From Bryum argenteum (taxonomy: Eukaryota > Streptophyta > Bryopsida > Bryales > Bryaceae): a DNA stretch of 64,000 bases. The stretch lies in contig CM073322.1 of NCBI GenBank assembly GCA_037043015.1, forward strand, positions 27,618,364-27,682,363, written 5' to 3'. Position numbers and translations under genes: made by a program. Shown in pieces: positions 1-64,000 of this stretch; the first letter of the stretch is position 1; each line of letters opens with the position of its first letter. The notes beneath the pieces were generated by a model. The model was not told the origin of the DNA, did no database searches, and was given only the letters and a program-made list of their open reading frames with translations.

Positions 1-2434
1 GCGTATGTTGAATATTGGAGAGTGCTTTTATGGGAAAAGGCATTTGGCAACTACCTCGCTCAAAATGCCAGCTCGAAGTTCTTAAAAGGATCTGATATTC
101 AGAAGATTCGTGGTGGCAAGGTTACTATTAAGCGGCTCTTATTCCGGTACGTATTCACTTAGCATTTATTTTTCCTACTCAATTTGCGAGTTAACGAAAT
201 TTTTACTGAATACTACAGTTTGTTTCTGTCATTTGTTTTCATGAGTGTAGGTACTTGAAACAAGAGCTTCTTAGCAAAGGAGCCTTGGCTTCATGGTCCA
301 TTCCTGTTGACTTCGAGGACGTAAACGTCTCAAATGATCCATCCAGCATCTTCTCCGAAGCCCAACAGAGACGGTTTTCCAACTCACAGTTGCTGACCGC
401 TGGTTGGTTCCTTGAGTGCAATGATAACTTTGTGCACAAGGAAGAGAGACATCTGCTTCGCAACCTCAATTCAAACGCACCACGCGATGCACCTATGGAG
501 ATCGGTGACGATGACGACGAAGACGTCTCCATTATACCAAGCGCACCTGTCTCGCCCTCCGAACCTCCTTCACCGGTTGCACAGCCCAGAACCCGAGCTA
601 ACAGAAAGCGTCGCAACGGTGCTGCGGTGCCTGTAGTTGATCTTGAACAAGAACACGATGAAATCGCTCCACTCCATCAAGACATTGCAGGTCGAGAAGA
701 AGCTGATTTGACTCAGGCTTCACATGGAGCGACCAACAATGCAGTACGACGCGGTCGACAATTGACTCAGGTTTCTGGAGGCGCTCTAACGAACGCGGAG
801 TCCCCTCCTCAATCTTTCACAGTCGACCACAACTCCGGAAAGAAGTTTGCTTCACTCCCATTTCTTGAACCGAAGGTTGTTGGACAGTGCTTGTCCTCCG
901 AGATTACCATTTCTCTTCCAATGTACTTGGAGAAAGGGGATATCGGAGCTTCTGTTCAGAAGGCAGCTCATGAAACAAAAGACTGGGACACGCAAGTCAT
1001 GGACATCATCAGCCACATCAGAAAGGTATAATGTCTTGAATCCTATATTAAATAATTTTATTTCTGAAACTTACATTGGAACACATCGCTTACAACGTGG
1101 CTAACTTATTGTGATTTTTAAAGATTGGGAAGGACAGGAAGTATCCATGTAAGGAGATGGGCACAAAACACCCGCATCCCGGCATTGATCTCATCTACGC
1201 AGACGTTCCCGAAAACTTACCCGTTCCTGACGTGTCGCCCGTCGAGATTCCTTCATGGAACAAGCGAGAGAAGAGCTACTTCGAGAGTGTGTTCTTCTTT
1301 GCTTTCTACAACTTGACAGACGAGGGTGCGATACTTGTAATGCATCCCAAGGACCGTCGAGTCGAGAAAGCTCTGGACGCCGAATCGAAGGCTTTTGATT
1401 TCCGAATGGTGCGAGATTGGTGGGGATACAATCCCATGCCAATGGCGTCAACGAACCCTCACGTGAAAACGGTATGGTCTTCATTCTACATTCAAATCAT
1501 TCTTTATGAAAATTTACAACGGTTTGGTAAATTCGTGTCATGGATCGAATTTTGCAGACTCACAACTTCCACATCAAGGTCTTTGTTCGGAAGTCTTTCG
1601 CCACCAGATTCTCTATAAGACAGGTTGCGAAAGAGTACGCAGGTGTGCCCATTCTTCCCGACGAGGAGGACCATGTCTTCAATTTTGCGAGCAATGACTC
1701 CATTCGGAAGAAGGAAGATGGTACTCCGTGGCGTGGCTCGCGAGAGAAGGATCCTTCCTTCATCCAGTGTTTTATTGACTCTCTCACAGACGAGCGGGGA
1801 ATCGTCTTTGACTGGAGCCCTAGTACAGGTTAGTTGTTGCTAATACGAACTGTCATTCAAAGTATTCAATATTGTAGTTCTGATGTTCGTTGCTGGTATG
1901 TAGGTGCTTCCGTGATTGCCTGCGCACGATCGAACCGCCATCTCATTGCTGTTGAAGCTGATGAAGAGATATTTGACGGTCTTTTATCGGCATACGTGGA
2001 TGGTACCGCTTTTGAGGAAGAAAGCGGCGATTCGGGTCCAGTTTATGACTACGACAGTGACACTTCTGAACCGCTTCAGAAGAAGCAACGCCCAACATTT
2101 TGTGCGTACATATCTCTTACTCCTCCCCTTCCCTACTATTGCCACCTTCACTGGCTAATAATTTATTGGTATTGACTTTTTCTGTACTTTTAGGATCGCA
2201 GGTTCCAATCCACGCTTCATTGGCGACGGAAGTCTCTATAGCAGTCCTCCGCAAACCTTCACCCTGCCATCTTATGCGGAGCGGATAGCCCAGGAATTTG
2301 TCGCTGCCCCTTCTCCCGTCTTATCGGACAGTAGTAGACGTCGACGCTTTAGCTCGAGAGTGCTTGCGTTTATAGACGATGAGGCAGATCAGTGTGACCA
2401 ACACTTTAATGGTCGTTCACCATCTGCTTCTTAG
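1..2434 (+). CDS. Degenerate beta-class DNA amino-methyltransferase-like protein, 5' partial
   Basis: Six exons can be followed in one frame: 1-146, 251-1025, 1124-1471, 1558-1828, 1904-2101 and 2202-2434, all with GT-AG introns of 76-104 nt. The 5' end lies outside the window. The middle of the protein carries IYADVPENLP followed by a segment reading NLTDEGAILVMHP; a later exon junction gives GIVFDWSPSTGASVIACA and then IAVEADEE. This order (motif IV, strand with GG, then FxGxG and an acidic E) matches beta-class N4-cytosine/N6-adenine methyltransferases, where one expects DPPY and DPFxGSGTT. Both signature motifs are altered, so catalysis is doubtful. The N-terminal half has an acidic stretch (DDDDED) and no domain I recognise. 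It could be a domesticated or transposon-associated methyltransferase, or a reader protein that kept the fold. The family call is inference from motif order. Confidence 0.5.
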
Positions 2435-3196
2435 TAGTTTTTATTTTCCTGGTTTGGTTTGGACTACGTAGGAATATAGTCCTACGGCATTGGTCATACA
2501 TGTTGTGTTATTATATATTTTTATATCTATATATGACGTTTACCTATTAATCATGAACGTTTAACGCTTTCTTAATTTATATCTAAATGTTTTAGTTTTA
2601 AACTGATTGCAAACTAAAAGTTTCAGAACGTTTCTTTATTTTCAAATGGAGTAATTGAATATAGCCAATGTTGGTAGGGGCTCTGGTACAGTATTTGTAT
2701 AGCTCAGGATAGCTACTTTACGACGCACTACAACGCTCAAACGAGCCCAAGGAGAATCGAACTCGGACCACTACAATGCGACGTGAATGTCTTTCTGTAC
2801 ACCTTACAAGGAGACACGGAAAGACGACTTGAAGTCCTAAACTTCAGATTATATATACGGAAGCATTTACATATAATTTTTTATAAGTGTAATAGTAAAT
2901 TGATGACGTCAGCCCTAATTATACTATACATTTTAAAATCATAAAAGTAAATTTATTGATGTCCGAACGGGCCCTCCCAGATTTCGGTTAAAGTTTTGTA
3001 TTTGAGAGTGAACGAGGCCAGTATATGATTTCAAATGAATGGGTTACATATGATGATGTCGACCCTAATTTAATTAACTTTTACTTAAACTTACAAATGT
3101 GGAATATTTATGAAATATTGTAGGACCTATATCCACGGTTTTGGGTACTTTCAGGCCTAAAAATAACCATTTCAAATTTTAAGAACCACCCATTCC
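2435..3196. other. Spacer after the methyltransferase-like gene
   Basis: AT-rich, presumably holding the 3' untranslated region of the upstream gene just after 2434. A short inverted repeat around GGACTACGTAGG lies near 2460-2486. I see no gene. Confidence 0.5.
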
Positions 3197-3823
3197 ATGG
3201 TAATAGGCCCATTAACTTTTAAATTTTTTTTTTCTCACCGCTCAAACTTTACCGCTCACCGCTCACCGCTCAACGCTCACACCGGTGGTTTCCCCTTGCT
3301 GGGAGCCCTCCTCCACGTGGAGATGAAGGAACCAACCCTTCCAGAGGAGGATGTGCTCGCACCCCCAGAGGTGTCTACGGAGGGGCCAGCACCCATGGAG
3401 ATTGAGGAGGTGCCCCTACCCCTTCCGGAGGAGCAGGAGATTCCAGCCGATGGCGATGTTCCGGAGAGAAGGGAGGAAGATCAAGCTGCAACACCCCCTC
3501 CGGAAGATGAGACTATGGGTGGAGTAGAGTCATCCGGTCCTACAGAGGAGGAGAGGGCAGTAGACGGAGAGGTCGGCCCTTCTCAACAACCGGATGAAGC
3601 CCCGATGGACAACACCACAGGTGAAGGGGTAGTACTCGCCGGGCAGCTTGAGGAAGTAGCACCCCAACCGGAGGCCCAAGACGGAATAATGGAGGATCAA
3701 GGCGGACAAGGACAACAGGAGGAACCCACGGCCCCACAGGAAGAGCAGGAGGTCCACCCCATTCCCCCTCCGTCAAAGCTGAAGGCACTCCGGAACAGGT
3801 GGAAGAACCGGAGAACTCAGTAA
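3197..3823 (+). CDS. Glu/Pro-rich reading frame, unknown function
   Basis: An open frame of about 208 codons; the first ATG with a plausible context is at 3323 and would give 166 residues. The product is very rich in Glu, Pro and Gly with repeated PEEE and PPPE patches and ends in a basic tail (KALRNRWKNRRTQ). Base composition jumps from AT-rich to GC-rich at about 3290, which supports coding or imported sequence. No domain is recognisable. The following 1.4 kb is non-coding, GC-rich and repeat-like, so this could be the tail of a structural protein of an old LTR-type element as well as a host gene. I cannot decide between these. Confidence 0.3.
   Translation: MVIGPLTFKFFFSHRSNFTAHRSPLNAHTGGFPLLGALLHVEMKEPTLPEEDVLAPPEVSTEGPAPMEIEEVPLPLPEEQEIPADGDVPERREEDQAATPPPEDETMGGVESSGPTEEERAVDGEVGPSQQPDEAPMDNTTGEGVVLAGQLEEVAPQPEAQDGIMEDQGGQGQQEEPTAPQEEQEVHPIPPPSKLKALRNRWKNRRTQ
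3233..3283. repeat. CCGCTCA microsatellite
   Basis: Imperfect tandem copies of a 7-bp unit (CCGCTCA) immediately before the GC-rich segment. Confidence 0.7.
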
Positions 3824-5500
3824 AACCCGAGGTTTTACATCGGCACTTGGATCGATCAAGGGGTCAGACCCCCCCCCCCCGCGAATGGAGAGGTGCTCCC
3901 AGGAGGAATGTCCCGCCGCCAGACACCTCAAGCCGCCCCACGCCGCCGGAGGAAGACGTTAATTAGTGTTAGTTAGGTTAGAATTAGCTATGAATAGTAG
4001 ATGCCCTTTTTGCCACTCACCCCGGGAATCTCGGAGACCCGGGAATTCCGGATCTGATAGGGTTTCCGGGAAATCCGAGACCCCCTGTACTTATCGAAGG
4101 CTCTGCGGAGTCCTTCGGGTCTTTTCTGTAATCCACCTCTGTGAGTAAAGGCTGAACTTGCATCTGAAAACCTGTGTCCTTGCCTTGTGTGTGTGAGTGA
4201 TTTTCTTGGTGTTGTGTGTAAGTGAATATTGAAAACCGGTTGTGGGTACATGGAGTCCCTTGTTGGTTCGGTAGTTACAAGTCTAACATACCCGGAGAGG
4301 GGTTGCCAGAGGAGTGACGCCGTCAGTAAGAGGTCCAAGCGGGAGAAGTCCTAGCGTTCTGGAGGTGTTCAGTTGGTGACAAGGGGGTGTCGCTCCAACC
4401 GGGTTGGACAGAGGAGTCGGGCTGGTGAGTAAAGCCACCCTGCGTACCCACCTCCCGGATGGGATATTCGGTTGAGGGAGGCCCTCGTTTGGGGTCGTAT
4501 GCAAACCCGGATACCAACTAACCACCAGTATACGTCAGTAGGAGTCTCGTGGGCTGAGTAGCGGGATGCTGCTCACTGCAGACCGGATCACAAGTCGTGT
4601 CGCCTAGAGAGAGAGAGAACCGGATAGCTGCTGGTGTGACCTACCGTTTGGGCAAACTAACTGAGCAGTAGCGGCAGTTGTAAGGGAGGAACTCCAACTA
4701 GAGAAAGAGAGAGGGAGATACGAGCATAGGTGAAACTCCAGTCACCCTAATCAACCGGAGGAGAGTGCCCCTTCCGTACTCTTTTAAAACTAACAGGAAG
4801 AACCCCTCCGAGGATTTACGGAGGTGAAACTAAATCACCACTTATTAACACGTCCTAACCAGTCAGGATACCATTTGAGCTGAGGAGGGAAACCGGATCA
4901 GTATCAAACCGGTTACCCTGGGGTTTTGGAGTCAGGAAAAAGGCTAGGTCTAAACCACCGAACCTACTGGTCCGGTGTACCCAGATTTGTTCGGTCGTTG
5001 TAGCGTCAAACCGGTAGTCAATCCGGATTTCATCTTGTCTTCACACTTCACAGAATCTCCGCGGAACGTTACCCGGAAGGTGGACCATTTTGCTAGGTTG
5101 TAGAGGTAAATTGGGTTGTTTTTGGTCTCCTCGGTTTGGTAACTCACGACAGTAAGTCATATACCAAAATTCCAAAGCCAGAGAGAACAAGTGGCAGGTT
5201 CTGGGAAAAGCAATGGAAGATGATTCAGAACAATACATTGAATGTAAAAGACTCCGGCATGAAAGACAAGTCCATATTATTCCGCCTTCCTTATTACCAG
5301 GTATTTATCTAACCACTTCAATATTCTAGAATCCTACCATGCATTGAGTATATGTATTGACGTGGCATGCTTAAACTTATCTTCGCAGTGGAGGCCAAAA
5401 GATAGATACGCCATTTAGCAAATCATAAGAAATCAAAATTCCAAAATCTGAGCATGTAACACGAACTTCAGAAGGAATATGGTTAAAAGAAATTGGTTTT
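3824..5500. other. GC-rich non-coding repeat-like segment
   Basis: Holds a C homopolymer run near 3870, a strongly self-complementary stretch at about 4018-4085 (CCCGGGAATCTCGGAGACCC and related inverse copies) and GAGAGA runs at 4602 and 4700. No reading frame is convincing. Composition differs from both flanks. It may be an untranslated or terminal part of an old LTR-type element, but paired terminal repeats and a primer-binding site were not found, so this remains unclassified. Confidence 0.3.
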
Positions 5501-5540
5501 AGGTTACAAATAATTTTTATAATGAAAGTTTTATTTGAGA

Positions 5541-6194
5541 TTATGTAATCTAGAGATACATATCGAATTTTCGTCACTTATCGGCTTATCGCAATATAGT
5601 TTTGTTTTTCTATTAATTATAAAGGGGTCCCGGGCCGTTGAGCACATTGCGCTTGGGTTGTCTTATGGATGGATTTGATACAAATTTATCCACCTAGACA
5701 AATCATGTTGTATTGTAAGATATATTTTGAGAACACTAAGGGTAGAGCAATATTAATAAGGACCACGAAAAAGTATCGTTTAGAAACAATATTTTAAACA
5801 TCTTCTCTTTATAATCATTTATTGTCTATGGGGTCATTTTAATAGCACTTCTTCTCCCGTACATGGTAGTTATATAATTTCAAATTATGAAATCCAAAGA
5901 TATTTTTTGAATTTCCGTCACTTATCGCAATATAGTTTTGTTTTTCTATTAATTATAAAGGGGTCTCCAGCCGTTGAGCACATAGAGCTTGGGTTGTCTC
6001 ATGGATGAATTTGGTACAGATTTATCCACTTAGAGAATTCATATTGTATTGTAAGATAGATTTTGAGAACACTAAGGGTAGAGCAATATTAATAAGGACC
6101 ACGAAAAAGTATTGTTTAGAAACAATATTTTAAATATCTTCTATTTATATTCATTTATTGTCTTTTGGGTCATTTTACTAGCACTTCTTCTCGG
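5541..6194. repeat. Tandem duplication of about 330 bp
   Basis: Two direct copies, about 5541-5859 and 5883-6194, share long nearly identical runs such as GAACACTAAGGGTAGAGCAA. The offset is 344 bp at the left and 336 bp further on because the first copy has an extra eight bases (GGCTTATC). The second copy runs into the transposase fragment. Confidence 0.8.
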
Positions 6195-6238
6195 GTTCTA
6201 ACGTCCTATAATATTTGTTTCTATGTATTTCATAAACA

Positions 6239-7702
6239 GGAGCTAGTAGTTCCTCATTTGCTCGATGTGATGCATACGGAGAAAAATGTTTGTGCTTCTC
6301 TCTTCAAAACATTCTCAAATTGTAAGGGAACCAAGTGTGATTCATTAGCATTGCGACGGTCTTTACAGCAGTTCAATGTATTGCAACGTTTTCATTCACA
6401 ACAAGATGGAGTGGATGATAAAGGAGCACCTAAATGGACTTATGCTCCCGCTGATTGGATCTAGACTAACGAACAGTATGATCGTACCATTGAAATGATC
6501 TCCCAGACTCGAGCACCGTTTGGATATGGCTCCAGTTTCCGACACAAGTTCAGTAATCGCACACTAGTAGGCTTCAAAACCCATGACTACCATAATTTGC
6601 TTCATGATTTGCTTCCTATTCCAGTGAGAGGAACCCTAACTACAGGAATCAGAAATATCGTGTACCGTTTGTCTGCTCTATTTCGTTGGGTTTGCTCAAA
6701 AGAAATCAGAATATCTGATTGCCCTCAAATGAAGATTGAGGCAGCAGAAATTCTATATGAAATGGAAATGCACTTGCCTATGTCTGTTTTTGACATTCAA
6801 GTACATAACATTTTGCATATAGTAGAAGAAGTAGAACTTGCAGGCTCAATCTCAATTCGATGGATGTATCACATTGAGCGGTATCTCAAAGTCTTGCAAG
6901 ACTATGTAAGACAAAGAGCCCGTCCGGAGGGTCCCATTGCCGAAGGGTATATCTCTGCAGAAAATATGTTCCATGTCAATGAGTATACTCAAAGGTTACA
7001 TAGGAATGCTACATGGCTTCACAAGCCAACCGAGGAGGATGTACGATCCAGAGGGATAGCATTACCGAAGGCATCAACCCTGAGACCATTGGATCCAATA
7101 TTTAGAGAACAAGCCGATAGGTTTTTATTATTTAATGCCCCATGCATGGAGATTTGGAGGGAACGCTATGACTTAGAGAGTAGAGGCATGATACAAAAAC
7201 CAACTTTCAAAGAATGGGTATATGAAGCTGTTCGTGAAGATATAGCTAATAGAAAGCCAGTGTCACAGATGGTCCTTGATATTGTTGTGGGACCACGAGA
7301 GAAAGGACAATTTTATACTATGTGTTGGGCTTATGGAGGCCACTTCCGTATTATGGCTAGGGATTTGAATAAAAAACTACCTTTGACTGTAGGGTGTCAG
7401 TCCTTTATGAGGTTAAAGGACACAAAATAGAGTTTTCTGGGTACATAGACACTATTGTACGTTTAAGCTTCGATAGCTTTGAAACAATATTGTTCAAGTG
7501 CCAATTTTGGGATACTATTATTGAGCATTGCGAGACAAATGCCATAGTATTGGAAGATGAATGTGGTTTTGATCGCGTTAAGGCAGGGGAGTTTTTAAGA
7601 GCTTCAAACTTAGAAGATGATCCTTTTATATTCCCAAAAGACGTTACACAACTATTTTATGTAGATGAAGCCTTGAACAACGGAGGGAAATTAGCAATTT
7701 AG
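6239..7702 (+). mobile_element. CACTA (En/Spm) TNP2-type transposase fragment
   Basis: The frame after a likely splice acceptor at 6238 reads VVPHLLDVMHTEKNVCASLF, typical of TNP2-type transposases of CACTA elements. It is followed by a DUF4218-like part (IRWMYHIERYLKVLQDYVRQ, then RARPEGPIAEGYISAE) and a DUF4216-like part ending in DDPFIFPKDVTQLFYVDEA. The frame carries one in-frame TAG at 6462-6464 and shifts frame near 7394-7420, so it is broken. The N-terminal part of the transposase and CACTAC termini are not identifiable, so this is an internal fragment or a strongly eroded copy. Confidence 0.85.
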
Positions 7703-7798
7703 GTAAAGCCACGTTCCAATCTTGTTGAGTACAAGCAAGCCATAGTGACGGATGGGGCATCCCAGGAAGAATCCCTTCATTTTTTTAGCTAGACATGA

Positions 7799-8386
7799 GC
7801 ATCCTCACAAGCGAGACCATTTTCACAGGCCACTCCAACCTCACAAGCGGAACCATCTTCACAGGCCACTCCTACTTTACAGGCATGCCCATTCTTACAG
7901 GCGAGACCATCCTCGCAAGCCGAACCATTCTCACAGGCGAGACCATCCTCACAGGCGACACCAACCTTACATGTAGGACCATCCTCACACATGGGACCGT
8001 CCTCATTGGCCACACCGACCTCACAGGCAGGACCATCTTCACAGGCGAGACCATCCTCACGGGCCACACGAACCTCACAGGCAGGACCATCGTATCGCCC
8101 ATTGACAAATGACAAAGATTTGGTCCAAACAAAGGCAAATGATGATGCAGGGGAAGATGTAAGCGATGAAGAAGAGCAAATTGGAGTTGCAGACGAAGAA
8201 ATATGGGAAGAAATGTACTCGGATGAAGAAGAGTCCAATAGCCCTGATTGGGAATCTGCAGGGGGTCTTGAACAATCTGCACAAGAGGAAGAGTTGGCAG
8301 AAATAAATAGTGATGGGGAAATGGGAGATGAACGACCCCTCACTTGTCTGGATTCTGCGGACCCTATATTCAAGGTAAATTTCTGA
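7799..8386 (+). repeat. 18-bp coding repeat and acidic tail behind the transposase
   Basis: From about 7799 to 8096 an 18-bp unit is repeated about 16 times. In one plus frame each unit gives a hexapeptide close to ARPSSQ, ATPTSQ or AGPSSQ. The same frame continues from 7991 without a stop into an acidic tail rich in Asp and Glu that ends at 8386. The other plus frames are also open over the array, as expected for an 18-bp period. It may be the C-terminal part of the CACTA protein or of a neighbouring gene carried with it. A stop lies shortly before the array in this frame. Confidence 0.6.
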
Positions 8387-9800
8387 CTTATTTGATCTTT
8401 TGAATAAATCAATGTTTTATTTTAGAGAACAAGAAGGTAAAAAAGAGTTTGAATCCTTGAGGTCACGATTCAGCACTGTTTTAAAAGAGATGATATAAAG
8501 TGGATGATGAATCACTAAAATGAAATTGATGTACAAAGCAAAATTCTAAGCGTTAATGCAAAGAGAAGATCTTTAGAGTTGGGTTCTTCATGTTTATTAT
8601 AAATATTTTAAAAATAAAGATGAAATGTTTTTTTTATTGAGATTAAAATTAAAATTTCAAATGAACTAACTTTTATTCCTTTAGTATTGTTATGAGATGA
8701 AAAGAACTTGCATTACGAGATGTAACAATAGTGTATTTGAAGCCACTCATGATGGAAAATCAAATTTGAAATCTCACTTTATTAACTAAGCTTAAAACCT
8801 GACGTAACAAAATTTAAAGGATTTCCATAAAAGTTCAAAGTCTTATCGTGTGTTATAGTAAAACAACAAATATTGTATGTAGTGTAAGGTGATGAATAAT
8901 GTGTTTACTCTTACCCATTGTTTAATAGTAATTGTTGAGTCTTGGGTAATTCATGTTGGCAATTATCTTCCAACATGAGTTATCATCCAATTCGATTCAG
9001 TACATTTATGAGATTTTAGTTTTATCATATAAACTTTTATCTTCAATATTATTCCTTAAATACGGTAAATATGTGTATCTCAACATATGAAAATGTATAA
9101 CGTTACTATTCTTCAAAAATATTGGGAGGAGGTACAGTTACTATTCTTACAGACATTCATCTTTTGATATGTACGGTTGAGGTACCTAAAAGCGTGAACT
9201 TATGTTGCCTACACTATTTCTGGACCAATCATTAACAGGGCGATATTTTCCCTGACGAAGAAGTTAGTTTTATCGGGGAATGCAAAACTTTCTCTAGATT
9301 ATATTCCAATATTAAAATATGGAAATTTTTTCAAAGTGAGAAGTACTTTACGACCTTAGAACGTGATATACAAATAAGGTACATATGCTCTTTCAAAATC
9401 TAGAAATAATAATATAGCGGTTCTGTGTCACCTAAAGATTTGAGGTACGTCAACCTTAGAGTAAAGTTCGCTATTAAAATGGCAAAAACCGAATACAGTA
9501 TGTACTGTACTCCAAGTCTAGAATATAGTGTAATGGGATAAGTAGTGTGGGGGGACCACCCATCGTAATTTCATAAACCCTAAACACAGACAAAAAACTC
9601 AGAAAAATGTGATGAGCATTGATCATTTCAAAAACGCAGTACGTTTTCTTTAAGGCGTATCAACCAATTCACCGACCTTCACAGGGAAGTCCGCACTTTC
9701 GTAGCTTCTGTCATTCACGCGGAAAGTTCGGGCCCCAAAATTTTAAGTGGAGTGAAATTATGATTGGTTGCCTCTATTTCAGAGATTTTTACCTTCGTTA
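8387..9800. other. AT-rich spacer
   Basis: Low-GC sequence with many stops in all frames. I see no gene or clear repeat. Confidence 0.5.
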
Positions 9801-10990
9801 ATCGATTTGCAGGGACGCTAAAGTGACGGCAAAAGGGACGCGGAGCCAAATGATGTTTGTAGGGGCAACGGCGTCTACTGGCCGACGTGACTTGGCGCCG
9901 CAAGGAGATGATGGAGTTTGCGCGGGAATGGAGAACGCCGTATGGGAATGGCTGACGCTCATTATCGTCGACAAGTGGAGAGTGAAAGAAACCACAACAT
10001 GCGGGGTTGTGAGGGCTGTGGCGTTGTTCTCTCAGCTTTTTCAGCGCAATTCGAAGTACCTACCACGAACGTGGTTAACGAAATGTAGGCTTTACCGAGA
10101 AAGCGGATAAAATGTAGTAACTTGGTTGTGTTCGAAGGTAAATTTTAGCGGCCTCCTTGATGTTGACACGCCGAGTATGAAGAATTGCAGTGTGAATGAA
10201 GTTGTTCGTAGTAATTTTTGGCGGATCTTACGCACAAATTGGTGACATTGTTGTATGCAGTAATGGATGAGTTTTGTGAGAATCAATGGTAGTACATGGG
10301 CGTCAGTGAGAAGAATGGCAAGTCTGTGTTGAAACAGTTGAAAGAGTTGGAATCCTGCGAAGTATCGAAGCATGGCGCAGAAAGAAGATTGAGCAGCCGT
10401 TAAGCCTTCCGTACGTTGTGCAGCCCAATTCTTGAAGGTATGGAACCGAAATTTATTTCTGTAATATGTTTATGGATGGCAAACACAGTTTTGGTTATCG
10501 TGGGCTATGGGGTCCAGTAGTAACACCTGAGAAACCGAGACCATGTACGAAATTTGTTTACAATTCACATAGAATGTTTATTGCGGTTATGAATGTAGCT
10601 TGTAGGGTTCAAGCAATTATTTTGTTACCTTCTTCTCATAACAAACCCAGAAAGAAAATCAGGTTGAATATCCATAGTGTTAAAACTCGTTTCGTTTTCA
10701 TGGGGTTTGCTTTTGAGTTTAGTGATGCAATATGTGCCAGGAGGGACCCTTTTCGAGATTTGGTTCATTATGTAGTTGCAAGTTAAAAAATAGCCCGTTG
10801 TTGTAAGTCGTCGGAGTCGAAGTAAGTGGAAATCCGTCTTTCTGCCTTCGAGGGGATGAAGTTTGTGTACGGAGAGGAGATAAACATGAGCTGCATAGTT
10901 GGTGGTACAACATTGTAACTCAGAATGGCCGGAAATGCTAAGGATCAGCGACATTTAATGAGCTTGTAGGCGACGTTCAGATGTGGCTTC
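9801..10990. other. Possible promoter and leader region of the F-box-like gene
   Basis: A GC-rich island at about 9815-10110 (ACGGCGTCTACTGGCCGACG and similar) stands out in AT-rich surroundings, as plant promoters or 5' leader exons often do. Open frames here are short and not convincing. The first coding exon downstream is at 12398, so a leader with a long intron is possible. Confidence 0.25.
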
Positions 10991-10994
10991 TTAA

Positions 10995-11257
10995 CCCCCA
11001 ATGTCGAAATCGACCATATCACTGTTCATCTGCCTGAAACGATCCATTCTGAAATCGTTGAACAATTTTTTTTAAACTTGATTTTGAGAAATCCAACCGT
11101 AGGATCTTGTTGAGAGCCATCCAATTAGTCTATCTTCCAAGTTTTATTGATTTTGACCGTACGGATCTTGACATATATTTGGTCAAAGTTCCAACTTTTA
11201 TAAAAACTTTCACTGCAGATGAATAGCACTTGATGTGGTCGATTTCGACATTAGGGG
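10995..11257. mobile_element. TTAA-flanked MITE, copy A
   Basis: A 263-bp element between TTAA at 10991-10994 and TTAA at 11258-11261. The terminal inverted repeats are about 27 bp with two mismatches: CCCCCAATGTCGAAATCGAC on the left and, reading inwards on the other strand, CCCCTAATGTCGAAATCGAC on the right. It has no coding capacity and contains the family 14-mer CCAACCGTAGGATC at 11093-11106. TTAA target duplication with a CCYT-type end fits the piggyBac superfamily. Confidence 0.85.
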
Positions 11258-12019
11258 TTAAAGATTAAAACTATTTTCTATCATGATACTTTACAGGGTA
11301 TATTCATGGAGAACAATAACGGTTTAGATTCTCGTAGTGGACGGCAACTTATTTAATGACCTTTCTGTGAGTACATGTGTTTCCATAACAAAGAGTACAT
11401 GTAGGGTATTGAAAGTATCGTTTCTTAATTTTGGCAGGGTTCCTGGAGTTGCACCTGCGTCGATTTTCATGAAACGCAATCGGTTCGGGACAATATTTTA
11501 TTGAGCCTTGCTGTCTGGCGATTGAGTTTTAGTATGTTTTTACGGGGAAAAAGGTACAAGTTTGGTTCGTGTAAGGTACGACTCATTCTCCACCACAAAG
11601 GCTTTCACTGTTGAATGCAATGATGTAGTTTAATTACGGATGCGAACATCCCCTATTATTCCGTTAATACAGGAGCCGTGGATGCAAATCAAAGTCAAAA
11701 TGGATTGAAGCCTGCATGATTTAATTCAAAACAATTGTATGGCTAATTAATCAAAGCTGTATTAGTGCAAAGTGTTATTGCGTTGTTGATGTGCTGACGC
11801 CGAGGTGACGATGACTTCTGATGGGACTTCATAGTATTAGGCTAAATTTTTACTTTTCAGTAATGTGCAAGAACAATATATCACATTTATAACAGAAGAA
11901 AACTTCGTTTGATGATGTGATAAAATGGAAGTGATGTTGACCTCAGTTGGCGTTCAAGAATGTTTCCTGTAAGCGTATGCTTTACAATAATGTGTAACTA
12001 AAGAATCTAATGCTTTTAA

Positions 12020-12279
12020 CCCCTAAATTTTCTTGATGCAAAATTGCCAAAATTACAAAATTTGACCTTCTTCTACTTCACGCCTCAAAAATTTCAGTCT
12101 AAGAATTCTCTAAAAGGTCCAACCGTAGGATCTCAAAGTTAAGTTGATATTCTACTTGCATGCAAAATTTCAACCGTTGATTCTTCTTCATTTGTGAGAT
12201 TGTAATGGTCAAAGTTGGCTGAATTTTTCTCCTGCGGGAACCTCCAAAACCCATTTCGGGTTTTAAGGAAAGTTAGGGG
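12020..12279. mobile_element. TTAA-flanked MITE, copy B
   Basis: A 260-bp element with TTAA at 12016-12019 and 12280-12283. Left end CCCCTAAATTTTCTT, right end inverse CCCCTAACTTTCCTT: about 15 bp with two mismatches. It contains CCAACCGTAGGATC at 12119-12132, identical to the 14-mer in copy A, which ties the two together although the ends differ. Confidence 0.8.
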
Positions 12280-12397
12280 TTAACCCACATTCCGCATCGT
12301 TTTTACATGGTTATTGATGAACTATGATTCGTGTCTACTCATCATTTACGGTACTAAACTTTGAACTTGGTCATGGCAGGAACGGTGAGCATTCAAC

Positions 12398-15217
12398 ATG
12401 AGCATGGTGAACGCTTTGGTTTCGGAGACTAAACTTAAGATTCGGAGGAGCTATAAGTTTCTTCGCCAAGCACCAGCGCTCGACACTTCTCACCAAATTC
12501 ATGGAGGCACGAAATTGATGACCATGGCAGAATCAAGGAAACGTGCGAATGGTGATGTCGATTTCATTCCCGAGCGTCGTTTTGAAGGTCAGGACCTCAT
12601 TCCAAGAATTCCTAATGTAATAGTTGCAGAAGCAATATGGCCGGTACTCCGTGAAGGTGATCATGACAGTCAAGTTGAAATCATGTCGAAAATGAGAGTA
12701 GTGTCCAAGTTCTGGTGTGCATTTATAGATTGTACAGATCTCATGGACAGGCATATGATGTCCAAGTATAATAGGTTGGCCCATGGAGATTTAAATTTGC
12801 TCCAGGTATGTTCACGGTATTCTCTCGTTTACTCGAATAAGTATATTGATTGGAAAGTTAGAGCATTTAGATTAATTATAGCTTTAGTAGGATTATTTAT
12901 ACTATCAAAATATATTTGTTACTACCATTGAGAAGATTTAGGTCGCTATTGTAGCCAATCTCACATTGTAAGTTTTTTTTATTTCTATATGGTGATCATG
13001 TGATGTACTGTCCACACCAAGCAACCTTATTCATTTTTACTCAGTCTCGCATTGAATACACCAATTGGTTTTATTCCCCTTATATTTGACTTTGCCTTGA
13101 ATAGCAAGCCTTTTGTTTCACTTAGTCTTGAATTGCAAGCCTTCTGTTTGACTTAGCCTTGAATTGCAAGACTTACAGCTTCTAGTAACCCCTAAACCAA
13201 GTCATTATCCCACCATAAGCCTATTCAATAATCGGGTGAATTGCAAGCCTTTTGTTTCGGCAGCAACAGATGCTATACCGTAAAAGTACATCGCTTGCGT
13301 TAAAACCCGAACCCCACCAGAAGTTAAACACGGTAAAAGGCAATAATATTATTGGGAACGTCGTGTTCCCAACATAACGTGGTTGTTTTCCGGAAACGTA
13401 GCGCTAACGTAGCCTAGTACACTAAACTCCCTTTTTTTCATAACGTAGCTATTTCCACCCTAAACGTAACAAATTTTTAAAACGTAGCTTCAGAAACGTA
13501 GCTCCCAGTGTACACTTCTGGTATTGACCATAGCATGTTTGTTCATAAATATTCTATTCTAAAAAAATCTAAAAAATTAGAAATTACAAGCCAAGAGGAA
13601 CGAAATGTTGGGAAATTATATTATGAAAAGGGTATATAAAATTTGGGAAATTATATCCCCCCAAAAAAATTATTGTTAGAAAAGGGTATTCAAAAGCTGG
13701 GAAAGGGGACGAAATCGAGGAGGTCGCGGTGCGGTTTGGCGCCCTCGCCGCAGTGGTTGAGTGCCCCAAGCGCACCAACACCTCTCCTCATCAATCCCGG
13801 ACTCCCCACACTACTTGACTTGGACTCGCACGCTCAGCGGCACAGGAGGCGCAGACTCCTTGAGCTCTGAGAACCCAGATTTTTGCTAATTTTGGTCGGC
13901 ACACGATGAGATTTTGGGCCGCGTCACTGCCCTAATTTGGGGTGGTCGCTCCAGTTGTCGCGCTGCTTTTTCTGGGACAGGTTGACAGTTGCTCTTTGCT
14001 CTGGGTCACCGATTTTGTTGTTCAAAAGCAGAAAATGCAAGTGTATCTTATAATGCAATCTCCTGCAATCTATTCACGACGAGGCCGTTTGGAAAATTAT
14101 AATGATCCTCTAGAGGATCGTGGCGTCACTTTGTCGACTTTAACTTTTTCCGGCACCATTTACTTTCGCCCTCGTTTATCTTTTCCCCATCCTTACCAAC
14201 TTTCCCACTATTGTCGTAGGTGCAGGTATCGCCGCAAGTGCGAGGCAAATTGGATTTTCGAGTGTTTGTGTTGATGGATGCTTTGTGGCTGGAATTGATC
14301 AGTCGGAGGCGGCGCGAAGTGTGCTGGCAGCAAGTTGCGCCACGGAGAGAGTTCAAGCGGGGGAGCTTTAAGAGGTGCGTCGTGTTTTCTTTTCTTTGCG
14401 GTGAATCCTCTGAGCTCTGTTCTTGCAACTTTGATGAATCTAGAGGCTGTAAACATTGTAGATGAATAATGCAGTTGAATTCTTGGGTTTGGGTTGAACA
14501 AGCATGGCGGCTTGGAAGTCTAGGAATTCTTGGGAATATCGCTATACGAAAGGCGATCGGTATGTCGTATCCTCCTCCAAGCTCTCCAACGAAGCATGAC
14601 AGAGAATTACTAAATTCGACGCGCAACGAGAGGTGTTTGAAGAAGTCACACCGTCTAGCACAAACAAAAAGAGAAATCACGTCGTCATTCACAAGGACGT
14701 GGACGGAGAATTTTTGTTGGATTCCGAGGTATCTGATGTAGTTGAGAGGGCAAAGAGGTGGGATTCGGTGACAAAACTTGTCTCAGGTTTCACGCAAGAG
14801 ATGCTCCTCATTGCCGATTTAATGTACCGAACTGAGTACCAACTTACTTCACAACTGAATTCTTGCCTTTCCAGTAAAGGCTTGAAAAAAGTAAACCACG
14901 TAATGGAGGCAATCCACCGGCTGGAGACCAAGTATGGAAACGAATCTAAGAAAGCGATTCTAAAGAAGGTTTTGACATTATTTTTCAAGGGACTAGATGG
15001 AGAGGCCGCCCCGGATGCTCTGATGCACCAATGGGCAACCTGCCGGGATTGGCAATGCAAACGGGTGAGTTTCGCCCATCCACTCGATCTTTTTGACAAG
15101 TCTGGTCTGGAGGTGCTCATGAACAAGATCGAAGCGGAGGAAGGTTACTCACACGTTCGGGACGTGGCTTTGGCCATGGTCAATGCTGCTCAACACATGT
15201 TGGAGGGTAGCAGTTAA
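12398..15217 (+). CDS. F-box-like protein, possibly disrupted
   Basis: The first coding exon (12398-12805, donor GTATGT) offers two starts, ATG 12398 and ATG 12524; the second (ACCATGG context) gives MAESRKRANG as N-terminus. It encodes an F-box-like helix set (IPNVIVAEAIWPVLRE, then MRVVSKFWCAFIDCTD). The last coding exon is 14603-15217, preceded by an AG acceptor, and joins in phase 0, for 298 or 340 residues. Its product is helical and unrecognised, with a KRWDSVTKLVSGF segment and end HMLEGSS. An alternative reading starts at ATG 14504 (MAAWKSRNSWEYRYTKGDRY) in the same frame, but a TGA at 14597-14599 separates it from the main exon. A polyadenylation-like AATAAA lies at 15434. F-box proteins usually recruit substrates to SCF ubiquitin ligases; the assignment and the exon join are inference. 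Confidence 0.5.
13090..13262. repeat. Short tandem repeat of 31-32 bp
   Basis: About three imperfect copies of a unit like CTTGAATTGCAAGCCTTCTG lie at 13090-13180, with a further partial copy near 13239-13259. They lie in the proposed long intron of the F-box-like gene. Confidence 0.65.
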
Positions 15218-16283
15218 AGAAGTAATCAACTAAGTCTGGTCGGTGTCTCGAGGCCCAAGGAGTTCAGACAAATTTTGGTGGGAGTGACTCCTTTCAGTTT
15301 GTAAAACCCTCTCGCTCATATTCTTTTTTAGTCTTGGTAGTTGATACGATCATTTTTTCAATTATTGCAGTATAGCCAGCATATTTGCTGCAGACCTTTA
15401 TCCACTCGTCATGTAGTCATGTACTATACCATCAATAAAACTGGCGCTTCTTCATACTCAGACTACTAGTTCAGAATGTCTTGTTGTTGTTGGTTGGAAT
15501 GACGAGTGCGAAACATGTTGTCAATTACAATTTTCGCCACTCGAGTATGTGTCTCTTTTCCGGCCTTCTTCAAGTAAGAGTCCGCTTCCTTCTCGTGCCT
15601 GAAGATGCAAAAAAGAATTCCATGCTGCGGCTTGCCTTAATGCTCGCTTGAATTTTGTGTTGTTCATGTTGATGGGCCAATAAGCTTACCTGATTATCTG
15701 ACGCGGAGTGCCTTCATTTCTTGGATGTAGCTCATGTTAATTTTGACAAACGGAGTGGAAAAATGCTTCGCGAAAAACTCCACATATGATATGCGATCCT
15801 TGCTTGGTGAAGGCAAGAAAATATTTTCTATATGAAGGCAAGATTGTATTCATCGGTACTTTTGAGCAACCAAGCAAAATAAATTTTAAGAAGGGGCAAC
15901 ATATTAACATGCCCATTTGATTTTTTCTTGTGCAGTGGAAGAATCTACTCAAACTCTCATTAATTTGAAGACATTTATAGTAAAAAAAATGTTATACAAG
16001 TATTACTATTGTTGATACATCATTAACAACTAATATGTATAGTTCAAGAAATCAAATAAATGATGGTCACTTACAAACCAATATATTGAAGTTATTCAAT
16101 CTAGGTTGTTGGTTTTATGTTTATTACAAAGTTGTAGGCTTTTGGGCACTTCTTGTCATTGCAAGCTACATTAATGTTGTACATACTTTCAATGACTGTA
16201 AGATTTTGAAAAATGATAAGTGATGCTATTTACTTAAAAATCTCAAAGACAGATTGTATCTTCCATCAAGATGCATTGCTTAC
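15218..16283. other. 3' region and spacer
   Basis: The 3' untranslated region of the F-box-like gene probably ends near 15460. The rest is AT-rich without a supported gene. Confidence 0.4.
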
Positions 16284-16287
16284 TTAA

Positions 16288-17197
16288 CCCCTAAACGTTT
16301 CGATCCATTGGGCCCGCTGGAGTAGGGTCCAAAAACGTAAAAAATGTCAAGGTCAGTAAAATAATGTGAGGGCAGTAAATCTAAAATCCAACCGTAGGAT
16401 CTTGATCTCCATTGTCTAAAGATTGCATGGGCAAATATTTGTGCCATTTGGAGTTGGGATGGGGCTTGATCCACTTGATTGAAGGCGAAAAAGGGAGCCC
16501 GAAATGGAGGGGCGATCACTAATTTTGGACTTTGGAGTGAAAAGTCGTATTACAAATTGCCCCGAAAGCAAAAATGGCAACTACAAATGGGTGAGGAATC
16601 AAGTAAAGAAGCTAATCAAAAAAAAAAAAAAAACAAACATGCCTCTTTCCAATTGCACACAATCCTACTTGAAATGGAAGTCACTTGGGATTCTTGTTTT
16701 TGGTGCTTGGTATTCCAAGGTTGCCCACACAAGCTCTTGTCCTCCGTGGACAAAAGATGATGTAAGGTGGGCGGGCTTTTTTTGAAAAGAACAGAAAAGA
16801 TGAATCAAAATAGCTTGCAAGTCATAAACATCATGCCACATGTCCACCATGATAATAACAAAGCCAAGCGCATGCGATCAGCGCTTGTCGAAGCTCAAGG
16901 CTCTCTTGCCCCATTTCAATGCCTAATCGCCCCATTTCTATGCCCAAATGGCAAAATTTCATACCGAAATAGACAAAACTCCTCTCATGACAAAAATGCA
17001 GCCCACTAAAATCGCTCTTCAGTAAAATGTAGGAATGAGGTATAACAACGGGGTAAGTGCACGAGAACTACACCCATTTACCCTTGAGGGAAAAAAAACG
17101 GCGGATGAAAAACAGCGACGACGAGAAGACGGGAAGAGTTTCAACATCCCCTGCTTCATCCAGAATGTCGATTTTCGACATTCGGCCCGCTTAAGGG
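16288..17197. mobile_element. TTAA-flanked element, copy C
   Basis: A 910-bp element with TTAA at 16284-16287 and 17198-17201. Left end CCCCTAAACG; right end inverse CCCTTAAGCG; about 10 bp of inverted repeat. It has the 14-mer CCAACCGTAGGATC at 16388-16401 and, next to the right end, the near-palindrome TGTCGATTTTCGACA at 17166-17180. The last 100 bp match the left end of copy D in inverse orientation. No transposase frame is visible. Confidence 0.75.
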
Positions 17198-17201
17198 TTA
17201 A

Positions 17202-20200
17202 AATGTATTGATCAAATTTTTAGTTTAGTGTTTCTTTTTATCAAATACATGGATCTTGCAATTTGTGCCACACAAAATTAAGATCTATCATAAAAATCTT
17301 TATATTGATATTTTACATAATTCTACGGTTACAATATTGCAATTTTGCTCTTTTCTTACTATTCTTTTTTTATTTTTTGACATTAAATTATGTTTTGAGC
17401 AATTTGATTTCATGCAAAGTTAGTAATTTACATAATTTAAATTTTTGCTTAGTTTGTTAATCCATGCAAAGTTAGTATTATACTTGGTATAACTGTTTTA
17501 GTGATTTCAAAAGTATGGAAAAAATAACGTATTTCATGTCTAGATTGTTCGGATTTAATATTTGCATTTTTTCGAATGCAATATATTTTGCAGAAGACTT
17601 GGGTGTATTATTATGTCACGCTAGCTTGACTTCCCATCTTGCACTTATGTCTTATCGTGAGACACTTTTTTGACATAATTAGTAAGACTCTTTTTACATT
17701 TTCAAGGGTTCTACAAAAACAATAGTGCCCTCTTTACCTTTACTAGTTCTTATTCTTCATATATATTGTTTTTCATTTCCAAATGTATTCATACCAATGA
17801 ATCTTCATACAATCATTAATTTATATTCCTTGTTTGTGATTATTTTTTGTATAATATGAATATCTCCCGATTGAGTCTACATCATGGACAATATTGGATT
17901 GCCAGTGTCTATTTAGGTTTACCTTACTTGCCCACTTGCTATAATTTCATCATATCTAAATTTATTCCTTTTATTTTCTAAACTTAAATATTTATAACTT
18001 TTTTTGATTTTAAGAACAATTTGAAGTCAACATTCCACGGCATAAAAAATAAAACCTCCTACATTCCCATTGAAATTAATATACTCCTATCTCTGAGCCA
18101 AATCTTGTGCTACATTTGGAATCATTCTTAAGTCTATTAACAAGATCCTTGGTAATTTAAAATTCTTCGTAATTTACATCGTATCCATATTAGACCTTTA
18201 AAAGGCAAACAAGTAAAAACTCTTAACTTTTCTTTAAAACACAATGTTTAATTTTAGAATTTACAAATTTAAAAGCTTGTGTTCAATTTACTCTTTTGTA
18301 GTGTATTATCTTACTTGTTTAAATCAAACGAGCTATTCAAAAAAACATCAAAATAAAGGTAAATGCGAACTTGTTAAAGTATTTCCAAGAGCAAAATCAA
18401 GCTAATTAATAAATGCTTTGAAGCTTGTGGAAAAAAAAAACAAGAAACAAGAAGATGTTAAAAATAAAGTTTTTAGAAAAATAACTTAAACAAGGTAAGT
18501 TTGAATATTCAAAATCTTGAAGAAAAAAACAAACACAAGAATATAAAAATCTAATTATTAAAATTCACACTTCCCCATGGGCAGGAAGTGATGGTAATAG
18601 ATAGATGTGATTTTGACTATCCAAAAATTACAAGTAACCCCAACCGAGTCGACATTTACCAAACTTTTTAAGTTTTTTACCTCTTCAGTTAGTTTAAACA
18701 GTATGAATTACGGGATTTAATAAACACTAAGAACTTACAAAGCTAGATTTCAACGTAACTCAAGCAACCGGGACCCCAAAGGACCCTAAATGAGTATGAA
18801 AAATTTGGAGTGGCGCACGAATTCATTCACTTAAGCTTAGTAAACTAAAAAATTTCATTTGAATAGGAAATTGGATATGATTCGAGATCATATTCAAAGC
18901 CTATTTACCCACGTAAAAAGTGTTCAAATGGATCATCAAGAACACTTAAAGAACGAGCTAGATCAAGCTCAAAAGGAGTATTTGATATTCAAGTCGCAAA
19001 AATTCGAAGCGAATATGAAATAAAATTTGGTAAAATGACAAGGAAAAATCATGATTTGAGGCGCCAACTGACTCGAGAAAAAGTCGTACACATTATGCAT
19101 TTTAATTTGTGTAATCCAATTAGTTATTCATTTGAGATACTTAATACTAAAAGACTGATATTTACACGACCGATTTTCTGGGGAGAAATATGTTAAAAGC
19201 ATTTTCTAATGGCAGATAGATGCAGACAATTGTCTTATAGCGGCTTACAGAGGATGGTTTGCCACGAAAACAAACTCAATACCATCAGTGAGTGAAATAT
19301 TGATTTTTCCATTTTGCGTATGTTGATGTTGATAAATAAATGATAAACTATTTGTACTAATGCAATATCACATTCTCTCAGCGACCAAGTCGAATGGACA
19401 ATCTCGTGAACAGGACAAGTCAGTCCGAAGCAAAACACGTTAAATTGGATCGGAGTACAAGAGGGCAAATCAGCGTTAAACCTCCACCAACTTTTCGAGA
19501 CCAAAAGTGAGTCTTCCTCACATGTGAAGATCACTGTAAGACATTTCGGTAGTACTTGCAAAAATTTCAAGTTCTAAAACTTTGATCAAAACAAATGGTC
19601 CTCCGCCTTTTATCGTGATGCTGCATATCTTGGAAGTGACAATCACTCAAGAACTATGTGTCCGTTCTTGGATAGACAACTTCACTCGACTTTCAATTGA
19701 CTTTCGAACCTACGAGATATTTACAACGAACTTTAAGATGTTAAGTTCAAACCACGGTTCGACTATAAAAGTCTCAATTGACGGGTATAAGCGCAACATA
19801 TGACTTCAACTTGCAAGTACAAGTTCTTAAGACCGTAGTACATCATTGCCATCAGTCTTAATTTTAAACAAATAAAAACGGTCCCGTTAGTGATCAACTC
19901 GACCTCTCCATATACAGAATTCTAATTTTTTTAAAAAAAAAAAAAAAAAATTGTACTACACACAAGTAGAAGTCAGCTAACAATGATGAACGACCACTAC
20001 TAGAGTAATACACGACAAGCTACAACAAAGACGTAGTTATTAACACTCGGAGACTACAAAAATCGCGTTTTGCAATTGTATTTAAAACTTCAGTCGCGCG
20101 TAGGTAAAAATTTAACTACGTCGAGGTGTAGTGTACGCTACGTTGCACACGTGCAAGAGGAAGTCCGAGTACCCACAGTGATTGCATTCGCAAGGGCTCG

Positions 20201-20590
20201 TTATGCAGGTAGGGCCTAACAAGAGGGTTCTGATTTCTCCATTCAATGAATGTTTTCACCTCTCAACGTTAATGAATAATTTGAATTGGTCCCCCTCGAA
20301 CTGTAGTAATACTTGTGTTTGGTACAATAGATGTCGACGTAACCAAGAATTAATTTAAATTTTTTAGAATTACTAGATTTATATTATTGAATTATAGGTA
20401 ACAATGACGTGTGGTGACATTTCAGTGGCATGTGCTATCAGAAAAGTGAGGCAAAATGTAACAAAGTACATCCATGTGGATTTATAAAACTGGTTAGTAT
20501 GTTTAGAGAATTTTTGATAATTGGATGTCAGTTGAAATTTTCTTATCTCTTACATTTTTTCATCTCTTGTCATAAGATTCTCTAGGATGT
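17202..20590. other. AT-rich spacer
   Basis: Very AT-rich, with an A homopolymer near 19930. The stretch at 17246-17280 resembles one at 34741-34775, so some of it is old repeat. No gene is supported. Confidence 0.45.
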
Positions 20591-22180
20591 CGGCAATAAT
20601 CAAATCGACAATCTGGTGCTTCTCATTGCTGCAGCGCAACTAGACCTCTCTTCGTCATCCTCCTTCAACCTATAAAAAAACAGGAAAACAAGTTAGACAT
20701 TACTTTCTAATGAAAATGACGAATACGAGAAAGATGGATATAACGGATCGTACCTTGCGAGTGAAGTTTTGAAAGTCAATCCATCTTGGGTCGCCACTAT
20801 TATCTTTCTAGTTTTTCAATTGTGTAGACATCAATGTCTCCACAGAGTTGTTGAAAATGAAAACTTAAGCCGAATAAGGAGTTCCACTTGAAGAACTATT
20901 GGTTGGAATTTGTTTTGTCTTCTTGTATTCAATAAAACCTTTTGTGCTCTCGAATGCACTCTCAAAGGAAGGCATGATTGATTGAGAGACAATGTGTGCA
21001 TCCGTCATTTAGGCCGTAGACTATGTCTGAGTTTCTTCTGATGCATGCGATTGAGAACCCAAGGACGCTGTATCTGTCCGTGCTCCTACTCGCAGACACC
21101 TATGGTCTACCTCTCCCATACTTCGGCGGTGGCGCAGAAGATTGATCTTGCTGACCCTCGTCAACCTCTGATTTGTGTATGAAATCTCCGACCACTACCA
21201 CTCCGCCATTATATAATGACTTCACATCCGACTCCGAATCAATAACAAAACCACAAATGCAGTCCAAATACCAACATCCCCCTTCCAAGTGCGGAGTTCT
21301 CTACCTTTTCAATTGTTCAGTAGTGTAGATATACTGGTCGGATCCTTTCTGAATCCTCGCAGCAAAGTACTTCGGCAGCTCTTGAACATGAATGACATTT
21401 TTCGGAACTAGTTCTCTCTTGAAATACCTAATGATTAATATAACAATAAGTTATATTTAAAGACGTTTCATAGAGTTAAGAACATGAATATGAATGCAGT
21501 GCAAAGGAGATAATGTTTATAAACATCCCGGTAACTAACACGCTTAACAATCTCTGAAGGTCCTAGAATTTGGAAAAATTGGACTTCTTATGAAAACCTT
21601 ATCAGCCCGGGGACTGAAGAATGTAGGGAACGACTTCTCCCATAAAAGTATACGGCAACTTTCCATGTGAGGTTAAATCCCGGTGTTCCGGTTTCTAACT
21701 CACAAGTGGGCCGTGGGGGTGGGTGCAAACAAAACAATCCTTCCAAGCAATGGACACCTTAACAACACTTAGCAAATCTTCTCAACCTAAATTTTTAAGT
21801 TTGAAATTAAATCGGGCAGCGCTTCCGCGCTTGGTCTCAAATTCCCTAAATTTTAACCTAAATTTGTAAATTCAGCATAGAATTTGGGCAGCGCTTCCGC
21901 ACTACCCTTACTCTTAGTGTACTCTAGCATTCAATCATCTAAATCAGCAAGACAAGCGAAGCACAACCATTCCAATCCAACGCCAACACCAAAGACAAGA
22001 GCATGCAACACAATTTAAATCATCACAACCAATTTTTTGGCAATGAAATTGCCATTTTTTAGGATAAAGTTCACAATCTCTACTATGTCTAACCACACAA
22101 CCAAACCAATTGCAAAAAACACAAATATCAAGGAATTGAGAAGGATGGGCTCCCTTCACGTTGTCTCCGACCACTGCTGG

Positions 22181-22570
22181 ACCCTCCTTCACTCCAGCTG
22201 CCACCACGCCTCCATCCTTGATCCGCTGAGGACGAGCCTAGTATTGCTGGAAAAACGGCTTGGAAACGCTTCCGAATCACCAAGGCTCGTCCGTCCAATC
22301 TTCGTAGATCTCGAGTTGTCGCCCTTCAAAGTCGGCCTTTGAATCTGCCGCTACAGCCGACCCTCCTTCGCTCCAACTGCCACCACGCCTCCGTCCTCAA
22401 TCCGCTGAAGGCGAGCCTAGTATTGCTGGAAAGAGGGCTTGGAGACGCTTCCGAATCACCAAGGCTCGTCCCTCCAATCTTCGTAGATCTCGAGTTGTCG
22501 CCCTTCAAAGTCAGCCTTCGAATCTGCTGCTACAGCCGACCCTCCTTCGCTCCAACGGCCACCACGCCTT
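22181..22570. repeat. 179-bp tandem repeat
   Basis: Two full copies (22181-22359 and 22360-22538) and the start of a third (from 22539) share runs such as ACCCTCCTTC and TTCGTAGATCTCGAGTTGTC. The period of 179 is not a multiple of three, so the open frames across it are not conserved between copies. Confidence 0.85.
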
Positions 22571-22776
22571 CGCCTTGACCCTTCTACCTACCCAAGAACA
22601 CACACACATTCCTCTTTCCAAACCCCTAGGGTTCTCCCTCATCAACAACTCCTTTCCAACAAAACATGCACATCAAACTAGATCTAAAACCGATTGCTAC
22701 AAAAACCACAAGCAAGAAGATTCAGAAACGGCCATCCAAAAACAAGATCTAGATCTTAGATCTCCCAAAAAACCTT

Positions 22777-22796
22777 CCACACACACACACACACAT
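22777..22796. repeat. CA dinucleotide microsatellite
   Basis: Perfect run of CA units in a pyrimidine-rich stretch. Confidence 0.8.
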
Positions 22797-25722
22797 GTCC
22801 ACACACCAACTTCTAACCCTAACTCTCCTTCCTCTTCCTAGTCGTGCACTTGGATGTGGTAGAATTTCATCCGGTTCAGCCGGATGAAACTTGTTCATCC
22901 AGCATTTCATCCGCATGGTTTACTAATTCCCTAGTTTATTAACTAGGAGGGATCTTGAGCATTTATGAATAATGATAAAGTAATAAACATAACCCAAAAA
23001 CATGACTTGAAACCTAGACGCAAGTTAATATTACTAATTTAGGATAGAATAAACAACCACCGGGCCATTTAAGCAAGACCCCTCCAATTATCATAGAAAT
23101 TCCGGAACCCGAAGGAATTAGCCTAAATGTCTCAATTGGGTGTTTTGAACATAAAAATATTGGTCTAATGCTTATATATAGTGTTTCAACCAAGCGTGAA
23201 CCGTTTCGGCGGTTCACAAAAGACAACAATAATATGAGTGAAATCTAGAATACTCTTATTAATAAAAATGGAGTTGTGCAATACTTACCCATACCCAAAA
23301 TGCAGCCTTGTACAACTAAGGGTCGAGATTGGCTTCTTCGAATTCTGGCGGGAGAAATCGGTAAGAGATCCGCGAACTCGGCAATGAGTTTTACTACCTT
23401 AGCCAACGCGTTTTATATTTGACAACCATTGCTGTTGTAATTTATCCAATGTCATCTCCGGTTTTGAGAATTCACAGAAGTGTCAATTGATTTGAGTCGA
23501 AAACAAGGCATAAACAAACAAATGAATTGTTTGATAGTAACGTGAAAACGATGTAACAGTGATTGAAGTGTTTAGCATCTTACATCTCCGAGGAAGTTAT
23601 CACCATTTTTTGCATTAGCAATTGCCAAATATTTGGTGAATATAGTCTTCTTTATGACTTTCACGATGTTTTCTGATGTCATGTTCATGACATCCCAAGC
23701 CCTAGTCGCAGTTTGTTCCTCATTTGGTGATTTCACTATATACGCATTTGCGGCATGATTCGATGCCACCGCAATCTCACGCTGAAGAAAGGTGATATTA
23801 AGTAGTTGATTTGCAAACAATGATAATATGAAACTCGATGACAAACAATGGGGAGAAGGTTTATGTGAAGTCTTACTCGATGAAATAACGCAATGAAAAT
23901 TTTTATTGTTAAGTTAAACCATCCAAGATTAGATGGTTTGTTCGTCAAGCAGATTTGGTATCTCTCTGGACTGAGTAGATCCTTGAAATCTTCTAACTTA
24001 TTCATATCAAAAGTGCAAATGCGGAAAAGTTTTGCCGGAAGATTAGTCTTCACATGGTCATTTTCAGTAGACCTGAACAAGACAACGATACTTAGAAGAT
24101 ATTCTATAAAAATTATTAAATTTGGATAAATAAAAAAGTGAAGATACTTACCAGTTGATATCGTACATGGCATGGAGAAGGTTGCCCACTTGGCGTCCCG
24201 GATCTAATAGAATGCAATGCATAGAGATATGTCATGCAGGAGTCCTTGGCATGACGATTATTAATATGTCTTATCCATGTGTGGAGGCAATGATTACCTT
24301 TTCGGACAAAGAACATCTTCCTGCAGAATTTTGTAGACCACGGTCTCCATGAAGCTCATCTTCAAATGCTTAGTTCGCCGATTGCAATAACAGACTCCAA
24401 CCGGACTTGATCTCTTCCGTTACCTCCGACGTCAACTTTTCGTTGTTGTACATTGAGATGTACATGACACGGTCTCCATCTCTAAATCTTTTCGCGAACT
24501 GTCTCTCAAGATGTTAAATCTCCATTTCTCCAACTGACCTCATTCTTGTCATTGATATCATTCTACACAGGTAGACAAGCAAGCGAGATTTCTTCAAACG
24601 GTGAATTCGAAGGCTGTTAATAACGTTGATGGAGTCTACATTGTGTTAAGTTCGATGTTGCAATTCGCTCTCAACAACATTCTTCAAACTCTATAGGACA
24701 AGATGTTGTTGGCAAGACGTCTTGTATTAGGGATTCCTGCGAAAGGTAATACCAATCCATAATCAAACTCAACACACATGAAGTAATACAAAATAATTAA
24801 TCATAAAGAAGGTATCACAAATATCTTCTGTCACAACTTAGTGATCATCAGATGCGCATTCTATCACTTGCAAGCCAATGTACGTGGAGCCCTTGTGTAA
24901 TAAAAGGTAGCATCTGTATTAGTCCAATGCATGATTGCCTTCCAATGACGCCTTGTGATTGGGGCCGTACGTCTTGGTTTTGCCGTAAGGGAGAAAACTA
25001 CAGAAGTTGGCCTCCTCATTACCAAAGGTGAAGTCGGAAGAACGGAGACAATAGAGGTGAGTAGAGCTGAAATAGCGGAGACGTGGACATATCTTCAGGC
25101 GATGTGGATTCATAAACCGGAGATGTAGGCATATACCCCGGAGAATAAACCACTTCGGAATCACTATCTAAATCGTTTATAGTCCACAAGTTGCAAGAAC
25201 AACTATGGATATTGTACGAGTTGGAGAGGTCTGAGAGATTGATCACGAAGGACGGAGAATGAATGGAAAGCTCAGGAGCATAAAAACAAACTCAAAATTG
25301 GGGGAAAACACATAATGGTTGTAATTTTCAAACTAACATATACACATACATGAAGTTTATCACATGAAGCTAGACATTACAAAAACTTTGAATCACAATA
25401 AAATCAATGAATATATGTTGTTCTATGGCGCACAACAAAAATTTTCATAAATCACGACAAATACTTTGGTTTCTTCCGCAAGAGTAACATGGTCTTCGAT
25501 CTCTATGCTTTGCTCAGATGATTCCTGAAATAATAGCGATGAATATAGAGTAAAAAGATGTATGAAATTAACAACATAAACCTAAACAAACCACTGTCAC
25601 ACTAACACTCGAATCTGCGTCACTGTCTATTCTACACATCTGCTCATGCTACTTTGCCTATCAAGTTTGGTACAAATTTGATACGCGACGAGGTTCTGAA
25701 GCTTCAAAATGCAGAGTTCTAG

Positions 25723-26286
25723 TTGCAGCAAGAAGAAGCTTTATCACCTCGGCAGAAGTTTCAAACTGAGGTGAATATTCCTATACTACATTCTCAATTT
25801 TATATTCGTGACAACACGGATGTTCATGTAAGCATGAGGTTTGGAAAGAAGTGTCGTCGGAGTCCAAATGCCTCTAGCGCCGACCACAAAAACACATGGA
25901 TGAGTACGGGCCACATGAACGGATATTACATCAATGGAAAGACTATGGTTCCGCAGCTGGAGTGTGGTGTGGTCATCACTATCGTCAATGACGAAGACAA
26001 GACATATCTTGTATCAATGAACACTATTCCACTATGTACCTATGAAGACTTTGTTGGTATGAGTTTTAAGGCAACGAGTAGGAAGTGGGTGCTGTGCAAG
26101 CACCTATATTATGTTTTCCGTTACTTATGTAAGTTGAACTATGACACAGACAAGTTCATTCAGCAGCCTACATACTCCTACAACGAGGTCATGCAGATTC
26201 TAGAGTTTACTGGAGTAGTCTCACTAAAGAGTGAATGGTTGAACAAGTTCATTAGCTTTGTGCAAGTTATTATACATAGACCTTAA
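25723..26286 (+). pseudogene. SWIM zinc-finger-like protein fragment
   Basis: The frame gives 187 residues. Around residues 135-165 it reads IPLCTYEDFVGMSF and then KWVLCKHLYYVFRYLCKL, the pattern of a SWIM zinc finger (CxC...CxH). The second Cys is Tyr here (TAT where TGT is expected), so zinc binding is probably lost. A following segment (PTYSYNEVMQILEFTGVV) looks conserved. Upstream the same frame continues through a leucine-zipper-like stretch (DEVLKLQNAEF) but is cut by a TAG at 25720-25722, so the gene is probably broken. SWIM domains occur in host proteins and in several DNA transposon transposases; which applies here is unknown. Confidence 0.5.
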
Positions 26287-27082
26287 ACTAGGATTACATT
26301 GTCAACTAATATATTTGTTGTTATGCTTATAGAAGTTATATTTACAGACTGTAGGAAGTACTTCCTCTTATGTATTAGGATACAAGTATATCCATAATAC
26401 TTCAAAACTTTGTATATCGCTCCAAATCACGGTTTATGGTCATTGTCGGTAGTAGATATATATCATATACTTTGGTGTCTTATATATATTTTCTGATTTT
26501 ATTCCTAATTTATCCGTATGCTGTTACTCGTGAGTGTTTTTTTGAGATGGTCATCTTCTCTACATATTGATCCTATCGCCGTAGGATTTCAAAATTCTAC
26601 GCTTATAGGCCTTTTTCTTACATCCAATTTTCTAATCTCTACATCTTAAAAGTTGTTCAGCTTTCACTTAAATCAACTAAATTTTCCTCCAAATTACACT
26701 ATGGACAGTGACTTGCTCACATGTTCCTCATCGTGGCTCGCTGCTTGCTGCTTGTCGCTCACATCTATGCAGCATCCGTTCAAAACGATCTTCTCATATC
26801 CTTCGATTGCATAAAAAGATCCTTGTCGTGGGTACTGTATACCTTGTTGAGTTCCTTTGTAACTTCTTATCTATGAAACAAACAATTCCAGGTGAAAAAT
26901 ATAAACCCATATGTAGTAAAAAAGAGATTTAGATATATAAAATATACTAGTTCAATTACTATGAGTTGTAATTATTTGATGGAAAATGTACTTGCATATG
27001 AGAACATTTAATACTTATTAAACATACCTTGATTTGATTTCATCAAAGGATATCACTAGGATTGTCTCCTTAAGAACTTTTA
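26287..27082. other. AT-rich spacer
   Basis: No gene or repeat is supported. Confidence 0.45.
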
Positions 27083-27108
27083 TTGCCTTTAGTGTATAGG
27101 GAGCCTAG

Positions 27109-27262
27109 AGGACGCTTTACATGGGGAGTCAAGCCTTACATGGGGTTGATAGAAAGCAAAAATCCTCTCGACATGATTGGGTCATTTTTTGAACTAAAAT
27201 TAAGGACTAATCACATTGACAGCATTTTGCCCAAAGGCTTGACTCCCTGTGTAAAGCGTTCC
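27109..27262. mobile_element. Small TIR element (MITE)
   Basis: About 154 bp with terminal inverted repeats of about 29 bp: left AGGACGCTTTACATGGGGAG, right inverse GGAACGCTTTACACAGGGAG, both continuing into TCAAGCC. Flanks read TAG on the left and TAA on the right, which could be a three-base target duplication with one change as in PIF/Harbinger-type elements. The superfamily is not certain. Confidence 0.65.
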
Positions 27263-27366
27263 TAACTTAAACCTTAGTTTCTAGAGCCAAATTTTGGACA
27301 TATCCTCGAGGTTAGGGCGAACAAACATTTCATTCACGTCAACCCGAAAAGGGACCTGGTGTGCTT

Positions 27367-27600
27367 CTAATTTTTCTCGGGCCAATTTCCAATATTAGGG
27401 TTTAGGGGCACATACCGTCCCTTGTCCAAGTGCTCAATTCCCAAGAGCATCTCCACCCATTCGACGTTATCGCGCAAGTTGCAGTGCCTGATTTGCCTTT
27501 CACGCCCTTCTGCTGCTACATCGTAGATGCTGTACCTGTCGTCGTCGTCGTCGCTGCTGCTGTTGGCTCGTGTTTTCTCCGGAGCTGGTATTGCTGACAA
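27367..27600 (-). CDS. Exon-like frame divergent from the La gene
   Basis: A 77-codon frame starts at ATG 27600 on the minus strand, only 39 bases from the La start codon. It begins MSAIPAPEKTRANSSSDDDD and continues DRYSIYDVAAEGRERQIRHC with coding-like composition. A donor-like GGTATGTG lies near 27410, so this may be the first exon of a gene with the rest lost or unseen to the left. It could also be a chance frame in the La promoter. No family is recognised. Confidence 0.3.
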   Translation of the reverse strand: MSAIPAPEKTRANSSSDDDDDRYSIYDVAAEGRERQIRHCNLRDNVEWVEMLLGIEHLDKGRYVPLNPNIGNWPEKN

Positions 27601-27639
27601 TTGAGTTTTGGCCTCATCACTTGGTTCACAAACTCTGTG

Positions 27640-30600
27640 ATGGCGGCCGCCTCTGCTATGGACGAGGACACCGCAGCCAAGGTTTTGCGTCAGGTGCGTG
27701 TAGACCTAACTTGCACTTTATCCTTCCATTGCGGTTTCCATTTTCGTATCGTGAATGGAATTTGTGGTCGGGGTGCAGGTGGAATTTTACTTCAGTGACA
27801 GCAATCTTCCCGGCGACCAGTTTCTTCTCAAGTCTATCAACGAGAGTGGCGATGACTGTATCCTTGCTCGAAAGTCTTGATAGTGTGAACTGATGCGCTA
27901 ATCATCATTATCAAGGGTCCAGGGTTTAACATGCTTTTTGCCGTTTAGGGTTGTACAGACTCAATGCGGGTCTTGTTAAGCTGCATTAAAGCCTAGGTCA
28001 GCCTCTGAAGAACGTGCATACGTTGCTCTTGCTGAACGAAATTAAGTGAGGTGTAGTCATGAAAGATCGAAAAGTAACTTAATTTAGCGTTAGAATTTTT
28101 GAGTACAAGTGCGTTTGGTCTAGATCATGTTCTCTTGCTCTGTGTGACTGTCCTGTACTGGCCCGTCTCTTTTATTTGGTGTCCTTGACTTGGAAGTTAG
28201 TGATCGACCTTGCAATTCTGTGTTCGTTTCAAAGAATGAGAAGCCATTTGGGAGTGAAGGAGGCGGATCCATCCAAGTTTCCAGCTGACAAATTGGCAGC
28301 TGTGGCGGACGTGCTTCGCAAGTCTACCTTCTTGAAAGTGTCCGAAGATGGTACGTTCTCGCCATTTTCGTTACCGTTCTCCTGTTCTATACTGAAAGCT
28401 GATCATGGACTAATCCGATGTCACCATCGAACAAAAGAGTGTCATCATCTAAGCAGCCGCTAAAAGACACGAACTGGGGCTTTTCAGGAAAAAGAGTAGG
28501 GCGGGCTACGAAGTTGCTTTCGCCTGAGGTCGTACAAGGCGAAGTTGATGCTCGGAGTATTGCAGCTAATCCATTTCCGTATAATATCACTATGGACGAA
28601 GTGGAAGCTTTTTTTAAGCAGCATGGGGAGGTACTTTCTTTCACTTCGGTTTGGTGTTTCGATCTGTGCAGGAGTACGTTCTATATCTCTCTTCTCACGG
28701 GTTAATCTTTTCGTTGGCAGGTCAAGAGTGTGCGACTTCCAAAGCATGCCACTAGTAAGAATGCTGCGTCAGGATTTGCAGTTGTTGAGTTTTCATCAGA
28801 AGAGGAGGCACAGAAGATCTTGAAGATGGAGCTCGTTTGCCATGGTGCAACTTTGGAGCTTGAGTCGAAGTATGTTTCCTGTTGTATTTGATTCATTACA
28901 ATGTATTCATTGTATGTACTCACTAACAGATAAACGGATCTTTGTAAGTGGATGTACTGCAACTTGATCAACCTCTAAGTAACAAGTGGCTGTTCTCATA
29001 CATGTAGAAGTTGATGTAGAAAGCTACAATTGGAACGAGTGAATTTGGACCATTGTTGCCAAGTTTCGGCTTTCTCGTTAGACGTCCTATGTTCAGCTTA
29101 TAAGTGAAAAGCCATTGTTGAAAACTACTTATCATTAGTGGGACTGCAGGACCGCCTTTGATGCTCGGAAAGAGACACAATCGGAGCATGGTCACAAGCA
29201 TCCTGAAGGTGAAAAGCGTGAGAAACAGTTCAATGGGAGGTCAGTATCGCAAAGAGTTGATGCTCTAGCTTTCAGTTGTATCAGAATGCATTATGTTTGG
29301 AGAAAATAGGGTTCTGTGGAGTTTGTGCACGTAGTTTATCTAACTAAAACAATTGCTTCTTTAAATTGTATTCAGAATTTCATTAACCTATTTATCGGCT
29401 CTATACAAACCCCCAAGTGATAGAGCAGTTCTCGCCCCTTCGGGATGTTTCATGTTTGCATGATGTTGGCAGAGACCCCGTTGGCTAAAATTTTGTTGCA
29501 TAACTTAGCGGTCGCAATCTGATATCTGAAAGAAGTGAACAATGTAGCTTAAAGGTTGTAGCCGCCTATTCCCACGTCTTTGGTATGACAGATGTGGTTG
29601 TGTTTAACATATATTTTTCGTGATTGTCTTTCCTCAGGTCAGGTGGACAAGATAACTCAGAGGAGGATTATACCAAGGGGCTGATCGTATCGTTTACTGC
29701 CAAGAAAATTGGAGGTGAGGATAAGACCGAAAAAGCTGCAGAGGAGACTGAGAAGGTCACGGAGGAAAAGTCTTCCGAGGAGACCGAAGAGGTTGCGGAG
29801 GAAAAGGCTGCAGATAAAGAAGGTGGAGATGAAGGCGATAAACTCTCTCGAGAGGATATCAAAAGTGCTCTAGCCAAGTTCGGAATTATTCGGGTACACT
29901 TTTCGTTTATCCACGCCTTAAAATATTTCATGCATTAGCTCCAAATTGCAGTTCTAAATGCATGGTGCCTTTTGCCGTGTGCAGTACGTGGATTATGTGA
30001 AAGGAGAACCTACAGGATTTTTGCGATTCGAAGCACCTGAAGATGCACAGAAGCTCAGAGCAGCAGCTGCTATCGAATCCGAAGGGGCTTTGACCATTTC
30101 TAAGTACCTCGTCACTTTTGAGGCTGTCGAAGGTACAATCGCATCATCATTTTAACTTTTCTGATGTTTTCTTTCGCTAGATTTGGTTCTGTACTCATCA
30201 ATGTCATTTACCCATGTAGGAGAGGAAGAGAAAGAGTACTGGAAGAAGTTGAGGGAAGGGCAGGGTCATAAGCGAGACTTCAGCGGTGGGGGCAGAGGCT
30301 TCAACAACAACCGCGGAAGAGGAAGGTGAGAAACTTGTTAACCTTCGAAAATGTGTATGTTCTCACAATGAATCTGCACTCTGTTCACGTTCTAAGAGCT
30401 AATGTTTAGTACTTAAGGTTCATCCGATCAATGCCATTGAAAGGATTCATCCTTGGTATGAGTAGTTATATATCTTCCCTGGCAATTTCATAACGGAGTA
30501 AGAACTGTGACTTGTGCAGGTTTGGTGGTGGCGGACGAGGAGGAGGAGGTCGTGGAGGCAGAGGAGGCAGAGGTGGCCGGGGAAGGGGCGACAGAGACTT

Positions 30601-30679
30601 CGGTGGTGGGAAACATGGCGGAAAGCACCAGCGTTTCAATGATGCTGAAGGTCCCAACAAAGCACAAAGGACAGAGTAG
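27640..30679 (+). CDS. LA1: La protein (La-motif RNA-binding protein)
   Basis: Ten exons give 460 residues in a continuous frame: 27640-27693, 27779-27857, 28201-28350, 28440-28630, 28721-28869, 29150-29239, 29638-29893, 29985-30132, 30220-30325 and 30520-30679. Residues 18-100 are a La motif (QVEFYFSDSNLPGDQFLLKS, ILCSFQRMRSHLG). RRM1 spans about 125-205 (IAANPFPYNITMDEVEAFF, KSVRLPKHATSKNAASGF). After an acidic linker a second RRM lies at about 310-385 (VDYVKGEPTGFLRFEAPED) and ends in EEEKEYWKKLREGQ. The tail is an RGG-rich region. La proteins bind the UUU-OH 3' end of new RNA polymerase III transcripts in the nucleus and protect and fold them. Domain order and length fit genuine La rather than LARP proteins. 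The start follows directly on the La motif as is usual in plants. Confidence 0.92.
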
Positions 30680-31517
30680 TAGTGATAGTGCCGTTGCGGC
30701 TAAAAGCTCATTTGAGCCGCATCAACATTTTTGTTGCTTTTATTTGTACGTAGGCTTTTTCAGAGTACGAGAATCATGCGCGGCACTTCGAACAGATGCG
30801 CTCTTGGGTTAAGCCATAATTTAGTTGCTTGTCCCTTTAGATTCTGTGGAGCAACTTTGCTGGCCCAAGAGAGTGCCAGCATCTTTGCTGCCCATTTTTA
30901 AAAGAGTTTTTTCGTTTGTAAATGGATTTGAGTCCTGATCATTCTGACCGCTGACCACTAATGAATCGTGACTTTTGGCTCTATTACTGTGAGCCGATAA
31001 TACCATATTCTAAAGGTGAGTTTCATCTACCCTAAGAACACTTGATAAGACCTGAGTCGTTTTGTCATTTATGAACTTTTTCGAGTCCCATCCCATTTGA
31101 GTGTTTATTTGGACCTGGCCTCTTGTAACTTCCTAAGCCCCTTCATCTCAGATTTTCTGGCATGCACTGAAGCTAGGTTCAAACAAGCCATGTGGCATGG
31201 GTGAGTAACGACCAGAGGATGAACACGCAGGCAATTACGGTCCAGTGGAACAGGAAACTCGTGTCATTTTCCCCTCTTCATCTTCATCATCGCCGAACAT
31301 TGTCATTTCAGAACAGTTCGTATCCATTGTTGCATAATCACACAGAAGTAGGCGAGCTTTCTGTTAGTAGGTTTCGACACATATTCCTGCGAAGCAAAAT
31401 TAGTTTTGGGGGGCTCTATATCTACACCTTAATGTCATTGCCACCCCAACTTCTTCAGTATGATTTAGTCAAAGAGGAGTGTATAGAATGTCAGTTCAGT
31501 GACGATCAGAATTGCTG
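30680..31517. other. La 3' region and intergenic spacer to COQ10
   Basis: Only about 840 bases separate the La stop from the COQ10 start on the same strand. They should hold the La 3' untranslated region and the COQ10 promoter. The short frames here are not convincing. Confidence 0.5.
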
Positions 31518-34500
31518 ATGAGAGGGCTATGTTGGGGAGGTAGAGTGGTTGGGAAGTTGCTGGTAAATGCATTGCATTTGACGCATGGCGGCGGCAGGGT
31601 GGTATTGGAGTATGCAGGAGGCAGCCGTGGCTTGACGCAGAGGACGTTGTGGAGTCGCCAAGTGCAGCAGGCTCATGTGAGCGCTGGCGTTGGCGATGGC
31701 GATGAAGGAAGTGGATTGTCGAAGCATTTTGAAGAAGATCGTGTTTTTGGGTACCTCCGTGCCTTCATTTTCTTTACGTGAATTCTTCACTCAATTATCT
31801 TCAAGGCCTTTGTTTGTTGAGACTTTTTCATGAGTCATTGGAATCGTTGACAAGATACTGTAATCGCCTTGAAGGGCGCTGTTTGTTGAGACTTCATTAG
31901 TCATTGGAGTCATTGACAATGTACTGTAAATGCAGAGCAGGTTCAGCAGTTAAGATTTCATTACTTTGTCTATACTAAAAATTTCTGGATTTTTTTTATT
32001 TTTATTTTTTCCCTCTAGAGATCTTTCCTATTTGTACTTAGAAAAACCAGAATTAGTGGGAAAGTAGATCCGTCTAACCCATGATAGCCAGGTTATTCGA
32101 GCATAAAGTGCTGAACTTGATGTGCAGATACAATAGCTACACATGTTGAGAATTAGGGTTCATTGGTTACTAATGAACTTTCAGTGAAGTAGGTAGTTAG
32201 GGTTTCATAGGTTATGGTGGGTTATGGATAATGTATGGAAAAGGTGGCTGGGATTCACTGGTTATGATGACCTATGGACAAGGTAGGTAGACTTGTGTTG
32301 AGCACTTGGGTTAACTTGAGCTAGTAGGTGTACATGATCTTTGATAAGTTTGATTAGCAAAATTATCATTATCTTATGGTTTGCTTATGGTTATTTTTGC
32401 TGAAATTCTCCAAGTTGTTTCTTAAGGTTGTACTTTGGGAGGTTTTCTTATGGGCCATTGTGGGTAGTCTCTCCATGTTACTTTGGTTGGTTTATGACTA
32501 TGCATGGTCTCAAAGAGGAGTGGGTTAGTAGATGATCTCTTGACCAAATGTGTTCGATGGGTACTTGGCGGGTTTAATATGTTGGTTTGAGCTTCTACGT
32601 GAAGTTTTTAGGGTTTCAATATCTTGAAATAGGAATGGGAATGCATATGTTGTGTAGGGTTGTTTGGCTCTACGAAGTTTATGATACCCCTAATGCTACC
32701 TTGTATGCAAACAATGGCATGATTTGTTTGTAGTATTGTTGCTTGTTTACGAGCTCACCAAGTTGTAAAGTGCAAACCACACTTGAAATTCCATCAACTG
32801 ATGTTGTACAATGGTAACATGTTTAATCATGGTAAAAAACTTAACAATATTGAGCCAGGTGACTAAAAGATAGTAAACATCCCATCATCAAATACCTACT
32901 TTAAGGTTATTGCTTAAGAAGTTTGCATTGTAAATGAGAAATTCTTTGTTGCATAATTAAGTATTCTAGTGCCTTGTAAGTATATTGAGGCACATACAAG
33001 TAGAACATGCACATGATTCCCTTAAATGTTTGATGATCTCCAAAAAGAAACTTTCATGTTTGTTCATTCTTTTTTGTTGTTGAAGTTTAATTGATGTACT
33101 AATATGACCTTTTCAACATCTACGATTGCTTGAATATTTTGATAATACATGGGTATGGATGATTAGTGTTGTCATTCTGGTTGTTTACAACAACTTTAAA
33201 TTTTAAAGTCATTGAGTAGTTAGGTAACACCATCTGTAACCAATTCATAAATTGTGTGTGCACACATCATATTAACCTTATGTTCAAATTAAAACCTTGC
33301 TTATAAAGTCCATGTGTTGTATATCACATCAAATACTGTGACTATTATTCAATTTTGTTAAGTTAGTTTTATATCATTTGATATGATGAACTAAGTGAAT
33401 AAATGATATAGATCTAATGCATCCATTTTTATTGCAATTGAATTAAAAAGTTGAACTTTTGGTACAAGCTATAGTAATATACTTGTTGTAAGGTAGTCCT
33501 CATAATATAAGATAGAATGGTGTTAATCAGATATTCACAAGAGCAAGTATATGATGTGGTAGTTGGTGTTGATATGTATGAGGAGTTTGTACCTTGGTGC
33601 CAAAAATCAAGAGTATTGACGCGTGATGATAATCGAATGACTGCCGAATTAGAAATTGGATATAAGATGTTTGTTGAAAGATATATCTCTCATGTTGAAC
33701 TTAAGCCTCCAAGTCTCATTAAGGTATTTGATTACCAATTATATACATGTAACTAAAACCAATCATCCAAGTATCTATACTCACTAGAATGTCCATGTAC
33801 ACGTCTAAACTTTTGCAGTGTGACCCTCCCTCCATATAGCTAAGAAGGATATACATTAAGTCTAAGGAGACTCTTCACCATCATATTTTAAAGAATCAGT
33901 CTTATGTGATAAAATAACACACCACAATACTTTCACATTAGAAGAAAGAAGTTCTAAAAAATAACCTAAGACATTAGTGCTAGAATCTACACCCATAAGA
34001 TTCTTAAGTATTCTTACATTAAGAGTATCAATTTTCATTTTTCATTCTTGTTGTTTCTTTTTGGAAATTATTAATGTATGAACATAGCATAGCATAAGAT
34101 CATACCATATTCGTACTCGAAAATCATCACAAAAATCCTAACATTTTCACTATAATATGAAAATGCTACCAATATACTTATTGCAACCAAAATCACCAAC
34201 TGCGAAGATGTTTACTTTCATTTTAATAACACTCTTGAACAAAAAGAAGACATGAGAAAAATTTCTTTGCGCAAATAATGACCTTGCAATGGCAAAAACT
34301 GCCAAAATATATGCAAAGGAAAAATAGTCTGAAACTCAACCCTTTACACTCAAATCTATGCCTTGTCTCCGTTACATTTTCGATTTTTTCAAGATTTGTA
34401 CCACTAAAACTAAATTCTAATTGGAATCCATCCCAAAAAATAAAGTCAAAATCCAACGGTAGTGGATGAAGGAGATAAAGCTCCTAAAAAATAATCAATT

Positions 34501-35852
34501 TATTCACTTTCTTTCAAGATAGAAGTATCGTTGCAAATCCAATACCAAAACATATGGTCTAAAATCTTCCTACTAGAATTTGTTTTCCTTCATCTTAAGA
34601 TCATATTATGTAAAAAGAATTCATGAAAACATCTATTTGATTTCTCACAATTGCCTCCCAATGGCAAAACATGCCTCATGTTTGAAAACTCAAAAGCAAG
34701 AAGCTATCTCCACTAAAATGCATGCCATTTACTTGTACCTCATTGTATGGATCTGCAATTTATACCACACAAACTATACTTGATATGAAATCCAACCCAA
34801 GTAATTTCATCCAAAACCAAGTCAAGATAAAGAAGTCATGGCTCTTCAAAGTTGCTGCAGTCATTTAGAATGTCAATTTTCCACATTCAGCCCAGTTAAA
34901 AGTTAAAGCAAGATTATGACATACACGCTTATGGGGTTTGCCAGCCTTTATACATCATACCTAGAAGCTAATACTTGAAATTTGTATGTGTTTTTGCAAG
35001 ACAGTCGTCCGTTTCAGAAAGTGCTCTATTTGATTTCCTAAACAATGAGTGGCATTTCAAGCCTGGCCCTACTCCGGACTCTTGCAATCTCCACTTTGTT
35101 GTAGACTTCCAATTCAAATCACCACTTTATCGAAAGGTTCGTACCCAAAATCTTCATGTTTATGTAATTATTGCATCCACTTAATTTTCTACATATCATC
35201 AAAAAAATTCTTAGATCTTTGTATAGAGAAATTTAATATTTGTTACAAGCAATATTTAATGTGTCTTGTCAGTATTTAATGTATCTTGTCGATATTTGAT
35301 GTACCTTGTCTTGTAATAAACTTACATAATGATGGAAAATGCTCTCTTAATATGTATTATTCACTATTATGATTCGTGCATATGGCGATGTAGGTAGCGC
35401 ACTTGTTCTTCGAAGAAGTCCAATCACGCCTTGTAGGATCTTTTGAAGACCGATGCAAGATTGTGTTTGGTCCAAGTGTGGCAACCATATCAAGGTACTC
35501 ATTAATTGATTTTATGTGGTTAGGAACATTACAAGGAAAACTGAGTCCCTTTCCAACTTTAAGTTCCACAAATGATAAGGAATTCTGAAACTAAGAGTTC
35601 GTTCACATGTACAACTTAAAACTTCACATGTACATGTACAGATGAAATACTAGAATCCTATAGTGACATTTCCTTAGCATATTTCAAAAGTTGAAATTTA
35701 TCACCTTGCATCGAAAGAAGACAATATAGGAGAAAGAAGGCCACTTTACTACAAGAGTTGATTCTCATCTAAATCAACCCACATATGTTCTAGTAATGTT
35801 TTAAGTACAGATGTGAAAACTACATGTTTTCAGGAAAGACGACAACAAATAG
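31518..35852 (+). CDS. COQ10: Coenzyme Q-binding protein COQ10, START domain
   Basis: Five exons give 225 residues: 31518-31750, 33531-33723, 35005-35136, 35394-35494 and 35834-35852. The first exon encodes a basic, Ser/Thr- and Leu-containing leader suited to mitochondrial import, then GVGDGDEGSGLSKHFEEDRV as in plant COQ10. The START-like domain follows (YSQEQVYDVVVGVDMYEEFV, PWCQKSRVL, ELEIGYKMFVERYISHVE, NEWHFKPGPTPDSC, FFEEVQSRLVGSFEDRC). COQ10 binds ubiquinone in the mitochondrial inner membrane region and supports respiration and Q synthesis. Introns 1 and 2 are long (1.8 and 1.3 kb); intron 2 holds an eroded TTAA-type element. The last exon supplies only a few residues, so the exact C-terminus is less sure than the rest. 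Confidence 0.92.
34443..34902. mobile_element. Eroded TTAA-type element in COQ10 intron 2
   Basis: The right end, TGTCAATTTTCCACATTCAG followed within about 20 bases by TTAA at 34903-34906, is a degraded version of the right end of copy C. An altered family core (ATCCAACGGTAG) lies at about 34449-34461. The left end could not be placed, so the start given is only the first recognisable point. Confidence 0.5.
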
Positions 35853-36930
35853 CACAAGGGGATCCTGAAAGGAAGGATGCAGTGTTGTGTGTATTCCAAC
35901 TGGATCACTGGAATGCAATTCTATTTGTGACTCTGAACATCCCCCACATTAACACAGGTACCAAACATGCTAAATGTCATATTTGAATTTGATTCCTGCG
36001 ATCACTCTTAACCTTTTTTTCAGTGGACTGATATCACGATGTTGTGATGGATGCGTGTTTATTCAGTTATGCATACTGTCAGTAAACAGCAACATACCGG
36101 AATTGCTCATTGGCGTTTGAAGTGGTTTTGTAGAAATGTATCATAATGGAAAGGAGGTTGGAGATGCCAAAGAGCTCAATTATTCTGATATTTTCTTCGA
36201 TGCTTATTATGGTTACAGTTGCTGTTTGTAGCGTGGATGAATCTACGATCGCCGAGCTTTGAGAAAGACACTGACAGCCGATTCAAGGATGAACGTGAGG
36301 AACATGCACTTCGGGCAAGGTACAGCCTTCGAAGAGCATGACTACGGAGATGATGAAGTACAGGACAAAGAAGAACTCCGATCCGATCTGAGACCTGTCT
36401 GTTCATTCAATCTATCCTTGGATCTATGCCCGGAGGTTATAACACCAGTGGCGAAGAACAGGAATTGCTCGTTGTTGCCATTCTGAAAGTCAAGTGACTG
36501 GTCTGCTTTGTTTGTTGTGTGAAAACGATTATCTTTGAATTGGAGTGAAATCTGGTGAAACCTTGAAAATCCAATCATAGAAGTTTTTCACATAATCTGC
36601 AAAATGTGAATGAACTCGACAAATGGTTCATCCTCCTTGAAAACTAGGGGTCAAGTTTTTTATTAAGCACTTGCAACACCTTCATACCAAAACCAATGGC
36701 TTGCACGTATTATTACACCACCGAATCATTTTACTAAGACGGCGCAAATAGAGGAGTACAATCACCCAACAGGTTGCCATCTCCGCAACTATGACGGAAT
36801 ATCACCAGCCTTGGCTCGAGGAATTGTTGCAGATGTGGTGCTAGGGACACATGAGATTATTTAACACAGCAAAGATGGACATGAAACAATGCAGGAGCGT
36901 GCTCAGAGTATGAAGATCTGGCTATGGAGA
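35853..36930. other. Spacer between convergent COQ10 and the receptor kinase
   Basis: Probably contains the COQ10 3' untranslated region. A frame after a possible acceptor at 36218 reads LLFVAWMNLRSPSFEKDTDS and stops near 36341. It resembles a membrane-protein C-terminus, but no preceding exon was found. Confidence 0.35.
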
Positions 36931-39390
36931 TCACCTAGGCGAGTCAGTCCTGGGCTCATTGTTGCCATGGATAGTGTACAATTGTGTGGCAATAGCATCA
37001 AGTCCGGGGGAGGGAGGACGATTCACAACAATGTCGCCATTCAGCATGCCGACCACATGAGACATCGGAAACCGATTGGAGGGATCCTCTTGCACGCACC
37101 ACAAGGCCACAAAGATCATGCCTCGGAGCACCAGCTTATCATCATCGCTGAGCGCTTGTGCATCAAGCCGCGGATCCGCAATCTCGAGAAGATGGTCAGG
37201 ACCACTCGCAAGCACAGCAGATGCCCAACTGGGCAAGAATCGCTTCTCCTCTGAAACCCCGCTCTGGGTCCAGCAGCTTCGGCCGCTCACAAGCTCCAGT
37301 AGTACAACTCCAAAGCTGTACACATCCGCTTTCGACGTCACCGTCACCGGCACCGACTTGCTCCCCGGCACCGGCTTGCTCCATTCCGGCGCCATGTATG
37401 CCCTGGAGCCCCGTTCCGTTGCAGTAGTCAGCCTGTGAGAGTTGAGGGTCAGGGACATGAGACCGTAGTCTACAAGACGAATGTTCTCGTCGGAGTCGAT
37501 CATGATATTCTCCGGTTTTACGCCACCGTGAATGATGTGAGATGCGTGGAGATATGCAAGGCCACGAGCAGTTTCCAGTGCGATCGTCCGGCGCTGCTGC
37601 ACGTGCATTAGCAGGCTTGAGTCTTTCCGAAAGAGGTAACAGTCTAGAGATTGGCCGTCGTCCACGAGCTCGTAGACTAGCATCTTGTGTCTGCCTTCGG
37701 AGCAAAAGCCCCGGAGGGGGACCAGATTCAAGTGTGAGAGGCTTGCCATTGTCGCTACTGCAGCTAGAAACGCCTTCTCTTCTATGTTGTCGTCCAGCCT
37801 CTTGATTGCAGTCTTGCTCTGACCAGCGTAGACCGAGCTCCGACCATGGCCAAGTCTCCGGTTGAAATTCCCGGTGCTCTCCTCGAGCTCCTTGTAGGAA
37901 TATTGTCGTGGAAGTTTGGCAGGTTCAGATGGTGGAGCAGGCTTTCCTGTATCAACATCGTCATCATCCAATTTCCGTCGCTTCGAGAATAGCCACCACG
38001 CTGAACCGTGTAGAAGCAGAAAAAGAAAAGCTCCAGCTCCAACTGCAAACCAAATTGCAGCTTTCCTCCGAGAAGATTTTGTTGAAGACGTTGGTACTGA
38101 TGGCACTCTTAAGAACAACGTCTGCGTCTGGCTCTGGTCGGAGACATTTCGAATTGTCAGAACGGAAGTAAGATCCAAGAGACAAGGTCCCGTCTTTTTT
38201 GAGTCGTCTCTTATCAAATGAAGGGCGTTCATGCAAGTGCAGTCATTTCTGCATTGAGACAGACAGTTTTCAGCAGTTGTGTCACCACTGAACAACCCCG
38301 GTTCCAGATACGTCGTGCCAGTAACATTAACAAAATGATCTTCACAAGTATTCCCAGGTCCTTCACAAGTAAAATCACTTGTCTGATTCGATTGTTTAAA
38401 GCCTTGCGGACACTCGCAAATGCCATTGGGCGAGCAAATGCCAAAGGCTCCACATGCACCCGGAATCTCGCACCTATCATCGAACAACGACTGAATCGTT
38501 CCGTCGGAGGTATTCCTAAAATCCAAACTTCCATTGAGTTGCAGCTTCAAGTAATCCCACCCACCGGTTGATTTCGTGACATTGTCAAACCACTCAGGAA
38601 TTGTCCTATACAACAAAAGAGAGGACTTCCCACGGTAGCTGATATTCTGCCACAGTGTCAAATTTCTATTCGATGATATATTCATGAAGAAATCCTTTCC
38701 TGCCGAGTACTCGTATTTCGATAGTGCCGCTGACGTCCAAAAAGTTCTGCCTTTGTTGCCGTCAGTTTTGACGACAGTGTCACTAGGGTTGTTGCAACCG
38801 TCCCAAATCCATGGCCCATTCATGCTGTACGCTATGTAAGGGCAACCGTCGTTACTGAGAAACAATGAAGTGTTTTTCTGTTTATCCAAAGCTAACGCCG
38901 TGCTCCAAATAGTCTCGCTACTTCCACTACTACGGAGTTCTAATCCGACACTTCGTGAGAAGTTGAGGAAGCAATTCTGAACATACCATCACAGCAGATT
39001 AGGGTATTGTAAAGCAAGGAACAAGCAAAGTTCGGACCGGAGACGGCAACTTACCGGACTTGTGTTACTATCGACGATGGTGGGACTGAAGAAGTTGCCA
39101 ACCCAGGTGGTAATATTCCAACTGTTATGATACACCACAGCCGCACAAGAAGACCTCGAGTGGTTGGTGAACAAGAGATTGAAGCTGAACTGTCTATCAC
39201 GCGAGTCGAGGATTCCCCGCTCTCGATCAGTACCAGTGGCGGTCCAAGCTGTATAATTTACATCATTATTTAGCACGATAGACAGTGGTGACTGCTGTGC
39301 CCTAACCTCAATCTTTTGGCCCAGAAACAAGCACAGTACGAGGACCAGCACTCGCAGCTCCTTACTAGCCATTCGATCCACTCCACTCAC
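36931..39390 (-). CDS. S-domain-type receptor-like kinase, predicted pseudokinase
   Basis: Two exons, 39390-39055 and 38976-36931 with a 78-nt intron, give 793 residues. A signal peptide follows the second Met (MASKELRVLVLVLCLFLGQ). The ectodomain has a lectin-like region with many NxS/T sites (WDGCNNPSDT), an EGF-like cluster (CGAFGICSPNGICECPQGF) and a PAN-like Cys-rich part. One membrane helix (AAIWFAVGAGAFLFLLLHGS) precedes the kinase. The kinase has the Gly loop (LGHGRSSVYAG), the VAIK Lys (TAIKRLD), DYG for DFG and MAPEW. The catalytic loop reads IIHGGVKPENIMID where S-domain kinases have HGD or HRD, so the catalytic Asp is Gly. Plant receptors of this type sense extracellular signals; this one may work as a scaffold or through a partner kinase. 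The rest of the frame is intact, so it is not simply decaying. Confidence 0.88.
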
Positions 39391-39410
39391 TCACTCACTC
39401 ACTCACTCAC
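39384..39410. repeat. ACTC microsatellite
   Basis: Run of CACT units directly upstream of the receptor kinase start codon, probably in its leader. Confidence 0.8.
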
Positions 39411-39411
39411 A

Positions 39412-41397
39412 AGCACTTCCGTTGAACCTTTACCGACAAATCCCCGGATATTTTCGCATGTTTTGGAAAATCCTGTTGCTCAGCTCTACAATTACATCAA
39501 ACGACAAGCCCCTCGCATGCTACCGCTAGTCTTTCTAAGCCATAACCTCTGAGCTGACAAGATCTCAAAGAACGAAAAAAACACCCGTTGAAGATGGAAG
39601 CAAAGAAAAAGAGAGCTTGTACACGCTTCCGTTTTCTGCGTCCAGACATTGCGGCACGCACTCAAGGGCACCCAGATTCAACACCGACATCTCGATCGAC
39701 GACGACGACTGATCAGTACTGATGGATCAGAGCTTCAAAGTGAAACTCCGTGCTATCCTGGTCATCTTGCAGTGCAACCCTAGACTGCGCCCGACTACAG
39801 TAATCACCGAAAGCTGCACAAGACATACGCCCTGATTCCCAGTCCGGGTGGAGCGGAATCGGTAATGGACCACTGCGCCGACAATGCACAACAAGGAAAA
39901 ATGGTAATGTGGGGGCCCACGAATCTTCGGTTTGATTCCATTGCCTGGAAATCGGCAGCTTGACTTGTGCATCCATGACGCGCAGGCAGCTCACCACACA
40001 CAACTGCTCACGAAGCTCCGAGCCTCTGCCTTCCGGTCGTCCATGTCTGCAGTGCGTAGCTTCCTCGATGAGCTTCATCCGCCCTCGTTCGCTATTTGAA
40101 TGAAGTTTGGAACAACGCCGATGATATCAAGTGCTCAAGTGGGAATTTATGGCTGTTGTTGAACATTTCGTCTCGTTTCGGTCGTATCAGAATCAAAATA
40201 ATTGGCGTGTTAGATTATTTTCTTTAAATTTCATACAGTGTTGACTGAAGCGGAAGTATGGCTTCCTGTAACGGCAACTGGAAAAGTCCAGAATGGCATG
40301 CAGACCAAATAGTACCGGTAGTCAATAAGTCATGTCTGCAGGGTCTTAATGTGTGTGTAATCTGTAAAGTCCTAATGTGTGTGTAATCTGTAGGGTCCTA
40401 ATGTGTGTGTAATCTGTAGGGTCCTCATTTGTATAATTGGTAGGGTTCTGATTTTTGTAATTTGTAGGGTCCAAAATTGAAAAATGGTTTCTGATATTGA
40501 ATATGAACCCAAATCTCTCAATGAACCGATGAAATATGGTATGGTGCTCTATAATGGCTCAATTTTCAGCCCGAGAAATCTATAGGGATGTCACCGGTAC
40601 AAGCAATTTTCGTGCATGGGGAAAACTAGTAGAAGAATAGAGCAAGTGGAATAATCATTTTTGGACTCTTCTACAATGAGTTATGAATTTTTGAACTTGA
40701 AAGTATAGGTGTTCCTAAAATGGTGCCCTAAAAAGATACCCTATAATGTCCGCGGTGAGTACATGATACTATTGCGTGGGGAATCTATTATGTACCTCTG
40801 ACTCAAGATTACTAGGGCTCCATTTTCGGCACTGCGCCATTTTTGGCACTGCTACCATAATCATGATTTCAACTTGATGTATCTGGTGTACAGTAGGTCT
40901 AAGACAAAATGGCGTTTTTGAATTTGTTGTGAGAAAATTTTCATTACTGGCAACCTTGAAAGTCTTTTGAGAGCTCAAGAATTGGTATTTTACCACGAAA
41001 TTTTTACCGAAGACTTGTCTTTGAGTTTATTACATGTATGCCAAATTTCAAAGGCCAAAAGATTCACTGAAGAACGGTTATTCAAAATCTACCAACATTG
41101 GTAGTTGTGAGACTTTATTTACTACTCCCAACTTTGACACCCTCCCAAAGATTTGTTCTTTTTTCTTTATCATTATCTTTATCTTTTTTTTTACCCATGT
41201 AATTCTTGGAAAAAAAACCCCTTTAGGTTAATGACATATGATAAAAATTCCAAGGCCAAAAGATTAATACAATAAAAAAGACATTCATTGGTTGTTAAAT
41301 TGTTGGTTAATAAAGTCTTCCAAAATTACTTGTATACTTTTCAGTGTGTGTAGCTTTTTAGATACTCATGAAAGTCGTCTTGTGGGGTCAAGGGTAG
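39412..41397. other. Spacer upstream of the receptor kinase
   Basis: GC-richer up to about 40080, presumably the kinase promoter; overlapping minus frames at 39713-40078 are not recognised and may be chance. Beyond 40480 the sequence is AT-rich without a supported gene. Confidence 0.4.
40343..40472. repeat. 26-bp tandem repeat
   Basis: Units GTCCTAATGTGTGTGTAATC plus CTGTAG recur at 40343, 40369, 40395 and 40421, then decay over one or two further copies. Confidence 0.85.
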
Positions 41398-41409
41398 ATT
41401 TGAGACAAA

Positions 41410-41767
41410 CAACGGAAAGAAAGAAAAAGGAACTCCAACCTATTTAGAGGTCGGCGTGAATAGAGTGTTCGTACGACCTATCCTTTAGTTAGATGTATGC
41501 TCGGAGGTCATTACATCAATGGCGGGACTACTAACCCCTCTCGGATTAAACATTGTGTTAATTCCTACCTAGCCACTAGTGCCTTACAGATACTCGACAT
41601 GATATCCCCCAAAGGGCTTTGAGGTACCCATTCAAGGATGTCCGAGAACCCCCTACCATAGTCGGGTGAATTATGGTAGTGAGCATCATGTTGGCATAGG
41701 GAGTAGAGGCCACGACCTCCTCATTGGGGGCCATAAGCCCTAACCACTAAGCCAACAAATACCTACT
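41410..41767 (-). mobile_element. tRNA-derived SINE
   Basis: On the minus strand the 5' end carries TTGGCTTAGTGGTTAGGGC (41754-41736), a good RNA polymerase III A box. A B-box-like GGTCGTGGCCTC follows at 41718-41707. The 3' end is pyrimidine-rich (TTTTTCTTTCTTTCC). Imperfect direct repeats flank it on the plus strand, ATTTGAGACAAA at 41398-41409 and ATTTGAGCAAA at 41768-41778, as expected for target duplication by LINE-dependent retroposition. Length about 358 bp fits plant SINEs. Confidence 0.65.
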
Positions 41768-41824
41768 ATTTGAGCAAAGAGCAAATCCTTTTGTATCCAT
41801 ACGTATGGCTTACTACCTTATTAA

Positions 41825-42568
41825 CCCTTCTTTAAATCAAAAGTGGGTTTTTGCGATTTTGGACAGCCTAAATGAAGAGCTCAAAAGTAATATTTCCCCT
41901 GAATTTTTGATCGCAATCTTAACCCTTAAGCGCCCACAGTGTCGTTTTTCGACATTCTGGGTGTGAGGCTCCGTCCTTGGTGCACAACCCCGCTTTCATC
42001 CCATCGATTTTTCATCCGCCGTTTTTTTTGCTCAACTCCTCGGTGGGTTTACTCTACTCCCTCCTTGGATAAATAGTAAAAACCTTGATCCTCAATTTGT
42101 GAGAGTGGGCGAAAGAGATTTTTCATGAAAGTTTTGGTGGTGTGATCTTCACCCCTTTTTTGCATGGATCTTGAAATCCATACCTCCAAATGGCATGCAA
42201 CTTAGAGGTCATACTAATTGCCATGCTCCAAAGAAGATCCTACGGTTGGATTTTCCGTTTTCATCTTTTATTTGTTTTTACGCAATTTTGAAAAAATCAG
42301 CATAATTACCAATTGTTAGGAGCTTTACCCCCCCTTGGGCGTTTAGGGGTTAATTCAGGGGAAATATTACTTACTGAATCTCACAGACGGTAAACATCCA
42401 ATGGCCAGTTCTTTAATCAATAACTAAACCTAGGCTTAAGTGCAAGATCTTACGGTTGAAAGTCTGTAATAAGTATAAAACTTCAGTTCACACCCTCAAA
42501 GTGCACATAGATAAGTAATTGCATTTTTGAGGTTTCAAGCTCCAAAGAACACCAGGATAATTTAGGGG
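41825..42568. mobile_element. Possible outer TTAA-type element around copy D
   Basis: TTAA followed by CCCTTCTTTAAATC at 41821 and TTTAGGGG followed by TCAA at 42561-42572 could be the ends of an older family member. A degraded family core (GATCTTACGGTTGAAA) lies at about 42447-42462. Copy D would then be nested in it. The ends match poorly, so this is tentative. Confidence 0.3.
41923..42349. mobile_element. TTAA-flanked MITE, copy D
   Basis: A 427-bp element with TTAA at 41919-41922 and 42350-42353. Left end CCCTTAAGCGCCCA, right end inverse CCCCTAAACGCCCA: 14 bp with two mismatches. It carries the 14-mer in inverse orientation (GATCCTACGGTTGG, 42236-42249) and TGTCGTTTTTCGACA near the left end. 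It is inverted relative to copy C, whose right end it matches, including TTTTTCATCCGCCG. Confidence 0.8.
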
Positions 42569-42572
42569 TCAA

Positions 42573-43405
42573 AATATTTAAAATCATAAAAATTAAGAAG
42601 TTATAGCTTATTCTTTTGGTCTATAACACAATAATTTTTTTGAATAGTTGGAAGAAAAAATTATGTTTAATTTGAATGAAAACAAGAAAATTCTACATGT
42701 CACTTCTAAACTTGCGTAAGATTTAATATATTTATTCCCGTATGTGCATGGCTGATTTGAATCATCTATTGAATTAAAATTTCCCATTCATGAACAATGT
42801 TGAATTACTTATTCCTTGAATAGATCTACAAAATATTTGCACTTAAATACCATATAAGTACCGCCAAACTGGCAATAGTCATGTAGATACGATATTATCC
42901 TTTTAACCAATCACGAGTGAATTTTAGTACAAACTTATAAATCGAGTTTGACCACTTGATGATCTGAAGAGGTTGCTATTATATAACAATTGAGGAGTGC
43001 AACCTCTTCTTGCAAAATCTCCTTACCTCCTCATGTAAACCCTCCCTCTCAATCTTTCACTTTTGGCTAATTATATAACCAAATTATATTTATATTTTTC
43101 ACTTTATTATTGCTTTATTTTTATTTACCCAATGTCATCAATAATTTTCTACAATAGGGATTTCTTGTCGAGGTGGATGTAACTCATCCATAACGAAACG
43201 GAGAGTCCTCTACCACGGGCATCTAGGGTTTCGGGCGAATTGGGAAGGGTTTGGGTAGGGGCCGCCTTCGAGGGAGTTGGTTGGAGGAGAGGGAAGCGAA
43301 GTCGAGAGCAGGAGAACCATCGTATTGCAACCGAAATCAAAGCAGCAAGCAGGCAGGCAGGCAGTCCTTGACCAGAAGCAACAGAAGCAAAGCAAGCGTG
43401 GCGCG
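42573..43405. other. Spacer and SUF4 leader
   Basis: AT-rich to about 43180. A GC-richer leader with AGGC and AGCA runs then precedes the SUF4 start. No other gene is seen. Confidence 0.5.
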
Positions 43406-46400
43406 ATGGGGAAGAAGAAGAAGAAAACGCCCAAGGTGTGGTGTTTCTACTGCGAGCGCGAGTTCGAGGACGAGAAGATCTTGATCCAGCACCAGAAAGC
43501 CAAGCATTTCAAGTGCCATGTCTGTCATAAGAAGCTCTCGTCCGCCAGCGGCATGCTCATCCACGTGCTCCAAGTGCACAAGGAGTCCGTCTCAAAGTAC
43601 TGCGCCTCCCTCTTTTCTACCGCATTAAATTTTGATTGCGAATTTTCTGCTCTGGTTCGCGAACGATCGCTTCAATTTTATCTCACGGCAATCGAGAATG
43701 GTTTTTTTTTTTGGGTCAAATGACACTCCAAACCCTAATTGGAAATGTGAGATGTATTGCATGGCGTGGTAGCCTTTGATGTTGGAAGGGTTTGCAGCGG
43801 AAATTAATGCGTTTGAGCGTTTTCAGTGCGGAACTGTGATCAATTTTGCTTAAATTTTAGTTCTAGTGTTGTATCTTTCTTTTTCGTCAAAAATAGCTTA
43901 GCAGCAGCAGCGAGGAGGAGGGACTTTGTCATTTACAGGGCAACAATTGGAATTCTGAAGTTGGCTAGTAATTATCCCGCCATCAATTGCTGTGGTTCGC
44001 TCAACCGCATCGTGCTTGGCTTGAGGCTTTCTTATGAGTGCTGTAACCGCAACTATGAGCGATAGAGCGTTTCAATTGGTTCCTGACCTAAGCGTGGTGA
44101 TCTGCAGGATACCTAACGCGAAACCAGAAAGAGAGGCTATGACGGATCTGGAAGTATATGGGATGGAGGGTATACCAGCTGATATTCTTGCAGCTCATGA
44201 TGGGGATTTTGATGGTAAGTCAACTAACTTACCAGTATCGGCTTTTTAGAAGCTCGATCTCAATATTTTTTTACGAGGTTTCATGTGTTAGCGTGCTAAC
44301 AACTTGACTTGGAAGTGGTGACGTTATTGGCCCGATTCGAAACTTCTCACCAATTCTCTTCCTTGTGGAGGAGTACCGTGTCTTCCGCTAGTGCAACCAG
44401 CTCATGTAGTCCTCCAATGCAGCGCCCGTAACTCACGTCCTATGGTAGTATTATTTCATTGATGGAGAGCATGCCTTACTGGTCAGAGGAAAATTCCCCT
44501 TTTCAACAACATTCATCGGGTTCGTAGAGTACAGCAGACGTGGTTGTAGGGCTCGGAAAATGTGCGTTGTCAGTGCTTGGAGAGTATGACGATATCTACC
44601 GCGATTATACGGAGTGATACTCTACTCCCGTGTGCATCACTGGGTAGTCTGAACGGTGAATTGCTACATGCAACTGGATGACGCAGCAACTGATTGAGCT
44701 ACTATCCGTGCTGTGTTGGGGCGCTGCATTGGAAAGGATCGTAGTGTAGTTAGCGATTGTGTGCTGTAGTAAGATGTATGTAAGGGAGTGTCATGCTGTT
44801 GTTAATGTCCATTGGGGGAGCTTCGGCTCACGCAGAGGATGAGAATCCAGCAAAGGTTGCGAGGGTGGAGGTCCCACCGTCCTTACCCTTTGTGGGAGGG
44901 GGGATGATGGCACCGAATGCACTTGGTATGGCCCCACAACCAATGTATACTGCAATGCAGCCTATGTAAGTTATTCTTCGAACCCTTACACCGCGGTGCT
45001 TGTCTGTTTCTCCAGGTGTCAATGGATGCATGCTTACATGCAAGGTGCGTAGGTCATTCTTTGTCGAGTCTAAGTCTGGATAGGCGACCTTTCTTGGCTT
45101 TACCCAGTGTCTCAGGTTAGTCTGTAGTGGTAGAGCAGCCGTTTGTTTTTTTTTTTTGTTAACGTTTGTTTTGTTACCATTTTTCTGGAAGTATATATTG
45201 AATTGGTCATTTGTTTGCAGGTACAGGGCGTCCCCGGGATCGGGTCCACGACCACCTCCAAATTGGCAGCCACAACCTCCACCTCCGCAAGGGTGGGGGG
45301 GTCCTGTGCCTGGGCAACCAGGTCCACCGCGCATGGGGCAGCCTCCTCAGCCTCTTTTTCCGATCCAGGGCCAGCGGCCTCCTCCTCCTCTTGGCTCCTC
45401 TCAACCGCCTTCACAGCCCCTGTTTCCAATTCGGCCCCCGCTCCCTTCAGGTTCAGCACCCGCTCCACCTCGACCCTTGTTTCCTGTTACTCAACCTACA
45501 AATGGGCCTCCTCCTCCTCCTCCCCCTCCATACGGCTCGCAAGCGTCACTTGTGAGGCCTCCCCCGCCTAATGGCGGCGGCAGTCAAACTAGCGCTGGTG
45601 GAAGTCCTGGCATGACGCCTCCTCCATACTCACCGGCTGGAGTGCCACCACCCCCTGCAGTAAGCAGTAACATGGCTGTGAACGCACGGGTGCCTCCTCC
45701 ACTACCTAATGGAGGTGAGAATCAGTCTCCTGATAGTCGTACTCGTGGATGTCCTTCTGAGTACTCGTGAATTCACTTTTAAACTTCAAGGTTACTATGA
45801 TTACATTGACGATGGAAATGAATTATTATCGTGATTCAACCACAGCTGCTTGTTGGGTATATGTGAGCCTGTTTTCTCCAGATCGACAAAGTCTTTTCTC
45901 GAAGTTGAGGTGCATTATCGCTGTCCATGGCAGATATATATATTAACCGATGTATTGGAAATGACTTGCAGGTATGAGTGGGCCACCTCCCCCACCCCCG
46001 AGTAGCCACATGTACTCATCAGGACCTAATACTGGCGGCCCATCGATAGGACCTCCACCCGTGATTTCGAACAAGCCACCGGGGCCTTCTGGCGGTGCCA
46101 ACGAGGTTTACTTAGTTTGGGACGACGAGTTTTTGTCCATGGTGAGTTTGGCCCATGTTTGCACTGTACACTTGCTTCAATATCTAGCCGGAAGGATAAA
46201 TGTTCTCTGTCTTTGAGGCTGTTTCCTGTTATCAATTCTCGTTGCTCATAGTTTCATCGAATCCGTTGCAGGAGGAGCGGAGGGCATCCTTACGGAAGTA
46301 CCAGACTCTGGACGAGACGCTTCAGGTAAGTGACAGACTATGACTTTCTAAGCCTGATTTATGAATGCACGAAGTACACCGTTTGTGAATTTGAGGCGAA

Positions 46401-46516
46401 TTTGTGAAACAGGTGTTAACAATTTTTTGGTTCGACAGATGAATTCCGTCGATGATGCTATTGATAGGAGAATTTTAGAAGGCAGGTTGGCGGGCCGCAT
46501 GAGTTTTCATGTGTAA
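43406..46516 (+). CDS. SUF4: SUF4-like C2H2 zinc-finger transcription factor
   Basis: Seven exons give 407 residues: 43406-43596, 44108-44214, 44836-44965, 45221-45714, 45972-46141, 46272-46325 and 46439-46516. The N-terminus [16 protein letters not shown] starts a pair of zinc fingers ([18 protein letters not shown], then [18 protein letters not shown]), followed by IPNAKPERE and [14 protein letters not shown]. The centre is strongly Pro-rich. The C-terminus ([20 protein letters not shown], then [18 protein letters not shown]) is the conserved end of the family. In Arabidopsis SUF4 binds DNA and recruits the FRIGIDA complex to activate FLC; animal relatives include ZNF207/BuGZ, a spindle factor. 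In a plant outside the flowering plants the flowering role cannot be assumed. Confidence 0.92.
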
Positions 46517-47011
46517 GTTTTAAGTCCACAATTTGGAGGCTCGGAAAGAACGAAATTCATCAGTGTTGATAGATGGGAAAGTAGAGTTTAGCCACTGTCT
46601 TTGGTGTGATGGAAGCATAGACCTGGATGTGCCAGTGGAGCTTGAGCTACCCACTTCAGCTGCTGCCTCAGATTACTGCACCCGCGGACTCAATCCACGG
46701 TGTAATTTTAATTTTGGGAGTAGAGGTTAGTTAGGAGGCTATGATTCTGGTTGCATGGTTACGAGGCTAGGACACCTTTTTATCAGTTAAATGTGAATCC
46801 AAGACATTTGTTGAATATTACTTTTATCTCTCGTAGTGGTGACGCACACTAATTGTTCGGTTTCATAGTTGCCACACGTTTGAGTTGTTTTGCATGATTA
46901 CTAATGTCCTAATTAGAAGTAGCTCTGCACTTTGTGGCTGCTCACAATAACCACATCAGTTATGTATGAAGCTTAATCGATCATACACGGAGTGGACAAA
47001 GATTGGTAGCA
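46517..47011. other. SUF4 3' region
   Basis: Likely 3' untranslated region and spacer; no further gene seen. Confidence 0.5.
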
Positions 47012-47015
47012 TTAA

Positions 47016-47240
47016 CCCTTAAAAGTCCCTTGGGGATAGTATGTACGTTGTCGTATAATTAGGATTTGCTACCAACAAGAAACTCTAAACTGGAATTGTA
47101 ATAGCTCACTAGAACCGCATTAATTCAAATGTCAACTTCTTCTTTGAACTCAAACCCATTAAAGGTGTGCATTCACTCCAAATACAACCAAAATACACCG
47201 TATTCTACTGGTCGCCACGGCACGCTCAGACCTTTAGGGG
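47016..47240. mobile_element. TTAA-flanked MITE, copy F
   Basis: A 225-bp element with TTAA at 47012-47015 and 47241-47244. Left end CCCTTAAAAGTC, right end inverse CCCCTAAAGGTC: 12 bp with two mismatches. The right end resembles the right end of the copy at 61.2-62.3 kb. Confidence 0.75.
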
Positions 47241-47879
47241 TTAAGGAGAGGTTTTTACAGGGCTGATTGAAGTCCTTCGCTGCCTGCCTATTGTGATACA
47301 TGTTTCAATTTTGTTTTCGATTTTCACGATGTCTCAATGCACAAACATTAGGATTTAAGGTATGTTCCCATAAACATCAGGCCTTAAGGTATGATTCCAC
47401 ACAGCTCTTTGCAAAGAGCATACATTAAAATTTAGCATCCTCCCATTTGTTAATTAATACACATTCTCAAAAACTTGGCTTTGGTAGTTACTAACAAATG
47501 TAGACATGTGGGAACACACTTTATTAAGGAGATAAAACCTTTTACCACCATATGTAAGGTCAAATGGCTCTTGGAAAAACAATTAAATTGTTTGATTTAG
47601 TAGTTCAATTCATAAGTGTGCAAAGTATGGAAGTTACTTTCAGCATACCTCCATGTGAATACCCACCTAGGAACAAGAATTTGAAGAGCCTCATGTCTAA
47701 TTTTGTACCAAACACGGATTTTTGGTTCTCAATAAACTAGTCACTCTTTCTACAAGAAGAGTAAAGAACCTTTTCTTGAACTTTGACATTATGGTCTTAC
47801 AATCTGTAAGGAATTCGAATCTAAGATTTAATATACATATACACACACAAGTAAGATACTAAATACCACTGTTAAAATT

Positions 47880-47976
47880 ACGTCAAAATTTGAAAATCTC
47901 ACCTTACATCAAAAGAGAGTAGCTTTTGGTAGTTTCAAGACTTTTTGGCTGTTTTGAGGCTATTTCGATTCAGGGG
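47880..47976 (-). mobile_element. End of a further TTAA-type element
   Basis: GGGG at 47973-47976 followed by TTAA. Read inwards on the minus strand it gives CCCCTGAATCGAAATAGCCT and then CAAAACAGCCAAAA. This aligns without gaps to the left end of copy G once its nested insert is removed. The partner end was not found; the left limit given is where similarity fades. Confidence 0.55.
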
Positions 47977-48359
47977 TTAAAAAATTGCCCAATGATATGT
48001 TGTAGTCAAAATTGACATTTTTCTTTACTATTATATAAATGTTGTTAATTCTCACTTTACTCTCCATATAGAGAAGAATAATTAATCTGTTGAATTTTAG
48101 GCAAACCTAGAATTGTCTACACTAGTTTATCTCTAGTCTACGCTCACAATAAAAATATTGCGAAAATTCAAACAATATATTGCCTTCAATAGTACAACCC
48201 TTACTCTAAGGTATCTTCGTTTAACTCAAGGATCTTGCAATCTAGGCAACTTTACATATGATGTTATAATATAGGCTCCATAATTTAAAATATGGTGTAT
48301 ATACAAAAGATGCCCTAGAGGTAGCTAAGGCGCTTTCACTTTAAATGTTGATTCTATAC

Positions 48360-49030
48360 GTTCACTTCACGTGTAAAATTTGCAAATACATCTATTTAAT
48401 TTGTGAATGTGCTCATACATCTTGCATGTAAAACGTACCAATACATCTCACTTATAGAATGTACCAATACACCTCACATTTAAAACCGTGCTAATACATC
48501 GCACATGCAAAACGTACATGTCCTAATACATCGCACGTGCAAAACACACTAAGGTAGACGATGCTAAATCCGTGCATCTCCTTAAACCACCCACTCTAGA
48601 TTCTTGCCTACTTTCTAGATTTCATGTAGAAGAATGTGCCTTGTGTGCACATGGAGCATGTGAACGGTTTTAGGTAATGTGGTACATGTCACTTCTGAAT
48701 TTTTTATTTATTTTTATAAATGCTCAAAAAATATCAAAAAATATGGAAACTTCTTCATTTTTTCGTATTTATAATTGAAAAATATTGATTCACATATTCC
48801 AACTTTCCAATTGTAGTGTAGTCCTTAAATGCACGGATTTAGCATGGTCTACCTTATTACCTATCATGTGTAAAATGTGCCACCTGACATGATTCTCTTA
48901 CGTGCAGATTTCATGTGTTGCTCTTGTATATACATCGCAACGTTTTGTTTTTACCTTAATAATGTGGTGAGGTTACTACCTTCCTATGAGAATTAGCATT
49001 TTGTGCACCCACATCAATTAATACTTCCAA
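48360..49030. repeat. First copy of a composite repeat with a short 26-bp array
   Basis: Contains four to five degraded units of the 26-bp repeat (like CTAATACATCGCACATGCAA) at about 48415-48550. A conserved tail at 48920-49015 includes ATGAGAATTAGCATTTTGTG. The same order of array and tail recurs at 49.76-50.54 kb. Confidence 0.65.
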
Positions 49031-49239
49031 TATGCTACCGATCCTCGAATGCATGAAACTTGCTTCCACGCATCCTGCTTAATTTTGATCTGACGAGTTG
49101 AGATGAGGGAGAAGGATATGAGAAGCCCAGGTAAGTTCATCTTTCTCATCTTGCATCGAATTCTCGAAGTCTCATTGCCGCCGTCTTGTGGGAGGAGAGG
49201 TCACCCGCTTTGTTGCAGGGGTTTGATCGAGTGCTTACG

Positions 49240-49470
49240 ATGGCTTCGCGGCAAGGGAACTCTTTCCACCTCCGCAACGATAACCTGCCCAGTGGTGATC
49301 CTGATGTGCAGGACAACCTCACGGATTCATCCTCAAGCGAATCGAGCAGCGAGGATGACGATCTTCCGCTTCTTCCACTCGAGGAGCGGGGCCTTGCAGG
49401 CAAACTTGGCTTAGTTGTTGCATTACGTTTGTTTCTATGCGGACTTATAAATTTTGATCTTCGTTCCTAA
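49240..49470 (+). CDS. Exon-like frame with Ser/Asp/Glu-rich product
   Basis: Starts with MASRQGNSFHLRNDNLPSGD after an acceptor-like TTGTTGCAG and contains an acidic Ser-rich run (SSSSESSSEDDD) then LPLLPLEERGLAG. The codon-like composition stands out against AT-rich surroundings. No family is recognised and no continuing exon was found downstream, where the 26-bp array starts. It may be a gene fragment trapped between the two composite repeats. Confidence 0.3.
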   Translation: MASRQGNSFHLRNDNLPSGDPDVQDNLTDSSSSESSSEDDDLPLLPLEERGLAGKLGLVVALRLFLCGLINFDLRS

Positions 49471-49759
49471 TCTCTAAGAATTTCTTATTTGTTATTCTTT
49501 TCTATTGTAACAGTTTGCAGTTTTATGATCTTATAGCATAATATGATGTTCTTGGTAATCCATCACCTAGAACGTGTGGCACGTGTTGAAAATAGAAATA
49601 GTGAATAAGCATATGGTACGTGGTGAAATCTTTAACTTCTTGAATGCTTGCAGTGACAATGATATGTTAAACTTTGTTGTTTAATTGTCAAGATTCATAT
49701 TTTTCTTTCTTTAGCATTACTCGTGTAGTTAATTCTCAAACATTAGTTTTATACATGAA

Positions 49760-50535
49760 TTCGTGTAAAATGTGCTAATATATGTGGGAAACATGCTCAC
49801 ATCTAAAACGTACTTGTACATCTTACATGTAGAACATGTCAATACATCGCATGTGTAAACGTGCAAATACATTTCACGTGTAAAACGTGCTAATACAAGT
49901 CATGTGTAAAACGTGCTAATACAAGTCACGTGTAAAACGTGCTAATACAAGTCACGTGTAAAACGTGCTAATACAAGTCACTTGTAAAACTTGCTAACAC
50001 GTTTCACGTGTAGAACTTCACGTGTAAAATGTGCTGATGCATTTCACGTGTAAAACATACTAATACATTTCACATGTAAAACATGTTACAGCATTTCAAG
50101 TGTAAAACGTGCTAATACATTTCACATGTAAAACATGTTACAGCATTTCAAGTGTAAAACATGCCAATACATTTCACGTGTAAAACTTGCTAATACATTT
50201 CACGGTGTAAACCGAGCTAATGCATTTCACGTGTAAGACGTGCTAGTACATTTCACATGCGAATATGTCTCACACGTAAAACGTGCTAATACGTTTCACA
50301 TGTAACCCGTGCTAATATGTTTTGCATGTAACCCGTGCTAAACTTGTAAAATGTGCTAAACCTCTTACGTGATGCTCTTATGTGTACTTTTCATGTGTTG
50401 TCCATGTATGTGCATCCCACTCATTGCTTATATGCATTCATCTCACACCATGCTAAAGTTTTGTTTTTGCTTTTATAATGCGGTGAGGGTCCTAGCTTGT
50501 TATGAGAATTTGCATTTTGTATATTGACATCAATC
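49760..50535. repeat. Second copy of the composite repeat with a long 26-bp array
   Basis: About 20 tandem units of 26-27 bp at 49790-50345, consensus close to GTGTAAAACGTGCTAATACA plus a variable hexamer. Many copies have CACGTG or AACGTG. A tail at 50395-50535 (ATGAGAATTTGCATTTTGTA) matches that of the first copy. Confidence 0.85.
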
Positions 50536-50539
50536 ATAC

Positions 50540-52315
50540 TCCCAGAACTTTGTGTAAGATAATAGAGGAAAACGTGAGAAAAGGTTTTTTTATAGGCCTA
50601 CACCTCGTATGATATATGAGATTGAATGAAAGCACATTTAGACTAGTATCTATTTTATATGATGAAAATCGATGACTCATGTTTACCATCTTGAGTATAA
50701 TTTGAGCACAAAATTTTCCTCTAGATATTCAACTTGTATATTCAATGACTTGTATTCCAAATAAACTCTACACTTGCCATAAATTTTATAAAAAGGTAGT
50801 GAAGTAATTAAACCCCTAAAATTGTGTGAAGCCCAAAACGTAACATGATTTTGGTAAGCCCCTCTGTTACTAAATATAGATAGTATGAACTTTGTGAGGC
50901 TCATCGAGTTTTTTCATATCTTTTCAACAAGGTGACAAGTTTTGAATATAAGTTATGATGTGACTACAATATTGGCCAATTTCTTTAGATATTAAAATTT
51001 AGTAGTATTTTCTTAGAAAGTTTTAGACGTCCAACTTTTAATTCTAATTTTTATTTTCAATATTTTTATCTTGGTTTTCATACCAACAAATTGCGACATG
51101 GACCTGAACAATTCAAACTTAGTGTTTTACTTACTATATCATCGTCAATGAATATAATTTTACTACAATTGTCAAATATGGGCACTCTTTAAAGAAAGTT
51201 TCACCAAGATAATGAAACCAAGGTAACATGGTAACAATAATTTGGCAAACTTACTGGGGAGTGGCCAAGGAACCAATTTGTGAATATGTGTAAGGTATGT
51301 AGGAGATCAAATCAATCGAAACCATGAAATACAAATTTATCTTGAATAAGGTATGAATATTTGAATTGGAAGCCCTAGATGTGTTAAACAAACCAAAAAA
51401 TGTAAAAAATGTACAGTGGGCACCTCAAGATTCAAAATAGGGAACTATCATGTAACTTCTACTCGAATGCCTCTAATATGTTATTCCATTCCCACTTGGT
51501 ATTTTAACAAAACAAGACATTAAAAACCATGACTAAAGTGTATGAGACATGAGTTCGAGACATCAAATAACTAAGAGTGCTCTAAAATGGAGGGATACCA
51601 ATATTGAAGCTTTAGAGATACATGATAAATTTGCAATTCAACAGTATCATGTACTTATCACAAATATTTCAAGGTGTCAAATAAAGGGCACCATTTCAGA
51701 AACACCAATAATTATGTCCACGTCCAAAAACATATAGGATACTGTAAAAGCGTCCAAATAAGATGAATTCACTTATACTATCCTTCCACTTACTTCCCCC
51801 ACACTCTTATCTTCACTACAAATTTCCCATGCTAAAAATACAAATTTCCCACTCTCCCATGAAATCACAAATCCAAGGGCAGTTGTGTATGGTAGGAAAA
51901 CCTAAACTCGGGCACCTCCCCCTCCGAAATCATACAATCTATAATTAAGCTAAAGATGAAAGTTTCCTTGAGATTGCATGTTCCTCTTACATACATGGAA
52001 TAGGGTACATAGTAAAGGTATACCCAAATCAGTCACTTTAAGAATTATAATCATATACAAGTGCTGAAAAACATCATCAAAATAGGGAAACTTCGTCTTT
52101 TCTTGTTGCTAATTCCTGAAAAATAGTAAGACACTCATTCAATCACTCCAAGTATAGTGAACTCCTCAAATGCACGAGAATAGGTAATGTGAGGAAAGTG
52201 CAACATGTGTCCTATAGCTGCATGCTATTGTCAACAACCCAAACCGCTATGTACACAAGACCCAAAAGTCTTGTTTAGTAATAAAATTATTGGACTTTGT
52301 CAGCTGCCCACAGCC
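50540..52315. other. AT-rich spacer
   Basis: Low GC. The stretch at about 52080-52180 resembles 48750-48850, so it is partly repeat. No gene is supported before 52316. Confidence 0.4.
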
Positions 52316-54045
52316 ATGTCGAGACTCTGCTTCTTCACTCTCCTTTTGGCTTTTGCTTCATGTGAGCATCTCTCTTACTCCTATTTTGCAATATTGAGCT
52401 TATTGTTGCACAACCAAAAATAAATAAATAAATCCATATTCTTCTCAAATCTCCAATTTCATGAAGTTTTGTAGAGAAATTTCACATTCCATCTAAGTAG
52501 GGAATCCTATAGTTTCGCAAAAATAAGGTATTGTAGTGCATACATACCAGTGTAAGGAGATCTTGTACTCCCTTTGTCCCATTATAATTGTGCACTAGGT
52601 TCTCTCAAGGGAGATTTGAGAGAATCTTTCGAACAATACTATTGAGACATAGAAAATATGAGGTAGTGATGGAGAATTTTGTTTTGCTTTTTCATGCAAA
52701 AGTGAATTAGGTATTTTCCTTCATGTGGTGTTGTATTCTAAATGCAAATGAGCATTAATTATTGGTTTCATATACACCATCTTAAAGTCAAGTTAGATCT
52801 TCACAAATGTTAATTATATCTTCAAAGTTTGTTTCCAAATGTGACCTATATGATATTGGATCCTCCATGAGTTCTTTTACATTTTTGGGTAGCTTGTGCT
52901 TGTGAGTGCTTAAAGCACTTCACCCTTTGTTATGAAAATCATGCATTCATATGTATTCTCTTATGCTATATAATTTGGCAAATTTGAATATTGTCGACGG
53001 AGGTTGAATTTGGCTTTACTCTATGTTCAATGAAGATGAGTGTTCAAAAAAGGAGAATGATAGGATTTTTGGTGTAGAGAAAAGTTGTTATGATTGACTT
53101 TGGTAATATATGAATTAGAGTATTTTTGTGAGTGAAGTAGATGGTTGCTTATGTTTACAATGAGACATAAGGAGATGTATTCAATGAACGAGAAGCAATT
53201 ATTTGAGAATATTTCTAGATAAAATAATCTATGGGAGTCGTCTTTAAAACCTAAATGAGAAGATATTTAGAGCTGAATGAGGAGTTTCTATCAATTATGT
53301 CATGCATGTATATGTGTAGAAATGAATTGATTTATTATGGACTCATCAACAGGTGTTATTGCTGACGGGAACGTGAACTTGGACTCTTTGACAATTTTTA
53401 CCACTCATGAGTGGTTTGGATTGAAACCTGAAGTGTACTTTGAATGTAGTGATGAAAGTAAAGTGGACTTGCCCGACATCAAAGCAAAGAACCAACTCTA
53501 CACATTTGAAGGTCATGAATCTTGGCAGGTATATTACATAGCTCATGAAGATGTTCAAAGTATAGACAAAGATGTTATAGTTGTCATACTCAATCATTAA
53601 AAACACACACTTCAATATACGAGGCACTTATTTAGCGAAGTGATCAAAAATTTACCTATAAAGATGCCCAATGTCAAATTTTTGGTAATTACTACTTCAA
53701 ATGTTCAAATCCGTCTTAAAGCTTTGAAGAATGACCTTACATGGGTTTGCAGTCTTAATTACTCTAAATAAGTCATTTATGGCGTATGTTTTGTGAAAGT
53801 TGATGTGGTGCTACAATACAAATTTTTATTTTAAGATAGTGTTATTTTGATCATGTTGTGTTGTCAGCCGCTTACGAAATTAGAAGGAACAAAATGTAAA
53901 CGGTGTGGATTATATGAGGAAGACCCTCTCAACCCAGACGACGTGTTTGATAAATGGGAGCTTTGTCCGTTGGACTTTAACAATGGCCATTACACTCGCT
54001 TTGTGGAGGGGGAGTTCAACCTCACTCTCTCGTGCTCCACTTGCC
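52316..54045 (+). CDS. Conserved plant membrane-protein family, C-terminus not found
   Basis: Three exons join in frame: 52316-52361 (signal peptide MSRLCFFTLLLAFASC), 53353-53528 and 53868-54045. The product continues VIADGNVNLDSLTIFTTHEW, FECSDESKVDLPD, TFEGHESWQ, PLTKLEGTKCKRCGLYEEDP and FDKWELCPLDF. This Cys-containing pattern recalls a plant-specific single-pass membrane protein family annotated only as transmembrane protein in Arabidopsis. Those proteins go on to a Ser-rich linker, a membrane helix and an acidic cytosolic tail. I find none of this before the convergent gene at 56.9 kb. A Tc1-like element lies 440 bases behind exon 3. The gene is either 3'-truncated or has small exons I missed. 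Function unknown. Confidence 0.6.
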
Positions 54046-54484
54046 GTATATTAACTTCTCCCATACGCCATATTGACCATCTATTGTATCTCATGATGTT
54101 TTTATCAATGGGAATATTTGCATCATTTTCTTAACGGTAACATGCATATATTGCGGATAATAAGTAATATTACATGCAAAGAAGTGATTTTTGCAAAGTT
54201 GCATCTTAGTTTGAGCTACTAGTAGTGTAGATAATCCTTCACTGTTGCAATAAATTACTGGGTTTACATTGTTTATGCAGATTCTACAAAAGAGTTTGAA
54301 TCTTGAAACCAATGTTTAGATTTGAAGGTGAAATACACTATTGGAGGACTTCATTATACATTGAAATAAAACTAGTTACCATCATCATATGAGCACTTGT
54401 AAGTGATTTAGGATAAAAACTAAACGTTAGTGTCAAACTCAAACATACATTAATTGTGGCTTGAATCATTTTTGTTAGGATGTA

Positions 54485-56089
54485 CAATGACTGCCAAAAT
54501 TGAGTACAAAAAAACATAATTTACCTTCAGTCATTCATATATTATAATGTGATGCATTTAATATGCAATTAGTTGATGGCTCAAGTATACATGCATGTAA
54601 ATGATATGGCTACTATATTATAAGTCAAGCAACGCAAGATAATTTGAGATAATTCAAATCAAAGTAAATCAGCTCCAGATCTCACTCATGCTCACACTTG
54701 GATTAGACAATGAATACTACAAATCTGATATGTACAAGTGATCCTTTCTAGGTCTGATTTTTTAGATGAGCATGTTCTTAGCCTTCAGATTTATAATGTC
54801 TCCCCATTCACTCCACATTATGTATGCAAATTGAGCAAAATGAATCCATTGAGATCTCTCTATTCGTAGTAGAAAGCAAGTAGAAGATGCTACTTCAGAG
54901 AAGTTGAGGAGGGTTGAGAGTACTAGAAATGTTGCTAGAGAGTTACATGTATCTCAAATTTGGGTTGCAAAATTTCGTAAGCAACATTTAAGTAAATGGA
55001 GTGATATCAATCAACATTTGGTGGTAGGCCAGAAATGTAGAGTGCAGTTGACCGTAGAGCTTATGTCCAAGCAATTACTTAGGGTGGCTTAGAAACTGCA
55101 CACAAAGTTGGAAAGCACTTGAGTGAAGAGTTTCATGTCGGTATAAGCGACAGTACTATGAGGAGAGTGTTACGAGAAGTAGGTTTGAAATGTAAAGTGA
55201 AGCAATAAAAACCAAATCTTACACTTCTTCAAACTAAGCGACGGTTAGAATTTGCTAAACGTCATTGCTATTGGACTCATGATGATTGGGGATCATGTAG
55301 TATTTTCCGATGAAACAAGAATCAACCAATTTTGTTGTGATGGTTGCAATTGGTGTTTGTTTCGTGATGAATAGAGTAGAAGTGGAGGAATGGTACAACA
55401 AACTGTCAAGTTTGGAGGTGGTAGAGTGATGATGTGGCCTTGCATGACTTCAAGTGGCCCTGGTATGATGTGTAGGATTGAGGAAAGAATGGATCAGTAC
55501 ATGTAAAGAGAAATTTTAGAGCGTGAGTTGACTCATACACTCCATGCATACGATTTGGATTCTGCCAATTTTATTTTTCAACATGATAATGACCGGAAAG
55601 TACATCCAATAGTATGCGCAGTAGGCTAAACTTGCAAGAATTTGTTGTTTTAAAGGGGTCGGCCCAATCTTAAGACTTTGAATCCAATCAAACACTTGTG
55701 GGCAACTTTAAAATGCCGACTAAACCACTACGTGAGACCTCTCAAAGGAATGTTAGAATTGTCGAAACGTGTCGAGGATTTTTGGACTTCATTTACTCCC
55801 AATGACTGTCAGAACTTGTATAGGAGCATGCCTAAGCGCATTGCAGCTATTATAGTTGCTAAGGGAAGTGGACAAATATTTAGCTTCATCCTAGCTTGTG
55901 TGAGCAAATTTTTACTTTATTTTTGTTTGTACGTGCACACTTGTGTGAAACAGGCCTCAATTCCATGGAAGTTTGACTAATCGCAATAGTAATTCTAAGC
56001 AATTTATGGTTTCATTTTTTATGCATCCAATTTTCCAACATTGTTGAATTACAAAATTATGTGCCTGTACGCAGTTTTGGCACTCACTG
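54485..56089 (+). mobile_element. Tc1-like (Tc1/mariner) transposon, inactive
   Basis: 1605 bp between TA dinucleotides (54483-54484 and 56090-56091). Terminal inverted repeats of about 40 bp: left CAATGACTGCCAAAATTGAG, right inverse CAGTGAGTGCCAAAACTGCG. Inside is a transposase with an HTH (TRNVARELHVSQIWVAKFRK), a second helical domain (SDSTMRRVLREVGLKCK), the first Asp in FSDETRIN (55309) and the second in QHDND (55584). The third position is in LNPIKHLWATLK, where Glu is replaced by Lys (55690). Spacing suggests a DD34E type. Several in-frame stops (for example at 55090 and 55374) and frame shifts make it inactive. Confidence 0.88.
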
Positions 56090-56091
56090 TA

Positions 56092-56927
56092 TGCTCTCTT
56101 TGCTTACCATCACTGTAACAATCTCTAATCTCCTACGTGACCTCTAAATTGTTTCAAAACAATGTACAATATCCGACATAGAAGTTCAACAATCAACATT
56201 TCACTTTCTATTTTGCATAGATTGAACCATCCTAAATCTAGAACTTTCAAAATATAGTTCCGGTGATGCAGGGGTTCGATCTCAATTTTTTTGTTCATCT
56301 TTCGTCTTCTTAAACATACCAATCACTGTGCAATAAATTCAGAAATTTTTAAATCATGACCAAGTCCACTAATATAGTCATCTTCACCATAATTATCAGG
56401 ATGTAAAATTCTTCATCATGCCTTATAAAATGTAGAAATGTCGAGCTTAAAAATACCTGCTTTGCTCCAAGTTTCTCAGGCTTCGGATACAAAAGATTAA
56501 TATAGTGGCAACGTAGAACGTTCTGTGACGTTCAGAGCCCAGGCGTGTGTCAGACTCTTGGTCATAACCAGATCCAAGGACCATACAAATCATCCCATGA
56601 AAGAAAACTGTGAAAAATAACGATTAGTTAATGCATGGCAGAAATAATGAGGAGAGCAGTAAGCACCCCCAAACTTACTTTACGTGTTCTATAATGCTCA
56701 TACACTACCCAATTGGGCAACTATTGCTGCCACTCGCTGATTTTACACACCTGCAAATCAAACCTTCTGTTCCAAACCTGCTATAACACTTTTCTAGAAT
56801 TTAAGAGAAAGCAGCGTATCAGGGTAACTAGTAGGTTGACACAAAATTCCACAAGGGAATATCTAGACCCCTATAATATTTTTGTAGACTGTACATTCAA
56901 TATATCGTATACGTGGTTCAACTATGA
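56092..56927. other. Spacer between convergent genes
   Basis: No gene is supported; it should contain the 3' untranslated region of the gar2-related gene. I looked here for missing exons of the 52.3-kb gene and found none. Confidence 0.4.
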
Positions 56928-59900
56928 TCATGGGTTCGCCCACACCTCTTTTAGTAACTGAAATCGTGACGCTCCCAAACCTTCATTCTTTTTCTTCTTC
57001 CCACTGCCATTCTCTGCACCATACCTTGGTTTGTCTTGCAACAAAGTAAGCGGATTCTCAAATTCCTCCAACTCATCATCACTTGTGTAACCTTTCCGCA
57101 AGGCTGATGATGGGCTTCTTCCCCACAGGGTAGAGCTTGCAGGTTCACCAATCCACAGCTTCACAAAGCTCGTGGGTGGGGGTGAATACATCACCGGAGG
57201 TACACACGCCATAGCAATATCATCCGGACTAATATCATCCTCGCCAAACTTCCTTCTCTCATTTGCTACCTGCGCAACCGCATGCATACTAGTGAGCATG
57301 ACAGGAAGATTCGGTAACAGATTCAGTACGCAAATGGATGTTTGACTGCGGCAACAGTATTGCTTTAGGTGCCGATACGGGTATCTCGATCACCAAGGCA
57401 CTTATGTGCAAATTGTAGAAATGATTCCATTGATTTCACCGCTTCATAAAGATGAGAGTACGTACCTCCGTAGCGAGGGCATTCAGAAGGCCTGGCGAAA
57501 TGGGATCTGGGGAGAAGACGTCCGGACCAAAGTTGGCCAACACACGTCGAATAAGTGGCAAGTTGAGTCCTGGACACACCTGTCAAGACATTGTCGAATA
57601 TCAGCTCTCTAAGCTAGGCTGTTCGTAAAAGAAAAATGCCAGGTATACATTTTCAGCTCTCTTTGTACCTTAATTCTTCATTGGCGGTGTACAAGTCTAC
57701 TTTAGTCAAAGAGCAGTGTGAACCATGTGACATTCACCACGGAATGCTACACGAAGTGTACCTCTTTTCTGATCTCAGCATCAAGGAGGATATCCTTGGG
57801 AAGCATCAGCAAATCTCCTGTAGCTTTAAGCAGGTTAAATTGAACAGGCTCTTCATCTTCACCATCATCCGGCTGAGTCGACTTGAATTCAGCTGGCACG
57901 CGGTCTTTGCAGCTGACAAGCGCTGACAGCCAAGTTGACCAATTTACTACCTGTACAAAGGAGCAGTTTGACGATCAGTAAGAGAGCCACGTCAACCGGT
58001 TTCAAAACAAAGCTCATACTAAGAGTTGACAATGGTTGCTAGGTCTTGTTAAGGCAGAGGAGATCACATACCACATTTTTCAAGTGCGATCCAGCTCCAA
58101 AAGTAAGGCTGCCAATAGGAATTGGAAGAACTGAAAGATCGGTTATTGGGTCAGATAATGGATCAGTTGGAGCATCATCTTCCGGGTCGCGCAGTATTCC
58201 ATTGAACATGGCTACATCTAGCCGAGCAACACATTCTTCAATAACCTGCAGAGGAGCAATTTCTATTCTCAGATGAAAAAGTTTCAATGCAGCTCTAATC
58301 AAACCACAGCACAGAAATCTAAAACCACTAGGAGTTCATGTTTCCGGCTGAAAAAACTGCACGGTAGATTTCAGTTCTGAACTTTATTTCCACCACTAGC
58401 CGCAGAGCAGGGCTTACCATTCTGTTTAAAGCTGGCAAACAGCCGCATTCTAAACCCTCGCCTTGAAGAGGACAAAGCCTCTTGAGTGCATCTGTGAATG
58501 CCCTCTTCCAGATTTCCACAGATATGTTTCCTTGGCGGGTATCACCTAACTTGCGGGTATTATAATTCATTTTATCCTTCGGGAAGTCTCTCGAATCACC
58601 AGAAAATTTGCTCATATCACCATTTAGATCTGCAGAGCTGCCCTTCGGATTTGTGGTGGGCGCTCCCCCGAGCTGCATTCGAGGGGTCATTGCCTGCGTA
58701 GTTAACAACATCCAACTGAGTCAGAAAGGAAGAGTGCGTTGCCCGTCCACACATATTCAAGGGGTTATTAACTAACTAATCCATCTTGCGCCATAGAAAA
58801 GGGTTATTATCAAAGGAAGGTTTTACACGGGCTCCGTTGGGTGCTCTAGTAATAATATTGCACGGTAACTGATCAGGCAAAGGAACCCACAACCACAAGC
58901 CATGACTCGTAAGTGACTACAATAACACTTAAACAGTGCGCACCTGCCACCACACGGATTCCAGCACACGTGCATGAAGCCACGTCTCTATTCTGAAGAG
59001 TGTTGCCACAAACATCCCACAAGTTCGCCAGTCTTTGGGAGCACCAGGGGCATTCAGAATGAAACTGACGTCACTCTTTGACTTCCGTAGTTGCTGGGAC
59101 CGAAAGGCCCTCGCTTGAAAGTCATTACTCATACCAGAGTCACCGTCTGCCTCTCCGTTAGAGGACCCTACGTCAGTATCCTCACAAGCCTGACTGATGG
59201 ACTCTCGCAGAACAACCACATTCGACCACCAGTATGTCAATCTGCGGAGAAAAACGAAGGCTCTACGGTAAGAAGAGAACTCCATTCCATCAGGTTCTGT
59301 TTATCAAGCACAGCCATAATCGTTCTGTCCAATATTCTACCAAGTTCAGAAAGTGGGACTTCATCGACTACGAAGCAGAAAGCAGAAATCAGAGAAGTAG
59401 CAGCGCAAAACCTTGGAACATCGCTCCCGCACGCTCGAGAAACCAGCACAAGCCCCGACACAATATTCTTAGCAATCACTGCTCTCCTCTCGGGGCTCCA
59501 GTTCTTGAACGCGTACTTGTAGAACCGTGCAAGGCGCCGGGCAGGAGTGTGCACCTTGTGAGCCGAGCTCCCATGCTCAGCCGCAACCGAATACAATGCA
59601 ACCTCGATCAATGCAGAGTCCCGCAATTCCTCCTCCATTCTTACTAACTGCTGCTCCAGTTGCAGAAGTCTCTCCTCTCCTTTCTCTGCTTTCGACAGTG
59701 CTTTCGCATCGGCGGCAGCTCTTCTCCACTGGTCAACAGTTTTTTTCTCCACGGTCGCAAGCTTTGCCCTCGCCTCATTCAACACGCTTCTAGAATCAAC
59801 TGCTGTTTCAGGACCTAAATCTGCTTCCCTGGAGCCAAATGATAGTTGATGCGCTAAGGTACTCGCGGGGGTCGAAACTCTCCGCCCTAGTACAGGTGGA

Positions 59901-60136
59901 GACGGGTTTCCACCATTCGTTGTAGTCATGAAATTTTCCATGGTTGGGCGCGAGGGTACCACCGTAAGACCGGTCCTGCTCCCATCTTTCGTCTTAGAAG
60001 CCTTTCTCCAAGCATACGCAGCTGCAGCGGCAGTAGCAGCAGATCGTATGGAGGATTTATCAGTACTATAAGCAGTCGAATGACCAAGTAGCTGTAATCC
60101 TTGAGCTTTCTCCGACAATCTTGAAGAGTCACTCAT
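56928..60136 (-). CDS. Plant gar2-related coiled-coil protein
   Basis: Seven exons on the minus strand give 705 residues: 60136-59412, 59241-58944, 58693-58418, 58245-58072, 57950-57762, 57579-57466 and 57269-56928. The N-terminal 130 residues are low-complexity. A coiled coil follows at about 130-190 (EEERLLQLEQQLVRMEEELR-like; Leu/Glu heptads), then the family core ALYSVAAEHGSSAHKVHTPA, RRLARFYKYAF, GLVLVSRACGSDVP and LTYWWSNVVVLRESISQA. Later blocks are GLECGCLPALNRM, GDLLMLPKDILLDAEIRKEV and LNLPLIRRVLANFGPDVFSP. The tail has a Lys run (GKKKKNEG). Arabidopsis relatives are annotated as nucleolar protein gar2-related, with no established biochemical role. All exon joins keep the frame, so the gene looks intact. 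Confidence 0.88.
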
Positions 60137-61164
60137 TGTCGCTCAATCAAGTGCTGCCCTGCAAGCGCAGCCGAAGTCAAACCAGAGTACCAGTACCATC
60201 AATCCAAAAAAGAAACTGCCCTGACACCAAATAAACTCCAATAAGCATCTGTAAACTCAATGCAGTTACTAAAGAGTTAAAAATTGGTCAGACTACAATA
60301 ACTCCGTGGCCAGCTAAAACAACCACCAATCTCCCAAATCCGTAATCATAATCATCACTACTACAAATCCTCGCAACTATGCAAGACATGATAACAAGAA
60401 TGCAGACCTCTCAAAAGATCACCGCAAATCGACAGAAGAGCTTCAATTGTAAGTCCCTTACTAAAGCATCAGGATCAGAATGCAGATGTCAAAACAACCG
60501 GTACTTCACAAGCTAAAATCTTAAGAATCTCAATTGGATCAAGGCCAACCCTAAGATGCAAACTCCAAGACCACCATTTGTCCCAAAGACACTAGATTAG
60601 CTGATCAGAATCAGCTCGTCACTAAAAGAAGAATGCGATGAACAAATGTAGCCAGATAAGCCCCACCAATTCATCTCTCTCTTGTTAGAATGGCATAAAT
60701 TGCATAGATCGGAAAGAGGGATGTGGAACTTACGATGAGAAGCAGCACATTGACGGCGAGGAGGTCGAGTGAAGGCAGATCGGAAGCAGGGCGTCGAGAG
60801 TGGTAAGGATCCAGACAATGCTAGCAATGTGGGCGATCAGGAAAGGCGTACGATGGAGCAGGGCAAGCTCGGATGCAAGCAATGCGGCAACCCCAAAGGA
60901 AGAGAGCAGGCAACGGAGGGAAACAGCGGCTGTCTGGGGGGAAGAAAGAAAGCTTCACTTATCATCCATCGTCTCTGTTAGTACTTTCATCTTGCGCACC
61001 GCTCTTCATCCACGATCTTAGCAGATATATTTTCGTTTCATTCATCCCCTCTACTTCATCTGGATTCTCACTCTGATTCCGTGCTTCAGTTTCATCCAAA
61101 TTCTCTGTTTGCATGCTTCAGTGTTTTCTTCTGAAATCTTTACTTGCATGCTTCAGTGTTTCAT
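60137..61164. other. Leader and promoter of the gar2-related gene
   Basis: Probably leader sequence, perhaps with an intron to about 60730, then a GC-richer promoter stretch at 60740-60960. Plus-strand frames there are short and unsupported. Confidence 0.4.
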
Positions 61165-61168
61165 TTAA

Positions 61169-62303
61169 CCCCTACTGGCGAGCCTCGCCTCTAAGGGCGG
61201 GACAGTGGAGGACCTACGCCCCACTGCCCGCCCATACTTGCTGCCCGCATAAAATAATTCGGGAGTAAATTTGCCCCCTAATTTTTCGTTGTTGATGTCA
61301 CCAATGTCATCATGGGACACTTCCAAAGGTAAATCGGGGTCGCATATCCAATTCTCAAACTCAAAATTTGAAAAAAAATATTGTAAGGCTCCCAAAAATG
61401 CAAAAATCATATTTACCCAAATTTTTGCCGGGCAGCGAGTATGGGCGGGGAGTGGGGCGTAGGCCTTCCACTGTCCCACCCTTAGAGGCGAGGACTAGCG
61501 AGCAGCCTCGAAACAGCCAAAATTGCCCTATTTTCATGCAAGATGCAAATTTTTTGAATTTGACAAGTTTTGAAATATCTAAGAGTAGGATTCATTATTT
61601 AACTTGTACATGTATACCAAATTTTAGATTCAAATTCCTCACCATTTGTGTGATCTTGAATGTTCAAGGTTTAAACTAAAGTTTTTTTGTGTTGTAGAAT
61701 GGCAAAGTAATGTTTTAGGGGCCAAAAAAACCATTTTTGGTAGAATGTGTGGTTTGAGGCTCTTCAAATTCTTGTTCCTTGGTGAGTTAGGAACATGTCT
61801 GTGTAATTTTTACCCTCATATGACCTGTAAAACCTATAGAATTGCTTGATTATTCACACAGATGTATGCTAAATTCATATACAAAGGCCCATTTTTCAAC
61901 TATTATTGACGTAGGTAGAAAATTTTTGGAATGAAAATCCAAACGGTAAAATTAAGATCATGCCTTACTACATCTTCTCCATGTACAAAAACAAAACTTG
62001 GAAAAAAGAAAATCTTAGTATTTGGCAAGTTTTTGAAGTTTCTGCATTTAAGTCAATTTTGGCCAGATTTTGAGAATAAATGAGCACATACGGAAGTCCG
62101 AGAAAATTTGGCCAGATTCCAAATAGTGTTTTTAAACTTTGACCGTGAATATCATCTGAAGTATAAGGAATTTTGAAGCATAAGATGACTTTTTGGGAAG
62201 ACGTGGAAAAATTGTATAACTTGCAAAGGGTTTCAACTCATGCAATCTAAATAGTAATCCAAATGCAAAGCGACCCGATTTGGGCCTTACTCACCTTTAG
62301 GGG
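61169..62303. mobile_element. TTAA-flanked element, copy G, with nested insert
   Basis: 1135 bp with TTAA at 61165-61168 and 62304-62307. Left end CCCCTACTGGCGAG, right end inverse CCCCTAAAGGTGAG: 14 bp with three mismatches. The left arm is interrupted by a smaller hairpin element (61183-61493). Without that insert the element is about 815 bp. No transposase frame is present. Confidence 0.8.
61183..61493. mobile_element. Mutator-like MITE nested in copy G
   Basis: 311 bp with terminal inverted repeats of about 66 bp: left starts CCTCGCCTCTAAGGGCGGGA, right inverse starts CCTCGCCTCTAAGGGTGGGA. It is flanked by a 9-bp duplication with one mismatch, ACTGGCGAG (61174-61182) and ACTAGCGAG (61494-61502). 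Long inverted repeats with 9-bp target duplication are typical of Mutator-like elements. It has no coding capacity. Confidence 0.8.
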
Positions 62304-64000
62304 TTAAATTCTAGCTTGCATGCTTTGAATTTATCTCGATTCTTTGTCCTCCATTCTCAATGTATATCATTGACTATTGAAATTCGTCTCTACATGTAGG
62401 AGTCTTTTTCTATTCACATTTGTGTGCAATCTACCCACTCGTAGCGTTGTGTCTTTCCTAGAACGTATGATACATTGGAGGACAAAAATTGTTTATAATA
62501 AATTGATCTAGTGAAGGGCATGTTATTGCTAAAGTGATATAGCACCGGAATAGGAGTTGGGGGATAAGAATTGGGAACAGATGATGAGGAATTGTGAAAG
62601 GAAGGGTGCCAATCAATATCGGAGGACATGGAACCAAGAACAAGAGACAAGTTATTATTTTAGAAGAGCATAATGAATAGAACCAAAGGAATGGGAGACA
62701 TGGGATAATCTTCAAAAGTCCCAAATAAAGAGTTGCCATGTCGAGATGTAGGGGACCTTACTTGTTATTTTTAAAAGCTTGAGCACACATAGAAAATGCC
62801 TTTTAACCCTAAAAGACCTTGATGGGAGAAGAAAAAAATAAAAATAAAAAAGTAAAAAAAAATGGATGAAGGGCTGAAAACTTTGAAGAGCCATTAAATC
62901 CTCATGTTTATTGTAGTCTTGACAGAATCACTTGGATTGGCTTCCCTCTCAAGTCTACTTTGTGTGGTAAATATTGCATACCCATATAATGAAGTATGAC
63001 TTAGTAATGGCAATTTTGTTTTCGGCTTTCAAACATTATGCCTCTCTTTTTAGTATAAGACAACTCTGTCGAATCAAATGAAGGTTTTCAATGATTTTAC
63101 CACATAGGTACATTCTCAATATGGATTATAACAACTTCCTAGTTGAAGGATATTTGTTTCAAATAACTCTTGTATTGCATTTGCATGGAGGATTATAAAC
63201 CAAAAAAATGAAAAAGTACATGGTTTTTGTGGGGCTCTATCTTCAATTTTCACTAGATTCAATTTTATTTTTTATTTTTTATTTTTTGGAATGAGTTCCA
63301 ATTAAAGTCTGGTTTTTTTTTGCAGGTGAAAACCTCGACTTAATCAAAAATACTTTGAATATAATGCAAGGATTAAGTGCAATGGCTGTAATTTTGGACT
63401 AATTTTTGTTTGTTACTTTTTTTGGTAGTTTTACTATACCAAGGCTATAATCTGAGCCACAAAATTTCTTTAATGACTTATTGATTTCTTTATGATTGAT
63501 CTTAAAATGAAGGTGATCAACTTTCTATTTTAAGTTTTTTTTTATATATAATGTATCAGCACTTTTGATAGAATCCCCTCAACTATAAATTGGTTCGTAC
63601 CATCACATAAAATCAGTTTGTCTTGCTAAAGTCCAGTGAAGACTTTCAAAATTTATCCTCTACTATGGTCTCTTTTTTCTTTTGTCCTTTCAATGAAACA
63701 TATCCCGTGAGATTTCATATGACTTTACTATGGTCAAAGAGACCATCCCACGAATATGCCACGACTTTGACATTGTGCTATTTTTTGAACAAACATTATT
63801 GAACAAACATCAAGTGAAATGATGGTGCAACAACACAAGTTTCAATCAAGAAGTTATATATTGGAAACTTGAAGAAAAAGTTGTGATCGTGCAATGTAAT
63901 CCATGTACTCCATTCAGAAAGTTGGTGTAGTTTTTCACTTTGACCACCTCAATTACCATATCAATTCCACTTCAAAAATACAGTTGTTGCGTCCTTATAA
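62304..64000. other. AT-rich spacer with one possible element end
   Basis: TTAA at 62803-62806 followed by CCCTAAAAGACCTTGATGGG resembles the left end of copy F, but no partner end appears before the window ends. The rest is AT-rich with T and A runs and no supported gene. Confidence 0.4.

What the first reader, a model, noticed from the sequence alone, without database searches (positions are those of the whole stretch)
10991..62307. Family of TTAA-flanked MITEs with piggyBac-like ends
Six elements (10995-11257, 12020-12279, 16288-17197, 41923-42349, 47016-47240, 61169-62303) have TTAA on both sides, start CCCCTA or CCCTTA and end in the inverse. Sizes run from 225 to 1135 bp. At least three more partial ends exist (34902, 47976, 62807). 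TTAA target duplication plus CCYT-type ends is the piggyBac hallmark, a superfamily to my knowledge rarely described in land plants. The density (one per about 7 kb) suggests a large amplified family driven by an unseen transposase.
Basis: partly seen in the sequence, partly recalled or inferred. Interest (0 to 1): 0.72.

Follow-up and report, generated by a model that had tools for sequence, protein, structure and literature searches.

The report
Recently mobile piggyBac transposons in moss
The short repeats in this window are cut-down copies of piggyBac jumping genes, a family studied mostly in animals, and the same plant genome (probably a moss) carries many larger copies, some nearly identical, that encode the matching enzyme.

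Summary
All six elements lie at the stated coordinates between TTAA and TTAA, and 11 of 12 ends begin CCCCTA or CCCTTA. TTAACCCYTAA occurs 10 times in the window against 0.06 expected, and 28,902 times genome-wide against 745 for the reversed pattern.

The window's genome is a 258.8-Mb plant, probably a moss. At least 116 places match the piggyBac transposase (PF13843). In 13 of 20 fetched, the gene sits in a TTAA-bounded element of 4.5-6.5 kb with similar ends. The window's 910-bp element is a 5.8-kb transposase-bearing element with 4.9 kb deleted from its middle, 95% identical on both sides. Nineteen of 20 copies of the 12020 family keep TTAA on both sides, and one empty site holds a single TTAA. 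Three transposase copies on three chromosomes differ by 0-1 base in 1,149.

Corrections: there are several families, not one. The 1,135-bp element contains a nested 311-bp element of another kind. The 41923 element sits inside an older piggyBac relic. Many autonomous elements also carry a conserved upstream ORF with no known domain.

The parts
10995..11257 (.). 263-bp piggyBac-type MITE, low-copy family; TTAA at 10991-10994 and 11258-11261
   Evidence: among the 40 scored of 532 candidates two other copies span it (90%, positions 1-271; 85%, 3-271), and its internal part is in many more
12020..12279 (-). 260-bp piggyBac MITE, high-copy family; left end resembles the 3' end and right end the 5' end of autonomous element L025
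   Evidence: (4,337 first-look candidates, 40 scored, 4 of them including itself at 98-100%)
16288..17197 (-). 910-bp internal-deletion derivative of a 5.8-kb autonomous element like that at C9:2510893-2516701
41923..42349 (.). 427-bp piggyBac MITE, recent high-copy family, nested in an older element
   Evidence: 493 candidates; 40 of 40 scored, itself included, are 97-100% identical
41825..42568 (+). older decayed piggyBac-type element that hosts the 41923 insertion; target TTAA at 41821, mutated TCAA at 42569
   Evidence: both ends resemble the ends of autonomous L025
47016..47240 (.). 225-bp piggyBac MITE, very recent family
   Evidence: 962 candidates, 40 scored; the 41 rows, itself included, are 97-100% over 233 bp
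   Evidence: (pair I4)
61169..62303 (.). piggyBac-type MITE of about 815 bp, interrupted by a 311-bp nested element
   Evidence: relatives L050, L051, L052 and L054 have TTAACCCCTRA ends without the insert; L051 and L052 share one flank; L053 reads TTGACCCC
61183..61493 (.). nested foldback element (73-base inverted arms), 9-bp duplication ACTGGCGAG / ACTAGCGAG at 61174-61182 and 61494-61502; Mutator-like by these features (inference)
   Evidence: (pair I2)
34846..34905 (.). decayed right end of a 16288-type element
   Evidence: score 26 against a shuffle maximum of 12

Best explanation
The elements are non-autonomous members (MITEs) of several piggyBac transposon families in a plant, most likely a moss. 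A piggyBac (DDD, RNase-H-fold) transposase made by larger relatives elsewhere in the genome binds the CCCYTAA ends, excises the element at the TTAA and inserts it at another TTAA. Shown here: the transposase genes, the shared ends, the TTAA duplication, an internal-deletion origin for one MITE, and recent near-identical copies. Inferred: that the enzyme is expressed and works today, that each MITE family uses the transposase with the most similar ends, and the hairpin chemistry, which is taken from T. ni piggyBac.
For: PF13843 domains: 116 scored of 776 candidates, all 116 over the cut-off, and by my count of the table 93 of 116 without a stop inside. TTAA-bounded elements with inverted ends around the transposase: 13 of 20 loci, the two ends agreeing at 12-16 of the first 16 bases; 14 with L049. 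Homology of one of them to T. ni piggyBac 6x67 (E 1.4e-28) and piggyBat 9c0f (E 3.8e-28). Catalytic Asp positions conserved in 21, 20 and 21 of 21 domains. The 910-bp MITE equals the two ends of L049, 95% identical, with 4.88 kb missing. TTAA on both sides of 19 of 20 copies with varied bases outside. Empty site with a single TTAA, 103 of 125 identical across the joint. End motif 39-fold over the reversed-pattern control genome-wide. Near-identical copies: transposase, MITEs.
Against: No autonomous parent was found for the 10995, 41923, 47016 and 61169 families; their link rests on ends and target site. For 12020 it rests on about 20-35 end bases of L025, and other TTAA-ended repeats matched better. 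Of 52 joined-flank tests only one gave a clean empty site. The other spanning rows were three from L044, whose flank is another copy of the element, L019 against L046 (no TTAA), and L020 against the window (TATGTAAA). A spanning relative for the 41923 site (L057) is weak, 70%. Seven of 20 transposase loci gave no accepted TIR pair. No expression or transposition data.
Confidence: 0.96

Rival explanations
1. The elements belong to another superfamily with TTAA targets (Kolobok or Sola3).
For: Kolobok also duplicates TTAA (PMC6004289, passages); Sola3 is recalled from memory.
Against: Kolobok ends are RR / AGGRR (same passages), whereas these are CCC. The transposase between such ends is PF13843, and the 910-bp element derives from one of them. 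No Kolobok or Sola transposase was searched for.
Confidence: 0.02
2. The duplication is really TTA (PIF/Harbinger) or TA (Tc1/mariner) and the element starts ACCCC.
For: A single TTAA-flanked copy cannot tell these apart, because TTAA is a palindrome.
Against: The outer T (left) and outer A (right) are fixed in 21 of 21 full-length rows while the next base out varies; a TTA or TA duplication would leave at least one of them free. The query that fetched these copies contained TTAA, a mild bias. The coding relatives are PF13843 elements.
Confidence: 0.01
3. The MITEs are moved by more than one piggyBac transposase, some of them cross-mobilised by families whose ends only partly match.
For: Ends differ among the six elements beyond the first 7-8 bases. 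Four families (10995, 41923, 47016, 61169) have no parent in hand. The fetched transposases are diverged (34-68% identity to L014, apart from the near-identical L022).
Against: Nothing excludes it; it refines the main reading rather than opposing it.
Confidence: 0.6
4. The pattern is chance TTAA plus short inverted ends.
For: TTAA is common in AT-rich DNA.
Against: 10 against 0.06 expected; multi-copy families for five of the six.
Confidence: 0.001

Closest known systems
piggyBac of Trichoplusia ni (IFP2) and piggyBat of Myotis lucifugus
   Same: TTAA target, CC[C/T]-type ends, DDE_Tnp_1_7 transposase with the DDD triad, C-terminal Cys-rich segment
   Different: Elements are 4.5-6.5 kb rather than 2.4 kb (PMC2874221, passage). 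Many of the open frames run 830-1,330 codons, against PDB chains of 594 and 578 residues, with a long N-terminal part. Many carry an extra conserved upstream ORF. The host is a plant.
Coral CMITEs (piggyBac/TTAA MITE superfamily)
   Same: TTAA-flanked MITEs tied to piggyBac-like coding elements, nesting and tandem insertion
   Different: CMITEs are about 100 bp with 13-14-bp TIRs, in Acropora (PMC2872659, passages); here 225-910 bp, several families, in a plant
Wuneng and Microuli (TTAA-duplicating MITE / MSITE)
   Same: small TTAA-flanked elements
   Different: known to me here only from one passage in PMC2872659; that they are from rice is recalled; no link to a coding element was seen
Angiosperm MITEs classed as PiggyBac
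   Same: class name and TSD/TIR criterion (PMC10004981, passage)
   Different: the passage describes classification by TSD, TIR and internal sequence; here a coding parent is in hand for one family
Kolobok T2-MITEs of Xenopus
   Same: TTAA target (PMC6004289, passages)
   Different: AGGRR ends; assigned to Kolobok, a different superfamily

Membership tests
piggyBac superfamily | TTAA target-site duplication | tested here: met
   19 of 20 distinct copies exact on both sides, two of the 20 sharing one flank; empty site with one TTAA
piggyBac superfamily | terminal inverted repeats beginning CC[C/T] | tested here: met
   12 of 12 window ends begin CCC; 13 of 20 autonomous loci have such a pair
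piggyBac superfamily | DDE_Tnp_1_7 transposase encoded by full-length relatives | tested here: met
   116 of 116 scored matches over the cut-off; L049, parent-type of the 16288 element
piggyBac superfamily | DDD catalytic triad | tested here: met
   21, 20 and 21 of 21, at positions aligned with 6x67 and 9c0f
piggyBac superfamily | C-terminal Cys-rich domain | tested here: inconclusive
   Cys-rich tails are visible in the three transposases printed; weak zinc-finger hits below cut-off
piggyBac superfamily | precise excision through TTAA hairpins | not testable with these tools
   needs an excision assay
MITE | short, non-coding, multi-copy, derived from a coding transposon | tested here: met
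   five of six elements multi-copy; internal-deletion origin shown for one of six
Kolobok | RR / AGGRR ends | tested here: not met
   ends are CCC
PIF/Harbinger or Tc1/mariner | TTA/TAA or TA duplication | tested here: not met
   outer T and A fixed in 21 of 21 rows

The most novel reading that the evidence does not exclude
Mosses hold a two-gene lineage of piggyBac that is active now. Besides the transposase, the element makes a second protein (ORF1) with a conserved domain of about 98 residues (consensus ...LLDPxYLRSLPVRKKSRKWPxVPQANNYRHHFYRQAAHILGW...) that matched nothing in Pfam and nothing better than E 0.11 by sequence in the PDB. This second protein helps transposition or evades silencing, and it lies behind an unusually large burst of coding elements and MITEs in a land plant.
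Probability: 0.3. Interest if true: 0.75.

Novelty: new member of a known kind. Interest (0 to 1): 0.58.

Why it matters
In the two plant reviews of which I saw passages, piggyBac appears as an animal-derived tool, as a name in a superfamily list, or as a MITE class (PMC10794571; PMC10004981). Here a plant genome has 776 first-look transposase candidates with 116 confirmed, families moved so recently that copies are nearly identical, and 28,902 end motifs, enough for about 14,000 elements if they pair. That makes it testable whether piggyBac is a native, working transposon in plants, whether a plant-adapted transposase could serve as a seamless-excision tool, and what the extra upstream protein does.

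Tried and rejected
Considered and rejected: chance; Kolobok; TTA or TA duplications (see rivals).

A 2.3-2.6-kb reading of L001/L002 (TTAACCCTTAAACG... to CCCCAAATTCCC) was dropped: an outer pair CCCTTAAACGCCC matches at both ends, and the inner TTAA lies at the same internal place in both copies. For L009 the top-scoring pair was a 7.3-kb one; I took the second, 4.9-kb pair because it agrees with L010.

I first took most of the 58 same-scoring ORF1 copies to lack a transposase, because only 8 had a listed PF13843 match. L061, one of the unlisted ones, contains the transposase start, 100% identical to L058 over 186 bp. The list is capped, and that idea was dropped.

Joining ORF1 to the transposase by splicing: a donor-like CAG|GTRR and an acceptor-like YAG just before ATG or CTG of the transposase frame are present in 6 of 6 loci examined, but that intron does not join the two frames. 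Left open. My note gives TTG there; the letters are CTG.

Joined flanks of the 41923 element found one spanning relative, but its alignment near the joint is poor, so it counts only as weak support. Rfam and tRNA scans of the window gave nothing.
Full report
THE OBSERVATION. All six intervals are as stated: TTAA directly on both sides, and inverted ends beginning CCC (12 of 12 ends), CCCCTA or CCCTTA in 11 of 12; the left end at 10995 is CCCCCA. TTAACCCYTAA occurs 10 times in the window, all at these element ends, against a mean of 0.06 and at most 1 in 100 shuffles. TTAACCCY occurs 15 times against 4.3 expected.

THE GENOME. The window is C2:27618364-27682363 of a 258.8-Mb assembly in 25 contigs. 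It is a green plant: 90 chlorophyll a/b-binding matches. For one LHC protein, apart from chains of a multi-domain entry (9vfj), the best PDB chains are 8htu_U and 7xqp_a, which I recall as moss (Physcomitrium) structures. The assembly size is close to the 262 Mb listed for the moss Hypnum curvifolium in PMC13120521 (passages). 'Moss' is therefore an inference.

THE TRANSPOSASE. Searching that genome with PF13843 (DDE_Tnp_1_7) gave 776 first-look candidates; 116 were scored and all 116 exceed the cut-off, E from 7.4e-82 to 1.4e-69. By my count of the table, 93 of 116 have no stop inside. I fetched 20 with 4-kb flanks (L009-L028). In 13 of 20 I accepted a pair of TTAA-bounded inverted ends around the transposase, 4.5-6.5 kb apart; the other seven gave no convincing pair. 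The two ends agree at 12-16 of the first 16 bases, and 12 of 13 pairs start CCCYTAA; L016 starts CCCCTCA. This was a search for the best pair among the TTAA sites near each gene, so it is biased towards finding one; for L009 I took the second-best pair. The protein of L014 matches T. ni piggyBac (6x67, E 1.4e-28) and piggyBat (9c0f, E 3.8e-28). The piggyBat active site is DDD (PMC11707139, passages). The corresponding positions are Asp in 21, 20 and 21 of 21 domains.

FROM TRANSPOSON TO MITE. The 16284-17201 stretch (910-bp element with both TTAAs) has 17 full-length copies, itself included, at 92-100% among 41 rows (606 candidates, 40 scored). Of the 23 partial rows (one 46-bp row dropped), 11 lie within 6 kb of one of the 116 transposases, against a chance of about 0.6% each; two of the 11 are the two halves of one place, so this is 10 of 22 places. 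None of the 17 full-length copies is so placed. That one place, C9:2510893-2516701, carries both halves. Fetched within L049, it is TTAA-bounded, 5,809 bp with both TTAAs, with a transposase domain inside. The window element aligns to its first 624 and last 306 bases at 95% identity, with 4,879 bases missing between and a 9-base imperfect overlap at the breakpoint. The window element is therefore an internal-deletion derivative of an element of this kind. For 12020, the right end resembles the 5' end (34 bases) and the left end the 3' end (19 bases) of autonomous L025, which keeps one polarity; other TTAA-ended repeats near L012, L015 and L023, not shown to be autonomous, matched these ends better.

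TARGET SITE. In 21 full-length rows of the 12020 family among the fetched loci (20 distinct copies, as the window copy appears twice; 15 partial rows and 2 at locus edges were left out), 20 rows have exact TTAA on both sides and the next bases out are mixed; the exception (L048) reads TTAG and TTCA, and two copies (L035, L039) share the same flanks. The search query contained TTAA, a mild bias. The outer T and A are fixed in 21 of 21, which TTA or TA duplication would not give. For empty sites, 52 joined flanks were tested against the fetched DNA, with 6 spanning rows. The autonomous element in L019 sits in a repeat whose relative in L018 runs straight through a single TTAA, 103 of 125 identical. 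The others are not clean: three rows come from L044, whose flank is another copy of the element; L020 against window 17490-17401 has TATGTAAA; and L019 against L046 lacks TTAA. For the window's 41923 element, one spanning relative (L057) is only 70% identical. Copies that abut and share one TTAA occur: C3:10781398-10781630 with 10781627-10781859, and C10:9469892-9470159 with 9470156-9470406.

ABUNDANCE AND AGE. TTAACCCYTAA occurs 28,902 times genome-wide, against 745 for the pattern read backwards. The family tables list only the best candidates. For 47016, the 41 rows, itself included, are 97-100% identical over 233 bp (962 candidates, 40 scored). For 41923, 40 of 40 scored are 97-100% (493 candidates). 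For 12020, 4 of 42 rows are 98-100%, 36 are 84-85%, and two are 82% and 75% (4,337 candidates, 40 scored). 10995 has two other copies over its length among 40 scored of 532. Three transposase copies on three chromosomes (L058-L060), picked because their scores were equal, show 0, 1 and 1 differences in 1,149 bases. These bursts are recent; whether movement continues is not shown.

STRUCTURE OF THE WINDOW ELEMENTS. 61169-62303 is composite. The exact 1,143-bp unit has no other full-length copy among 40 scored, while positions 336-1143 and 13-338 match different sets of places. Positions 61183-61493 are a foldback element flanked by ACTGGCGAG / ACTAGCGAG. Five relatives lack it: L050, L051, L052 and L054 have the TTAA-CCCC end, L053 reads TTGACCCC, and L051 and L052 share one flank. 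The 41923 element is nested in an older relic, 41825-42568, whose two ends resemble those of L025. The relic at 47661-47976 belongs to the 61169 family, and the end near 34902 to the 16288 family; the end at 62807 was not matched to the four ends tried.

AN EXTRA ORF. A conserved segment of about 98 residues lies upstream of the transposase frame. A tblastn with ORF1 of L014 against 21 transposase loci finds it in 11 other loci, and ORF1 of L025 adds two more, so 14 of 21 with L014 itself, five or six of them weak. Twenty-six columns are invariant among six sequences. A whole-genome search gave 326 candidates, 150 scored, 58 of them with one identical score. Of the 116 listed transposases, 34 have it 1.0-1.7 kb upstream on the same strand, and none has a listed one in another arrangement within 5 kb; both lists are capped. 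It has no Pfam match at E up to 1 and no PDB match better than E 0.11. Whether it is a separate protein or an alternative first exon is unresolved.

LITERATURE. Searches covered the open PMC library for combinations of piggyBac with moss, bryophyte, Physcomitrella, liverwort, hornwort, land plants and plants, for Hypnales genomes, and for TTAA MITEs. I saw the listings, which for the large sets were partial (25 of 314, 20 of 205, 15 of 141), and passages only of the papers cited. None of the listed titles or abstract openings is about native piggyBac transposons in a moss, but subscription papers and Repbase are outside the library. [quoted passage not shown] probably inactive' (PMC2874221), PiggyBac among superfamilies found in all groups including land plants (PMC4438587), a PiggyBac row with 1,230 entries in a fern repeat table (PMC6890710), and angiosperm MITEs classed as PiggyBac (PMC10004981). 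The superfamily in plants is therefore not new; the scale, youth and coding parents here are what stands out.

VERDICT. Real, correctly interpreted, and of solid interest as a native plant piggyBac system; a new member of a known kind, with an unexplained extra ORF as the most novel lead.

Noticed in passing
L014:6376-6669, L020:6436-6729, L025:6421-6714 and others (upstream of the transposase): Conserved ORF1 domain of about 98 residues with no Pfam match and no convincing PDB match, found in the same orientation upstream of 34 of 116 listed piggyBac transposases.
   Followed up: partly
window 61183-61493: 311-bp foldback element with 73-base inverted arms and a 9-bp duplication, nested in a piggyBac MITE; looks like a Mutator-type MITE.
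   Followed up: partly
window 6120-7430: Two adjoining open frames; 6465-7430 has DUF4218 (E 1e-25), by recall a companion domain of CACTA-type transposases; 6120-6464 had no Pfam match.
   Followed up: no
window 36931-38988: Intact-looking receptor kinase frame (Pkinase E 2e-33) with weak S-locus and lectin matches.
   Followed up: no
window 49797-50341: Tandem array of a 26-bp unit (TAAAACGTGCTAATACATTTCACGTG-like), with a related array at 48415-48517 and another 26-bp array at 40335-40472.
   Followed up: no
G000 contigs C5 (8.16-8.41 Mb, 14.73-14.76 Mb) and C2 (25.06-25.09 Mb): Dense clusters of weak chlorophyll a/b-binding (PF00504) matches, possibly ELIP-type gene arrays (inference).
   Followed up: no
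window 10995 ends, 16288 right end, 41923 left end: A subterminal palindrome of the form TGTCGA...TCGACA recurs, complete or nearly so, near the ends of otherwise different families; possibly a transposase or host-factor site.
   Followed up: no
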